Made by a program: the position numbers and the translations under genes. Shown piece after piece: positions 1 to 39,359 of a stretch of 39,359 bases of DNA (position 1 is the first letter of the stretch; each line of letters starts with the position of its first letter). The DNA comes from Flavobacteriales bacterium (GTDB lineage Bacteria; Bacteroidota; Bacteroidia; NS11-12g; UBA955): assembly GCA_947447955.1 (NCBI GenBank), contig CANFLS010000026.1:1-39359 (forward strand). The letters run 5' to 3'. Under the pieces are notes generated by a model. It searched no databases. It was given only the letters and a program-made list of their open reading frames with translations, and had not been told where the DNA came from.

Positions 1-95
<95 letters not shown>

Positions 96-104
96 TAATA
101 AGTC

Positions 105-133
105 AAAAAAGCCTCACTCGTGAGGCTTTTTTT
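105..133 (+). terminator. Rho-independent terminator of the rRNA operon
   Basis: A perfect stem GCCTCAC/GTGAGGC (111-117 with 120-126) with a two-base loop is preceded by six A and followed by seven T, ten bases after the 5S rRNA. The A and T runs extend the stem and make it usable in both directions. Confidence 0.95.
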
Positions 134-440
134 GTTTACAGCTATCGCTCAGCGGGTTGACATTGCTTCGCATGTTGACGGTTTCGCTGCGCTCAACCTG
201 TTGACATCGCTAGTGCGAGTTTAAACTTCGTTGTTTACAGCTTCGCTCCGCTAGTTGACATTGATTAGCAATTTGATACCTTCGGTTGTTTACATCGCTA
301 GCGCGATTTTAAACTTCGCTGTTTACGGCTAAAGCCGGTTTACGCTGCGCTGTTTAATTTTAAGTAGAAACTTCAATGTTAACATTTATAAACCCTCTAA
401 ACGTTTATAAACTCTTTATCTGTTTACGTTTCGCTGTTTA
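134..440 (+). repeat. GTTKAC mini-hairpin array, copy 1
   Basis: The stretch after the rRNA terminator holds no gene. It is a chain of irregular units, each beginning GTTTAC or GTTGAC (for example at 134, 155, 174, 200, 232, 254, 288, 321 and 422). Each is followed by 8-30 bases that often form a tiny hairpin, such as ATCGCTAGCGCGAT or GGCTAAAGCC. A second copy in the same orientation lies at 2932-3053 and shares long near-identical stretches with it. TTTATAAAC repeats follow the array up to about 507. Function unknown. Confidence 0.8.
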
Positions 441-490
441 ATTATTAGTAAGTACTTCAAAAAGAACTTTTATAAACGCTTATAAACTCC

Positions 491-1345
491 CTAAGCGTTT
501 ATAAACCTAAAAATACGTCTAACCAACTCCGTTCGTTTGAATTTATCAGTGTCTATATCAAAATATGATTTTTGTTTCTCTACTGTCATGAAACCGAACC
601 AAAGAAAAAACCTATCATATGTCCGAACACCATAACATCTATAAAACTGTCGTTCGGGAGTTGTGTAACTGTGTTCGAATAACGTGATAAATATTGGAAA
701 TGCTTTTAAATATTTGTCTGCGTACAATTCTATATATTGAGGTTGATCGCCAAACTTATCAAGTATAATTATTGAAAAAGCCCAAGCAAGTTGACCGATT
801 GGTTCCTCTGGATAACCGTCATTATAGCTCCACGAAAATTTTTCTGTAAATGCTTTAAAAAATTGTTTGAAAATCTGTAATCGGTTATTTGTCTCAAGCA
901 ATTTTGTACCAGTTTTTGTTAAGGTAAGTTTACCATTGGTTTTTTTTACAAGTCCAGCAAGTTCCGCGGTCAGTCTTGCACTCTTAATTGCAATACAATC
1001 GTCTTCTTTCCAAAGTTTTGTTAATCCACTTTCAATGTGTTCGTCAAGTAGAAATCTTTTGTCATATAGTTCTACCATTACTTTTTTTGGCAATGCTCCG
1101 AGTGGTGTCAATTTGATTTGTTTATCACGATAGATAATTTTTAGAAACTCTTCAGCTATCCGAAATAGCGGAATTTGATCTAGAGTTTCATCGCCTATAT
1201 CATCACGAAACTGAACTGGAGATTTTTCGCCAAAAGTATCGTAAACCAACTCGTGAATTTCTGACGGTGAAAGTCCTAAAAAATCGTCCATCGGAGAGTT
1301 GTTCCGATGATAAATGTTTGGTTCTATGTTGTTTGGTAATTTCAT
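491..1345 (-). CDS. Hypothetical protein, possible winged-helix segment
   Basis: This 284-residue protein belongs to no family I can name with certainty. I chose the ATG at 1345 because the longer reading frame to 1375 would need a TTG start. It has no signal peptide or membrane segment. Around residues 75-95 it carries an IKLTPLGALPKKV stretch, and near residue 140 a GKLTLTKTGTKLL stretch. Such paired LT-x-x-G motifs are seen in winged-helix wings and in proteins related to plasmid pRiA4b ORF-3; that link is an inference. The C-terminal third is rich in aromatic residues. It is the last gene of a minus-strand trio lying between two related repeat arrays, an accessory setting. No promoter of its own is evident. 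Confidence 0.6.
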   Translation of the reverse strand: MKLPNNIEPNIYHRNNSPMDDFLGLSPSEIHELVYDTFGEKSPVQFRDDIGDETLDQIPLFRIAEEFLKIIYRDKQIKLTPLGALPKKVMVELYDKRFLLDEHIESGLTKLWKEDDCIAIKSARLTAELAGLVKKTNGKLTLTKTGTKLLETNNRLQIFKQFFKAFTEKFSWSYNDGYPEEPIGQLAWAFSIIILDKFGDQPQYIELYADKYLKAFPIFITLFEHSYTTPERQFYRCYGVRTYDRFFLWFGFMTVEKQKSYFDIDTDKFKRTELVRRIFRFINA

Positions 1346-1488
1346 TATTGTACTATAGTAATTTAATTTCTGCAAACGTTTTTGTGCCTTGCGCCGTTTT
1401 TTGCTTGTCCAAGTTATGCATTTAAGTGTTAACTCGCAAAATATGGAGCAAGACTGCTGTTACGTGCTGGTGGCGGCACACAACTTTG

Positions 1489-1998
1489 TCAGTTTAGGTT
1501 TAATGTGTACAACCAATACTTTTTTTCGAACAGTGGAGGAATTTCTTCGAGAACTTTAAACCCAATGCTTTCGTATATATGTCTTGCTGCGTCCATGAAC
1601 TCAGAAGTATGGAGCGCAATTATCTTTTCATTATTTTCCTTTGCAAAGTTAATACACATTTTGGTTAGCGCTTTTGCAATTCCTTGTCCACGATATTTTG
1701 GATTAACACCAACCATTCTAATATAAGACCATTCCGTTTTGAAAAGGTCTGTCGGATTACCACTAAGAATAACATAGGCTACGCCAATTATTTTGTCGTT
1801 GTCGAGACACACGAAACATTTCGCGATATTTAGAATGTCTACAAATCTTTGTCTGTTTTGATGATTGCTACTAAATGTCGCCCAGTTGTCCGGTGTCAAA
1901 GCGTTTTGGAATTGTCCGTATGCGATGATATGGAGGTCTTGTAATTGGTCAACGTCGTCAATTGTCCCGATGCGATAATTTAAATTGTGATTTGTCAT
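1489..1998 (-). CDS. GNAT family N-acetyltransferase
   Basis: This 169-residue protein is a GCN5-related N-acetyltransferase, which moves an acetyl group from acetyl-CoA to an amine. The acetyl-CoA binding motif A is clear: VGVNPKYRGQGIAKAL, with the Q/R-x-x-G-x-G/A loop, preceded by beta strands (FVCLDNDKIIGVAYV). A typical C-terminal ARHIYESIGFKVLEE follows. The substrate cannot be told. I start it at the ATG at 1998. A longer frame opens at 2127, but its first 43 residues read through an attC-like spacer and do not resemble a GNAT domain. It lies between two other accessory genes on the same strand. Confidence 0.85.
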   Translation of the reverse strand: MTNHNLNYRIGTIDDVDQLQDLHIIAYGQFQNALTPDNWATFSSNHQNRQRFVDILNIAKCFVCLDNDKIIGVAYVILSGNPTDLFKTEWSYIRMVGVNPKYRGQGIAKALTKMCINFAKENNEKIIALHTSEFMDAARHIYESIGFKVLEEIPPLFEKKYWLYTLNLN

Positions 1999-2013
1999 TA
2001 CGAAATCTTTTTT

Positions 2014-2113
2014 GTCTAACGGAATTGTCCCGTCACTTGCAGAACGGTTTGAGGCTTTGCAAAGGTGGCGATTTTCACCACGAAACCCCGCTTTTTGGGT
2101 AGGGTTGTTATGT
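2014..2113 (-). other. attC-like cassette spacer
   Basis: On the minus strand the spacer after the metalloprotease gene begins with ACATAAC and ends, just before the GNAT gene, with GTTAGAC. The second fits the integron R' core consensus GTTRRRY exactly; the first fits RYYYAAC with one mismatch. Between them is a stem GTGGTGA/TCGCCAC. The length of 100 bases suits attC sites. No integron integrase is present in the window, so this is suggestive only. Confidence 0.35.
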
Positions 2114-2128
2114 GCTGCTTTTCTCATT

Positions 2129-2842
2129 CTATGGCATTATACATTGTCCGAATTTAATTAGCCAAAGATAATATCCTAAAATCCCACCTATAAGTCCTGA
2201 AATTAAAAATGTCATTATTACATTCTTTGGTAAGAAACGTAAAACGATAGCAAAAATGCTAATTCCAATTAATCCTGTTGCCAATTGAATTGTCCAAATA
2301 TTAATGTGCAAGTGTCTTGCAAGTTGTATTTCGTCAACGCTTACTGAAGGTTGTCCTTTTAAGAGAAGCGACATGACAACCATAAATAAATTTGAAACTT
2401 GTCTTAACCAAAATAATGACATAAATACAAGTGTCCAACCCCGAAAATGAACTTGGTCGGAGGTGATAAACCTTTTTCGATAAACTAGCAATAGCATAAA
2501 ACCTATTGAGCCAGTTAAAATTGTCTCCAAGGGGCCACCTAATATTATCCAAAAAGTGTCAGACTGGTATTTTTGAACTGCTTTTTCATATTTATCTTTT
2601 CCTGGAAACGCTAAATCGTTTTTAATTTCATTGGAATATTTTCCATAGGTGTCTTTAAAGTATTCATTAAAGTCATCGTCCCAGTAAGTTGAACTTTGAT
2701 AATCTATACTTGCTTCATACCCCAATAATTTTGATACTGAATAATGTCCAAATTCGTGTGTTAAAATTCCAACAACAGTCATTAGAATAAATGTCATTAT
2801 TAAATAAATAGAAAGTTTAAAGTCAAATTTCAGATAATTCAT
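2129..2842 (-). CDS. Membrane zinc metalloprotease-like protein (M50-type)
   Basis: This 237-residue protein has five or so hydrophobic segments. The first contains ILTHEFGHYSVSKLLGY, a perfect HExxH zinc motif placed inside a membrane helix, as in site-2 proteases (family M50). After a 70-residue loop rich in Asp, Lys and Tyr, a second segment begins IILGGPLETILTGS, similar to the GGP(L/I)xN segment of M50 enzymes. The distal NPDG-type zinc ligand motif is not obvious, so it may be a divergent M50-like protein. The start is the ATG at 2842. It is first in the minus-strand accessory trio and is followed two bases later by the attC-like spacer region. Confidence 0.7.
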   Translation of the reverse strand: MNYLKFDFKLSIYLIMTFILMTVVGILTHEFGHYSVSKLLGYEASIDYQSSTYWDDDFNEYFKDTYGKYSNEIKNDLAFPGKDKYEKAVQKYQSDTFWIILGGPLETILTGSIGFMLLLVYRKRFITSDQVHFRGWTLVFMSLFWLRQVSNLFMVVMSLLLKGQPSVSVDEIQLARHLHINIWTIQLATGLIGISIFAIVLRFLPKNVIMTFLISGLIGGILGYYLWLIKFGQCIMP

Positions 2843-2931
2843 GCTGTTTTTTAAAGTTGCACTTAACTAGATTACATACGAATGTATATTAAAATCATTT
2901 AAAAACAAACACTTATGGAACTAACTCAACT

Positions 2932-3053
2932 TGTTGACGGTCTCGCTGCGCTCAACCTGTTGACATCGCTAGCACGAGTTGACATCGCTAGCGCGAGTTT
3001 AAACTTCGTTGTTTACGGCTAAAGCCTGTTTACGCTTCGCTGTTTAATTTTTA
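2932..3053 (+). repeat. GTTKAC mini-hairpin array, copy 2
   Basis: This is a shorter version of the array at 134-440 in the same orientation. From the GTTGAC at 2932 it matches 173-237 closely, then 295-370, including the hairpins ATCGCTAGCGCGA and GGCTAAAGCC and the tail GCTTCGCTGTTTAATTTT. It carries an extra GTTGACATCGCTAGC unit. The two arrays enclose the three accessory genes. Confidence 0.85.
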
Positions 3054-3071
3054 CTAGGAACTCAAAACAAC

Positions 3072-3092
3072 CCTTATAAACTTTTATAAACC
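3072..3092 (+). repeat. TTATAAAC short repeats
   Basis: Two copies of CTTATAAAC/CTTTTATAAAC sit between the GTTKAC array and the 9-bp tandem repeats. The same octamer recurs before other genes at 385-507, 38019-38048 and 38513-38555, always in intergenic DNA. Confidence 0.6.
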
Positions 3093-3099
3093 CTAAAAT

Positions 3100-3207
3100 T
3101 TGTCTAATCTGTCTAATCTGTCTAACCAGTCTAATCTGTCTAATCTGTCTAATCTGTCTAATCTGTCTAATCTGTCTAATCTGTCTAATCTGTCTAATCC
3201 GTCTAAC
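3100..3207 (+). repeat. 9-bp tandem repeat GTCTAATCT, about 12 copies
   Basis: About twelve head-to-tail copies of GTCTAATCT lie upstream of the gene at 3228, with small changes (GTCTAACCA, GTCTAATCC). Because the unit is a multiple of three, the complementary strand has an open frame encoding a repeated Arg-Gln-Ile; I regard that as spurious. Related GATTAGACR copies occur at 6899-6940, and single copies at 38487-38494. Confidence 0.9.
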
Positions 3208-3215
3208 CTTTTCAT

Positions 3216-3223
3216 TACCTTTG
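3216..3223 (+). promoter_or_regulatory. Candidate promoter -7 box TACCTTTG
   Basis: TACCTTTG fits the Bacteroidota TAnnTTTG consensus and ends four bases before the ATG at 3228. If used, transcription would begin at or next to the start codon, giving a leaderless mRNA. No convincing -33 TTTG is seen, because that position falls in the 9-bp repeats. Confidence 0.45.
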
Positions 3224-3227
3224 TGCA

Positions 3228-3944
3228 ATGATTCATTCAGGTACTATCTTAACGAAAAAACGACATTCAAATAGCCCGAATCACACTTTCGGTGATGTGT
3301 ACATAGACGATAAAGTTTTTACCGTAAAAAAATCGGTTTACGAAAAGTACCATGTTGGCGATATAGTAGATTACTCCTATACCAATCATGTGAGTTTCTC
3401 TGGTGTACAATTTCATAATTTATCGCATATTGAAAAAACAAATCAAGTTCCTATTGTTGCCGATTTAACTAAAATTGTAGTAAAAGCAAACCAACAAGAA
3501 ATTGAATTTTATGATAATCAAACGTCTAAATTCTTTTTTTGGATCAATGTTGTATTTGTGAGTTTCATCTTCTTCTTCGTTGAAATGTATTTTCTCGCCA
3601 GATTTAACTTAGATACCCAACTTCAAACTGTTATTGGTGCGAAATTCTTTTTGCCAAAGATATTTTTGGTATTTTTTGTATTGAATTTTTTATGCTTCAA
3701 TCCTTTGTTAAGGAAACGAAAATTTCAAAAGCTAAAGTCCCTCGAGAAAACGATATTAAAAACACAAGCCATTGAATTTGTTCAGGAAAATGATTCCGAT
3801 GTTTGTTTTATTTCCTATCTTGAAAACGGACAAAAACAACAGCAACAAATTACAATGGATATCTTTCACAAAATCAAAACATATCCATTGATAGAAATTG
3901 CATTCTTGAACCATCATTGTTTGTACAATATAGTTGGTATTTAA
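3228..3944 (+). CDS. Hypothetical inner-membrane protein with two helices
   Basis: I do not recognise this 238-residue protein. The N-terminal 85 residues are soluble and beta-rich (FGDVYIDDKVFTVKKSVYEKYHVGDIVDYSYT), resembling a small barrel where a lipid- or ligand-interacting domain could sit. Two membrane helices follow at about residues 103-125 and 140-160. A basic segment (LLRKRKFQKLKSLEKT) and a C-terminal soluble domain of about 60 residues follow them. Codon use is AT-rich like its neighbours. It has no operon partner; TetR starts 185 bases later behind its own promoter. The start is fixed by the ATG at 3228, just after the 9-bp repeat array. Confidence 0.65.
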   Translation: MIHSGTILTKKRHSNSPNHTFGDVYIDDKVFTVKKSVYEKYHVGDIVDYSYTNHVSFSGVQFHNLSHIEKTNQVPIVADLTKIVVKANQQEIEFYDNQTSKFFFWINVVFVSFIFFFVEMYFLARFNLDTQLQTVIGAKFFLPKIFLVFFVLNFLCFNPLLRKRKFQKLKSLEKTILKTQAIEFVQENDSDVCFISYLENGQKQQQQITMDIFHKIKTYPLIEIAFLNHHCLYNIVGI

Positions 3945-4073
3945 TTAAAACTATTCTAGTAAGCAGTTTTTGTGTGTTTACCTAAAGTATAGAAAATGCG
4001 TCGGAATTGGATAGTTACCTATTTGATATTTTTCTAATGCATTTTCGGCCATAGATATACTTAATTATTTTAT

Positions 4074-4103
4074 TTTGATAATCAAATTATTGTTTTATAT
4101 TTG
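4074..4103 (+). promoter_or_regulatory. Promoter of the paa regulator operon
   Basis: A -33 TTTG at 4074-4077 is followed after 18 bases by the -7 box TATATTTG at 4096-4103. This is close to the Bacteroidota consensus (TTTG, 19-20 bases, TAnnTTTG). The TetR-type operator lies directly downstream. Confidence 0.7.
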
Positions 4104-4107
4104 CAAT

Positions 4108-4123
4108 ACTAACAAGCGTTAGT
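4108..4123 (+). promoter_or_regulatory. TetR-type operator ACTAAC-N4-GTTAGT
   Basis: A perfect inverted repeat, ACTAAC AAGC GTTAGT, sits between the -7 box and the ATG of the TetR-type gene, where bound repressor would block transcription. TetR regulators commonly bind such short-arm palindromes, so autorepression of the whole paa cluster is likely. A half-site ACTAAC recurs at the 3' end of the regulator gene, before paaA. Confidence 0.7.
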
Positions 4124-4129
4124 TAGTGT

Positions 4130-4705
4130 ATGTCGCCACGAAAGCTAGAAATATTTCAAACTGCGCTATCCCTCATGAAATCAAAGGGATATGCGAATAC
4201 CACCATGCGTGATATTGCATCGGCAGTGAATATGGAAGCGGCAAGTTTGTACAACCATATTACATCTAAAGAAGATCTTTTGGCAATTACTTGCTTTGAT
4301 CTTGCCGATCAATTTGAAAAAGGTATTCTAGAAGTGAACGATATTTACTTCGATGCCAAAGAGAAATTAAGAATGGCCATTGAAGCACATACGCAAATAT
4401 TGACAACCAACCTCGATGCGTCTTATGTATTTATTCACGAATGGAAACATTTATCTGCCGATAAATTAACTGAATTTAAAAATCGCCGTAACCAATATGA
4501 AAATGGCTTTATAGAGATTTTAAAACTTGGTGAAAATGAAGGTGTTTTTAATGATGTGGATGAAAAATTTGTGGTAATTACCATTTTGTCAACTTTGAAT
4601 GCAACAATTGAATGGTACAAACCCAATGGCGCATTTACACCGAAACAAGTAGCAAATAAACTTTCAGATTTTATCCTTAACGGATTACTCAATACAAAAA
4701 ACTAA
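4130..4705 (+). CDS. TetR/AcrR family regulator, likely PaaR-like
   Basis: This 191-residue protein has the TetR fold. The N-terminal helix-turn-helix is at residues 10-50 (GYANTTMRDIASAVNMEAASLYNHITSK, the usual T-x-R-x-I-A ... LYxHF pattern). The C-terminal helical ligand domain resembles the TetR_C_33 type found in acyl-CoA-responsive regulators. It is the first gene of the cluster and lies 33 bases upstream of paaA, behind a promoter with a palindromic operator. By analogy with PaaR proteins it probably represses the paa genes until phenylacetyl-CoA binds. The ligand is inferred from context only. Confidence 0.85.
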   Translation: MSPRKLEIFQTALSLMKSKGYANTTMRDIASAVNMEAASLYNHITSKEDLLAITCFDLADQFEKGILEVNDIYFDAKEKLRMAIEAHTQILTTNLDASYVFIHEWKHLSADKLTEFKNRRNQYENGFIEILKLGENEGVFNDVDEKFVVITILSTLNATIEWYKPNGAFTPKQVANKLSDFILNGLLNTKN

Positions 4706-4738
4706 CAAATTATTTAAAAAATTTAAACTCGAAAATAT

Positions 4739-5731
4739 ATGTACGGAAACGGTTATGTAGACCCGGAAAATAAGATCACCAACAGCATTACTGCAAATGA
4801 AGATCCTATTAAATTAGCAGAATTCGAATCTAGAATTGCTGCTGGCGACAAAATTGAACCAATGGACTGGATGCCTGCTGAATACAAAAAGCAACTCGTT
4901 CGTATGATTGAGCAACATGCCCATTCTGAAATTATTGGTGCACTTCCTGAAGGAACATGGATTACCCGTGCTCCAGGTTTTCGCCGTAAATTGGCGTTGA
5001 TGGCCAAAGTACAAGACGAAGTGGGTCATGGTCAATTGTTGTACAGCGCTGCCGAAACCTTAGGTAAAAGCAGAGAAGCAATGACAAACGATTTAATTAC
5101 CGGTAAAAGCAAATATAGCAACGTGTTTAACTACCCAGCAAAAACTTGGGCAGATAGCGCTGTGATTGCTTGGTTGATTGATGCAGGTGCAATTGTAAAC
5201 CAATTGGCAAATAGCAAAGGTAGTTACGGTCCATATTGCCGTGCACTTGATCGCATTTGTGCTGAAGAGTCTTTCCATTTGAAATACGGACACGACAATG
5301 TGGTATTCTTGGCAACAGGAACCCCTGTGCAACGTGCCATGGTGCAAGATGCATTAAACCGTTGGTGGGAACCAATTATGCACTTCTTTGGTCCTCCAGA
5401 TAAAGAATCTATCCACTCTGAAACATTGATGCGTTGGAAAGTAAAAATGGGTTCTAACGATGATATGAGAAACATGTTCTTGGATATGTATGTTCCTAAA
5501 ATTTGGGATTTGGGATTAACCCTACCTGATCCAAATCTTCACAAAAATGAAGAAACAGGTCGTTGGGAATACACGGAGCCAAATTGGGAAGTATTTAAAC
5601 AAGTAATTAACGGAAATGGTCCATGTAACAAGGAGCGTTTGGCTGTTCGTAGAAAAGCGGAAGAAAACGGCCGTTGGGTGCGTAAGGCTTTGGCTAAGCC
5701 AACCGAAAAATATGTTACACCACTTTCTTAA
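4739..5731 (+). CDS. paaA: 1,2-phenylacetyl-CoA epoxidase, catalytic subunit PaaA
   Basis: This is the oxygenase alpha subunit of the phenylacetyl-CoA epoxidase, which forms the ring-1,2-epoxide in aerobic phenylacetate degradation. The 330-residue length is typical. Carboxylate-bridged di-iron ligands are visible: E in the [13 protein letters not shown] region, [17 protein letters not shown] (ExxH), and [17 protein letters not shown] (ExxxH). The C-terminal part ([21 protein letters not shown]) is also characteristic. paaB follows after 12 bases. Cofactor reduction would need PaaE, which is not in this window. Confidence 0.97.
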
Positions 5732-5743
5732 TCCCTCAAAAAA

Positions 5744-6121
5744 ATGAACATAATTAGTTTAGATCCAAGGGTAACCCGTTCTCACATTGATGAAAATACC
5801 CAAGAGGGAATTGCAAATCCTTTGGAGCATTTTCAAACCTACGAAGTGTTTGAACAAAAGAAAAGAGGCACTCACCATATTCACGTTGGAAGCGTTCATG
5901 CACCAAGTGCTGAAATGGCGGTGATTTTTGCAAAAGAACAATATTCTCGCCGTGGTCAATGTGTGAATTTGTGGGTGGTGAAAACAGCCGATGTATTTGC
6001 AACAGAGTATGAAGATTCAGATATTTTCGATACCATTTCTGATAAAACTTACCGCGAGCCAGAAGCTTACAAAGTAATTGATAGAATTCAAGCATTTAAA
6101 GAACGTCAAAAAGCAAATTAA
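5744..6121 (+). CDS. paaB: 1,2-phenylacetyl-CoA epoxidase subunit PaaB
   Basis: PaaB is a small subunit needed to hold the epoxidase complex together. The 125-residue protein contains the family core YEVFEQKKRGTHHIHVGSVHAPSAEMA and ARYGQ-like YSRRGQCVNLWVV. It is somewhat longer than the proteobacterial form (about 95 residues) because of an N-terminal extension of about 30 residues. paaC starts five bases after its stop. The start is preceded by ATCCCTCAAAAAAATGAAC, a 19-base string repeated exactly at the pruA start. Confidence 0.95.
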   Translation: MNIISLDPRVTRSHIDENTQEGIANPLEHFQTYEVFEQKKRGTHHIHVGSVHAPSAEMAVIFAKEQYSRRGQCVNLWVVKTADVFATEYEDSDIFDTISDKTYREPEAYKVIDRIQAFKERQKAN

Positions 6122-6126
6122 CAATC

Positions 6127-6894
6127 ATGGAATTTACAGATAAACATGTACAAGGTTTAAAAGACCTGCTATATAAAATGGCTGATGATTTGTTAATCAT
6201 TGGACACAGAAACAGTGAATGGACAGGATTGGGACCAGTATTGGAAGAAGATATTGCTTTTTCGAGTATGGCTCAAGATAAAGTGGGTCAATCTTTGGCA
6301 TTGTATGAAATCTTACACCAATTGGGTGAAAGCGATCCAGATACAGTTGCTTTTACAAGAAATGCACCCCAGTTTCACTGTTCTCAATTGGTTGAATTGC
6401 CAATAGGAGAGTATGATTTTTCGTTGGTGCGTCATTTCTTTTTTGACCATGCCGATGCCATTCGTTTCGATATGCTTGCAACAACGGTAGTTGAACCATT
6501 GCAAATGGTTGCGAAGAAATTTCGTGGCGAAATTAAATACCACACCATGCATGCAGATATTTGGATGAAGCAGTTGGGTGAATCTGATGAAGCAAAAATG
6601 AGAATTCAAAACACAATCAATGAAGTGTTTCCATTTGCATTAGGTATGTTTGAACCATCTGAATTTGAAGCGGAATTGATAGAAGCAGGAATTTTTGATG
6701 GAGAGTTCGCTTTGCGTGAAAAATGGTTGAACAAAGTAGTTCCATTGTTGGAATCTTTCGGGTACACCGTTCCAAATGCAGAAACCATCATTCCTGAATT
6801 CGGTGGAAGAAAAGGCCAACACACAGAACACTTACAACCACTATTGGATGAAATGACAGAAGTTTTTGCCATTGATCCAGGTGCGGAGTGGTAA
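6127..6894 (+). CDS. paaC: 1,2-phenylacetyl-CoA epoxidase, structural subunit PaaC
   Basis: This 255-residue subunit is the ferritin-like partner of PaaA and forms the PaaAC heterodimer core. Family features include LLIIGHRNSEWTGLGPVLEEDIAFSSMAQDKVGQS near the N-terminus and KYHTMHADIWMKQLG in the middle. The di-iron ligand set is incomplete, as usual for PaaC, which is structural. It is the third gene of the tight paaABC run. A 105-base gap with GATTAGAC repeats and a perfect palindrome separates it from paaD. Confidence 0.96.
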   Translation: MEFTDKHVQGLKDLLYKMADDLLIIGHRNSEWTGLGPVLEEDIAFSSMAQDKVGQSLALYEILHQLGESDPDTVAFTRNAPQFHCSQLVELPIGEYDFSLVRHFFFDHADAIRFDMLATTVVEPLQMVAKKFRGEIKYHTMHADIWMKQLGESDEAKMRIQNTINEVFPFALGMFEPSEFEAELIEAGIFDGEFALREKWLNKVVPLLESFGYTVPNAETIIPEFGGRKGQHTEHLQPLLDEMTEVFAIDPGAEW

Positions 6895-6898
6895 TTCG

Positions 6899-6963
6899 GG
6901 ATTAGACGGATTAGACAGGTTAGACGGATTAGACAGATTATCCCGAAAGCTTTCGGGAAGATT
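6899..6963 (+). repeat. GATTAGACR repeats plus 18-bp palindrome
   Basis: Between paaC and paaD lie four or five copies of GATTAGACR, followed by the perfect palindrome TCCCGAAAGCTTTCGGGA (6941-6958). The block GATTAGAC...TTA-palindrome-AGATT recurs inverted at 38458-38494. The palindrome could form a stable hairpin and partly terminate paaABC transcription, but it lacks a T-run. Confidence 0.85.
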
Positions 6964-6999
6964 AGTTTTATGAACGTTCAATATTGAATATCAAATTAA

Positions 7000-7479
7000 A
7001 TGACAGAAAAAATTAAATCCATATTGGAAACCGTCATGGATCCGGAGATCCCTACCTTGTCTATTGTAGACTTGGGAATAGTTACAGGGATTATATCAGA
7101 AACAGAGGGGCAGGCGCATATCAAGCTTACCCCTACATTTTCTGGTTGTCCGGCCCTGAAAATCATGGAAACCATGGTGCACGATAAACTCATTGAAGAG
7201 GGTTACACCGATGTGAAAGTCCATACTTCGTTTGATGTACAATGGAATTCTAACATGATTTCTGATAAAGGATTGGCCGCCCTTAAAAAACACGGTTTGG
7301 CACCGCCGCCGAAACACGATGGTTACTTTGAACTCGATGTTTTAAGCGATACTCCTTGTCCGTTGTGCGATTCAAGAAACACCACAATGAGCACCCCGTT
7401 TGGACCAACGCTTTGCAGAAGCATGCACTATTGCAATAATTGCAAAAATGCTTTTGAGGGATTTAAGCCTGTTGGCTAA
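7000..7479 (+). CDS. paaD: Phenylacetate-CoA oxygenase assembly protein PaaD
   Basis: PaaD is thought to help assemble or load the iron centre of the epoxidase system. The 159-residue protein has an N-terminal MIP18/DUF59 domain (VMDPEIPTLSIVDLGIVTGI and LTPTFSGCPALKIMETMV). Its C-terminal zinc-ribbon segment has paired cysteines, CPLC and CNNC, plus LCRSMHYC. That C-terminal extension separates PaaD from general SufT-type proteins. It is part of the paa cluster but lies 105 bases after paaC. Confidence 0.93.
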   Translation: MTEKIKSILETVMDPEIPTLSIVDLGIVTGIISETEGQAHIKLTPTFSGCPALKIMETMVHDKLIEEGYTDVKVHTSFDVQWNSNMISDKGLAALKKHGLAPPPKHDGYFELDVLSDTPCPLCDSRNTTMSTPFGPTLCRSMHYCNNCKNAFEGFKPVG

Positions 7480-7526
7480 AATCAACTTTTGATTTACCTT
7501 TTGATGTATAACCGTATTCAGTAGGT

Positions 7527-10193
7527 ATGTCAATTTTAAAAAGGGTATTTTTATTTTTTATATTTCTTACAACTCATTTTGTTTTCGCCCAACGTTGTGG
7601 GTATGATTATTTACAAGCCTTTGTTGTTGAAATTGTCGATAAAAATCATACGGGAAACATTCCAGATTTAAAGCTAACATTAACCAATGAGTTTGGTGAG
7701 AAATTGGAATATACAAGGCCGCAATCAAACGGATATTCATTGCCCGATGAAGAACCCCATGTTTCATTGCCAGCGAGATTAAAACTTCCCTTTTTGAAAA
7801 ATTACCAACCTTCAAATTTGATGGAGTTTTGGGAAAATGGGAATACAAAAGGATTGTCTCACCCCGGCATAAATCAACCTGCCCACCTTAAATTGGCTGA
7901 TAATTTATATGTTATTTTTATTCAATTTGAATATTCCCTAAACACGCGTGTAGCGTTGCCAAATTTTCAGGTTTGGGTTGAAGACCTGGATAGCACCAAA
8001 CATTTTACTCAATTTCCAAGAAGACTGTTTCGATTGAATCCTGAAAAGGCCGTTTATCTTTGCGCCAATCATTTAATTGGGAAAAGTGAGGGTGTTTTTG
8101 ATCATGTTTATCATTTAGATGGGACCAAGTTTGAACCTCAGAAATTTGATTTGTCTGCGGGTAATCCATTGTACACAGGTAAAGTTGAGCGCCCATTTTA
8201 TTTTGATTTAGATTTCCAACCGGTGAATCACCATGTGCACCGTACCGATATGATTGATATGAAGTTGGAATCAATAAACGTGTTTTCTGGACGAGAGTTG
8301 CGATTTGTACAAAAAATTGTTTCGCAACATTATGCGAAATATGCAAAATTGCAAACCCAAAATCAAGATTTTAAAGAATTGAAATTAGGTGTTTTTCCAC
8401 AGTATTGGAAACCCGAAATGCTACATGAATTTGATGTACAAAAAGACGGTACAACGAATAATTTGATTGCTGTGCTTTATCAAAAAGGACGATCTTCTTC
8501 GGGGGTGCCACACCAACATGCTTTTTATTTTCAACATGATTCAATTGCGAATCTGTTTGTGTTTGACTCCCTTTTGAGTGAATATCCCAATGTGCTTTTT
8601 GATGAAGAACCCAATAAAATTATTCGGTATGTGATAACCGATAATCAATATGAATGTAAATTGACGTATTTTATTCTTGAGGGACGAATTTGGAAGTTTT
8701 ACAAAGAAAAGATTATTCGTGGTGAGTCTGTTCAACTTCAAATATCTAAATCTGTATTGAGTAATCTTTATGTTTTGGGATATATGCAAGACAAAGTAAC
8801 CAAGTTTGAAGTAGATGAGAAAAGCCATTTTACAGATACAATTTGGTTCGTGAATAAAGGTAAATCGACCGTTGATTTATCTAATTATACGTTGGTGCAA
8901 ACCAATAATCCGAGGATATTGAAGGTTGAGAAGGTTGTAATTCCCTCGGAATTAAAAGTGAGGGATACTGCCATGATCATATTTCATTTGGAAACTGTGC
9001 CCAATGCGTTGGCGCTGAGTATGTCAATGCCTTTTGAGTATTTGGATGTGAAGATAGAGTTTGCCTTCAATAAAACAGAAAAATTGCCCTTGAATTTGCG
9101 CTATTTGGGTATCTGTAAAGACTTAATTGAAAAAAAGACTTTAACCAAGTTCAACAGGTATGACGATGCAATCATTGCTGAATCTATCTTTTTTAAAGAA
9201 TATCAACGCGTGAATTGTCAATTAAAAATAGAAAATAATCAAATTGCAGCGTATGGTAAATTAATTCATGAAAATGACACATTAAAAAGGGTGGGAGATT
9301 GGTATTTTACCAATCCAAGAAATATGATTACATATTCTCGTGAGTTTGAATTTCAGGTCACCGCCGATAATGAAAAAGTAGATTCTACTTTGAAAATATT
9401 TGCTGTTAAAAATGGAATTCAAACAGAGTTGAAATACCGCTATAGCTTCGATTGGTTCCATTTGTGGCTTGATCCAAAGTTAGATTCAATCATTTTTCAA
9501 TGGAAGAACTACACCAATACCATATCCAAATTGAACAACAATTATTATCAATCGAAGATTATGGTACAATTAATAAGAAGCAATATTAAAACCATTTACC
9601 CTCAAAAATATCCGCAATTTGTGATGAATCAATCTTATGAATTTCAAAATACGATATATTTACTCAGCATGAAGGCAATTATAGATAACAATTATGATCT
9701 GGCACGTCATGATTTTATGATGAAATATAAAGGCATAAAGTTCCAAATAAATTTAAACTATTCACATGAATTTTTAGTTGCTGATTTTGAGGGATCTTCA
9801 ACTTCTGTAATAAATGATTTGTTATCAAAATGGATCCGAAAAGGAGAAATAAAATCAGCGCATCAAGCTATGAATATTGGGAATGGACTTGTCTTTTTGG
9901 GTTATAATTTGACTTTAAAACCAATTCAAAGGATTTACGGTGACAGCCTAAATAAAATTATTAATAAATTTGGATTCAAAATAGATCATTATTATGGTGA
10001 TGCTACCTATCTAGTTCACTCAGATTCAAAAATTTGTAATGAAAGATTATTTCAAAATATGTTGAGTTTAATCAATGATCCACAATTTATTACAGCAAAT
10101 CCAGAGTTTTTGCATCCCATTAAATGGGTGTTTGATGAAGGCGATCGTGAAGAAATGCTGGATCAACCAAAAAAGCGAATCCCTAAACGCTAA
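7527..10193 (+). CDS. Large secreted protein of unknown function
   Basis: I do not recognise this 888-residue protein. It has a clean signal peptide (SILKRVFLFFIFLTTHFVFAQ, cut after residue 21 or so). Near the N-terminus is an FVVEIVDKNHTGNIPDLKLTLTNEFGE stretch, like a carboxypeptidase-regulatory or beta-sandwich domain. The middle part (about 470-560) reads FVNKGKSTVDLSNYTLVQTNNPRILKVEKVVIPSELKVRDT, like an immunoglobulin-type DUF1573 or similar fold; that is an inference. There is no membrane anchor or Por-type sorting tail that I can see, and the C-terminus is basic. It starts 47 bases after paaD and converges on kdsB with only 17 bases between. Confidence 0.75.
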   Translation: MSILKRVFLFFIFLTTHFVFAQRCGYDYLQAFVVEIVDKNHTGNIPDLKLTLTNEFGEKLEYTRPQSNGYSLPDEEPHVSLPARLKLPFLKNYQPSNLMEFWENGNTKGLSHPGINQPAHLKLADNLYVIFIQFEYSLNTRVALPNFQVWVEDLDSTKHFTQFPRRLFRLNPEKAVYLCANHLIGKSEGVFDHVYHLDGTKFEPQKFDLSAGNPLYTGKVERPFYFDLDFQPVNHHVHRTDMIDMKLESINVFSGRELRFVQKIVSQHYAKYAKLQTQNQDFKELKLGVFPQYWKPEMLHEFDVQKDGTTNNLIAVLYQKGRSSSGVPHQHAFYFQHDSIANLFVFDSLLSEYPNVLFDEEPNKIIRYVITDNQYECKLTYFILEGRIWKFYKEKIIRGESVQLQISKSVLSNLYVLGYMQDKVTKFEVDEKSHFTDTIWFVNKGKSTVDLSNYTLVQTNNPRILKVEKVVIPSELKVRDTAMIIFHLETVPNALALSMSMPFEYLDVKIEFAFNKTEKLPLNLRYLGICKDLIEKKTLTKFNRYDDAIIAESIFFKEYQRVNCQLKIENNQIAAYGKLIHENDTLKRVGDWYFTNPRNMITYSREFEFQVTADNEKVDSTLKIFAVKNGIQTELKYRYSFDWFHLWLDPKLDSIIFQWKNYTNTISKLNNNYYQSKIMVQLIRSNIKTIYPQKYPQFVMNQSYEFQNTIYLLSMKAIIDNNYDLARHDFMMKYKGIKFQINLNYSHEFLVADFEGSSTSVINDLLSKWIRKGEIKSAHQAMNIGNGLVFLGYNLTLKPIQRIYGDSLNKIINKFGFKIDHYYGDATYLVHSDSKICNERLFQNMLSLINDPQFITANPEFLHPIKWVFDEGDREEMLDQPKKRIPKR

Positions 10194-10210
10194 TCCTTAA
10201 GCGCTAAACC

Positions 10211-10939
10211 CTAAACCAAAAAATTAATTGCCTTCACCAAATCTTCGGGGGTGTCAATGGCAGGACTTGCCCAATCGGTTTCTACAATGTCAATGGCATA
10301 GCCGTTTTCCAACCAGCGCAGTTGTTCGAGCATTTCCGATTTTTCTAATGGCGTAGGAGCCAATTTGGTTATCTCTAGCAATACATTGGGCCTGAAAGCG
10401 TACATACCAACATGTTTGTATGTACTTGAATGTCCCCCTTCCCTCAAAAATGGAATTGAAGAACGACTAAAATATAACGCACGTTGATTTACTCCCGCAA
10501 CCACTTTTACAATGTTTGGATTGTTGACATCGTCAATAGAAGTGAGTTCCTTTTTTAACGTGGCAATTTGGGTACTTTGATTTGCAAAACAATCAACCAA
10601 CAAATGAATTTGCTTGGCTGTGATAAATGGTTCATCGCCTTGAAGGTTTACAATTACATCGCAGTTCCATTTCAGTTGTTGCAATGCATCGGCACAGCGG
10701 TCTGTTCCACTTATATGGTGTGAACTTGTCATCACCACTTGGGCAAATGCTTGCACATGCTCTGCAATTCGAACATCGTCGGTGGCAACTGCAATTCCCA
10801 TGGTTGGGTTGGCAGATTGCGCAGCTTCAACGGTGCGTTGAATGACGGTTTTCCCTCCTAAATCAACCAGAGGTTTCCCTGGGAATCGGGTGCTGCCATA
10901 ACGTGCAGGAATGATGATGCCAAATTGTGGTTTTTCCAT
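10211..10939 (-). CDS. kdsB: 3-deoxy-manno-octulosonate cytidylyltransferase
   Basis: KdsB activates KDO with CTP to CMP-KDO for lipopolysaccharide inner core synthesis in the cytoplasm. The 242-residue protein has the full family pattern: PARYGSTRFPGKPL at the N-terminus, GTDRCADA (about residue 78), VNLQGDEPFI (about 95), YFSRSSIPF and HVGMYAFRPNVL. Its ATG overlaps the stop of the upstream phosphatase gene by one base (TAATG), so the two are probably translated together. This also fixes the start. Confidence 0.96.
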   Translation of the reverse strand: MEKPQFGIIIPARYGSTRFPGKPLVDLGGKTVIQRTVEAAQSANPTMGIAVATDDVRIAEHVQAFAQVVMTSSHHISGTDRCADALQQLKWNCDVIVNLQGDEPFITAKQIHLLVDCFANQSTQIATLKKELTSIDDVNNPNIVKVVAGVNQRALYFSRSSIPFLREGGHSSTYKHVGMYAFRPNVLLEITKLAPTPLEKSEMLEQLRWLENGYAIDIVETDWASPAIDTPEDLVKAINFLV

Positions 10940-12030
10940 TAATCTTTTTTGCTCATTTGCAATAATTGCAAAATTTTGTCGTGAATTTCGGTGTTTTCAT
11001 ACACACCTGCAAATAATTCACTTCCTGGTCCATAAGCAAAAACGGGAACCGGAATTCCAGAATGATGTCCTGTAGAGAAATGCATCGCTGGTTTGTTGTT
11101 CTTTTTATCGTAACCTATCAAACTCAAACCACCTGTTTCGTGATCGGCTGTGATGATTACCAAAGTTTCACCGTCTTTTTTGGCCCAATTGATTACCTCA
11201 GCAATGGTAGAGTCAAAATCCAACACCTCGGTAATTACATAGTTTGAATCGTTTTCATGCCCACCCCAATCAATTTGACTTCCTTCAATCATCAAAAAGA
11301 AACCATTTTTATTTTGGTTCAAATTTCTAATGGCAGCCATGCTGGCTTTTCTTTCGAAATCACCGCGTCCATTTAAGAATTTTGGAGGATGTTCGTTGGT
11401 GTCGTAAAAAGAAACAAATTGCTTGTCGTTAATGGTTTCCAAGTTAGAATGTCCAACATAAACCTTATGTCCACTTTCTCTCAATTTTGAGGTATCGAAG
11501 AATTTCAAACCGCCACCAATTGCAACGTCAATAAATCCCCCATAAAAATCATTTGCTATTTGTTTGTCTAACTTTCTACTTGGCTGATGCGCATAAAAAG
11601 AAGCAGGAGTAGCATGGGTTAATCCGCAAGTTGCAACCAATCCTGTAGCCTTGCCTTTCACATGCAGCCTTTCAGAAAGTGTAAACTCCGGTTGAGAATC
11701 TTTGGTAACGCCAATGGCTCCGTTGTAAGTTTTTTGTCCAATAGAAAATGCAGTTGCACCCGCGCCGCTATCGGTAATATAATCATTTGAGCTTGACGTC
11801 ATGCTCAATCCCAAATACTGAGCCAAAGAAAATACTTGTAGTTTTTGAGGGATAGTGGCTTGTGCCGCAGACCACTGAGCAAGTCCGGTTCCATCGCCAA
11901 TCATTAAAATTACATTTTTAACTTTTTTCGGGGTGTTTTGGACGTGTTTGATGCTGTCGTTTTGGGCAATTGCCAAATTTGATAATACAAGCGCTGTAAG
12001 TAATTGAAATGTTTTTAACGTCAATCTCAT
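10939..12030 (-). CDS. Secreted alkaline phosphatase
   Basis: This 363-residue protein belongs to the alkaline phosphatase family (Pfam PF00245), which releases phosphate from phosphomonoesters outside the cytoplasm. A signal peptide of about 22 residues ends LSNLAIAQ. Metal and catalytic motifs are intact: ILMIGDGTG (metal-binding Asp), YITDSGAGATAFS (nucleophilic Ser), IEGSQIDWGGHEND, ITADHETGG and FSTGHHSG. It is shorter than E. coli PhoA because of smaller loops. It shares a one-base stop/start overlap with kdsB. A TAACTTTG promoter box lies 8 bases upstream of the start. Confidence 0.95.
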   Translation of the reverse strand: MRLTLKTFQLLTALVLSNLAIAQNDSIKHVQNTPKKVKNVILMIGDGTGLAQWSAAQATIPQKLQVFSLAQYLGLSMTSSSNDYITDSGAGATAFSIGQKTYNGAIGVTKDSQPEFTLSERLHVKGKATGLVATCGLTHATPASFYAHQPSRKLDKQIANDFYGGFIDVAIGGGLKFFDTSKLRESGHKVYVGHSNLETINDKQFVSFYDTNEHPPKFLNGRGDFERKASMAAIRNLNQNKNGFFLMIEGSQIDWGGHENDSNYVITEVLDFDSTIAEVINWAKKDGETLVIITADHETGGLSLIGYDKKNNKPAMHFSTGHHSGIPVPVFAYGPGSELFAGVYENTEIHDKILQLLQMSKKD

Positions 12031-12037
12031 GTTAATA

Positions 12038-12045
12038 CAAAGTTA
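12038..12045 (-). promoter_or_regulatory. Promoter -7 box of the phosphatase-kdsB pair
   Basis: On the minus strand TAACTTTG fits TAnnTTTG exactly and ends 7 bases before the phosphatase ATG. The resulting leader would be almost absent. No firm -33 element is seen. Confidence 0.55.
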
Positions 12046-12171
12046 AGTCAAATAATGTTTGTGACTAATAACAACGTGTGAAACTTGTATTAATTGTATG
12101 TGATTTCTTGTTAATATTAAATTGTATGACTACGGTATATGAATGGCTCAATCAATCTAAATGATTTTGCT

Positions 12172-12179
12172 TATTTTTG
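12172..12179 (+). promoter_or_regulatory. Promoter -7 box of pruA
   Basis: TATTTTTG fits the TAnnTTTG consensus 27 bases before the pruA ATG. The same octamer precedes the ndpA gene and, on the other strand, etfB. The region 12031-12206 is the divergent control region between the phosphatase and pruA. Confidence 0.6.
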
Positions 12180-12206
12180 CAGTAAATTAAATTATCCCTC
12201 AAAAAA

Positions 12207-13835
12207 ATGAACGGTTTTTTCCAAGTCCCTAAAGCCATAAACGAACCCGTTTATGAATATGCTCCAGGAAGCATTGAACGTAAAAAGTTAAAAGAAGCAT
12301 TGGCAGAAGCACGTACGAAAGTACTCGATATCCCAATGTTTATTGGTGCCGACGAAGTTCGTACTGGCAACCTAATTGATATTTTCCCTCCACACGATAT
12401 TCATCATAAAATTGGCTCTTTTCACATGGGCACAGGTGCACATGTTCAACAAGCAATTGATACTGCCTTGGCAGCAAAACCAATGTGGGAAGCAATGCCT
12501 TGGGAGCAACGTGCTGCCATTTTCTTGAAAGCCGCTGAGTTGTTTGCAACAACCTACCGTTATGAAGTAAACGCAGTTACCATGTTGGCGCAAAGTAAAA
12601 ACTGTTACCAAGCTGAAATTGATGCAGCTTGTGAATGGATCGACTTTTTGCGTTTCAACGTACAATACATGAGCGAAATTTATGCAGAACAACCATCTGC
12701 AAATGCAAAAGGTATTTGGAATAGATTGGAATACCGTCCGTTAGAAGGATTTGTGTTTGCATTGACTCCATTTAACTTTACTGCTATTAGTGGTAACCTT
12801 CCAACAGCTCCCGCAATGATGGGAAATGTTGTGGTTTGGAAACCAGCCGATACCCAAGTTTATAGTGCCCAATTGTTGATGCGTGTTTTGAAAGAAGCAG
12901 GATTGCCAGATGGTGTAATTAACTTGGTTTATGCACCTGGTCCAGAAGTTGGAGAAGTTATTTTCAATCACGCCGATTTTGCAGGAATTCACTTCACAGG
13001 AAGTACCGCAGTGTTCAGACATATTTGGAATACCATTGGTACCAATATTGCCAAATACAGAAGCTACCCAAGAATTGTGGGTGAAACGGGTGGTAAAGAT
13101 TTTATCTTGGCTCACCAATCTGCCGATGAAGACGTTTTGGTTGCTGCCATGATTCGTGGTGCTTTCGAATTCCAAGGTCAAAAATGTTCTGCCGCTTCTC
13201 GTGTTTATATCCCTCAAAGTATTTGGCCTTCTGTGAAGTCTAAATTGTTGAAGGAAATGGCAACCATCAAAGTGGGTCCTACCGAAGACTTTAGCAATTT
13301 CGTAAATGCAGTCATTGACAAACGTGCCTTTGATAAAATTGCAGGATATATTGAATCTGCGAAAAAAGACGGTGTTGAAATCATTGCGGGTGGAACTTAT
13401 TCTGATGAAAAAGGATATTTTATTGATCCAACCATCATTATGGCGCCAACTGCCAATTACAGAACCATGTGTGAAGAGATTTTTGGTCCAGTATTGACGA
13501 TTTTCGTTTACGAAGACAAAGAGTGGAGCAACATGTTCAACATTGTTGATACCACCAGTGAATATGCATTAACCGGTGCTGTAATTTCGCAAGACAGAAA
13601 TACCATTGCCGAGGCAACTTGGGCTTTGAGAAACAGTGCAGGTAACTTCTACATCAACGACAAACCAACTGGTGCCGTTGTGGGTCAACAGCCTTTTGGT
13701 GGGGGACGTGGAAGTGGAACCAATGACAAAGCCGGTGCAAAAGTGAATTTGTTGCGTTGGGTAAGTCAACGTACCATCAAAGAAACCTTTACTCCTGTGA
13801 AAGATTACCGTTATTCGTTTTTGAACGAAGCGTAA
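12207..13835 (+). CDS. pruA: L-glutamate gamma-semialdehyde dehydrogenase (P5C dehydrogenase)
   Basis: PruA oxidises glutamate-semialdehyde (from proline via P5C) to glutamate with NAD. The 542-residue protein is the single-domain type without proline dehydrogenase. Aldehyde dehydrogenase landmarks are intact: FALTPFNFTAISGNLP, VVWKPADTQ, HFTGSTAVF, GETGGKDF (general-base Glu), GAFEFQGQKCSAASR (nucleophilic Cys) and EEIFGPVLTIFVY. The C-terminal QQPFGGGRGSGTNDKAG is typical for the P5CDH branch. A strong terminator follows, so it is transcribed alone. Confidence 0.96.
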   Translation: MNGFFQVPKAINEPVYEYAPGSIERKKLKEALAEARTKVLDIPMFIGADEVRTGNLIDIFPPHDIHHKIGSFHMGTGAHVQQAIDTALAAKPMWEAMPWEQRAAIFLKAAELFATTYRYEVNAVTMLAQSKNCYQAEIDAACEWIDFLRFNVQYMSEIYAEQPSANAKGIWNRLEYRPLEGFVFALTPFNFTAISGNLPTAPAMMGNVVVWKPADTQVYSAQLLMRVLKEAGLPDGVINLVYAPGPEVGEVIFNHADFAGIHFTGSTAVFRHIWNTIGTNIAKYRSYPRIVGETGGKDFILAHQSADEDVLVAAMIRGAFEFQGQKCSAASRVYIPQSIWPSVKSKLLKEMATIKVGPTEDFSNFVNAVIDKRAFDKIAGYIESAKKDGVEIIAGGTYSDEKGYFIDPTIIMAPTANYRTMCEEIFGPVLTIFVYEDKEWSNMFNIVDTTSEYALTGAVISQDRNTIAEATWALRNSAGNFYINDKPTGAVVGQQPFGGGRGSGTNDKAGAKVNLLRWVSQRTIKETFTPVKDYRYSFLNEA

Positions 13836-13858
13836 TTTTTCCTGAATAAATTCAAAAA

Positions 13859-13890
13859 GAAAGGCGCGATTGTATCGTGCCTTTCTTTTT
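13859..13890 (+). terminator. Rho-independent terminator of pruA
   Basis: A 12-bp stem, GAAAGGCGCGAT with ATCGTGCCTTTC (one G-T pair), a three-base loop and a run of five T lie 23 bases after the pruA stop. Confidence 0.9.
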
Positions 13891-13896
13891 ATGGGT

Positions 13897-13904
13897 TATT
13901 TTTG
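13897..13904 (+). promoter_or_regulatory. Promoter -7 box before the NdpA-type gene
   Basis: TATTTTTG matches TAnnTTTG, right after the pruA terminator and 36 bases before the ATG at 13941. Confidence 0.55.
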
Positions 13905-13940
13905 CTTTCTTTAATTCAGTGTAATTAACCACAACTCATT

Positions 13941-14969
13941 ATGATTCAAACCGACGAAGCCACCATCCGAAAAGTGATATTTCACAAAGTAAACGTACAG
14001 GAAGACAAAATATCTCTCAGCGATGAACTCTGTGATTTTCTCAACGAAGACGAAGCCGATGTAATTAAGAAAGCTTTTCTTAAGCCATTTCAAGGCGAAT
14101 ATAGCAAGTATCAATTTTGCCATGAGTATGACATTGAATTGAATGCGCTGTATAAATTGACCAAATCGATTTATGAGGGACAGGATTTTATTGAGTACTC
14201 CAAAAATATTGGGCAACACCTAAAAACGGTTTCGAAGCATCCGAATATCAAGGATGGTGATTTGTTTGTTATACACTTTGATAATATTATTATCAATAAT
14301 GCCTATTGCGAAGCCATTGGGGTGTTTAAAGTTGAAAACAAGGATACCTTTATAGAAACGGAATTCAAGGGCAACAAGTCGGCCCATATGGAGTTTAGAA
14401 AGGGTATTAGCACGCGCAAAATCGAAAAAGGGGGATTGGTAATTTTTACACCAGAACCTTATACGGTGATGGTGATTGACAATGTAAAGCAAGGCACTGA
14501 ATATTGGCAAACCGATTTCTTGAGTGTGACGCCGGTAAAAAATGAGTATTTGCAAACGCATCAGTTTTTGGGCATTACAAAGGAATTTGTAACGTCGCAA
14601 TTAACCGAGGATGTTGAAATTTCACGGGCCGATCAAATCGATTTGTTAAACAGGTCGGTAGATTATTTCAAAACCAACGAGAACTTCGACAAAGAAGAGT
14701 TTGAGAAAGCTGTTTTTTCAGACAGCGCTGTGATTGATTCATTTAGAAAGTTTGACCAAAACTACCGAGATGAAAATGAAATAGAATTGCCAGATTCGTT
14801 TGAAATTTCCAAGCAGGCGGTAAAAAAGCAAGCCAAAATCTTCAAATCTGTATTGAAACTCGACACCAATTTCCACGTCTATATTCATGGCCGAAGAAAC
14901 ATGATAGAGCAGGGCATTGATGAAAACGGCCGCAAGTTCTACAAGATCTTCTACGAAAACGAAAGTTAA
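13941..14969 (+). CDS. Nucleoid-associated protein, NdpA/YejK family
   Basis: This 342-residue protein matches the 37-kDa nucleoid-associated family (Pfam PF04245). It has an N-terminal KVIFHKVNVQEDKISLSDEL, a central GDLFVIHFDNIIINNAYCEAIGVFKVENKD and a GGLVIFTPEPYTVMVIDNVKQGTEYWQTDFL segment, as in Bacteroidota members. The C-terminus ends HIHGRRNMIEQGIDENGRKFYKIFYENES-like. The role in the cell is poorly known; DNA binding is described for E. coli YejK. Its last codons and downstream DNA are duplicated in diverged form at 23668-23937, beyond an 8.5-kb segment. Confidence 0.88.
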   Translation: MIQTDEATIRKVIFHKVNVQEDKISLSDELCDFLNEDEADVIKKAFLKPFQGEYSKYQFCHEYDIELNALYKLTKSIYEGQDFIEYSKNIGQHLKTVSKHPNIKDGDLFVIHFDNIIINNAYCEAIGVFKVENKDTFIETEFKGNKSAHMEFRKGISTRKIEKGGLVIFTPEPYTVMVIDNVKQGTEYWQTDFLSVTPVKNEYLQTHQFLGITKEFVTSQLTEDVEISRADQIDLLNRSVDYFKTNENFDKEEFEKAVFSDSAVIDSFRKFDQNYRDENEIELPDSFEISKQAVKKQAKIFKSVLKLDTNFHVYIHGRRNMIEQGIDENGRKFYKIFYENES

Positions 14970-15129
14970 GGATTACCAATTGCACTCATTGTGTATTTCG
15001 AAATCAATTTTGTTAAATAATAAGAGGTTGATGTTGAATTGTTGAAAAAAAATTCAACCATTTAAAATGTTGATTAATAAGTATTATGAATTAATAAATG
15101 TTAATTCATGAAAGTAGTGATTGTTAATT
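14929..15129 (+). repeat. Direct repeat DR1: ndpA 3' end plus downstream
   Basis: The ndpA tail (AAGATCTTCTACGAAAACGA) and about 145 bases of following non-coding DNA recur at 23668-23937 in the same orientation. The best stretch runs from TATTTCGAAATCAA through TTTGTTAAATAA and AAGAGGTT to GTTAATTCATGAAAGT and GTGATTGTTAATTC. A hairpin GTTGAAT/ATTCAAC (15033-15058) is kept as GTTTAAT/ATTGAAC in the other copy. The stretch 14970-15134 has no gene. Confidence 0.85.
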
Positions 15130-15134
15130 CTTTT

Positions 15135-15773
15135 TTATAATTTTTCAAAGGTGATTGTTTTTCCGTTAGGGAAATAATATTTCCATTTGATGAACCCAAT
15201 GGACTCATTAAACCAATACTCGATAATGTTCTTTCCATACTTTTTAAAGTGTGAATTATTATTCCCAACAAAAAACCATGTTGATATTTTGTGTCCATGA
15301 AATAACAAACTATCAATTGACTTGACAGTTGTTGTTTGTGTTACGCCTTTTTCTTTAAAGTCTGAATAATAAAAACTGTGTGTTGCCTCGAAAGAATAAC
15401 CTATACCCAGAGGTAGACTTGCAGAGGGATATGGAGCAAGTAAAGTAAGGAAACCATGTAATAATTTGTAAGGAGGTTCAATTTCAATTGTTTTAGCATT
15501 ATTGGTAATACCTCTCAATTCTTTTTCACCAGTTGCCAAATTTGTCCACTCAGCTTTTTGTAAACCAAGAACGGCCAATTTTAAACTATTCGTAATTTTC
15601 ATTTGAAAAGTATCGGATTTATTTATCAATCCTGATGAATCAGATGAAGTCACCCGAAAAAAGTAATCTTCATCAACTTTATAAATTTGGCTATGCGCAC
15701 AACCTTGGAGTGAAAAAATTACAATTAAAATAAGTTTATACGTTTTAATAAATCTAAGACGGCTCAATTTCAT
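15135..15773 (-). CDS. Putative lipoprotein of unknown function
   Basis: This 212-residue protein has a basic N-terminus and a hydrophobic stretch ending in SLQGC at about residues 23-27, a fair lipobox, so it is probably anchored in a membrane by Cys27. The mature part is beta-rich with no family that I recognise. Two features are LHGFLTLLAPYPSASLPLGIGYSFEATHS and the C-terminal NEIIEYWFNESIGFIKWKYYFPNGKTITFEKL-like pattern, typical of Bacteroidota DUF proteins that read as a barrel-like fold. It is the outermost gene of the island flanked by the ndpA-tail repeats and begins right beside DR1. Confidence 0.7.
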   Translation of the reverse strand: MKLSRLRFIKTYKLILIVIFSLQGCAHSQIYKVDEDYFFRVTSSDSSGLINKSDTFQMKITNSLKLAVLGLQKAEWTNLATGEKELRGITNNAKTIEIEPPYKLLHGFLTLLAPYPSASLPLGIGYSFEATHSFYYSDFKEKGVTQTTTVKSIDSLLFHGHKISTWFFVGNNNSHFKKYGKNIIEYWFNESIGFIKWKYYFPNGKTITFEKL

Positions 15774-15850
15774 AGGTTATTAGGAGTATGTTCAAATGTA
15801 TTCAGGGTCCTGAAAATGAATAATATGGTTGCAAATTTTTTCATAAATAG

Positions 15851-15926
15851 TTTTTTGTGTTATAACGATTGTCTGATGTGGATATTGTTTAATAATGTTT
15901 TACTTAGAAGCTGGAACATTCTTATA
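15851..15926 (-). repeat. 76-bp repeat, copy 1, with a gene 3'-end fragment
   Basis: These 76 bases match 19912-19987 with about one mismatch. In the other copy the sequence covers the last codons and downstream region of the secreted protein gene at 19961-21166. Here only the tail survives: the minus strand still reads SFILYKNVPASK and a stop, but is closed upstream by a stop. This is a relic of a duplication. The rest of 15774-15944 shows nothing else. Confidence 0.85.
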
Positions 15927-15944
15927 CAAAATAAACGATTGGAA

Positions 15945-16331
15945 TTAATGAAGCAATATGAATTTCGTTTTGGCTTCATCCCATTTATATTTCAGCACTG
16001 TTGTGTCTTTTTTAGTAACAACAATTATGTCCGATAAATAATTGAATTTAACATTGCAAGACCAAACGGGCAAAGGAGTGAGCAAATTGGTCTCTGTATT
16101 TACTAAACAATACAAACAACTTTGAGTACTGCCTGCAAAAGCACCAATGAAATATTTTTTGTAAAAGTTTGATATCTTACTATTTTCATAAATGAACTGA
16201 AAATTCGTAGTATCAATTTCATTTAGGAAGTTTTTGTCAATATTGTATTTTAATTTTTGATCAGTCGTATTGGGTGGTGTGTTTTGTTTACAGTTAAAAA
16301 GCGATAGAACCAGTATCAATATTATGTACAT
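15945..16331 (-). CDS. Small putative lipoprotein
   Basis: I chose the ATG at 16331 because it starts a good lipoprotein signal peptide (MYIILILVLSLFNCKQN, Cys14 in an SLFNC box). A longer frame opens at 16400 but adds 23 residues that spoil the signal. The 128-residue product has a middle segment FIGAFAGSTQSCLYCLVNTETN with two Cys. I do not recognise a family. It lies between the 76-bp repeat and a small membrane ORF on the same strand. Confidence 0.6.
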   Translation of the reverse strand: MYIILILVLSLFNCKQNTPPNTTDQKLKYNIDKNFLNEIDTTNFQFIYENSKISNFYKKYFIGAFAGSTQSCLYCLVNTETNLLTPLPVWSCNVKFNYLSDIIVVTKKDTTVLKYKWDEAKTKFILLH

Positions 16332-16446
16332 CTTTACTGTCTCTATTTTCAAAAGTCTTGAAAACCAACAACAAGCAATATTTATTTTTCTATTTAGCAT
16401 GTTTCATTGACTGATAATTTGGCAATTACTTGTTAAAATTAAAACT

Positions 16447-16647
16447 CTAGCTTCGAGTCTTTTTTATCACCTTTTTAACGATTCGGTATATCAAGTAGAT
16501 GATAAATAAACCCAATAGAATATTGAATAACAATAATCCTACGAGTGCCCATTGGATTGAATAAATGCTCGTATCGGTTTTATTACTCTTTTTGACGTTA
16601 CAAATTGTGACCTTGAGTTCATAAAGCCCACTTTCCAGTAAATCCAA
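16447..16647 (-). CDS. Possible small membrane protein or gene remnant
   Basis: The frame encodes up to 66 residues with one membrane helix at about 32-56 (WALVGLLLFNILLGLFIIYLIYRIV) and a Lys-rich tail (KKVIKKTRS). There is no ATG; the longest frame would start at TTG and overlap the end of the upstream barrel gene by 29 bases. It could be a real small protein coupled to that gene, or the C-terminal remnant of a larger membrane protein whose start was lost. Confidence 0.35.
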   Translation of the reverse strand: MDLLESGLYELKVTICNVKKSNKTDTSIYSIQWALVGLLLFNILLGLFIIYLIYRIVKKVIKKTRS

Positions 16648-17296
16648 TAGTTAATCCGTTGGCGTTAGTAGGGATATATTTGTCAAGACCAAAAGGATTT
16701 GGATTTAAATCATTAAAACCTCGATAATAGGAAAGTGAATTGCCCAAAGCAAAATTGCCACTTTTGAACCAGGTGTAGTCTATACCCAAAATAATTCCCA
16801 TATCGAATAAGTTCTTTTCTGTGTTTGGAATTGTTTTGATTAACGGATTAGAACTTGATGCGGAATTATAGTAATTGAAGCCCAAATATCCCCCGAAATT
16901 AAGAGAAAGCGCTTTTGATTTTAAAGGCATTATTTTTATTTGCACAGGTGTTTGAATGGTCCAATGATTTGAGTTAATCAAAACATTATAAATAAGATTT
17001 CCGCTGTTATCGGTTGTTCTCGGAATTGACAATTTTATTCCATAGTTTGTGTTTCTGATTCCAAACGACACTGAAAAAGTTGGATTCAATTCTTTTTCAA
17101 CCGTAACTGCTTCATAATGTGATTGACTAATGTCGTACATTTCAAATACGGGGTCTCCGTAGTAATGAAAATTATTGACGCCAGCCTCGAATTGAAGGCT
17201 CAACTTCTTTGTTTTTTGAGGGACAGAAACCGCAGGCGATTGAGCAAATAAACTCAGTGCATAGAACATGGATAGGATAGTAGCGAGTTTTTTCAT
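16619..17296 (-). CDS. Probable outer-membrane beta-barrel protein
   Basis: Starting at the ATG at 17296 gives 225 residues with a signal peptide (MKKLATILSMFYALSLFAQ). The rest alternates polar and hydrophobic residues in short strands with Gly/Asn turns (FEAGVNNFHYYGDP, FSVSFGIRNTNYGIKLSI, LNFGGYLGFNYYN, GIILGIDYTWF). It ends GLTIGFTGKWAL, as outer-membrane barrels often do. Its signal-peptide DNA (17248-17296) is clearly related to that of the lipoprotein gene ending at 19519. A 26-bp dyad lies 40-65 bases upstream of the start. Function unknown. Confidence 0.7.
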   Translation of the reverse strand: MKKLATILSMFYALSLFAQSPAVSVPQKTKKLSLQFEAGVNNFHYYGDPVFEMYDISQSHYEAVTVEKELNPTFSVSFGIRNTNYGIKLSIPRTTDNSGNLIYNVLINSNHWTIQTPVQIKIMPLKSKALSLNFGGYLGFNYYNSASSSNPLIKTIPNTEKNLFDMGIILGIDYTWFKSGNFALGNSLSYYRGFNDLNPNPFGLDKYIPTNANGLTIGFTGKWAL

Positions 17297-17335
17297 AGTT
17301 GTTGAACAGAATATCAAATTTAGAACAATATGAAT

Positions 17336-17361
17336 GTAATTCCATGATAGATTTATATCAT
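17336..17361. promoter_or_regulatory. Dyad operator candidate, copy 1
   Basis: GTAATTCCATGATAGATTTA followed by TATCAT is identical over 26 bases to 21332-21357. The core is an inverted repeat ATGATA-N6-TATCAT. It lies upstream of the barrel gene that starts at 17296 and just after the end of the thioredoxin-fold gene. The two-component system of the same island is the obvious candidate to bind it; that is inference. Confidence 0.6.
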
Positions 17362-18632
17362 TGGGATTGTTTTTTTGTGTTATTTTCAGAAAAGGCAGCC
17401 TTTATTTTTGATAAAAGTGCCTTGGTTTCAGGAGTTTTTTTATTGGCAATTTTCCCTAATTTGATAGCAGTGGAGGCATCTTTATATGCCTCTTCAAATC
17501 TACCTAATTTGTACAATAGGTTTGCTCGTGTATCATAATAATTCCAATCTGGGTCTTTGGTGATGCTCATTGTTGAATACTCAAGAGCTTTTATCAAAAT
17601 AGCTGTATCGCTGCAAGATTGAAAGAGTTTCCATGCCACTGTGTTCAAGCCCTCTGCATTATTCTTCTGAACAATTTCATCGAACGTTGCCACATAATTG
17701 GCCCATTCACCACGTTTCTTGTACCATTCCATGTGATTATATGGTTTGACCCATTCAGGATGATCAGAACGCTTCAATAATTCACCCATTGCCCACTTGA
17801 ATTGGGTCTCGTTTAAGGATTCGATGGCTTTGTCCACCTGGTCGCCAAATAATTTATTTGCTGTGTTCATTGACAAGTCCCTACCAAATAAAGAATCATA
17901 CGTCGCTTCGTTTTTAATCCATCGTTGAATAAGTTCGTTATCACAATAATATCCCCCCAAGCCGTATAGCGCGAACTGTTGGAATGGGTCCAATGTTTGC
18001 TTAAAAAGTTTCACAAAGCCAAGTGAAGTTGAGTCATTTAAAATAGAAAAATCGCGATTGAAAATAAATCTGCGAAACCAAGATGGAATGTTATTTGCAT
18101 TTAAGGAAGGAACGCCTGGTCGAGAGTACTTTCCACTGCCAGCGGTAAATTCCTTAAGTATTTGCATGGAGTCTAAGTAGCGCAACCAAAAGGATTTTTC
18201 AGAATATCCAAAAAAACTACTTATGAATTTTCCGTCGCCATTAAATATCAAAAAAGAGGGGAAGGAGTTCACACCATAATGGTATTTCAATAATTTTCCG
18301 ATGGAGTCTTTTTCCATCTCTAACGAATAGCTGTTGAGGAATCCATTCATTTTTCGCAGTACTTGGGAGTCAGAAAAGTTCTTTTGATCCATCACTTTAC
18401 ACCAACCGCACCAATCTGTGTAGCAATCAATCATAACCCATTTATTTTGTTGTTTGGCTAATGCCAAGGCATTGTCCCATTGCACAACTTTCCCAAAAGC
18501 TGGAGATGGGAATTTGGGTTTCTTTTTGGAGGATGATTGTCCCGCGGCACCTGATATTGTGAGCAAAGTCATCACAGCACAGCAGACGTTTTTGATGGTT
18601 TTCATTGGTTGAAATGTTACAAACTTTTTCAT
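17358..18632 (-). CDS. Secreted thioredoxin-fold protein with TPR-like tail
   Basis: This 424-residue protein has a signal peptide (probably functional from the second ATG, MKTIKNVCCAVMTLLTISGAAGQ). A thioredoxin-like domain at about residues 45-165 contains WVMIDCYTDWCGWCKVMDQ, an intact CxxC (CGWC) site, and the cis-Pro loop VNSFPSFLIF. This looks like a periplasmic thiol-disulfide reductant of the DUF255/thioredoxin_7 type. The C-terminal 80 residues (ALEYSTMSITKDPDWNYYDTRANLLYKLGRFEEAYKDASTAIKLGK) look like one or two TPR repeats. Its ATG overlaps the stop of the upstream lipoprotein gene by four bases (ATGA), which supports the start at 18632. Confidence 0.8.
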   Translation of the reverse strand: MKKFVTFQPMKTIKNVCCAVMTLLTISGAAGQSSSKKKPKFPSPAFGKVVQWDNALALAKQQNKWVMIDCYTDWCGWCKVMDQKNFSDSQVLRKMNGFLNSYSLEMEKDSIGKLLKYHYGVNSFPSFLIFNGDGKFISSFFGYSEKSFWLRYLDSMQILKEFTAGSGKYSRPGVPSLNANNIPSWFRRFIFNRDFSILNDSTSLGFVKLFKQTLDPFQQFALYGLGGYYCDNELIQRWIKNEATYDSLFGRDLSMNTANKLFGDQVDKAIESLNETQFKWAMGELLKRSDHPEWVKPYNHMEWYKKRGEWANYVATFDEIVQKNNAEGLNTVAWKLFQSCSDTAILIKALEYSTMSITKDPDWNYYDTRANLLYKLGRFEEAYKDASTAIKLGKIANKKTPETKALLSKIKAAFSENNTKKQSQ

Positions 18633-19519
18633 TGTATTTTCCTTCCTTTGAATTTGTATTTTCTATATGGAATATTTTTGAGTTGATGATCTGACCAATA
18701 TTCAGCTGTCAGTATGCCATGATTTAATTTTATACTACCTTTTGATGGTGTATTATAAAGCGCATCATCTCCAAATTGAATATTGTGTCCGGTATAAGTA
18801 CAAACGAGCCCAAGGTTTGTAAATGTATCTTTCATATTTCTGAAATTTATCAATGCTACTGTACCATTACTTTGTGTTGTTGCTATTTTAAAATTCTTTT
18901 GACCAAATGAACCCTCTTGAAATGCCCATGGTCTTATTTCAACTACTGAACTGTCTTTATCTCCTTCGAACAACACTTTATAAACACCCATAATTGGAAG
19001 TTCAACATTGGGTAAAAAAGTAAACGTCTTTTCCAAGGTATCTTTTCCATCATCTAATGGAAAACAATGTAAACTTGGCTCTTTTTCTATCATAAGGCTC
19101 ACAGTATATTTCCCCATAATTCCTTTATTAGAAAGGAAAATACGAGCAAATAAAGAATCAGTGATGATTTCAGAACCCAATTTCCATTTTGTTTTCGCCC
19201 CTGGAGTCATGCATTTAAACCCAAGATATTGTCTATGCGGCTCCCAAAACAATGAACCTTTATCGTCTACAGGTGCGCAGAAGATAGAATCTTCATTGAA
19301 AGTGCTTTCTACACCATTTACAAACATATATGAATTCACGACCCCAATTTTCATAAATGCTTTTACAGGAATTTTGCCATTACACGGATCATAATTTTCA
19401 CACTCTGGGTTGCTTATGTCGTGGCATTTTTCCTTACAACAGCCTTGGGCGATTATAAGAATCAAACTGCATAAACTCAGTGCACTGAATAGGAAAAGGA
19501 TAGTTGCGAACTTTTTCAT
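18629..19519 (-). CDS. Secreted or lipoprotein of unknown function, Cys-rich start
   Basis: This 296-residue protein begins MKKFATILFLFSALSLCSLI and runs on to IAQGCCKEKCHD. The IAQGC segment is a plausible lipobox. Several cysteines follow (CENYDPCNGK). The mature part is beta-rich with no family that I know. It is co-transcribed with the thioredoxin-fold gene, whose start it overlaps (ATGA), so it may be a partner or substrate of that thiol protein; this is inference. The first 49 bases of its coding sequence align with those of the barrel gene at 17296. Confidence 0.65.
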   Translation of the reverse strand: MKKFATILFLFSALSLCSLILIIAQGCCKEKCHDISNPECENYDPCNGKIPVKAFMKIGVVNSYMFVNGVESTFNEDSIFCAPVDDKGSLFWEPHRQYLGFKCMTPGAKTKWKLGSEIITDSLFARIFLSNKGIMGKYTVSLMIEKEPSLHCFPLDDGKDTLEKTFTFLPNVELPIMGVYKVLFEGDKDSSVVEIRPWAFQEGSFGQKNFKIATTQSNGTVALINFRNMKDTFTNLGLVCTYTGHNIQFGDDALYNTPSKGSIKLNHGILTAEYWSDHQLKNIPYRKYKFKGRKIQ

Positions 19520-19557
19520 AAAGGTTTTTGGGTAAAATGATAAAAATACAATTGTAT

Positions 19558-19905
19558 TTAATTGGAAAAAAACACAGAATTTTTAATTGTTAGTTTTTCG
19601 ATGTGTTTACTGCCATTGTTAAGTGGATCTAGGAGATTCCATCCTTCTTTGCAATAGATGGTTGCGGTTTGTCCTATGAGCGATTTTAACTCAGCAGTTT
19701 TAATTGTTTCAAAGCCTCTATTTATGTAAAAAGTGTTTTTCTCGTTTCGTATTTTAAAGACAGCATCTTTAATGCCTCCTTCTTCAATCGATAATACTTC
19801 TCCTGTATAACTCTTTAGATTTTCCGAATTTGCGCTTTGTCTTGTTGCTATAATTAAGAATAGACTCAAGACAGCTATTGTTGTTGTAAAAAGTATTTTT
19901 TTCAT
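19558..19905 (-). CDS. Small secreted protein of unknown function
   Basis: A 115-residue protein with a signal peptide or N-terminal anchor (KKILFTTTIAVLSLFLIIATRQ). A beta-rich core follows (YTGEVLSIEEGGIKDAVFKIRNEKNTFYINRGFE ... LIGQTATIYCKEGW) that reads like a small OB-type barrel. There is one Cys. No family recognised. It sits 39 bases upstream of the lipoprotein gene at 19519 and seven bases after the second copy of the 76-bp repeat. Confidence 0.6.
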   Translation of the reverse strand: MKKILFTTTIAVLSLFLIIATRQSANSENLKSYTGEVLSIEEGGIKDAVFKIRNEKNTFYINRGFETIKTAELKSLIGQTATIYCKEGWNLLDPLNNGSKHIEKLTIKNSVFFSN

Positions 19906-19911
19906 GATCTG

Positions 19912-19987
19912 TTTTTTGTTTTATAACGATTGTCTGATGTGGATATTGTTTAATAATGTTTTACTTAGAAGCTGGAACATTCTTATA
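19912..19987 (-). repeat. 76-bp repeat, copy 2 (intact gene end)
   Basis: Copy of 15851-15926. Here it spans the last nine codons of the gene at 19961-21166 and the spacer to the next gene, so this copy is likely the parent. Confidence 0.85.
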
Positions 19988-21166
19988 AATAATAAACGTT
20001 CCAATTTTTGAGCCACCTAGCTCATTTATTTGGTTAAAAAATTCCCTAAAATCATATTTGTTTAATTCGGGCATTTCTTTATAAACATAGATTATTCCAT
20101 CACCGAAGTTATTGGATTCTTCAAAACGAATATATATGGGCAAGGTTGAAAGTGTGACAGTTTCTGAACCATATTTTTTTTTGGTCCTCTCTTGTTTAAA
20201 AATTGTTTTTTTGGTAAATACATTAACTCCAATCAAATCAAAGGGTGCTAAATTGGGGTCTATAAATGAAATTGAAAGCAATAGGGTACTGTCGTTCAAA
20301 AAGAATGAATTGGTTATTGTGTTATACTTATATACCAAATTCATTAAGGAATCATAATTTGCCCAGGTAGTATGTTTGATATACTTGTTGTTTAATTTGT
20401 CAAATGTGCCAAGTGATGGACGTTTTGCGTTTAGTATATATGGCAATTTGACAGTGTCAACATGCGTATTCAACAAGTTAATGATGAGTGTATTGCCAGA
20501 GTAAAAGTCGGTCAACGCAAGTTTGTTGTTATAAAATGAATAATTGGAAACATTATCATCTGAAAAGAAAATTTCTATAAACGGATTGAAGTGGGAATAA
20601 AGCAATTTTATTGTTGAATTTTCAGGATTGAAAAGGTAAAATTTTTGACAACGACTCTTCAAATTATAGGCAACAAGATAAATATTTTGATTGTCTCTTT
20701 CGATCCTAATTAGCTTTTCACTGTTTTCTAATTTAACTTTAGTATCAGAAAGTATTGTATATCCTTTAACAATTCCGTTTCCTTTAAAATCATAGCATTG
20801 TATGGAATTGTTAGATCGGTTTAATAAGATAATTCTGTTTTTGTCCTTAACAATACAATGCTGCAAACCATTGTTCACATCGAAATCTTTTAACTTAAGA
20901 GCAAAGTTTTGAGAGGACGTTTCTGAATGTCTCTTGAACATTAAAGTATCACCAGAAATATAATTTAAATAAAAGAGGCCATTGCTATCATTGCTTAGAA
21001 TGATAGAATGCTGTCCATTTTTGCTCTGTAATTTGTGCTTGTTATTAAGGGGAATCACAGAAATTGGTTTAATTTGCCCGGATAGCCAAGAGCAAGAAAA
21101 AACAAACAGTCCCAAAACAGTGAGTCTACTAATTTTATAAATATGGGGGCAGAATTTAAATGTCAA
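19961..21166 (-). CDS. Secreted protein, possible beta-propeller
   Basis: This 401-residue protein has a signal sequence (TVLGLFVFSCSWLSGQ); FSC may be a weak lipobox. The body contains repeating blocks such as HSIILSNDSNGLFYLNYISGDTLMF, NRIILLNRSNNSIQCYDFKGNG, ENQNIYLVAYN and NKLALTDFYSGNTLIINLLN. This is the spacing of a beta-propeller with about 40-residue blades, resembling the 6-bladed DUF4934-type proteins of Bacteroidota. The only upstream start in frame is TTG at 21166, preceded by AAAGGA eleven bases after the stop of a 35-codon ORF. So initiation may depend on translational coupling. Confidence 0.65.
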   Translation of the reverse strand: MTFKFCPHIYKISRLTVLGLFVFSCSWLSGQIKPISVIPLNNKHKLQSKNGQHSIILSNDSNGLFYLNYISGDTLMFKRHSETSSQNFALKLKDFDVNNGLQHCIVKDKNRIILLNRSNNSIQCYDFKGNGIVKGYTILSDTKVKLENSEKLIRIERDNQNIYLVAYNLKSRCQKFYLFNPENSTIKLLYSHFNPFIEIFFSDDNVSNYSFYNNKLALTDFYSGNTLIINLLNTHVDTVKLPYILNAKRPSLGTFDKLNNKYIKHTTWANYDSLMNLVYKYNTITNSFFLNDSTLLLSISFIDPNLAPFDLIGVNVFTKKTIFKQERTKKKYGSETVTLSTLPIYIRFEESNNFGDGIIYVYKEMPELNKYDFREFFNQINELGGSKIGTFIIYKNVPASK

Positions 21167-21177
21167 TGTATTTTCCT

Positions 21178-21285
21178 TTATTTTAATTTAGTTCCAATGA
21201 ATTCATCAAGGAAAACCTTTTTGTCAGACCATAGGTTATTCCTTTCTACCTTAATTTTAACTGTTTTTAATTGTCTAGATTTCAT
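21178..21285 (-). CDS. Candidate 35-residue small protein or leader peptide
   Basis: An ATG at 21285 opens a short frame on the minus strand: MKSRQLKTVKIKVERNNLW and on to DEFIGTKLK, then TAA. It is basic and amphipathic, without a signal. It ends eleven bases before the TTG start of the next gene, so its translation could deliver ribosomes to that weak start. A chance frame is possible; the well-formed composition and tight spacing favour a real one. Confidence 0.35.
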   Translation of the reverse strand: MKSRQLKTVKIKVERNNLWSDKKVFLDEFIGTKLK

Positions 21286-21331
21286 TTTGTTAAAAATCAA
21301 TTCATTTAAACAAATGTAAAATAGTATAAAC

Positions 21332-21358
21332 GTAATTCCATGATAGATTTATATCATG
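21332..21358. promoter_or_regulatory. Dyad operator candidate, copy 2
   Basis: This copy has the full 7-base arms: CATGATA GATTTA TATCATG (21339-21358). It lies in the divergent region between the secreted-protein gene (start 21166) and the membrane-protein/two-component operon (start 21448), where it could control both. The rest of 21286-21447 is AT-rich without further structure that I see. Confidence 0.6.
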
Positions 21359-21447
21359 TGGTTTCTGATTTTTTGCAATATTTTGCACCATGATAGTTTT
21401 AACATTCAAGCAAATGATTAAATTGTTTACTTTTTAATTTCAGAAAG

Positions 21448-22044
21448 ATGAAGCTTTACTATATTGTTGAATTTTTGATTGTATTTTCATTGGTTGTGAG
21501 AATGGTTTACTATTTGAAAATCAATCCCAAAATTATCCATCAAAATCTTGAAGTAATCAATTATATTTCTGTTGTTTATCTTTTAAGTATACTCAGTTTA
21601 TTGAGATTGAATAAAATAGAAGAGGATTATTTAGTTGAAATTTACGATGTGTTAATTCCTCCTTTGATTTTATTTCCAATATTTTTAAATGGAAAAATAT
21701 CTGTCAAAAGCATACTGATACTGATTGTCTTATTTACTTCAGCATTTCATTATTTTCTCAATGAGAAATTTATAGAAATTCTCTATATCATCGCAATTTA
21801 CATGCTTGTAAGGAAGGCCATAAAATTGAGCAGTGGATCGAGTAGAAATCTCAAAAAATCACCCATGTATATCATTCTCACTTTAGATGTCTTTTTTACT
21901 GTGATGTCTGTTAGTTTAAACTATGTAAGTAGTTATTGGAGTCATTCTATTTTAATTACACATTATGGACAAGTGTCATTGGTGATTTTTTTATTAAATT
22001 TAATTTTATTTCATGTTTACATCAGGCGATTCTTTATTAATTAA
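21448..22044 (+). CDS. Polytopic membrane protein before a sensor kinase
   Basis: A 198-residue, very hydrophobic protein with about six membrane helices and short loops; there is no enzyme motif. Its last 32 bases overlap the start of the histidine kinase gene, so the two are coupled. The kinase has only one membrane helix and almost no sensory domain, so this protein may act as its membrane sensor. That is inference from gene order. No known family recognised. Confidence 0.65.
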   Translation: MKLYYIVEFLIVFSLVVRMVYYLKINPKIIHQNLEVINYISVVYLLSILSLLRLNKIEEDYLVEIYDVLIPPLILFPIFLNGKISVKSILILIVLFTSAFHYFLNEKFIEILYIIAIYMLVRKAIKLSSGSSRNLKKSPMYIILTLDVFFTVMSVSLNYVSSYWSHSILITHYGQVSLVIFLLNLILFHVYIRRFFIN

Positions 22045-22780
22045 ATTAACAGCGGTGATTTTGCCCGCGTTTATTGTGCTCATTGGAACAATCATTTATT
22101 CTTATGTGGTTATCAACAGGTATTCAAAAACACTGTCGAGGTTGTATCGAAGCAGTTTTACGGGTGTTGATACCGAAAGAAAAAGAATAGCAAGTGAGCT
22201 TCACGACCACTTTGCATTACACGCAATAACAGTGGCAGAGCAGTTCGAGTCCCTCAAAACAAAAATTCATGGAAACGAATTGGCAGAGTTAAATACAATT
22301 CAGACAAATTTTCAAATTTTTCAGCACAGAACCCATCAAATTATTGAATACATGTATCCCAAAGGCCTTTTGGAATCGGATTGGGAAGGAAGTTTGAATT
22401 TGCTCTCCCAGCAAATGTCGATTGGTAATATTCGGGTCACTTTTGAATCATTTGCGCAAAATGTGCCGCAATACGACTGGCTTTATCATACTTATTGGGC
22501 CATCCAAGAGATAGTGACCAATGCTATTCGCCATTCTGGAGTGAACCGTATTCAAATTTCGGCCTCAGATGAAGATGGTTTTTTTGCAATTTGTATCCAT
22601 TACAGGGCAACAACGCAGGCAAAACAGTGGATTCAATCTAAATCAAAAAGTACATCCGGTTTGGGTTCGCTCATTGTGAGGGACAGATTAAATATTGTTG
22701 GAGCCAAAATGTCCGTTGAAATCCAAGATGGGGTTGTTACACATACAATAACTTTAAAAAATGAGAATCCTCATATTTGA
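22013..22780 (+). CDS. Sensor histidine kinase, NarX/LytS-like (HisKA_3 type)
   Basis: This 255-residue kinase has one N-terminal membrane helix (residues 8-32). A short HisKA_3-type phosphoacceptor segment follows, ERKRIASELHDHFALH, with the HDH in the usual place. Then comes an ATP-binding domain with the N box QEIVTNAIRHSG and G box TSGLGSLIVRDRLNIVGAKM. There is no extracytoplasmic sensor domain. It overlaps the upstream membrane protein by 32 bases and the response regulator by 20 bases, so the three are one translationally coupled unit. Confidence 0.9.
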   Translation: MFTSGDSLLIKLTAVILPAFIVLIGTIIYSYVVINRYSKTLSRLYRSSFTGVDTERKRIASELHDHFALHAITVAEQFESLKTKIHGNELAELNTIQTNFQIFQHRTHQIIEYMYPKGLLESDWEGSLNLLSQQMSIGNIRVTFESFAQNVPQYDWLYHTYWAIQEIVTNAIRHSGVNRIQISASDEDGFFAICIHYRATTQAKQWIQSKSKSTSGLGSLIVRDRLNIVGAKMSVEIQDGVVTHTITLKNENPHI

Positions 22781-23381
22781 CGATCACGAGGCAATTAGGA
22801 TCATTGTAAAACAACAAGTTTTAGAAATTGTTCCTACTGCGGAAATCATTTTGTGTGACAATTTGGACTGTGCAAAACGAAGTATCTTAGATAAGAATAA
22901 ATTTCACTTTATAATCTGTGATTTAGAAATCAATGCGGGTTGCAATACACTGGTTCCGGAGTTGTCATTTCAACATGAAATTCCATTTATGGTTTACACA
23001 TCGCATGTAAACAAGGTACTCATTAATGAACTCGAAAAGTTCAATGTGAATTCTTATGCGTCGAAAATATCGGGTATAGAAGCATTGCGTGAGGGTGTCG
23101 TTTCATTATTTACAGGAAAGAAGTATCAATGTCCGCTTGTAGTTTCAACTGCTGAATCGAAGGAGCAAATTAAAGCAACCGACAAACTATCGCTCACTGG
23201 CGGTCAGAAAATGGTGTTGGAGGTTCTGGCAAAGGGTTTTAATAGGGAAGAAGCTGCCAAAATTCTAAAAATCAAAATGAATACACTCAACAACCACATA
23301 GCAAGAGCCAGAGATCTAAACGACTGCGAAAATTTCGAAGAACTATTGAGGCGTTATCGATTTTGGGATCATTTAAGTTGA
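22761..23381 (+). CDS. Response regulator, REC plus LuxR-type HTH
   Basis: This 206-residue regulator has a receiver domain with acidic residues FDDHE, the likely phosphoacceptor Asp in FIICDLEIN (about residue 53), a Thr/Ser in VYTSH and Lys in YASKIS. The C-terminal LuxR/NarL-type helix-turn-helix is LTGGQKMVLEVLAKGFNREEAAKILKIKMNTLNNHIARARD. The HTH deviates somewhat from consensus. Its target is unknown; the shared dyads at 17336 and 21332 are candidates. A related sequence (ATGATAGATTTATC) also occurs right at its own stop codon. Confidence 0.88.
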   Translation: MRILIFDDHEAIRIIVKQQVLEIVPTAEIILCDNLDCAKRSILDKNKFHFIICDLEINAGCNTLVPELSFQHEIPFMVYTSHVNKVLINELEKFNVNSYASKISGIEALREGVVSLFTGKKYQCPLVVSTAESKEQIKATDKLSLTGGQKMVLEVLAKGFNREEAAKILKIKMNTLNNHIARARDLNDCENFEELLRRYRFWDHLS

Positions 23382-23441
23382 TGATAGATTTATCAAATAA
23401 CTTTCATGATTCTCTTAATGTTAAGTAACAAAGGCGATAGA

Positions 23442-23506
23442 CTTATAATATCCAAATATTAGGCATGTGACTAATAATTGTCCATTATAAGGCCTGTGGC
23501 TTATAG
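23442..23506 (+). repeat. Two 29-bp tandem units with hairpins
   Basis: Units 23442-23470 and 23471-23499 are related copies, followed by the first seven bases of a third. They create two neighbouring dyads, TATTAGGCATGTGACTAATA and TATAAGGCCTGTGGCTTATA. The arms differ but remain complementary within each dyad (TATTAG/CTAATA; TATAAG/CTTATA). The surrounding 23382-23667 has no gene. Confidence 0.65.
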
Positions 23507-23667
23507 ATGGGTTTGGGTAGTCATAGTTGTATAAATTTCAGGATTTCAAATCAGCGTTTAGTTATCGCCAATTTTCAAAATTCGAGCATCAGTAAATCTT
23601 GTTTTTTTCATTCTTTTTTGCAGTTATTAAAGTTAGTACTCTAATTTTAATTTGTCGCAAAAAAAGC

Positions 23668-23718
23668 CGCGATTTACCAAAGTTCAATAAGATTTTCTAT
23701 GAAAACGAAAGTAAATAA
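23668..23718 (+). pseudogene. Remnant of the ndpA 3' end
   Basis: The plus strand reads RDLPKFNKIFYENESK then TAA, close to the end of the intact NdpA-type protein (KFYKIFYENES). Nothing of the rest of that gene remains upstream. It marks the far edge of a segment bounded by diverged direct repeats. Confidence 0.75.
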
Positions 23719-23795
23719 ATCCCAACTGAGGGATTTTTATCGGTAATGATTTTCGTAGATTATTGTCTAAAACTTATTATTACACTTGAACTCAT

Positions 23796-23937
23796 TTGAT
23801 ATTTCGGAATCAACTTTGTTAAATAAAAAGAGGTTTATGTTTAATTGTTGAATAATAATTGAACATTGTAAGGTGTTGGTTCATAATGATTATGAAATAA
23901 TGAATGTTAATTCATGAAAGTTGTGATTGTTAATTCA
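23796..23937 (+). repeat. Direct repeat DR2 (downstream part)
   Basis: This matches 14984-15129, the DNA downstream of the intact ndpA gene, with scattered changes; 77 bases between the gene tail and this block are additional here. The AbiEii-like toxin gene ends 75 bases later. The stretch 23938-24012 shows nothing. Confidence 0.85.
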
Positions 23938-24012
23938 GCAAATTCTAAAAAACGATATCTTCTAAATAACTCATCAGATATTTTAATTTTATAACTTGAG
24001 TTTGAAATTATG

Positions 24013-24966
24013 TTATAGTTTAATTGAATATTCTTTAATTCTTGCAAGTACCACTTCAAAATCTGGCTGCCCTCTATAATACAGCTTGGAAGTTGATAAA
24101 TAACGTTTCTTGAATGACTCTCTGATTTCTAGTTCATTCAATAAAAGAGCGGGGTGTTCTTTGAGCGGGATTAGATTGTCCGCACCTTTTATCCTGGCAG
24201 CTTTGTGCGATAAGTATTCAGGACTGCCTATAAATTCTTGAATTTCAGAATTGCCCAGTAAACAGTATACATCGTAGTATTGACGCATGAAGTTTTTATC
24301 GTCATAAGCCCCAGGCTTGTCTTTGTTGCGATATTTTCTTACAATGGTTTGCAGTTTTTCAATTAACGTATAGCCTGGATGATAGCATTGTACGCCAATT
24401 GCTTTATTGTTTATGTAATTATTGTGTGCTCCTATTGAAACAAGGTGTTCCCAAATCCATGAAGCAATATCGATGGGGCTATTGGGCGTTACTGTGTCAA
24501 ATCCAGCTTCTAATAAAATGCCATCTTTAAGTCCATCTAGTGTTGGTGTATGACTTTGATAATACAATCGAATTCCACCACTGCGGTATTTTTCGGTATC
24601 GTCAAAATCATGATCCCTCTTAATTTCAATAATCCCATTTATCGTAAGTGAAATGGCGAGCACGTCATAAAATTCTTTTCGTGCCGATCTTACTTGAGGC
24701 TTGTCTTCTTTTCCTTCGATTGATAAACCAAAATTAGTACGAATGTGAATATCTATGTCTTCCGAAAAGCGATGAATTAACCCGTATCCTTTAGATAATG
24801 AAGTTCCACCTTTCAATTCAAATTCAATTCCCTGCTGTTGCAATGAATACAAAGCATGCATGATCCAATAGTCTTTCTCAACCAATGTTATATCAATTCC
24901 TTTTTGAGAAGAGACGATTGAGAGAAGTTCTTTGAATTCAGGGTCGTTATGAATAAAATCAAGCAT
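24013..24966 (-). CDS. AbiEii/AbiGii-type nucleotidyltransferase toxin
   Basis: This 317-residue protein is of the AbiEii toxin family, nucleotidyltransferases that block growth as part of abortive infection or toxin-antitoxin systems. The motif FELKGGTSLSKGYGLIHRFSEDIDIHI shows the GG-S and D-x-D elements of the DNA polymerase beta-like fold. Conserved KLQTIVRKYRNK and FMRQYYDVYCLL follow. The gene overlaps the upstream antitoxin gene by eight bases. It lies next to the direct repeat DR2, an accessory position. All catalytic residues that I can identify are present. Confidence 0.9.
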   Translation of the reverse strand: MLDFIHNDPEFKELLSIVSSQKGIDITLVEKDYWIMHALYSLQQQGIEFELKGGTSLSKGYGLIHRFSEDIDIHIRTNFGLSIEGKEDKPQVRSARKEFYDVLAISLTINGIIEIKRDHDFDDTEKYRSGGIRLYYQSHTPTLDGLKDGILLEAGFDTVTPNSPIDIASWIWEHLVSIGAHNNYINNKAIGVQCYHPGYTLIEKLQTIVRKYRNKDKPGAYDDKNFMRQYYDVYCLLGNSEIQEFIGSPEYLSHKAARIKGADNLIPLKEHPALLLNELEIRESFKKRYLSTSKLYYRGQPDFEVVLARIKEYSIKL

Positions 24967-25540
24967 GCTGAAGTGCGTTTCGAAGGATTAATTTTAAAGT
25001 TCGCTTTGTTTTGCCTGTTCCGTATTGTTGCGTAGACTTCATCAAAGCTTCTGTATTGAAATTAGGTAAATTATTGGCCAACTTGTTTATTATTTGTGTT
25101 TGGTCTTCTGCAAGATTTTCCAAATTGTTTAATAAATCAACAAGCAAATATTCTCTTGTAATATTTTTAGGGAACGAGGATTTTAGTTTGAATTCAAAAG
25201 TCTTTCCATTGAGTTTAAACTCTCCTTTGCGTTTATGGTTGTAAACCCATGTGGTATTGTAAAGTTGTGTTAGGCCTAGTCCTAAGGAATTAAAGGTATT
25301 GGGGGATATCAAAAGAAAATCTTCGTCCTTCAGAAAACATGCTACTACTTGGCGGTCATCCGGAGGAACAGCCCCAAATTTTGATTGTTTAGGCGAGTAA
25401 TATAATCCTTGGTTAAGTTTTATCAATGTTCCATCTTTGGTGAGCTGGGCCAAATGCCTATCTATGGCCGTGGAATAGTATTCCAGGTCAGAACGGCGAT
25501 ACACTTCACCTTGATTGATATGTTCACGGAGTAAATCCAT
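24959..25540 (-). CDS. AbiEi-like antitoxin with winged-helix domain
   Basis: This 193-residue protein resembles the DUF6088/AbiEi-type antitoxins that pair with AbiEii. An N-terminal winged helix is at about 1-55 (SDLEYYSTAIDRHLAQLTKDGTLIKLNQGLYYSPK). A domain follows with VACFLKDEDFLLISPNTFNSLGLGLTQLYNTTWVYNHKRKGEFKL, the usual AbiEi middle part. It probably binds its own promoter and counteracts the toxin. The start is the ATG at 25540. Genes overlap by eight bases, in antitoxin-toxin order. Confidence 0.85.
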   Translation of the reverse strand: MDLLREHINQGEVYRRSDLEYYSTAIDRHLAQLTKDGTLIKLNQGLYYSPKQSKFGAVPPDDRQVVACFLKDEDFLLISPNTFNSLGLGLTQLYNTTWVYNHKRKGEFKLNGKTFEFKLKSSFPKNITREYLLVDLLNNLENLAEDQTQIINKLANNLPNFNTEALMKSTQQYGTGKTKRTLKLILRNALQHA

Positions 25541-25621
25541 TGCTCAATTACAAAGGTAAATAGATTTTTCGAATTGCATGCGAAAATTGGAAAAATTCAT
25601 GCAGATTGATATTCTACAAAC

Positions 25622-26335
25622 TTAACTCTCTGTATCGCTTTCGTCGCGGCGTTTTAGTTCGTAGCGCATGTAATGGGCACTAATTGCATCTTCTTTGTTT
25701 TCGAATTGGTTGTAATTGATCCAATACCCGTTGAGCTTTAATTGGATTGCGTTTTTATCGAAGAACAATTTGTAATCAAATACATCACTTTCACAGGCAA
25801 TGTAACCAGGGTAGTAGAAGCTCATTTGTCGTTCAATGCAGTATTGCATTTTGTAGATCATAATGAGTTTTCCTAGGCTGTATTTCGCATAATCGGGATC
25901 GAAAATATTTTTCAGTCCCATGATGGCATCTAGTCCTTCATCAAAATAACCTACTGCTATGAGTTTGTCGCCGTCGTGAACGAGCAACGTTTTTGTGTCG
26001 AAGGGATTGATATTTTCTTCGTTTAGGAAATAAGTATCTTCAAAGGTGACTTCTATTTTACGAGAGTCGCAATATTTTTGAGCCAGGGCTCTTATTTCGT
26101 CGGTTAAAACAAAGTCGGTAATGGTGACTTTGAATTTCTTGGCGTTTTTATAAATCTTGTGTTTGAGAAGATCCTTTACTTCGTAAACGAGGTATCGGGC
26201 CCAAATGACATTGAGGAGTTCAATGTTTTCGGTTATGATATAATCGCAGGTGGTCATTTGGTTATTCATCCGATACTTTCCCTCTGCAAGTAACTTATCG
26301 AGATGACTTCCCTTAAAACTGATCGATTGAACCAT
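25622..26335 (-). CDS. ATE/Bpt-like aminoacyl-tRNA-protein transferase
   Basis: This 237-residue protein resembles the arginyl/leucyl-tRNA-protein transferases (ATE1, Bpt), which add an amino acid to protein N-termini and so mark them for the ClpS/ClpAP N-end pathway. The tell-tale part is at about 125-200: KLIAVGYFDEGLDAIMGLKN, then FDPDYAKYSLGKLIMIYKMQYC, then YYPGYI and YKLFF. The N-terminal segment LDKLLAEGKYRMNNQMTTCD corresponds to the ATE N-region. Similarity is by motif only, so the activity and the amino acid used are unproven. It stands alone. Confidence 0.75.
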   Translation of the reverse strand: MVQSISFKGSHLDKLLAEGKYRMNNQMTTCDYIITENIELLNVIWARYLVYEVKDLLKHKIYKNAKKFKVTITDFVLTDEIRALAQKYCDSRKIEVTFEDTYFLNEENINPFDTKTLLVHDGDKLIAVGYFDEGLDAIMGLKNIFDPDYAKYSLGKLIMIYKMQYCIERQMSFYYPGYIACESDVFDYKLFFDKNAIQLKLNGYWINYNQFENKEDAISAHYMRYELKRRDESDTES

Positions 26336-26378
26336 AATTTGGCTACAAATTTAAGGTATCACGGGGAATGAAGTAGCA

Positions 26379-26930
26379 TTAAAACTGACTAAAATCTAAT
26401 TTATTGATTTCGTTGATGCGTTTTTTAGGACAATGTTGGGTGATCAAAAAGGCATAGAATAGTTTTAAGTGAATATTTTGATAGTTTTGGTTAAATTGAT
26501 AATCGATACTACCAATAAACCGGTCATAGCTGAGTTTGATTCCAGTTTTCGCAAACCATTGGTTTTGGATTACCGTAGATTGAAATCCTTCGTTTTGAAT
26601 ATTGGTTTTGGCGATTTCAGTTTGTACACCAAAGAATGGAACAAATCGCGGTTTCAAAAAAGCATGGTGAAATTGCCACAGGTTAATATCGAAATTGAAA
26701 TTTAACTTTTGGGTTGAACTTGTATTGTTGAAATTGTTTGAATAGGCCATACCCAAATTATGGTTTCGATAAAAACTTTGGTATTCAATACCATAAAATT
26801 GAATATTGTTGTTTTTTGCATTGGTTTGTTGGGAAATACCAAGACAATGGATTTGTGCAGAAACAATGCTATTTGTAGCACAAAGTAAAATTACCCAGAA
26901 TACAGAAATAAGATTTTTTTGGTTTTTCAT
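26379..26930 (-). CDS. Secreted protein of unknown function, barrel-like
   Basis: A 183-residue protein with a signal peptide (MKNQKNLISVFWVILLCATN and on to VSAQ). Strand-like repeats follow (NIQFYGIEYQSFYRNHNLGMAYSNNF, FVPFFGVQTEIAKTN, WFAKTGIKLSYDRFIGSIDYQFN) as in small outer-membrane barrels. The C-terminal 25 residues are polar. No family recognised. The gene has a strong AGGAGG ribosome-binding site, rare in this window. Confidence 0.6.
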   Translation of the reverse strand: MKNQKNLISVFWVILLCATNSIVSAQIHCLGISQQTNAKNNNIQFYGIEYQSFYRNHNLGMAYSNNFNNTSSTQKLNFNFDINLWQFHHAFLKPRFVPFFGVQTEIAKTNIQNEGFQSTVIQNQWFAKTGIKLSYDRFIGSIDYQFNQNYQNIHLKLFYAFLITQHCPKKRINEINKLDFSQF

Positions 26931-26944
26931 AATTTCCTCCTTTT
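26931..26944 (-). promoter_or_regulatory. Shine-Dalgarno site AAAGGAGG
   Basis: On the minus strand AAAAGGAGGAAATT directly precedes the ATG at 26930, with seven bases between AGGAGG and the ATG region. Most genes here have only A-rich leaders, so this site is exceptional and supports the start. Confidence 0.7.
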
Positions 26945-27091
26945 AAATTTTAGAACAATAAGAACAAAACTGTTCTTTCTCAATTAACTATAAAAGTTCC
27001 TTTTTTATTGTGAGGGATAGGAAATAAGTTTTTTAAATATTTACTTCAACGCAATTAAATTAAAAACAAATTAAATATCTTCGAATTAAAT

Positions 27092-28072
27092 ATGAATAAA
27101 AAGTTATTGTCGTCTAAATTGTTTTTTGTATTGTTTGCATTTAGTTTGGCTTATTCAGCGTCGCTGAAAGCACAAGATATCATCATCCTAAATACTGGGG
27201 AAGAATTTAAATCAAAAGTGGATGAGGTTTTAGATGCTGAAATTAAATATTTCAAATGGGAAAATTTAAATGGTCCAAAGTATTCAATTAAAAAAACTGA
27301 TGTTTTTATGATTCGATATCAATCTGGATTTGTAGAAAATTATTCTAAAAATAAAACTGCTGAAACGAAAGTTGTCAGAAGTGATTCAAATAAATTTTCT
27401 AAAAACACCGATGAAGTATGGGACGATAATTTGCGGTATAGTATTTATTATAATTCAGGAAATGCTACTTTAGTTAACAATGCCAATCTTATTGGAGATT
27501 TTTCATTGTCAAACATTTATAATGAATACTTTGATTTAGGTTTTGGATTTGACAATAAATTATCTAAAAATCGTTTTTGGGGATTGGGTCTTGTTTTGGG
27601 CGCGCAATTGTATGCAGTTGATAAGGCAGAGTTTTTTAGACAATTAAAATCAGCTTCCAATAGTGGTGATTGTATTAATGATTGGTACATAGATGACAAC
27701 CTTGTAATGGGGAAATTCGGAATTCAAACAACATATACCCAGATAGATAAAACTAACCAACATCGGTTTAAAGTGCTTTTTTCTTTATCAAACATGATTG
27801 TTGGTGATTTTAATTCTCGTTATATTTTCAACAATATTGGAACTATCTATATCAAAGGGAGTAGTGGGAATTCTATTTCTTTGGAAACCGCTGTTAAATA
27901 CGAACATCGTTTATACAAGAAACTGGGAATTGAATTTAATTTTGGAATTACAATTACACCAATGTCAACTTCGTGGAGAGGCTCAAATAGTGTAAATAGC
28001 CTAACTACTTTGAATAATTATAACTACGGTCTATTTCAAATAAAGATGGGCTCTGGTTTGTTATTTTACTAA
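27092..28072 (+). CDS. Secreted outer-membrane-type protein
   Basis: A 326-residue protein with a signal peptide ending SLKAQ. Its N-terminal motif DIIILNTGEEFKSKVDEVLDAEIKYFKWENLNGPKYSIKKTDVFMIRYQSG is widespread in Bacteroidota surface proteins. The C-terminal 200 residues look like an outer-membrane beta-barrel (LGFGFDNKLSKNRFWGLGLVLGAQLY, FGIQTTYTQIDKTNQHRFKVLFSLSN, ending FQIKMGSGLLFY with a terminal aromatic). The function is unknown. It converges on the aminotransferase gene with two bases between. The upstream region 26945-27091 contains only a weak TATCTTCG box. Confidence 0.7.
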   Translation: MNKKLLSSKLFFVLFAFSLAYSASLKAQDIIILNTGEEFKSKVDEVLDAEIKYFKWENLNGPKYSIKKTDVFMIRYQSGFVENYSKNKTAETKVVRSDSNKFSKNTDEVWDDNLRYSIYYNSGNATLVNNANLIGDFSLSNIYNEYFDLGFGFDNKLSKNRFWGLGLVLGAQLYAVDKAEFFRQLKSASNSGDCINDWYIDDNLVMGKFGIQTTYTQIDKTNQHRFKVLFSLSNMIVGDFNSRYIFNNIGTIYIKGSSGNSISLETAVKYEHRLYKKLGIEFNFGITITPMSTSWRGSNSVNSLTTLNNYNYGLFQIKMGSGLLFY

Positions 28073-28074
28073 TC

Positions 28075-28896
28075 TTACAACCTCTCACTCAGCACCCTAC
28101 TGATATTGTTTTTTAACGATTTGCCCATGTAGTTGCCGGCCCATTGGATGCCACGGGTGGCACTGGTGAAGAAGATTTCATCGGCGGAGCTTAGGTCTAT
28201 TTCGGTGATGCGGTGTTCGCTCATTTGATATCCGTATGATTGGGCCTGTTGGATTACAATTTTTCTCATCACACCATCTACGCAATATTCAGACAACGGC
28301 GGAGTGGAAATAAACTCGCCCGATACCATGAAAATGTTGGATGAAATGCCTTCACATACATTTCCCAATTCGTTATAAATCACACATTCGTCGAAGTCGT
28401 TTGTTTTGGCATAAATTCCTGCCATTACATAAGTCAATGCCGATGTGGTTTTCAATGTGCTCGTAAAGTTTGAATTCTTGGTGAGCTCTTTGTAATTGCC
28501 AATTTTAAGTCCCTCAATATTTAAAGGATATCCACTGTAATCAATTGGAGTAATTTCAATCACACTTTGTGTGTACTGATTTTTAGGTTGGTAAAAACCA
28601 TCCGCTTCCCTCAAAAACGACGAACGAATGCGGGCATTGGATATGTCTTTAGTTTTGCAAAACGACTCAATCAATTCTTCCAACGAAGTGTTTGCAAAAC
28701 ACGCTGGTAAATCCATGTGCAAAAGCATCAATGATTTGTCAATACGCTGTTGATGCAAATATCCATGTTGCAATCTGCCTTCGCTTAGTTTCATAGATTC
28801 AAAGAAGCCATCGCCATAGCGATATGATCTTGCCGATAATGAAAGGGTAGGGGCGCTTGCTGTAATTTCTTTGCCGTCTAATAAAAAATAAGTCAT
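28075..28896 (-). CDS. Class IV aminotransferase, PabC-like
   Basis: This 273-residue protein is a fold-type IV PLP enzyme, such as 4-amino-4-deoxychorismate lyase or a branched-chain/D-amino-acid aminotransferase. Motifs: RYGDGFFESM near residue 26, the catalytic Lys in SNFTSTLKTTSALTYVMA (about 152), ECVIYNELGNVCEGISSNIFMV with the cofactor-contacting Glu, and EIFFTSATRGIQW. Length and the SATRGIQ end slightly favour PabC (folate synthesis), but the substrate cannot be settled by eye. It is the last gene of the etfB-etfA-BFN run, 44 bases after the BFN gene. Confidence 0.85.
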   Translation of the reverse strand: MTYFLLDGKEITASAPTLSLSARSYRYGDGFFESMKLSEGRLQHGYLHQQRIDKSLMLLHMDLPACFANTSLEELIESFCKTKDISNARIRSSFLREADGFYQPKNQYTQSVIEITPIDYSGYPLNIEGLKIGNYKELTKNSNFTSTLKTTSALTYVMAGIYAKTNDFDECVIYNELGNVCEGISSNIFMVSGEFISTPPLSEYCVDGVMRKIVIQQAQSYGYQMSEHRITEIDLSSADEIFFTSATRGIQWAGNYMGKSLKNNISRVLSERL

Positions 28897-28940
28897 TGTG
28901 ATTGTAAAATGGAATTTAGAGTTGAAGAAGCTTAAAGAGC

Positions 28941-29543
28941 TTATTTACGTTTTGCAATTTCATCACGCAAACGGGCAGCTTTGCTGTAGTCTTCAATGTT
29001 GATTGCTTCTTCCAACATCGATTCTAATTCTTGAATGGTGAATTCGCCGAAAGGTGTTTTCTCCTCTGATTTTGATTCTTGAGGCATTTCTTCCTCAGTT
29101 TGACGACCCGGTTCATCAATATCTGCATCTTTTTCGTCTTCTTCGAATCCTGCTTCATCTAAAATGGCTTGGGTAACGAAGATGGGACATTTAAATTTCA
29201 TTGCCATGGCAATGGCATCAGAAGTTCTAGAATCAACTTGCATGGTTAAACCGTCTTGTACAAAGTAGATACTCGAATAGTAAATTCCTTCGGCAAGCTT
29301 TTCTATGCAAACTTCTGTAATTCCAATGTTGAAATTCTTTAAAGTAGTGGCAAACAAATCGTGTGTTAACGGACGTGTTGACCTCATACTTTCCATTTCC
29401 ATGGCAATGGATTGGGCCTCAAGGGCACCTATTAAAACGGGTAATTGAATCTTTGACTTTGGGCTGTGCAATACCAAGGTATAGGCGCCATGTGAATGGG
29501 CCGGTAAAATGTTCTTGATAAATACTTCAACCTTTCTCGACAT
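28941..29543 (-). CDS. BFN-domain (DUF151) protein with UVR motif
   Basis: This 200-residue protein joins two modules. Residues 1-135 are a bifunctional nuclease family (BFN, DUF151) domain (VLIGALEAQSIAMEME, RPLTHDLFATTLKNFNI, VDSRTSDAIAMAMKFKCPIFV). After an acidic linker, residues 165-200 form a UVR motif (FTIQELESMLEEAINIEDYSKAARLRDEI), as in UvrB/UvrC. The combination is usual in Bacteroidota. It lies four bases after etfA and so is in the same operon. The activity has not been established for this lineage. Confidence 0.92.
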   Translation of the reverse strand: MSRKVEVFIKNILPAHSHGAYTLVLHSPKSKIQLPVLIGALEAQSIAMEMESMRSTRPLTHDLFATTLKNFNIGITEVCIEKLAEGIYYSSIYFVQDGLTMQVDSRTSDAIAMAMKFKCPIFVTQAILDEAGFEEDEKDADIDEPGRQTEEEMPQESKSEEKTPFGEFTIQELESMLEEAINIEDYSKAARLRDEIAKRK

Positions 29544-29547
29544 CAGA

Positions 29548-30489
29548 TTAATTTTTTAATGCACTAATAAGTTTTGGTAAAATTTCGAATGCATCACCAA
29601 CGATACCATAATCGGCACTTTTAAAGAAAGGCGCTTCTGGGTCTTTGTTGATGGCAACAATGGTTTTACTTGAGCTCACACCAGCCAAATGCTGAATGGC
29701 TCCAGAAATACCAATTGCAATATATAAATTCGGTTTGATGGTAATACCAGTTTGTCCAACGTGTTCGCTGTGTGGTCTCCAACCCATGTCGCTCACAGGC
29801 TTAGAGCATGCAGTGGCAGCTCCAATTAAACTTGCCAATTCTTCAATCATGTTCCAGTTTTCTGGACCTTTCATTCCACGACCCGCACTTACAACCAACT
29901 CGGCTTCTGTCAATGGAATTTTGCCTGTTACTTTGTTTACTGCATTGATGGTGATTTTTGAGGGACTTGCGTTTACAGAAACTGATTCAGTTGCACAATC
30001 GCTGCCATTGGCATTGATTTCAAATGAATTCGGCGTGATAGCCAATACCTTAATATCGCGATTTAAATTGACAAATGCAAATGCTTTGCCTGAAAACACG
30101 CCTCTTTTCACGGTGAAACCGTTAGAAAGGTCAGGTACAGAGATTACGTTGGTTGCCAAAGATGCATTCAAAGAAATAGCAATTCTTGGCGCCAAAGATT
30201 TTCCAACATAAGAATTTGAAACAACCACAATAGATGCCCCAATTTGCTTGCAAATGGAAGCAAAAATTTCAGAAGTTGAATCTGATGTAAAACCATCTGT
30301 ATTGTTGCAATTCAATACTTTGCTTGCGCCGTATTTGCCAAGCTCTGCACTGTTTGCTATAGAAGAAATATTAACAGCAACAACTTCTTTGCCCATTAAT
30401 GTGCCAATTTCTTTGGCATAGGAAATGGCTTCGAAAGTTGACTTTTTAAATTGATTATCGGAACTCTCCGCAAAAACTACAATTGACAT
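29548..30489 (-). CDS. etfA: Electron transfer flavoprotein alpha subunit
   Basis: EtfA pairs with EtfB and carries FAD, moving electrons from acyl-CoA dehydrogenases to the membrane via ETF-quinone oxidoreductase. The 313-residue protein has the C-terminal FAD signature at about 200-300: VVSAGRGMKGPENW, ATACSKPVSDMGWRPHSEHVGQTG, PNLYIAIGISGAIQHLAGVSSSKTIVAINKDPEAPFF. It lies two bases after etfB. ETF would serve fatty-acid or phenylacetate beta-oxidation, in keeping with the paa genes in this window. Confidence 0.96.
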   Translation of the reverse strand: MSIVVFAESSDNQFKKSTFEAISYAKEIGTLMGKEVVAVNISSIANSAELGKYGASKVLNCNNTDGFTSDSTSEIFASICKQIGASIVVVSNSYVGKSLAPRIAISLNASLATNVISVPDLSNGFTVKRGVFSGKAFAFVNLNRDIKVLAITPNSFEINANGSDCATESVSVNASPSKITINAVNKVTGKIPLTEAELVVSAGRGMKGPENWNMIEELASLIGAATACSKPVSDMGWRPHSEHVGQTGITIKPNLYIAIGISGAIQHLAGVSSSKTIVAINKDPEAPFFKSADYGIVGDAFEILPKLISALKN

Positions 30490-30491
30490 AA

Positions 30492-31223
30492 TTAGATAAC
30501 TTTAACTTCGTTTTTTAAAATGTTGATTAACTCACCTGCATTTTCGGCATCAATTAACTTAACGCTTCCTTTTGCCGCTGGCAATGAATAAGATTGGTAA
30601 TTTGCTGCCTGATTGGAAACAGAAGCCTCAATGATTTGCAAAGGCTTAGTTCTCGCGGCCATAATACCACGCATATTTGGAATACGGGGTTCGCACAAGT
30701 CTTTTTGAGCACTTGCAACCAATGGACCTGCACAAGTTAAAGTTTCTTTACCGCCATCGATATCTCTATCGAAAGTAAAGTTGCCACTGTTGTAATCTAT
30801 TTTTGTTACAACATTTATTGACGGAATGTTCAACAAAGCACCCAATAATCCGCAAACTGCGCCACCATTGTAATCAATACTTTCTCTACCGGTTAAAATT
30901 AAATCGTAACCCTGTGCAATTTTTGCAATTTCTTCCGCAACAAATTGCGCATCAACAGGAATTGCATTGATACGGATGGCTTCGTTAGCGCCCATGCTCA
31001 ATGCTTTTCTGATACTTGGTTCGCTGTCGGCTTCACCAACGTGAACTATGGTAACAGTGCCATTGTTTGCTTCCGCAATTTCAAGGGCACGGGTAACCGC
31101 CAATTCGTCATAAGGGTTTACAATAAACTGAACGCCAGCCTTGTTAAAGGTGGTGTCGTTGTCGGTAAACGTAATTTTAGTTGTGGTGTCAGGAACAACA
31201 CTTATACAAACAAGAATTTTCAT
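30492..31223 (-). CDS. etfB: Electron transfer flavoprotein beta subunit
   Basis: The 243-residue beta subunit has the N-terminal KILVCISVVPDTTTKI, the FIVNPYDELAVTRALEIAE segment and the conserved LILTGRESIDYNGGAVCGLLGALLNIP AMP/partner-binding region. It is first in a four-gene minus-strand run (etfB, etfA, BFN, aminotransferase). A TATTTTTG promoter box lies 19 bases before the ATG. Confidence 0.96.
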   Translation of the reverse strand: MKILVCISVVPDTTTKITFTDNDTTFNKAGVQFIVNPYDELAVTRALEIAEANNGTVTIVHVGEADSEPSIRKALSMGANEAIRINAIPVDAQFVAEEIAKIAQGYDLILTGRESIDYNGGAVCGLLGALLNIPSINVVTKIDYNSGNFTFDRDIDGGKETLTCAGPLVASAQKDLCEPRIPNMRGIMAARTKPLQIIEASVSNQAANYQSYSLPAAKGSVKLIDAENAGELINILKNEVKVI

Positions 31224-31242
31224 TGATCAATACAATTTACTG

Positions 31243-31250
31243 CAAAAATA
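31243..31250 (-). promoter_or_regulatory. Promoter -7 box of etfB
   Basis: TATTTTTG on the minus strand fits TAnnTTTG. The divergent mpl gene may use the weaker TAGATTCG at 31292-31299, five bases before its ATG. Confidence 0.6.
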
Positions 31251-31303
31251 CAAATTTTCTTGCCAATTGTTTAATTCTGCAAAATCCTTTTTAGATTCGT
31301 GGC

Positions 31304-32644
31304 ATGAGTCGATATCATTTTGTGGCAATAGGTGGGGCAGTAATGCATAACTTGGCATTAGAATTACATGCGTTGGGAAACGAAGTTACGGGAAGTGACG
31401 ACGAGATTTTTGATCCTGCGAAGTCCCGCTTGGCGGCAGCAAATATCCTTCCAGAAAATTATGGATGGTTCCCTGAAAAAATTACAAAAGAAATTGATGC
31501 AATTATCTTGGGCATGCATGCCAAAGACGATAATCCCGAATTAAAAAAGGCCCAAGAATTGGGACTTACTATTTATTCTTTCCCAGAATTTATTTACCAC
31601 CACTCACAAAATAAGCAGCGCATTGTGATAGCAGGTAGCCATGGAAAAACTACATCTACCGCAATGCTCATGCACATTTTGAAAAAGCAAAATATAGATG
31701 CAGATTATTTGGTAGGATCACTGTTGCCAGGATTCGACAGAATGGTGCGTTTATCCGACGCTCCCATTATTGTGATTGAAGGTGATGAATATTTGACTTC
31801 TCCCATTGATAAAACTCCAAAGTTTTGGCATTACAAACCTCAGTTTTCAATGATTACAGGAATTGCGTGGGACCATGTAAACGTATTTCCAACCTTTGAA
31901 AATTATATATACCAGTTTGAAAAATATTTGGAAACCATTTCGGAGGGATATTTTTACTACGCAAGTGATATTGAACTTGAAAAATTATCTAAAAACTTCC
32001 CTCAAAAAGCGAAACCTTACAAAGCCCCTAATTACAGGGTTGAAGAAAATGGGGTAGTCATAAATGTAGACAACACAGAAATTACCTTAAATATTTTCGG
32101 AAAGCACAATATAGAAAATGCAGCTGGCGTGGTTCAATTGGCAATAAAATTGGGATTATCTGAGTTTCAGGCTTGGCAATCACTTTCTGATTTCCCTGGT
32201 ACTGCAAAACGCTTAGAAAAGGTATATGAAGATGAAAACACTTTGGTGATTCGCGATTTTGCACACGCGCCTAGCAAGGTAAAGGCTTCGGTGAGTGCAG
32301 TTAGGGAACAATATCCCTCAAGAAACTTTGTAGCCGTATTCGAACTCCACACTTCGAGTAGCTTGATGCCGGAGTTTATGGGGCAATACAACCAAACCAT
32401 GGATGCCGCAGATACCGTTTTCGTGCTGTACGATGCCCATGTTTTTGAACTCAAAAGAATGCCGGTGCCGTCGGCCGAAACCATCAAAGAACGCTTAGGA
32501 AATGTTGCAGTTTTTAGCGATGCCGAGCAACTTAAGTTGGCGGTAAAACAGGCGCTTCATGTTCCTGAGGGACAAAAAAGCGTATTGCTTTTGATGAGCA
32601 GTGGCAATTTGGCGGGTTTAACCACCCAAGATTTTATAGGTTAA
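31304..32644 (+). CDS. mpl: UDP-MurNAc:murein tripeptide ligase Mpl
   Basis: Mpl links recovered L-Ala-D-Glu-meso-DAP to UDP-MurNAc in peptidoglycan recycling. The 446-residue Mur ligase has the N-terminal HFVAIGGAVMHNLALELHALGNEVTGSD. The ATP loop VIAGSHGKTTSTAM is at about residue 110. ITGIAWDHVNVFPTFENY, FGKHNIENAAG and IRDFAHAPSKVKAS follow. The GxAMxxLA start and HAP (rather than HHP) pattern favour Mpl over MurC. It converges on a GH3/serine-hydrolase gene that also acts on peptidoglycan fragments; their ends overlap by four bases. Confidence 0.93.
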   Translation: MSRYHFVAIGGAVMHNLALELHALGNEVTGSDDEIFDPAKSRLAAANILPENYGWFPEKITKEIDAIILGMHAKDDNPELKKAQELGLTIYSFPEFIYHHSQNKQRIVIAGSHGKTTSTAMLMHILKKQNIDADYLVGSLLPGFDRMVRLSDAPIIVIEGDEYLTSPIDKTPKFWHYKPQFSMITGIAWDHVNVFPTFENYIYQFEKYLETISEGYFYYASDIELEKLSKNFPQKAKPYKAPNYRVEENGVVINVDNTEITLNIFGKHNIENAAGVVQLAIKLGLSEFQAWQSLSDFPGTAKRLEKVYEDENTLVIRDFAHAPSKVKASVSAVREQYPSRNFVAVFELHTSSSLMPEFMGQYNQTMDAADTVFVLYDAHVFELKRMPVPSAETIKERLGNVAVFSDAEQLKLAVKQALHVPEGQKSVLLLMSSGNLAGLTTQDFIG

Positions 32645-35600
32645 TTTTTTTCTAAATCGCTGTAATACGATTTCAACAGTTTACCGCGAACACCTTCTTT
32701 GATCAATGCATTGTTGGCATCGGAAGGGTAAGTTCTGTTCGACAAGAAAATGAATACCAATTCATTGTCGGTGTCGGTCCAGGCCCAATTTCCGGTGAAT
32801 CCACTATGTCCGAATAGTGTTTCGGGTGCATTGTCAAAAATATTTGAAACCGAATAATGGTCATGGCTTCCAACATCACTTTTAAGGTGATTGGGGTAAC
32901 CATTGGGTTTATCAAAGCCCAAACCACGGTAATTGGTAGGATACAATTTATTGTAATGGGTTTTGGTAAACAATTTTACAGTTGATGCTGAAATATATTG
33001 TTTGTCGTGAAATTCGCCTTCATTCAAAAGCATTTGCATGATCTTAGCCAAATCGCGGCTATTTCCAAACAAACCTGCATTTCCAGCAACACCACCTAGT
33101 AAAGCTGCACTTGGGTCGTGAACGATACCTCGAATGGTGCCACGGGGCCAAATGGTGTCAATACCAGTTGGTAAAATCCATTGTTTCAATCCTTTTTTAA
33201 CGGGCAAATAGGTCATTTTAGTTAATCCCATTGGCTTATAGAATTGTTCATTAACAAAAGAATCAATCGGCATATTGGTTAAATATTCTACCCATTTTGC
33301 TAGGATAATCATATTTAAATCGCTATATTTATAGGAATAAACATTTGCAGGGGTGGTTTGGGTGGTCCATTTCCAAACGCTATCGGCATATCGTTTTTCT
33401 ATAAAACAAGTATCTCCCAATTGTATCGCAAAATTGAATGTGTCTTTAGCTAAAGTGTCAATGAAAACCCCATTCATTTTAGAAATTTTCAAACTACTGT
33501 CTTTTCTAATTTTGTCGGTTAGCGGTAAGAACGCCGGCAATCCTGATCTATGTGTTAAGAAATCTTCTATGCTGATGTTTCCCCAAGCAAAATTTTCGGC
33601 AGCTGGCCAATACGTTTTGATAGGAACATGCAATTTGAATTTCATTTTGTCGTAAATTTTCATCACCGCCAATGTGGTTGATGCAATTTTCGTTATGCTT
33701 GCCAAATCAAATACATTTTCTGAAGTGATTGGTCTTTTGATTTTTACACCTGCAGAATCAATAGGGTTGTAGCCAACATTAAATTCATCCACTACTTTTC
33801 CTTCCTTCAAAACCAAAAGTTGAATGGCAGTGGCCACTTTTCTATCAACCAATGATTCTAGGTAAGTTTTAATAGAAAGTGGGTCATGTCGGTAAAAGCC
33901 TACTTCATTAGGGTGAATAAATTCGAAATATTTATTGGTGCTTTCAATTTTGCTAATGTCCTTGTTTGTCCATGTTTCGCTAATTTTAGCGGGAAGGGTA
34001 GCTGTGGGTGCAAATTCTCCAAAAATTGCATCGGCAGAAGCCCTTTGGAAGGCATCGCCATTTTCATGGCCAATAACAACCGTATACTTTTTTGGTAAGT
34101 TTTTGATGGCATATAAATTACCCAATTGCACCAAAATTGTATTTTCAGGAAGACTGTCGCGTTGGAAAAACTCTTCAAGGTTTTTAGACATTCTTCTAGA
34201 GCGTTCACCCCAAAGAACTTGGCTTGAATTAACAACAATAAGTGGGTTGTTTTTGAGGGACAAATTGCGGTTTGCCAACAAGGTATCCAGTTGGTGCCCA
34301 TTGCCATCAAACTTGATCCAATTGATTTTGTGATATTCGGAAACTTTGTTGATGAATTCCACCGGAACATCTGCGCCGTAACTGATTACATTGATGGAGC
34401 CTTTTGTATGTTGGGTAAGTGGAATATTTTTGTTATTTAAAACAACAATACTCTTTCTTGCAAAATTATCGAGTGAAACGGGTCCAATAGAATTGAGTTT
34501 TGTAGTGGTAGATTTTTGGGTAAAGTCTTCGAAAATGGCATCCAGCTTTTGTTGGAGATTCTCGGTATTCACCAAACGATTGGTATTCAAACGCAATTGG
34601 TGTTTGGCAATCAATATTTTACGAACAGAGGCAGCCAAACTGATGCTATCTAACCATCCTGAATCTTTATATGTGATCGCTAGGTTTATTATTCCTTCAA
34701 TATTTTCTGGAAAGCACAATATATCGTTTCCAGCAATTAATGCTTTTACGCCTGCTTCTTCTGGTTTGTAATGGCTTGTAATGCCTTTCATGTTTAGTGC
34801 ATCGGTAATGATTAAACCTTTGTAACTCAGTTTGTTCTTCAAATAATCGGTGATGATGGGTTTCGACAAAGAAGCAGGTAGGTTTTTGGTGGAGTCTAGT
34901 AGAGGTATGCACAAATGCCCAACCATAATGCTTTTCACATCGGCTTGAATCATTTTCTTGAAAGGTTCCATTTCAAATGCCAACGATTCTGGGGTATGGT
35001 CTACCACTGGTAATTCTTTGTGAGAGTCTGCCTTCGTATTTCCATGCCCTGGAAAGTGTTTGGCACAACTATAAATGCCTGCATCTTCCATTCCTTGGCT
35101 AATTTCTTTTGCAAGTGCGGCAATGTTTTCAGGATCGTCGCCCAAGCTTCTAAATCCAATGATTGGGTTTTCAGGATTGATGTTTACATCAACGTCGGGT
35201 GCGAAGTTGATCATCACGCCCATCAATTTGCATTGCTGACCAATGGCATATCCAACGTTATAACAATAGTTTGGATCTTTTGTGGCAGCGAGGGTCATTT
35301 GGAAAGGAAACTTCCGCATGTTTGAAAGTCGCATTGACAAGCCCCATTCACCGTCAATTCCAATTAAAAGTGGAAGTTTAGATGACTGCTGATAAAAATT
35401 TTGTAAATATGCTTGAGAGAGGGGACTTCCTTGAAAGAAAATAATGCCACCAACTTCTTGTTTTTCTATGGCTGACAATACAACTGGGTCGGCGGCTATG
35501 TTTCGCGACCAAGCAGGAATCATGAGTGTTTGTCCTACGAGTTGTTTGAAATTTAATGTTTTTAAAATGCTATCGGCCCATTTTTCACTGTTATTTAAGT

Positions 35601-35739
35601 TAGGCTTTTCAATGAGTTTAGAAGGCCAACGTTGGTTGTATAGTTGGGCTTCGCGGGGCCTGCCTTGTCCTTTCAATTGAACTGTAAAAAGTGTAAAAGC
35701 CAGTAAAAAGTTTATTTTTAGAAGGGCATTAATTTTCAT
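32641..35739 (-). CDS. GH3 N-acetylglucosaminidase fused to a class C beta-lactamase-fold domain
   Basis: Starting at the ATG at 35739 gives 1032 residues with a signal peptide ending VQLKGQ; the frame opens earlier, but only with TTG. The N-terminal half is a NagZ-like GH3 domain: IGGIIFFQGSP, LIGIDGEWGLSMRL, the histidine-loop KHFPGHGNTKADSHKELPVV and the nucleophile segment GLIITDALNMKGI. A GH3 C-terminal domain follows. The last 400 residues are a serine hydrolase of the beta-lactamase/DD-peptidase type with SITK (Ser and Lys), YSDLN and GHSGFTGN. Such fusions are known in Bacteroidota. It probably trims peptidoglycan fragments outside the cytoplasm. Confidence 0.93.
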   Translation of the reverse strand: MKINALLKINFLLAFTLFTVQLKGQGRPREAQLYNQRWPSKLIEKPNLNNSEKWADSILKTLNFKQLVGQTLMIPAWSRNIAADPVVLSAIEKQEVGGIIFFQGSPLSQAYLQNFYQQSSKLPLLIGIDGEWGLSMRLSNMRKFPFQMTLAATKDPNYCYNVGYAIGQQCKLMGVMINFAPDVDVNINPENPIIGFRSLGDDPENIAALAKEISQGMEDAGIYSCAKHFPGHGNTKADSHKELPVVDHTPESLAFEMEPFKKMIQADVKSIMVGHLCIPLLDSTKNLPASLSKPIITDYLKNKLSYKGLIITDALNMKGITSHYKPEEAGVKALIAGNDILCFPENIEGIINLAITYKDSGWLDSISLAASVRKILIAKHQLRLNTNRLVNTENLQQKLDAIFEDFTQKSTTTKLNSIGPVSLDNFARKSIVVLNNKNIPLTQHTKGSINVISYGADVPVEFINKVSEYHKINWIKFDGNGHQLDTLLANRNLSLKNNPLIVVNSSQVLWGERSRRMSKNLEEFFQRDSLPENTILVQLGNLYAIKNLPKKYTVVIGHENGDAFQRASADAIFGEFAPTATLPAKISETWTNKDISKIESTNKYFEFIHPNEVGFYRHDPLSIKTYLESLVDRKVATAIQLLVLKEGKVVDEFNVGYNPIDSAGVKIKRPITSENVFDLASITKIASTTLAVMKIYDKMKFKLHVPIKTYWPAAENFAWGNISIEDFLTHRSGLPAFLPLTDKIRKDSSLKISKMNGVFIDTLAKDTFNFAIQLGDTCFIEKRYADSVWKWTTQTTPANVYSYKYSDLNMIILAKWVEYLTNMPIDSFVNEQFYKPMGLTKMTYLPVKKGLKQWILPTGIDTIWPRGTIRGIVHDPSAALLGGVAGNAGLFGNSRDLAKIMQMLLNEGEFHDKQYISASTVKLFTKTHYNKLYPTNYRGLGFDKPNGYPNHLKSDVGSHDHYSVSNIFDNAPETLFGHSGFTGNWAWTDTDNELVFIFLSNRTYPSDANNALIKEGVRGKLLKSYYSDLEKN

Positions 35740-35943
35740 GAACATACAAAGCAAATAAAAACTGAGGTTAAATAAAGATTTTTTTATAAATAATTTGTGG
35801 AAAAAGGCAGGCAAATGATTTATTAGGTCGTGTTTTTATTAAAAATATGCTTTTTTTGTAAAAGTTGAATTGATCAAGCAACGTTTTCGATTTTGGTGTT
35901 GTCTAAAACATGCACGCGAAAAATTTTGAAATGATTTTTTGGA

Positions 35944-36477
35944 ATGACAGAGAAAGAACTGGTAGAAGGATGTATACGGGAAGACCGGGAATGCCAGCGG
36001 TTGCTATGGGAGAAATATTCCAAAAAACTTATGGCACTATGTTTGAGATACTGTCAAAACCAAGAAGAAGCTGAAGACGCACTGATGGAAGCATTTGTAA
36101 AAATATACGATAAACTCGGGGATTTTAGATTCCAAAGCTCATTGGAGACTTGGATGCGCCGTATTGCCGTAAATCTTTCCATCAACAAAATTCGTGCGCG
36201 CAAAAATATTTTTAAGGAAATTAGTGAATCGGAATACGAAATTGGGTATTCAGATTTTTCTTTTGATCGATTAAACGTAGATCAAATAAATCAATTAATT
36301 GAAAAATTACCAATTGGCTATCGCATGGTATTTAATTTATATGCTGTTGAAGGATTTTCACACAAGGAAATTGGCGATATGTTAAATATTGATGAGGGTA
36401 CCAGTAGATCTCAATTGGCTAAATCTCGTAAAGCTTTGCAAGCTATGTTAGGCAGTTTAAATTTAGGGAGGGCATAA
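35944..36477 (+). CDS. ECF-type RNA polymerase sigma factor
   Basis: This 177-residue sigma-70 family protein has only regions 2 and 4. Region 2 (15-85): LLWEKYSKKLMALCLRYCQNQEEAEDALMEAFVKIYDKL, then FQSSLETWMRRIAVNLSINKIR. Region 4 (115-170): LPIGYRMVFNLYAVEGFSHKEIGDMLNIDEGTSRSQLAKSRKAL. The next gene starts one base after its stop and is a membrane protein, presumably its anti-sigma partner. The 204 bases upstream hold no gene and no clear TAnnTTTG box; GTTGTC near 35898 is unremarkable. Confidence 0.95.
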   Translation: MTEKELVEGCIREDRECQRLLWEKYSKKLMALCLRYCQNQEEAEDALMEAFVKIYDKLGDFRFQSSLETWMRRIAVNLSINKIRARKNIFKEISESEYEIGYSDFSFDRLNVDQINQLIEKLPIGYRMVFNLYAVEGFSHKEIGDMLNIDEGTSRSQLAKSRKALQAMLGSLNLGRA

Positions 36478-36478
36478 A

Positions 36479-37909
36479 ATGGAGTTTCCAGACGATTTCT
36501 TTAAAGACAAATTATATAACAGCGAAGCTGATTACAGCGAAAATGTATCCTTCGAAAAAGTAATGGATCGCCGCCGTAAGAAACGCAGATTCATTTTTTG
36601 GTGGAACCCTAAAACGTATGCAACGCTTGGCGTATTGTTCCTAGGTGGACTAACCGCATTTGTTACCCATTCATTTAATGGTAAAACAACTAAGACAGAT
36701 CAAGTTAAAGTTGCCAATATTGATAGTCGCAACTCAATTGCGAAACAAACGACTAAGAAAGATGTTAAAACTGAACTTTCATTAGAGAGCAAAATTGAAG
36801 ACAATTCAAAGAATGTGACTCCAATGAATGCACCTAATTTGGTTGCAAATTTGACAATTGCCAAAAATGATGACAGTAAAGTTCAATCAGGTTTAAGAAG
36901 CAATAAACTTGGTGGTGTTTCTGAAACTTCGAAATATTTATTTTCAAAACGAAATAAGAAAACTGCAGATAAAGCTACAAATACGCTTGTTGTAAATGCT
37001 GCTAAAACGCTTGATAACAAACCTGAACCAATTTCCTCTGAGCAATTGTTTGGGGAATCTAAGTTTGCAAAAATATCTAGTTGGGCAAATGAAGATATCT
37101 ATAATTTAAGCAAATGGAATGATAGATTAAACTCAGCGAAACCGAAACAAAATCGATTTGGTTTTGAGGGATTGAAATTGGATATGCCTGAATTGGAATT
37201 TGATTTGCCAGAATTTGAAATTCATTTGAGAAAAACTCCATCTAAATGGTTTGCCGAATTATCGGTGATTACCGGAAGTAACAATACCATTGTTTTTGAA
37301 GATGATGTTCCATTAAGTGTGTTGGGTACCCAATATATGGCTCAATATCAATTGTTGGTGTTGAAAGATTTTGAAAATGGATCTATGTTTGGTGCTGGGG
37401 TTCAGTTTAGCGAATGGGTAGGCAATGGAAAATGGCAAAGAACATCTAATTTGATGGTGCCTAAAATTACCACACACAAAGTGCTTGTTTCTGCACCTTG
37501 GCAACCTAAAAAATATGCAATTTTGACTGATACTACTTATGAACCTGTAACGAATGTTCAATCTGGAGTGATAGAATATAAAATCGACAAAGTTTCATTC
37601 CCATTGGCATATCGTTTTTGTACCAGTATTGGCAAATTGCCAGTTAGATTTGGAATGCATTTGGCGCCAGGTTATACAACGGTTACAGAAGGTGTTTACT
37701 TTACACAAACAGATTTCCGTCCAATTCAATCTACCCGTCAAATGACAGTAGATGGAAGAATTACACTCGGTCCTATGTTTCCTATTACCAAGAAATGGAC
37801 ATTTGTAATGGAGCCTTCATTGATTTATCAATCGTTTGTAACTCCAGACAACCAAGTAAATGGTAAATTCTTCACCGGATTGGGTGTTGCAATTCTACGT
37901 CAATTTTAA
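36479..37909 (+). CDS. Membrane-spanning partner of the sigma factor, barrel-like C-terminus
   Basis: This 476-residue protein begins with about 45 acidic then very basic cytoplasmic residues (MDRRRKKRRFIFWW). One membrane helix follows (YATLGVLFLGGLTAFVTHSF, about 48-67), then a long Lys/Asn/Ser-rich linker. The C-terminal 230 residues show outer-membrane-barrel-like strands (WFAELSVITGSNN, FGAGVQFSEWVGNG, FGMHLAPGYTTVT, ITLGPMFPITKKWTFVMEPSLIYQS, ending GLGVAILRQF). The gene order says anti-sigma factor, but the N-terminus lacks the zinc HxxxCxxC motif. How one protein holds an inner-membrane helix and barrel-like strands is unclear. Confidence 0.7.
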   Translation: MEFPDDFFKDKLYNSEADYSENVSFEKVMDRRRKKRRFIFWWNPKTYATLGVLFLGGLTAFVTHSFNGKTTKTDQVKVANIDSRNSIAKQTTKKDVKTELSLESKIEDNSKNVTPMNAPNLVANLTIAKNDDSKVQSGLRSNKLGGVSETSKYLFSKRNKKTADKATNTLVVNAAKTLDNKPEPISSEQLFGESKFAKISSWANEDIYNLSKWNDRLNSAKPKQNRFGFEGLKLDMPELEFDLPEFEIHLRKTPSKWFAELSVITGSNNTIVFEDDVPLSVLGTQYMAQYQLLVLKDFENGSMFGAGVQFSEWVGNGKWQRTSNLMVPKITTHKVLVSAPWQPKKYAILTDTTYEPVTNVQSGVIEYKIDKVSFPLAYRFCTSIGKLPVRFGMHLAPGYTTVTEGVYFTQTDFRPIQSTRQMTVDGRITLGPMFPITKKWTFVMEPSLIYQSFVTPDNQVNGKFFTGLGVAILRQF

Positions 37910-38018
37910 TTGAATTTAAAGGCTGTATTTTCTGTGTATTGGTTTAAAGGAGTTTATCCTTGTGCCTAGGTTTTTCAAGAAATTTTATTTTGAAAATTAT
38001 TGAAAGTTCTCTTTTAAC

Positions 38019-38048
38019 TTTTATAAACTCTCATAAACTTTTATAAAC
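38019..38048 (+). repeat. Tandem TTATAAAC/CATAAAC repeats
   Basis: Three spaced copies of (C)TTTTATAAAC or CTCATAAAC at 10-11 base intervals lie between the sigma-factor partner gene and arsR. The rest of 37910-38087 contains the ArsR operator and nothing else. Confidence 0.65.
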
Positions 38049-38063
38049 GTATTTTCAAATACT

Positions 38064-38081
38064 TATCGTAATATTGCGATA
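38064..38081. promoter_or_regulatory. ArsR operator TATCGTAATATTGCGATA
   Basis: An 18-base near-perfect palindrome (one mismatched pair) ends six bases before the arsR ATG. The ATCGnAATATTnCGAT pattern is typical of ArsR-family operators; repressor bound here would block the operon until arsenite binds. Confidence 0.8.
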
Positions 38082-38087
38082 GGAATT

Positions 38088-38429
38088 ATGGGAAGAAGTA
38101 AAACAGCATCGTTTTCTGAAGAAAGTAACAATTTGGCAGAAATGGCCAAGGCCTTGTCGCACCCTGCGCGAATTGAAATTTTGAAGTTTCTAATCAAAGC
38201 AGAAAGTTGCGTATGTGGCGATATTGTTTCTACTTTGCCACTTTCACAAAGTACCGTTTCGCAACATTTGAAAGCTTTGAAGGACTCTGGAATTGTGAAA
38301 GGTTCAATATCAGGACCAAACGTTTGTTACTGTATTGATCCATTGGTATGGTCAACATTCGGTAATCTGCTGTCTGCTTTTTTCAATCAAAAACCCCTTG
38401 ATCTAACCTGCGAACCAAACTGCTGTTAA
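38088..38429 (+). CDS. arsR: ArsR-family arsenic-responsive repressor
   Basis: This 113-residue winged-helix repressor has MAKALSHPARIEILKFL, then AESCVCGDIVSTLPLSQSTVSQHLKALKDSGIVKGSISG. The CVCGD segment has two Cys at the position of the As(III) site of E. coli ArsR (ELCVCDL). A C-terminal CEPNCC cluster may add ligands. It is first in the ars operon and preceded by its operator. The window context (DUF6428, arsC) agrees. Confidence 0.93.
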   Translation: MGRSKTASFSEESNNLAEMAKALSHPARIEILKFLIKAESCVCGDIVSTLPLSQSTVSQHLKALKDSGIVKGSISGPNVCYCIDPLVWSTFGNLLSAFFNQKPLDLTCEPNCC

Positions 38430-38457
38430 ATACAAAAAAAAACTATAGATATAAACC

Positions 38458-38494
38458 AATCTTCCCGAAAGCTTTCGGGATAACTCGTCTAATC
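38458..38494 (-). repeat. Inverted copy of the palindrome/GATTAGAC block
   Basis: The palindrome TCCCGAAAGCTTTCGGGA (38463-38480) with flanks TTA and GATTAGAC on the minus strand repeats the 6927-6963 block in inverted orientation. It lies between arsR and the next gene and could act as a weak terminator or processing hairpin. Confidence 0.85.
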
Positions 38495-38512
38495 AAACAA
38501 TGAAAATTCAGT

Positions 38513-38555
38513 TATAAACTTTCATAAGCTTTTATAAACCATCATAAACCCTATA
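38513..38555 (+). repeat. TTATAAAC repeats before the DUF6428 gene
   Basis: Four TTATAAAC or CATAAAC copies at 10-12 base intervals (GTTATAAACTTTCATAAGCT, TTTATAAACCATCATAAACC) end 15 bases before the ATG at 38570. Confidence 0.65.
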
Positions 38556-38569
38556 ATTCACCCACCTAA

Positions 38570-39043
38570 ATGAAAATCTCCGAATTCAAAACCCAACTTG
38601 CTTCTATGCAAAGTTTATCATTCCGTTTGCCAAATGGTGAAACCATTCCTGCGCATTTCCACATTACCGAAGTTGGTAAAGTAACCAAAAACTATATTGA
38701 TTGTGGAGGGACAGTAAGAGATGAGTCGAAAGTTAATTTTCAGCTTTGGATCGCCAACGATACTGACCACCGTTTAAGTCCCTCAAAATTATTGGGAATA
38801 ATTGAATTGGCAAGCCCATTGATTGGCAACCAGGATTTCGATATTGAATTCGAATATCAAGGCGATACCATTTGTAAATATGGTGTTCAATTGATTTTGG
38901 GACATTTTGTTTTGACTGCCACGCAAACTGACTGTTTGGCAAAAGATCAATGTGGTATTCCTCAATATAAAATGCCTAAAAAATTGGCTGATTTAACGCC
39001 GAATGGAGGGTCAACGTGTACACCAGGTGGAGGCTGTTGTTAA
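38570..39043 (+). CDS. DUF6428 family protein, ars operon
   Basis: This 157-residue soluble protein matches the DUF6428 family that recurs beside arsR and arsC in Bacteroidota. It starts KISEFKTQLASMQSLSFRLPNGETIPAHFHITEVG, with IDCGGTVR and FQLWIANDTDHRLSP following. Its end is Cys-rich: TQTDCLAKDQCGIPQYKMP, then GGSTCTPGGGCC, which may bind arsenite or another metal; that is inference. Its function is not known. Its stop codon touches the arsC ATG (TAAATG), so both are made together. Confidence 0.85.
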   Translation: MKISEFKTQLASMQSLSFRLPNGETIPAHFHITEVGKVTKNYIDCGGTVRDESKVNFQLWIANDTDHRLSPSKLLGIIELASPLIGNQDFDIEFEYQGDTICKYGVQLILGHFVLTATQTDCLAKDQCGIPQYKMPKKLADLTPNGGSTCTPGGGCC

Positions 39044-39359
39044 ATGAAAAACATTCTGGTTTTATGTACGGGTAATTCTTGCAGAAGTCAAATTGCCGAA
39101 GGCTATTTAAGGCATTTTGGTGGAGATTTAGCAAATATTTATAGCGCTGGAATTGAAACCCATGGGGTCAATCCCAAAGCCATTGCCACAATGAATATTG
39201 ATGGCATAGATATTTCGAAACACACCTCAAACCATGTGGATGAATATGCCACAATAAAGTTTGATTTTATTATTACGGTTTGTGATAATGCAAAAGAAAA
39301 TTGTCCATTTTTTCCGAGCAATGCAAAGCGATATCATTTTAATTTTCCGGATCCAGCAA
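39044..39359 (+). CDS. arsC: Arsenate reductase, thioredoxin-linked type (partial)
   Basis: The first 105 codons of a low-molecular-weight phosphatase-fold arsenate reductase are present; the window ends inside the gene. The P-loop VLCTGNSCRSQIAEGYL (CX5R) lies at the N-terminus and the second redox cysteine region FIITVCDNAKENCPFFP is visible. It converts arsenate to arsenite, and the arsenite would then leave by an efflux pump expected downstream. It follows the DUF6428 gene without a gap. Confidence 0.93.
   Translation, partial: MKNILVLCTGNSCRSQIAEGYLRHFGGDLANIYSAGIETHGVNPKAIATMNIDGIDISKHTSNHVDEYATIKFDFIITVCDNAKENCPFFPSNAKRYHFNFPDPA

Follow-up and report, generated by a model that had tools for sequence, protein, structure and literature searches.

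Why does one short word, TTTTGAGGGAY, recur so often, and on both strands, along a 39,359-nt stretch of DNA (the window, by which we mean the whole stretch analyzed) from an uncultured Bacteroidota genus? In our recount, the 25 copies of TGAGGGA or its complement TCCCTCA reported in the initial annotation were all found at exactly the positions given, 14 on the plus strand and 11 on the minus strand. About three copies had been estimated to occur by chance; dinucleotide shuffling gave 3.08, and the largest of 100 shuffles contained 10. Eighteen of the 25 sites extend to TTGAGGGA, as described before, and the base after TGAGGGA is T at 12 sites, C at ten, A at three, and never G. The initial annotation proposed a DNA-uptake sequence or a Chi-like recombination signal, rather than a regulator site. 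Comparing sequences, we consider TTTTGAGGGAY to be probably a DNA-uptake (self-recognition) sequence of this genus, served by a putative non-pilus receptor. The basis of this reading is the over-representation, the orientation and frame neutrality, the conservation, the rarity in unshared blocks, the dialects, and the presence of ComEC and DprA.

The first 4168 nt of the window do not contain the motif, as previously noted. The 11 window sites covered by both L002 and L003 were conserved in both records. Two of them, a TTTTTTGAGGGAT site between a PaaA-like ORF and the next ORF (5732..5738, minus) and a TTGAGGGAC site (8678..8684, plus), are conserved throughout L001 to L004, and a TTTTTGAGGGAA site (10440..10446, minus) is also conserved in L004. 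A TGAGGGAT site with ATTTCA in front (4169..4175, minus) is not conserved in L004, and a TTTTGAGGGAT site (7455..7461, plus) and a second TGAGGGAT site (8959..8965, plus) are conserved in neither L001 nor L004. The remaining sites conserved in L002 and L003 are TTTTGAGGGAT (9788..9794, plus), TTTTTGAGGGAT (11846..11852, plus), TTTTTTGAGGGAT just before a P5CDH-like ORF (12195..12201, minus), TTTGAGGGAT (13210..13216, minus), and TGAGGGAC (14174..14180, plus).

An island had been placed between 14.2 and 22.2 kb, and a single copy does lie within these limits (TTTTTTGAGGGAC, 17217..17223, plus). The limits themselves did not hold. The related record L003 lacks the island and passes from 14,969 of the window straight to 25,618; thus, the island is better placed at approximately 14,970-25,617, where it contains four sites and not one. 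The other three sites in this stretch absent from L003 are TTTTGAGGGAC (22250..22256, minus), TGAGGGAC (22677..22683, plus), and TGAGGGAT (23727..23733, plus). Against the core rate of 0.61/kb, the gaps at 1-4168 and 14.2-22.2 kb have P values of 0.08 and 0.04, respectively, and are alone only marginal. The rest of the window harbors TGAGGGAT (27011..27017, plus), TTGAGGGAC (28510..28516, minus), TTTTTGAGGGAA (28607..28613 and 31998..32004, both minus), TTTTTGAGGGAC (29959..29965 and 34254..34260, both plus), TTGAGGGAT (32314..32320, minus), TGAGGGAC (32566..32572, plus), TTTTGAGGGAT (37165..37171, plus), and TTTTGAGGGAC (38779..38785, minus).

The excess holds for the whole genome (2.81 Mb), in which we counted 380 copies of TTTTGAGGGAY and three of the reversed control. 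In 438 kb of sampled sequence, the window included, TGAGGGA was counted 213 times (0.49/kb in the window's genus) against 30.7 expected from an order-3 Markov model, and TTTTGAGGGA was counted 79 times against 1.9 expected, a 41-fold excess. Such numbers might arise as a by-product, whether of codon usage, of base composition, or of a mobile repeat that spread through the genome, and in the motif-rich genomes sampled, 155 of 399 sites do share one frame (xxT GAG GGA). Codon usage in one reading frame, which the initial annotation named as one explanation that would overturn its idea, does not account for the excess. The sites are gene-sense in 98 cases and antisense in 90, without a link to gene direction; the antisense sites fall in all three codon phases (25/34/31), and 25 sites lie between ORFs, in a sequence of which 14.7% is non-coding.

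Conservation between species was evaluated with two controls. At 85% identity, 69 of 96 aligned sites had an intact core; the figure for permuted words, a control that ignores codon phase, was 402 of 1251. In a matched flank control between sister species, the core was kept at 63 of 88 sites (0.72), against a mean of 0.38 and a maximum of 0.48 for the flanking 7-mers, a gap smaller than that with the permuted words and still clear. The conservation peak coincides with the core, and the flanks are not copied. The Markov excess, the antisense phases, and the uncopied flanks led us to reject codon usage, base composition, and a mobile repeat; with background-level counts in 54 other family members also against it, the by-product explanation is hardly credible.

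The test for depletion in islands gave 0.61 sites/kb in DNA aligned to G004 and 0.19/kb in 52.7 kb of unaligned DNA, approximately three times rarer, in a comparison of one contig with one sister genome in which the unaligned DNA may be partly diverged rather than acquired. The unaligned blocks still contain 10 sites against 2.5 expected, a four-fold excess that counts against the uptake reading. The sites lie on both strands, in all permitted frames, and mostly within genes, are kept between species, and are rarer in unshared DNA, which agrees with the earlier view that the motif is a recognition signal dispersed over the genome and not a regulator site.

Around the core, we found an extended consensus of approximately 25 bp, with T at -9, -6, and -3 to -1, Y at +7, T at +9, and G at +16. 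A codon effect was initially considered for the +16 G and then rejected; the frequency of this G declines from 0.44 to 0.30 outside the favored codon frame, still above the background of approximately 0.18, and the extended consensus is still present there. A footprint of this length, at conserved sites scattered through genes and intergenic DNA in either orientation alike, would also suit an abundant chromosome-organizing protein whose specificity drifts between clades. To our knowledge, the known chromosome organizers mark restricted regions or show strand bias, neither of which was seen for the motif. An organizer would also fail to explain why the word is three times rarer in unshared DNA and why it tends to fade without comEC or dprA (p 0.09), and we regard this explanation as unlikely.

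At a Chi-like site, a helicase-nuclease would stop degrading and load RecA, and self DNA would be protected. Like the Chi of RecBCD and AddAB, the word is short, G-rich, and over-represented in shared DNA, and it is rarer in unshared DNA. A long helicase-nuclease chain was found in 14 of 14 genomes, the candidate being a 1072-aa UvrD/PcrA-like helicase with a C-terminal PD-(D/E)XK nuclease. Unlike Chi, the motif has no polarity beyond that given by composition: in the replication-strand test, with replichores inferred from GC skew only, 58% of the sites were on the G-rich strand against 64% expected. KOPS and AIMS are replication-oriented signals, and they were rejected together with Chi on this polarity result. 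The proposed search for AddAB or RecBCD genes, carried out here for AddB- and RecB-like chains, came back negative in the 14 genomes. The PF12705 matches fell on UvrD-type chains, one of 998-1106 aa per genome, with a helicase motif in all 14 ORFs. G000 has one more PF12705 chain (928 aa), and both of its PF12705 proteins scored best against PcrA and below all AddA/RecB cut-offs. G005, in whose sample the word is missing, likewise has the helicase-nuclease, and a consensus that extends over 25 bp suits the binding of double-stranded DNA. Because an AddB- or RecB-like chain was not found, a Chi site is improbable. Of the two proposals in the initial annotation, Chi is disfavored; the clade-specific dialects speak for the uptake sequence, with weak added support from the pattern of competence genes.

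The suggested search for enrichment in relatives revealed the same or related words in sister species and clades. Judged from their counts, there are several related words, or "dialects", whose distribution follows the tree, and the motif is among them; this is new here. Within one genus, we found TTTTGAGGGAY, TTTTGGGGGAT, TTTC[GT]GGGGAY, and GGGGGAAnT; TTTCNGGGGAY was counted 186 times in G003 and 225 times in G011, TTTTGGGGGAW 278 times in G008, and GGGGGAAnT 26 times against 4.1 in the G009 sample. Three variants occur together in G008. The dialect clades agree with a tree of a single protein from 14 genomes, in which G001, G005, and G008 carry a long-branch warning. Elsewhere in the family, GGGCGAT reached up to 1986 copies against 103 for controls, as counted in genera g7 and g14, and it is perhaps a further dialect of the same system. 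Its upstream T bias fits TTTTGAGGGAY-type words; its uneven frames and a +16 G that is out of register after core alignment argue against the same system. Samples of 120 kb from G005 and from G007 revealed no dialect, and the only candidate in 85 kb of G001, TAAAGGGNA, was a weak one (16 against 4.3). When 20-kb samples of 10 other family genomes were pooled, no strong GGGA-type word emerged; the pool did not include g7 and g14, and the test was blind to GGGCGAT.

ComEC was found in 12 of 14 genomes and DprA in 11, one of them broken. Seven of the nine motif-rich genomes have both, and DprA is missing from the remaining pair, which are 74% and 58% complete; among the five motif-poor genomes, one has both ComEC and an unbroken DprA, and dprA is absent or broken in two. 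With a Fisher p of 0.09, this association falls short of significance, and it is based on incomplete MAGs. ComEC and DprA are also widespread among bacteria that have no uptake sequence; their profiles match most control genomes. G002 has ComEC and DprA and only a weak word, and G009 has a weak word with ComEC not found. The type II/IV assembly ATPase (PF00437) was over the cut-off in none of the 14 genomes, with weak partial matches below it in seven; this ATPase was the one pilus part covered by our search.

In the uptake reading, a cell-surface receptor would bind the motif on double-stranded DNA and prefer marked, conspecific DNA. The incoming DNA would pass ComEC single-stranded into the cytoplasm and be recombined by DprA and, presumably, RecA. 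Repeated biased uptake would spread marked alleles, so that the word accumulates in shared genes and lags in new DNA. A shift in receptor specificity would shift the word of the genome and give rise to clade-specific dialects, and the word may fade where competence is lost.

ComP is a type IV minor pilin. In the excerpts available of PMC3630211, ComP binds the DUS of Neisseriaceae, a short, non-palindromic word whose variants follow the core-genome phylogeny, sometimes with two per genome. Our motif is likewise short and non-palindromic, with clade-specific variants of which a genome may have more than one. However, its sequence and phylum are unrelated, no pilus-type ATPase was over the cut-off here, and uptake is proven for DUS, whereas ours is a sequence-based reading. 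As excerpted from PMC1626085, the USS of Pasteurellaceae has two clade-specific types with part of the core in common and AT-rich flanks, and copies are far fewer in H. ducreyi, one of three species whose competence genes are defective. Clade-specific types with a partly common core and AT-rich flanks resemble our case, and copy loss with competence-gene defects may do so; sequence and phylum differ, and the motif is sparser (0.49/kb against 1471 cores in the 1.8-Mb genome of H. influenzae). According to excerpts of PMC7965970, type IV pili serve DNA uptake in Neisseria and Haemophilus, so that the missing pilus-type ATPase over the cut-off is a point against the uptake reading here. The excerpts also describe natural transformation in Riemerella (Flavobacteriaceae), where R. 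columbina prefers its own DNA. Riemerella is likewise a member of the Bacteroidota with ComEC and DprA; its k-mers are candidates only and A/T-rich, and these excerpts name no G-rich word. Apart from those candidates, the portions of the open-licence PMC literature that were searched yielded no Bacteroidota uptake sequence or Chi site.

More tentatively, and with slightly less than even confidence, the family may share one system of self-DNA recognition for transformation, independent of those of Neisseriaceae and Pasteurellaceae, with at least four to five dialects, a surface receptor other than a type IV pilin, and within-genus dialect shifts that act as gene-exchange barriers. If true, this would add a third case that arose independently, from a further phylum and without evident pilus ATPases; DNA self-marking would then evolve repeatedly, and a new class of DNA receptor would be implied. 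The ladder of close dialects in one genus would allow direct tests of how uptake specificity and genetic isolation evolve.

Finally, the arrangement of the sites was analyzed. Inverted-pair terminators are known in Neisseria; here, pairs closer than 60 bp numbered 2, 1, and 2 against 3.3, 2.0, and 2.8 at random, and this role was rejected for lack of excess. Site spacing was random in C1 and C2 and somewhat clumped in G004 (CV 1.23 against 0.985, sd 0.097).

All 25 copies of TGAGGGA claimed for the window in the initial annotation were confirmed at every coordinate, as was their division into 14 on the plus strand and 11 on the minus. The prediction of about three copies from composition also held, as dinucleotide shuffles gave 3.08. 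When the window's 7-mers were ranked with an order-2 model, TGAGGGA came first (25 versus 2.0 expected), and 14 copies extended to TTTTGAGGGA (0.14 expected). Under a maximal-order model, which derives its expectation from sub-words of TGAGGGA itself, the word was no outlier among the window 7-mers, an expected outcome because the word exceeds seven bases. The assembly of the window's genome, G000 (2,808,179 bases, 70 contigs), harbored 191 and 189 copies of TTTTGAGGGAY on the two strands, and the reversed pattern, used as a control, occurred three times. The window also contains arrays of a 9-bp tandem unit (AATCTGTCT and GGATTAGAC variants) at 3097-3206, 6899-6940, and near 38487. Such arrays clustered elsewhere in the G000 sample (17 clusters in stretch L084 and 8 in L087), and nine of the 21 stretches had no cluster.

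The check for codon usage in one reading frame was run on 438 kb of G000 (L081-L100 plus the window), with ORFs of at least 100 aa called by a simple script. The 213 TGAGGGA sites comprised 98 in gene sense, 90 antisense, and 25 between ORFs. The sense sites were split 80 and 18 between the two frames avoiding the TGA stop, and the antisense phases were 25, 34, and 31. Codon usage was thus ruled out as the cause of the excess.

On contigs C1 and C2, 109 of 188 sites (58%) lay on the G-rich strand versus 64% predicted by strand composition alone; therefore, with replichores inferred from GC skew, the motif had no Chi- or KOPS-like polarity there. A Chi-like recombination signal is a quite improbable reading. 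G000 sites were spaced randomly, and those in the stretch of G004, a genome of the same genus, showed some clumping. The profile PF12705 (nuclease domain common to RecB, AddA, and AddB) matched once in each of 13 genus genomes and twice in G000, always on long chains, and a helicase motif occurred within the PF12705-bearing ORF in all 14. Both G000 proteins had UvrD-helicase domains and gave their best score to PcrA, and both, the second scanned as a 735-aa part, fell below every AddA/RecB cut-off. The extra UvrD-PD-(D/E)XK helicase-nuclease of G000 is a 928-aa open frame in L141 (G000:C47).

Alignment of C1 stretches from G000 to 200 kb of C1 from G004 matched 157 kb at 85.1% identity. Of 96 TGAGGGA sites in the aligned DNA, 69 (72%) were intact versus 402 of 1251 (32%) for permuted same-letter words. 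With ungapped flanks and site-overlapping controls removed, the values were 65/91 versus 30.3% of 1169 controls; reciprocally, 65 of 81 G004 sites were kept in G000. A stricter control used the flanks of the same sites: the core was kept at 63/88 (0.72) versus a mean of 0.38 for flanking 7-mers (maximum 0.48), and in the reverse direction at 63/79 (0.80) versus 0.42 (maximum 0.56). All 11 covered window sites were conserved in each of the relatives L002 (90.3% identity) and L003 (87.2%), as were 2/4 in L001 and 3/6 in L004, both of which are more distant.

The density was 0.61/kb in DNA aligned to G004 (96 sites versus 8.9 expected from composition) and 0.19/kb in 52.7 kb of unaligned DNA (10 versus 2.5), which is thus still about four-fold enriched; some of the latter may have diverged instead of being acquired. 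L003 joins window position 14,969 to 25,618 and lacks the intervening 14970-25617 (about 10.6 kb), which holds four of the 25 window sites. Most of 26,339-28,068 is likewise missing from L003. Directly before the 14970-25617 island, an ORF at 13941-14969 matched the profile PF04245 (37-kD nucleoid-associated protein family).

Across the 14 genomes sampling the genus, TTTTGAGGGAY was counted 380 times in G000, 325 in G004, 307 in G013, 253 in G010, 226 in G006, and 219 in G012; counts were lower in G008 (78), G011 (27), and G003 (20), and only 1-6 in G001, G002, G005, G007, and G009. In a family search of 67 genomes with completeness of at least 70%, the 54 members outside the genus had 0-10. 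The related word TTTCNGGGGAY reached 225 in G011, 186 in G003, and 84 in G008, with 4-18 in the remaining 11. TTTTGGGGGAW reached 278 in G008, 74 in G009, 26-70 in ten further members of the genus, 11 in G005, and 8 in G001, with 0-18 in the 56 other family members; W was T in the G008 sample (TTGGGGGAT 10 versus 0.9 expected; TTGGGGGAA 0 versus 1.2). GGGGGAAnT was favored in samples of G009 (26 versus 4.1, 152 kb) and G002 (12 versus 1.9, 71 kb). In a maximum-likelihood tree built from the 1072-aa helicase-nuclease, one protein in place of a species tree and with three long branches, G000, G013, G004, G012 with G006, and G010 formed one group, with G008 as its sister; G003 paired with G011, and G002, G007, and G009 fell together. 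The distribution of the words is thus by clade.

Elsewhere in the family, a word that differs from GGGGGAT at a single base, GGGCGAT, was abundant in a count over 107 genomes. It had 1986 copies versus 103 controls in G034, and among the 15 genomes of genus g14 it stood at least 4.9-fold above control in 13 and 2.9-fold in the other two. The background ratio did not exceed 3.4-fold in family f2 (38 genomes); it was 3.0-fold in G035, a genus-mate of G034, 4.5-fold in G044, and at most 3.6-fold in the rest of f1. The upstream T bias of GGGCGAT agrees with the motif system and its frame use is uneven; it may belong to the same system.

The sites are dispersed, neutral in frame and strand, conserved, and scarcer in unshared DNA, and related words are specific to clades. 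We therefore read the motif as probably a DNA-uptake sequence, recognized by a putative non-pilus receptor; uptake itself, this receptor, and the connection with competence are inferences. Uptake sequences (DUS and USS) are described with such traits (PMC3630211; PMC1626085). Binding by a nucleoid protein is an unlikely explanation of the sites. R. columbina, also of Bacteroidota, prefers its own DNA, but the k-mers listed in that report are only A/T-rich, unlike the G-rich word here (PMC7965970).

ComEC (PF03772) was detected in 12 of the 14 genus genomes, and not in G009 (96% complete) or G001 (77%); DprA (PF02481) was detected in 11, and not in G005 (98%), G006 (74%), or G012 (58%). The dprA of G007 (L197, G007:C12) is broken into two parts in different reading frames, a break that may stem from misassembly. 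ComEC and DprA occurred together without a noticed break in 7/9 motif-rich versus 1/5 motif-poor genomes (Fisher p 0.09), an association that is suggestive only. The pattern resembles that of H. ducreyi: of three Pasteurellaceae species whose competence genes are defective, it is the one with few USS; the other two keep many USS or are not singled out in the text of that source (PMC1626085). PF00437 (type II/IV assembly ATPase family) gave nothing over cut-off in the 14 genomes and weak partial matches in seven; there is thus no evident uptake machine of the canonical pilus-based kind. All genomes of traceable origin are uncultured assemblies, several of them incomplete, and most sequence-level statistics come from two G000 contigs and one G004 contig. 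A few record titles suggest a freshwater habitat.

Beyond the core, the consensus had T at -9, -6, -3, -2, and -1, C/T at +7 (G 3%), A/T at +8, T at +9, and G at +16. At the 244 of 399 sites outside the favored codon frame, the frequencies were 0.52 for T+9, 0.30 for G+16, 0.51 for T-9, and 0.49 for T-6; the pooled genomes share ancestry, so the sites are non-independent. The motif thus weakly specifies double-stranded DNA over about two helical turns. Haemophilus USS, too, are flanked by AT-rich repeats (PMC1626085).

Other species-specific repeat words were seen in G003 (CGGTGATCGG; L116-L120), G011 (ACTATGGAC, GTACATGGT, and CCCGGTACC; L129-L130 and L159-L161), and G004 (GTTTATAAAAG; L101-L110). 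Restriction-type palindromes are usually avoided; in contrast, CTGCAG was over-represented in 100 kb each of G005 (70 versus 23; L111-L115) and G003 (62 versus 26; L116-L120).
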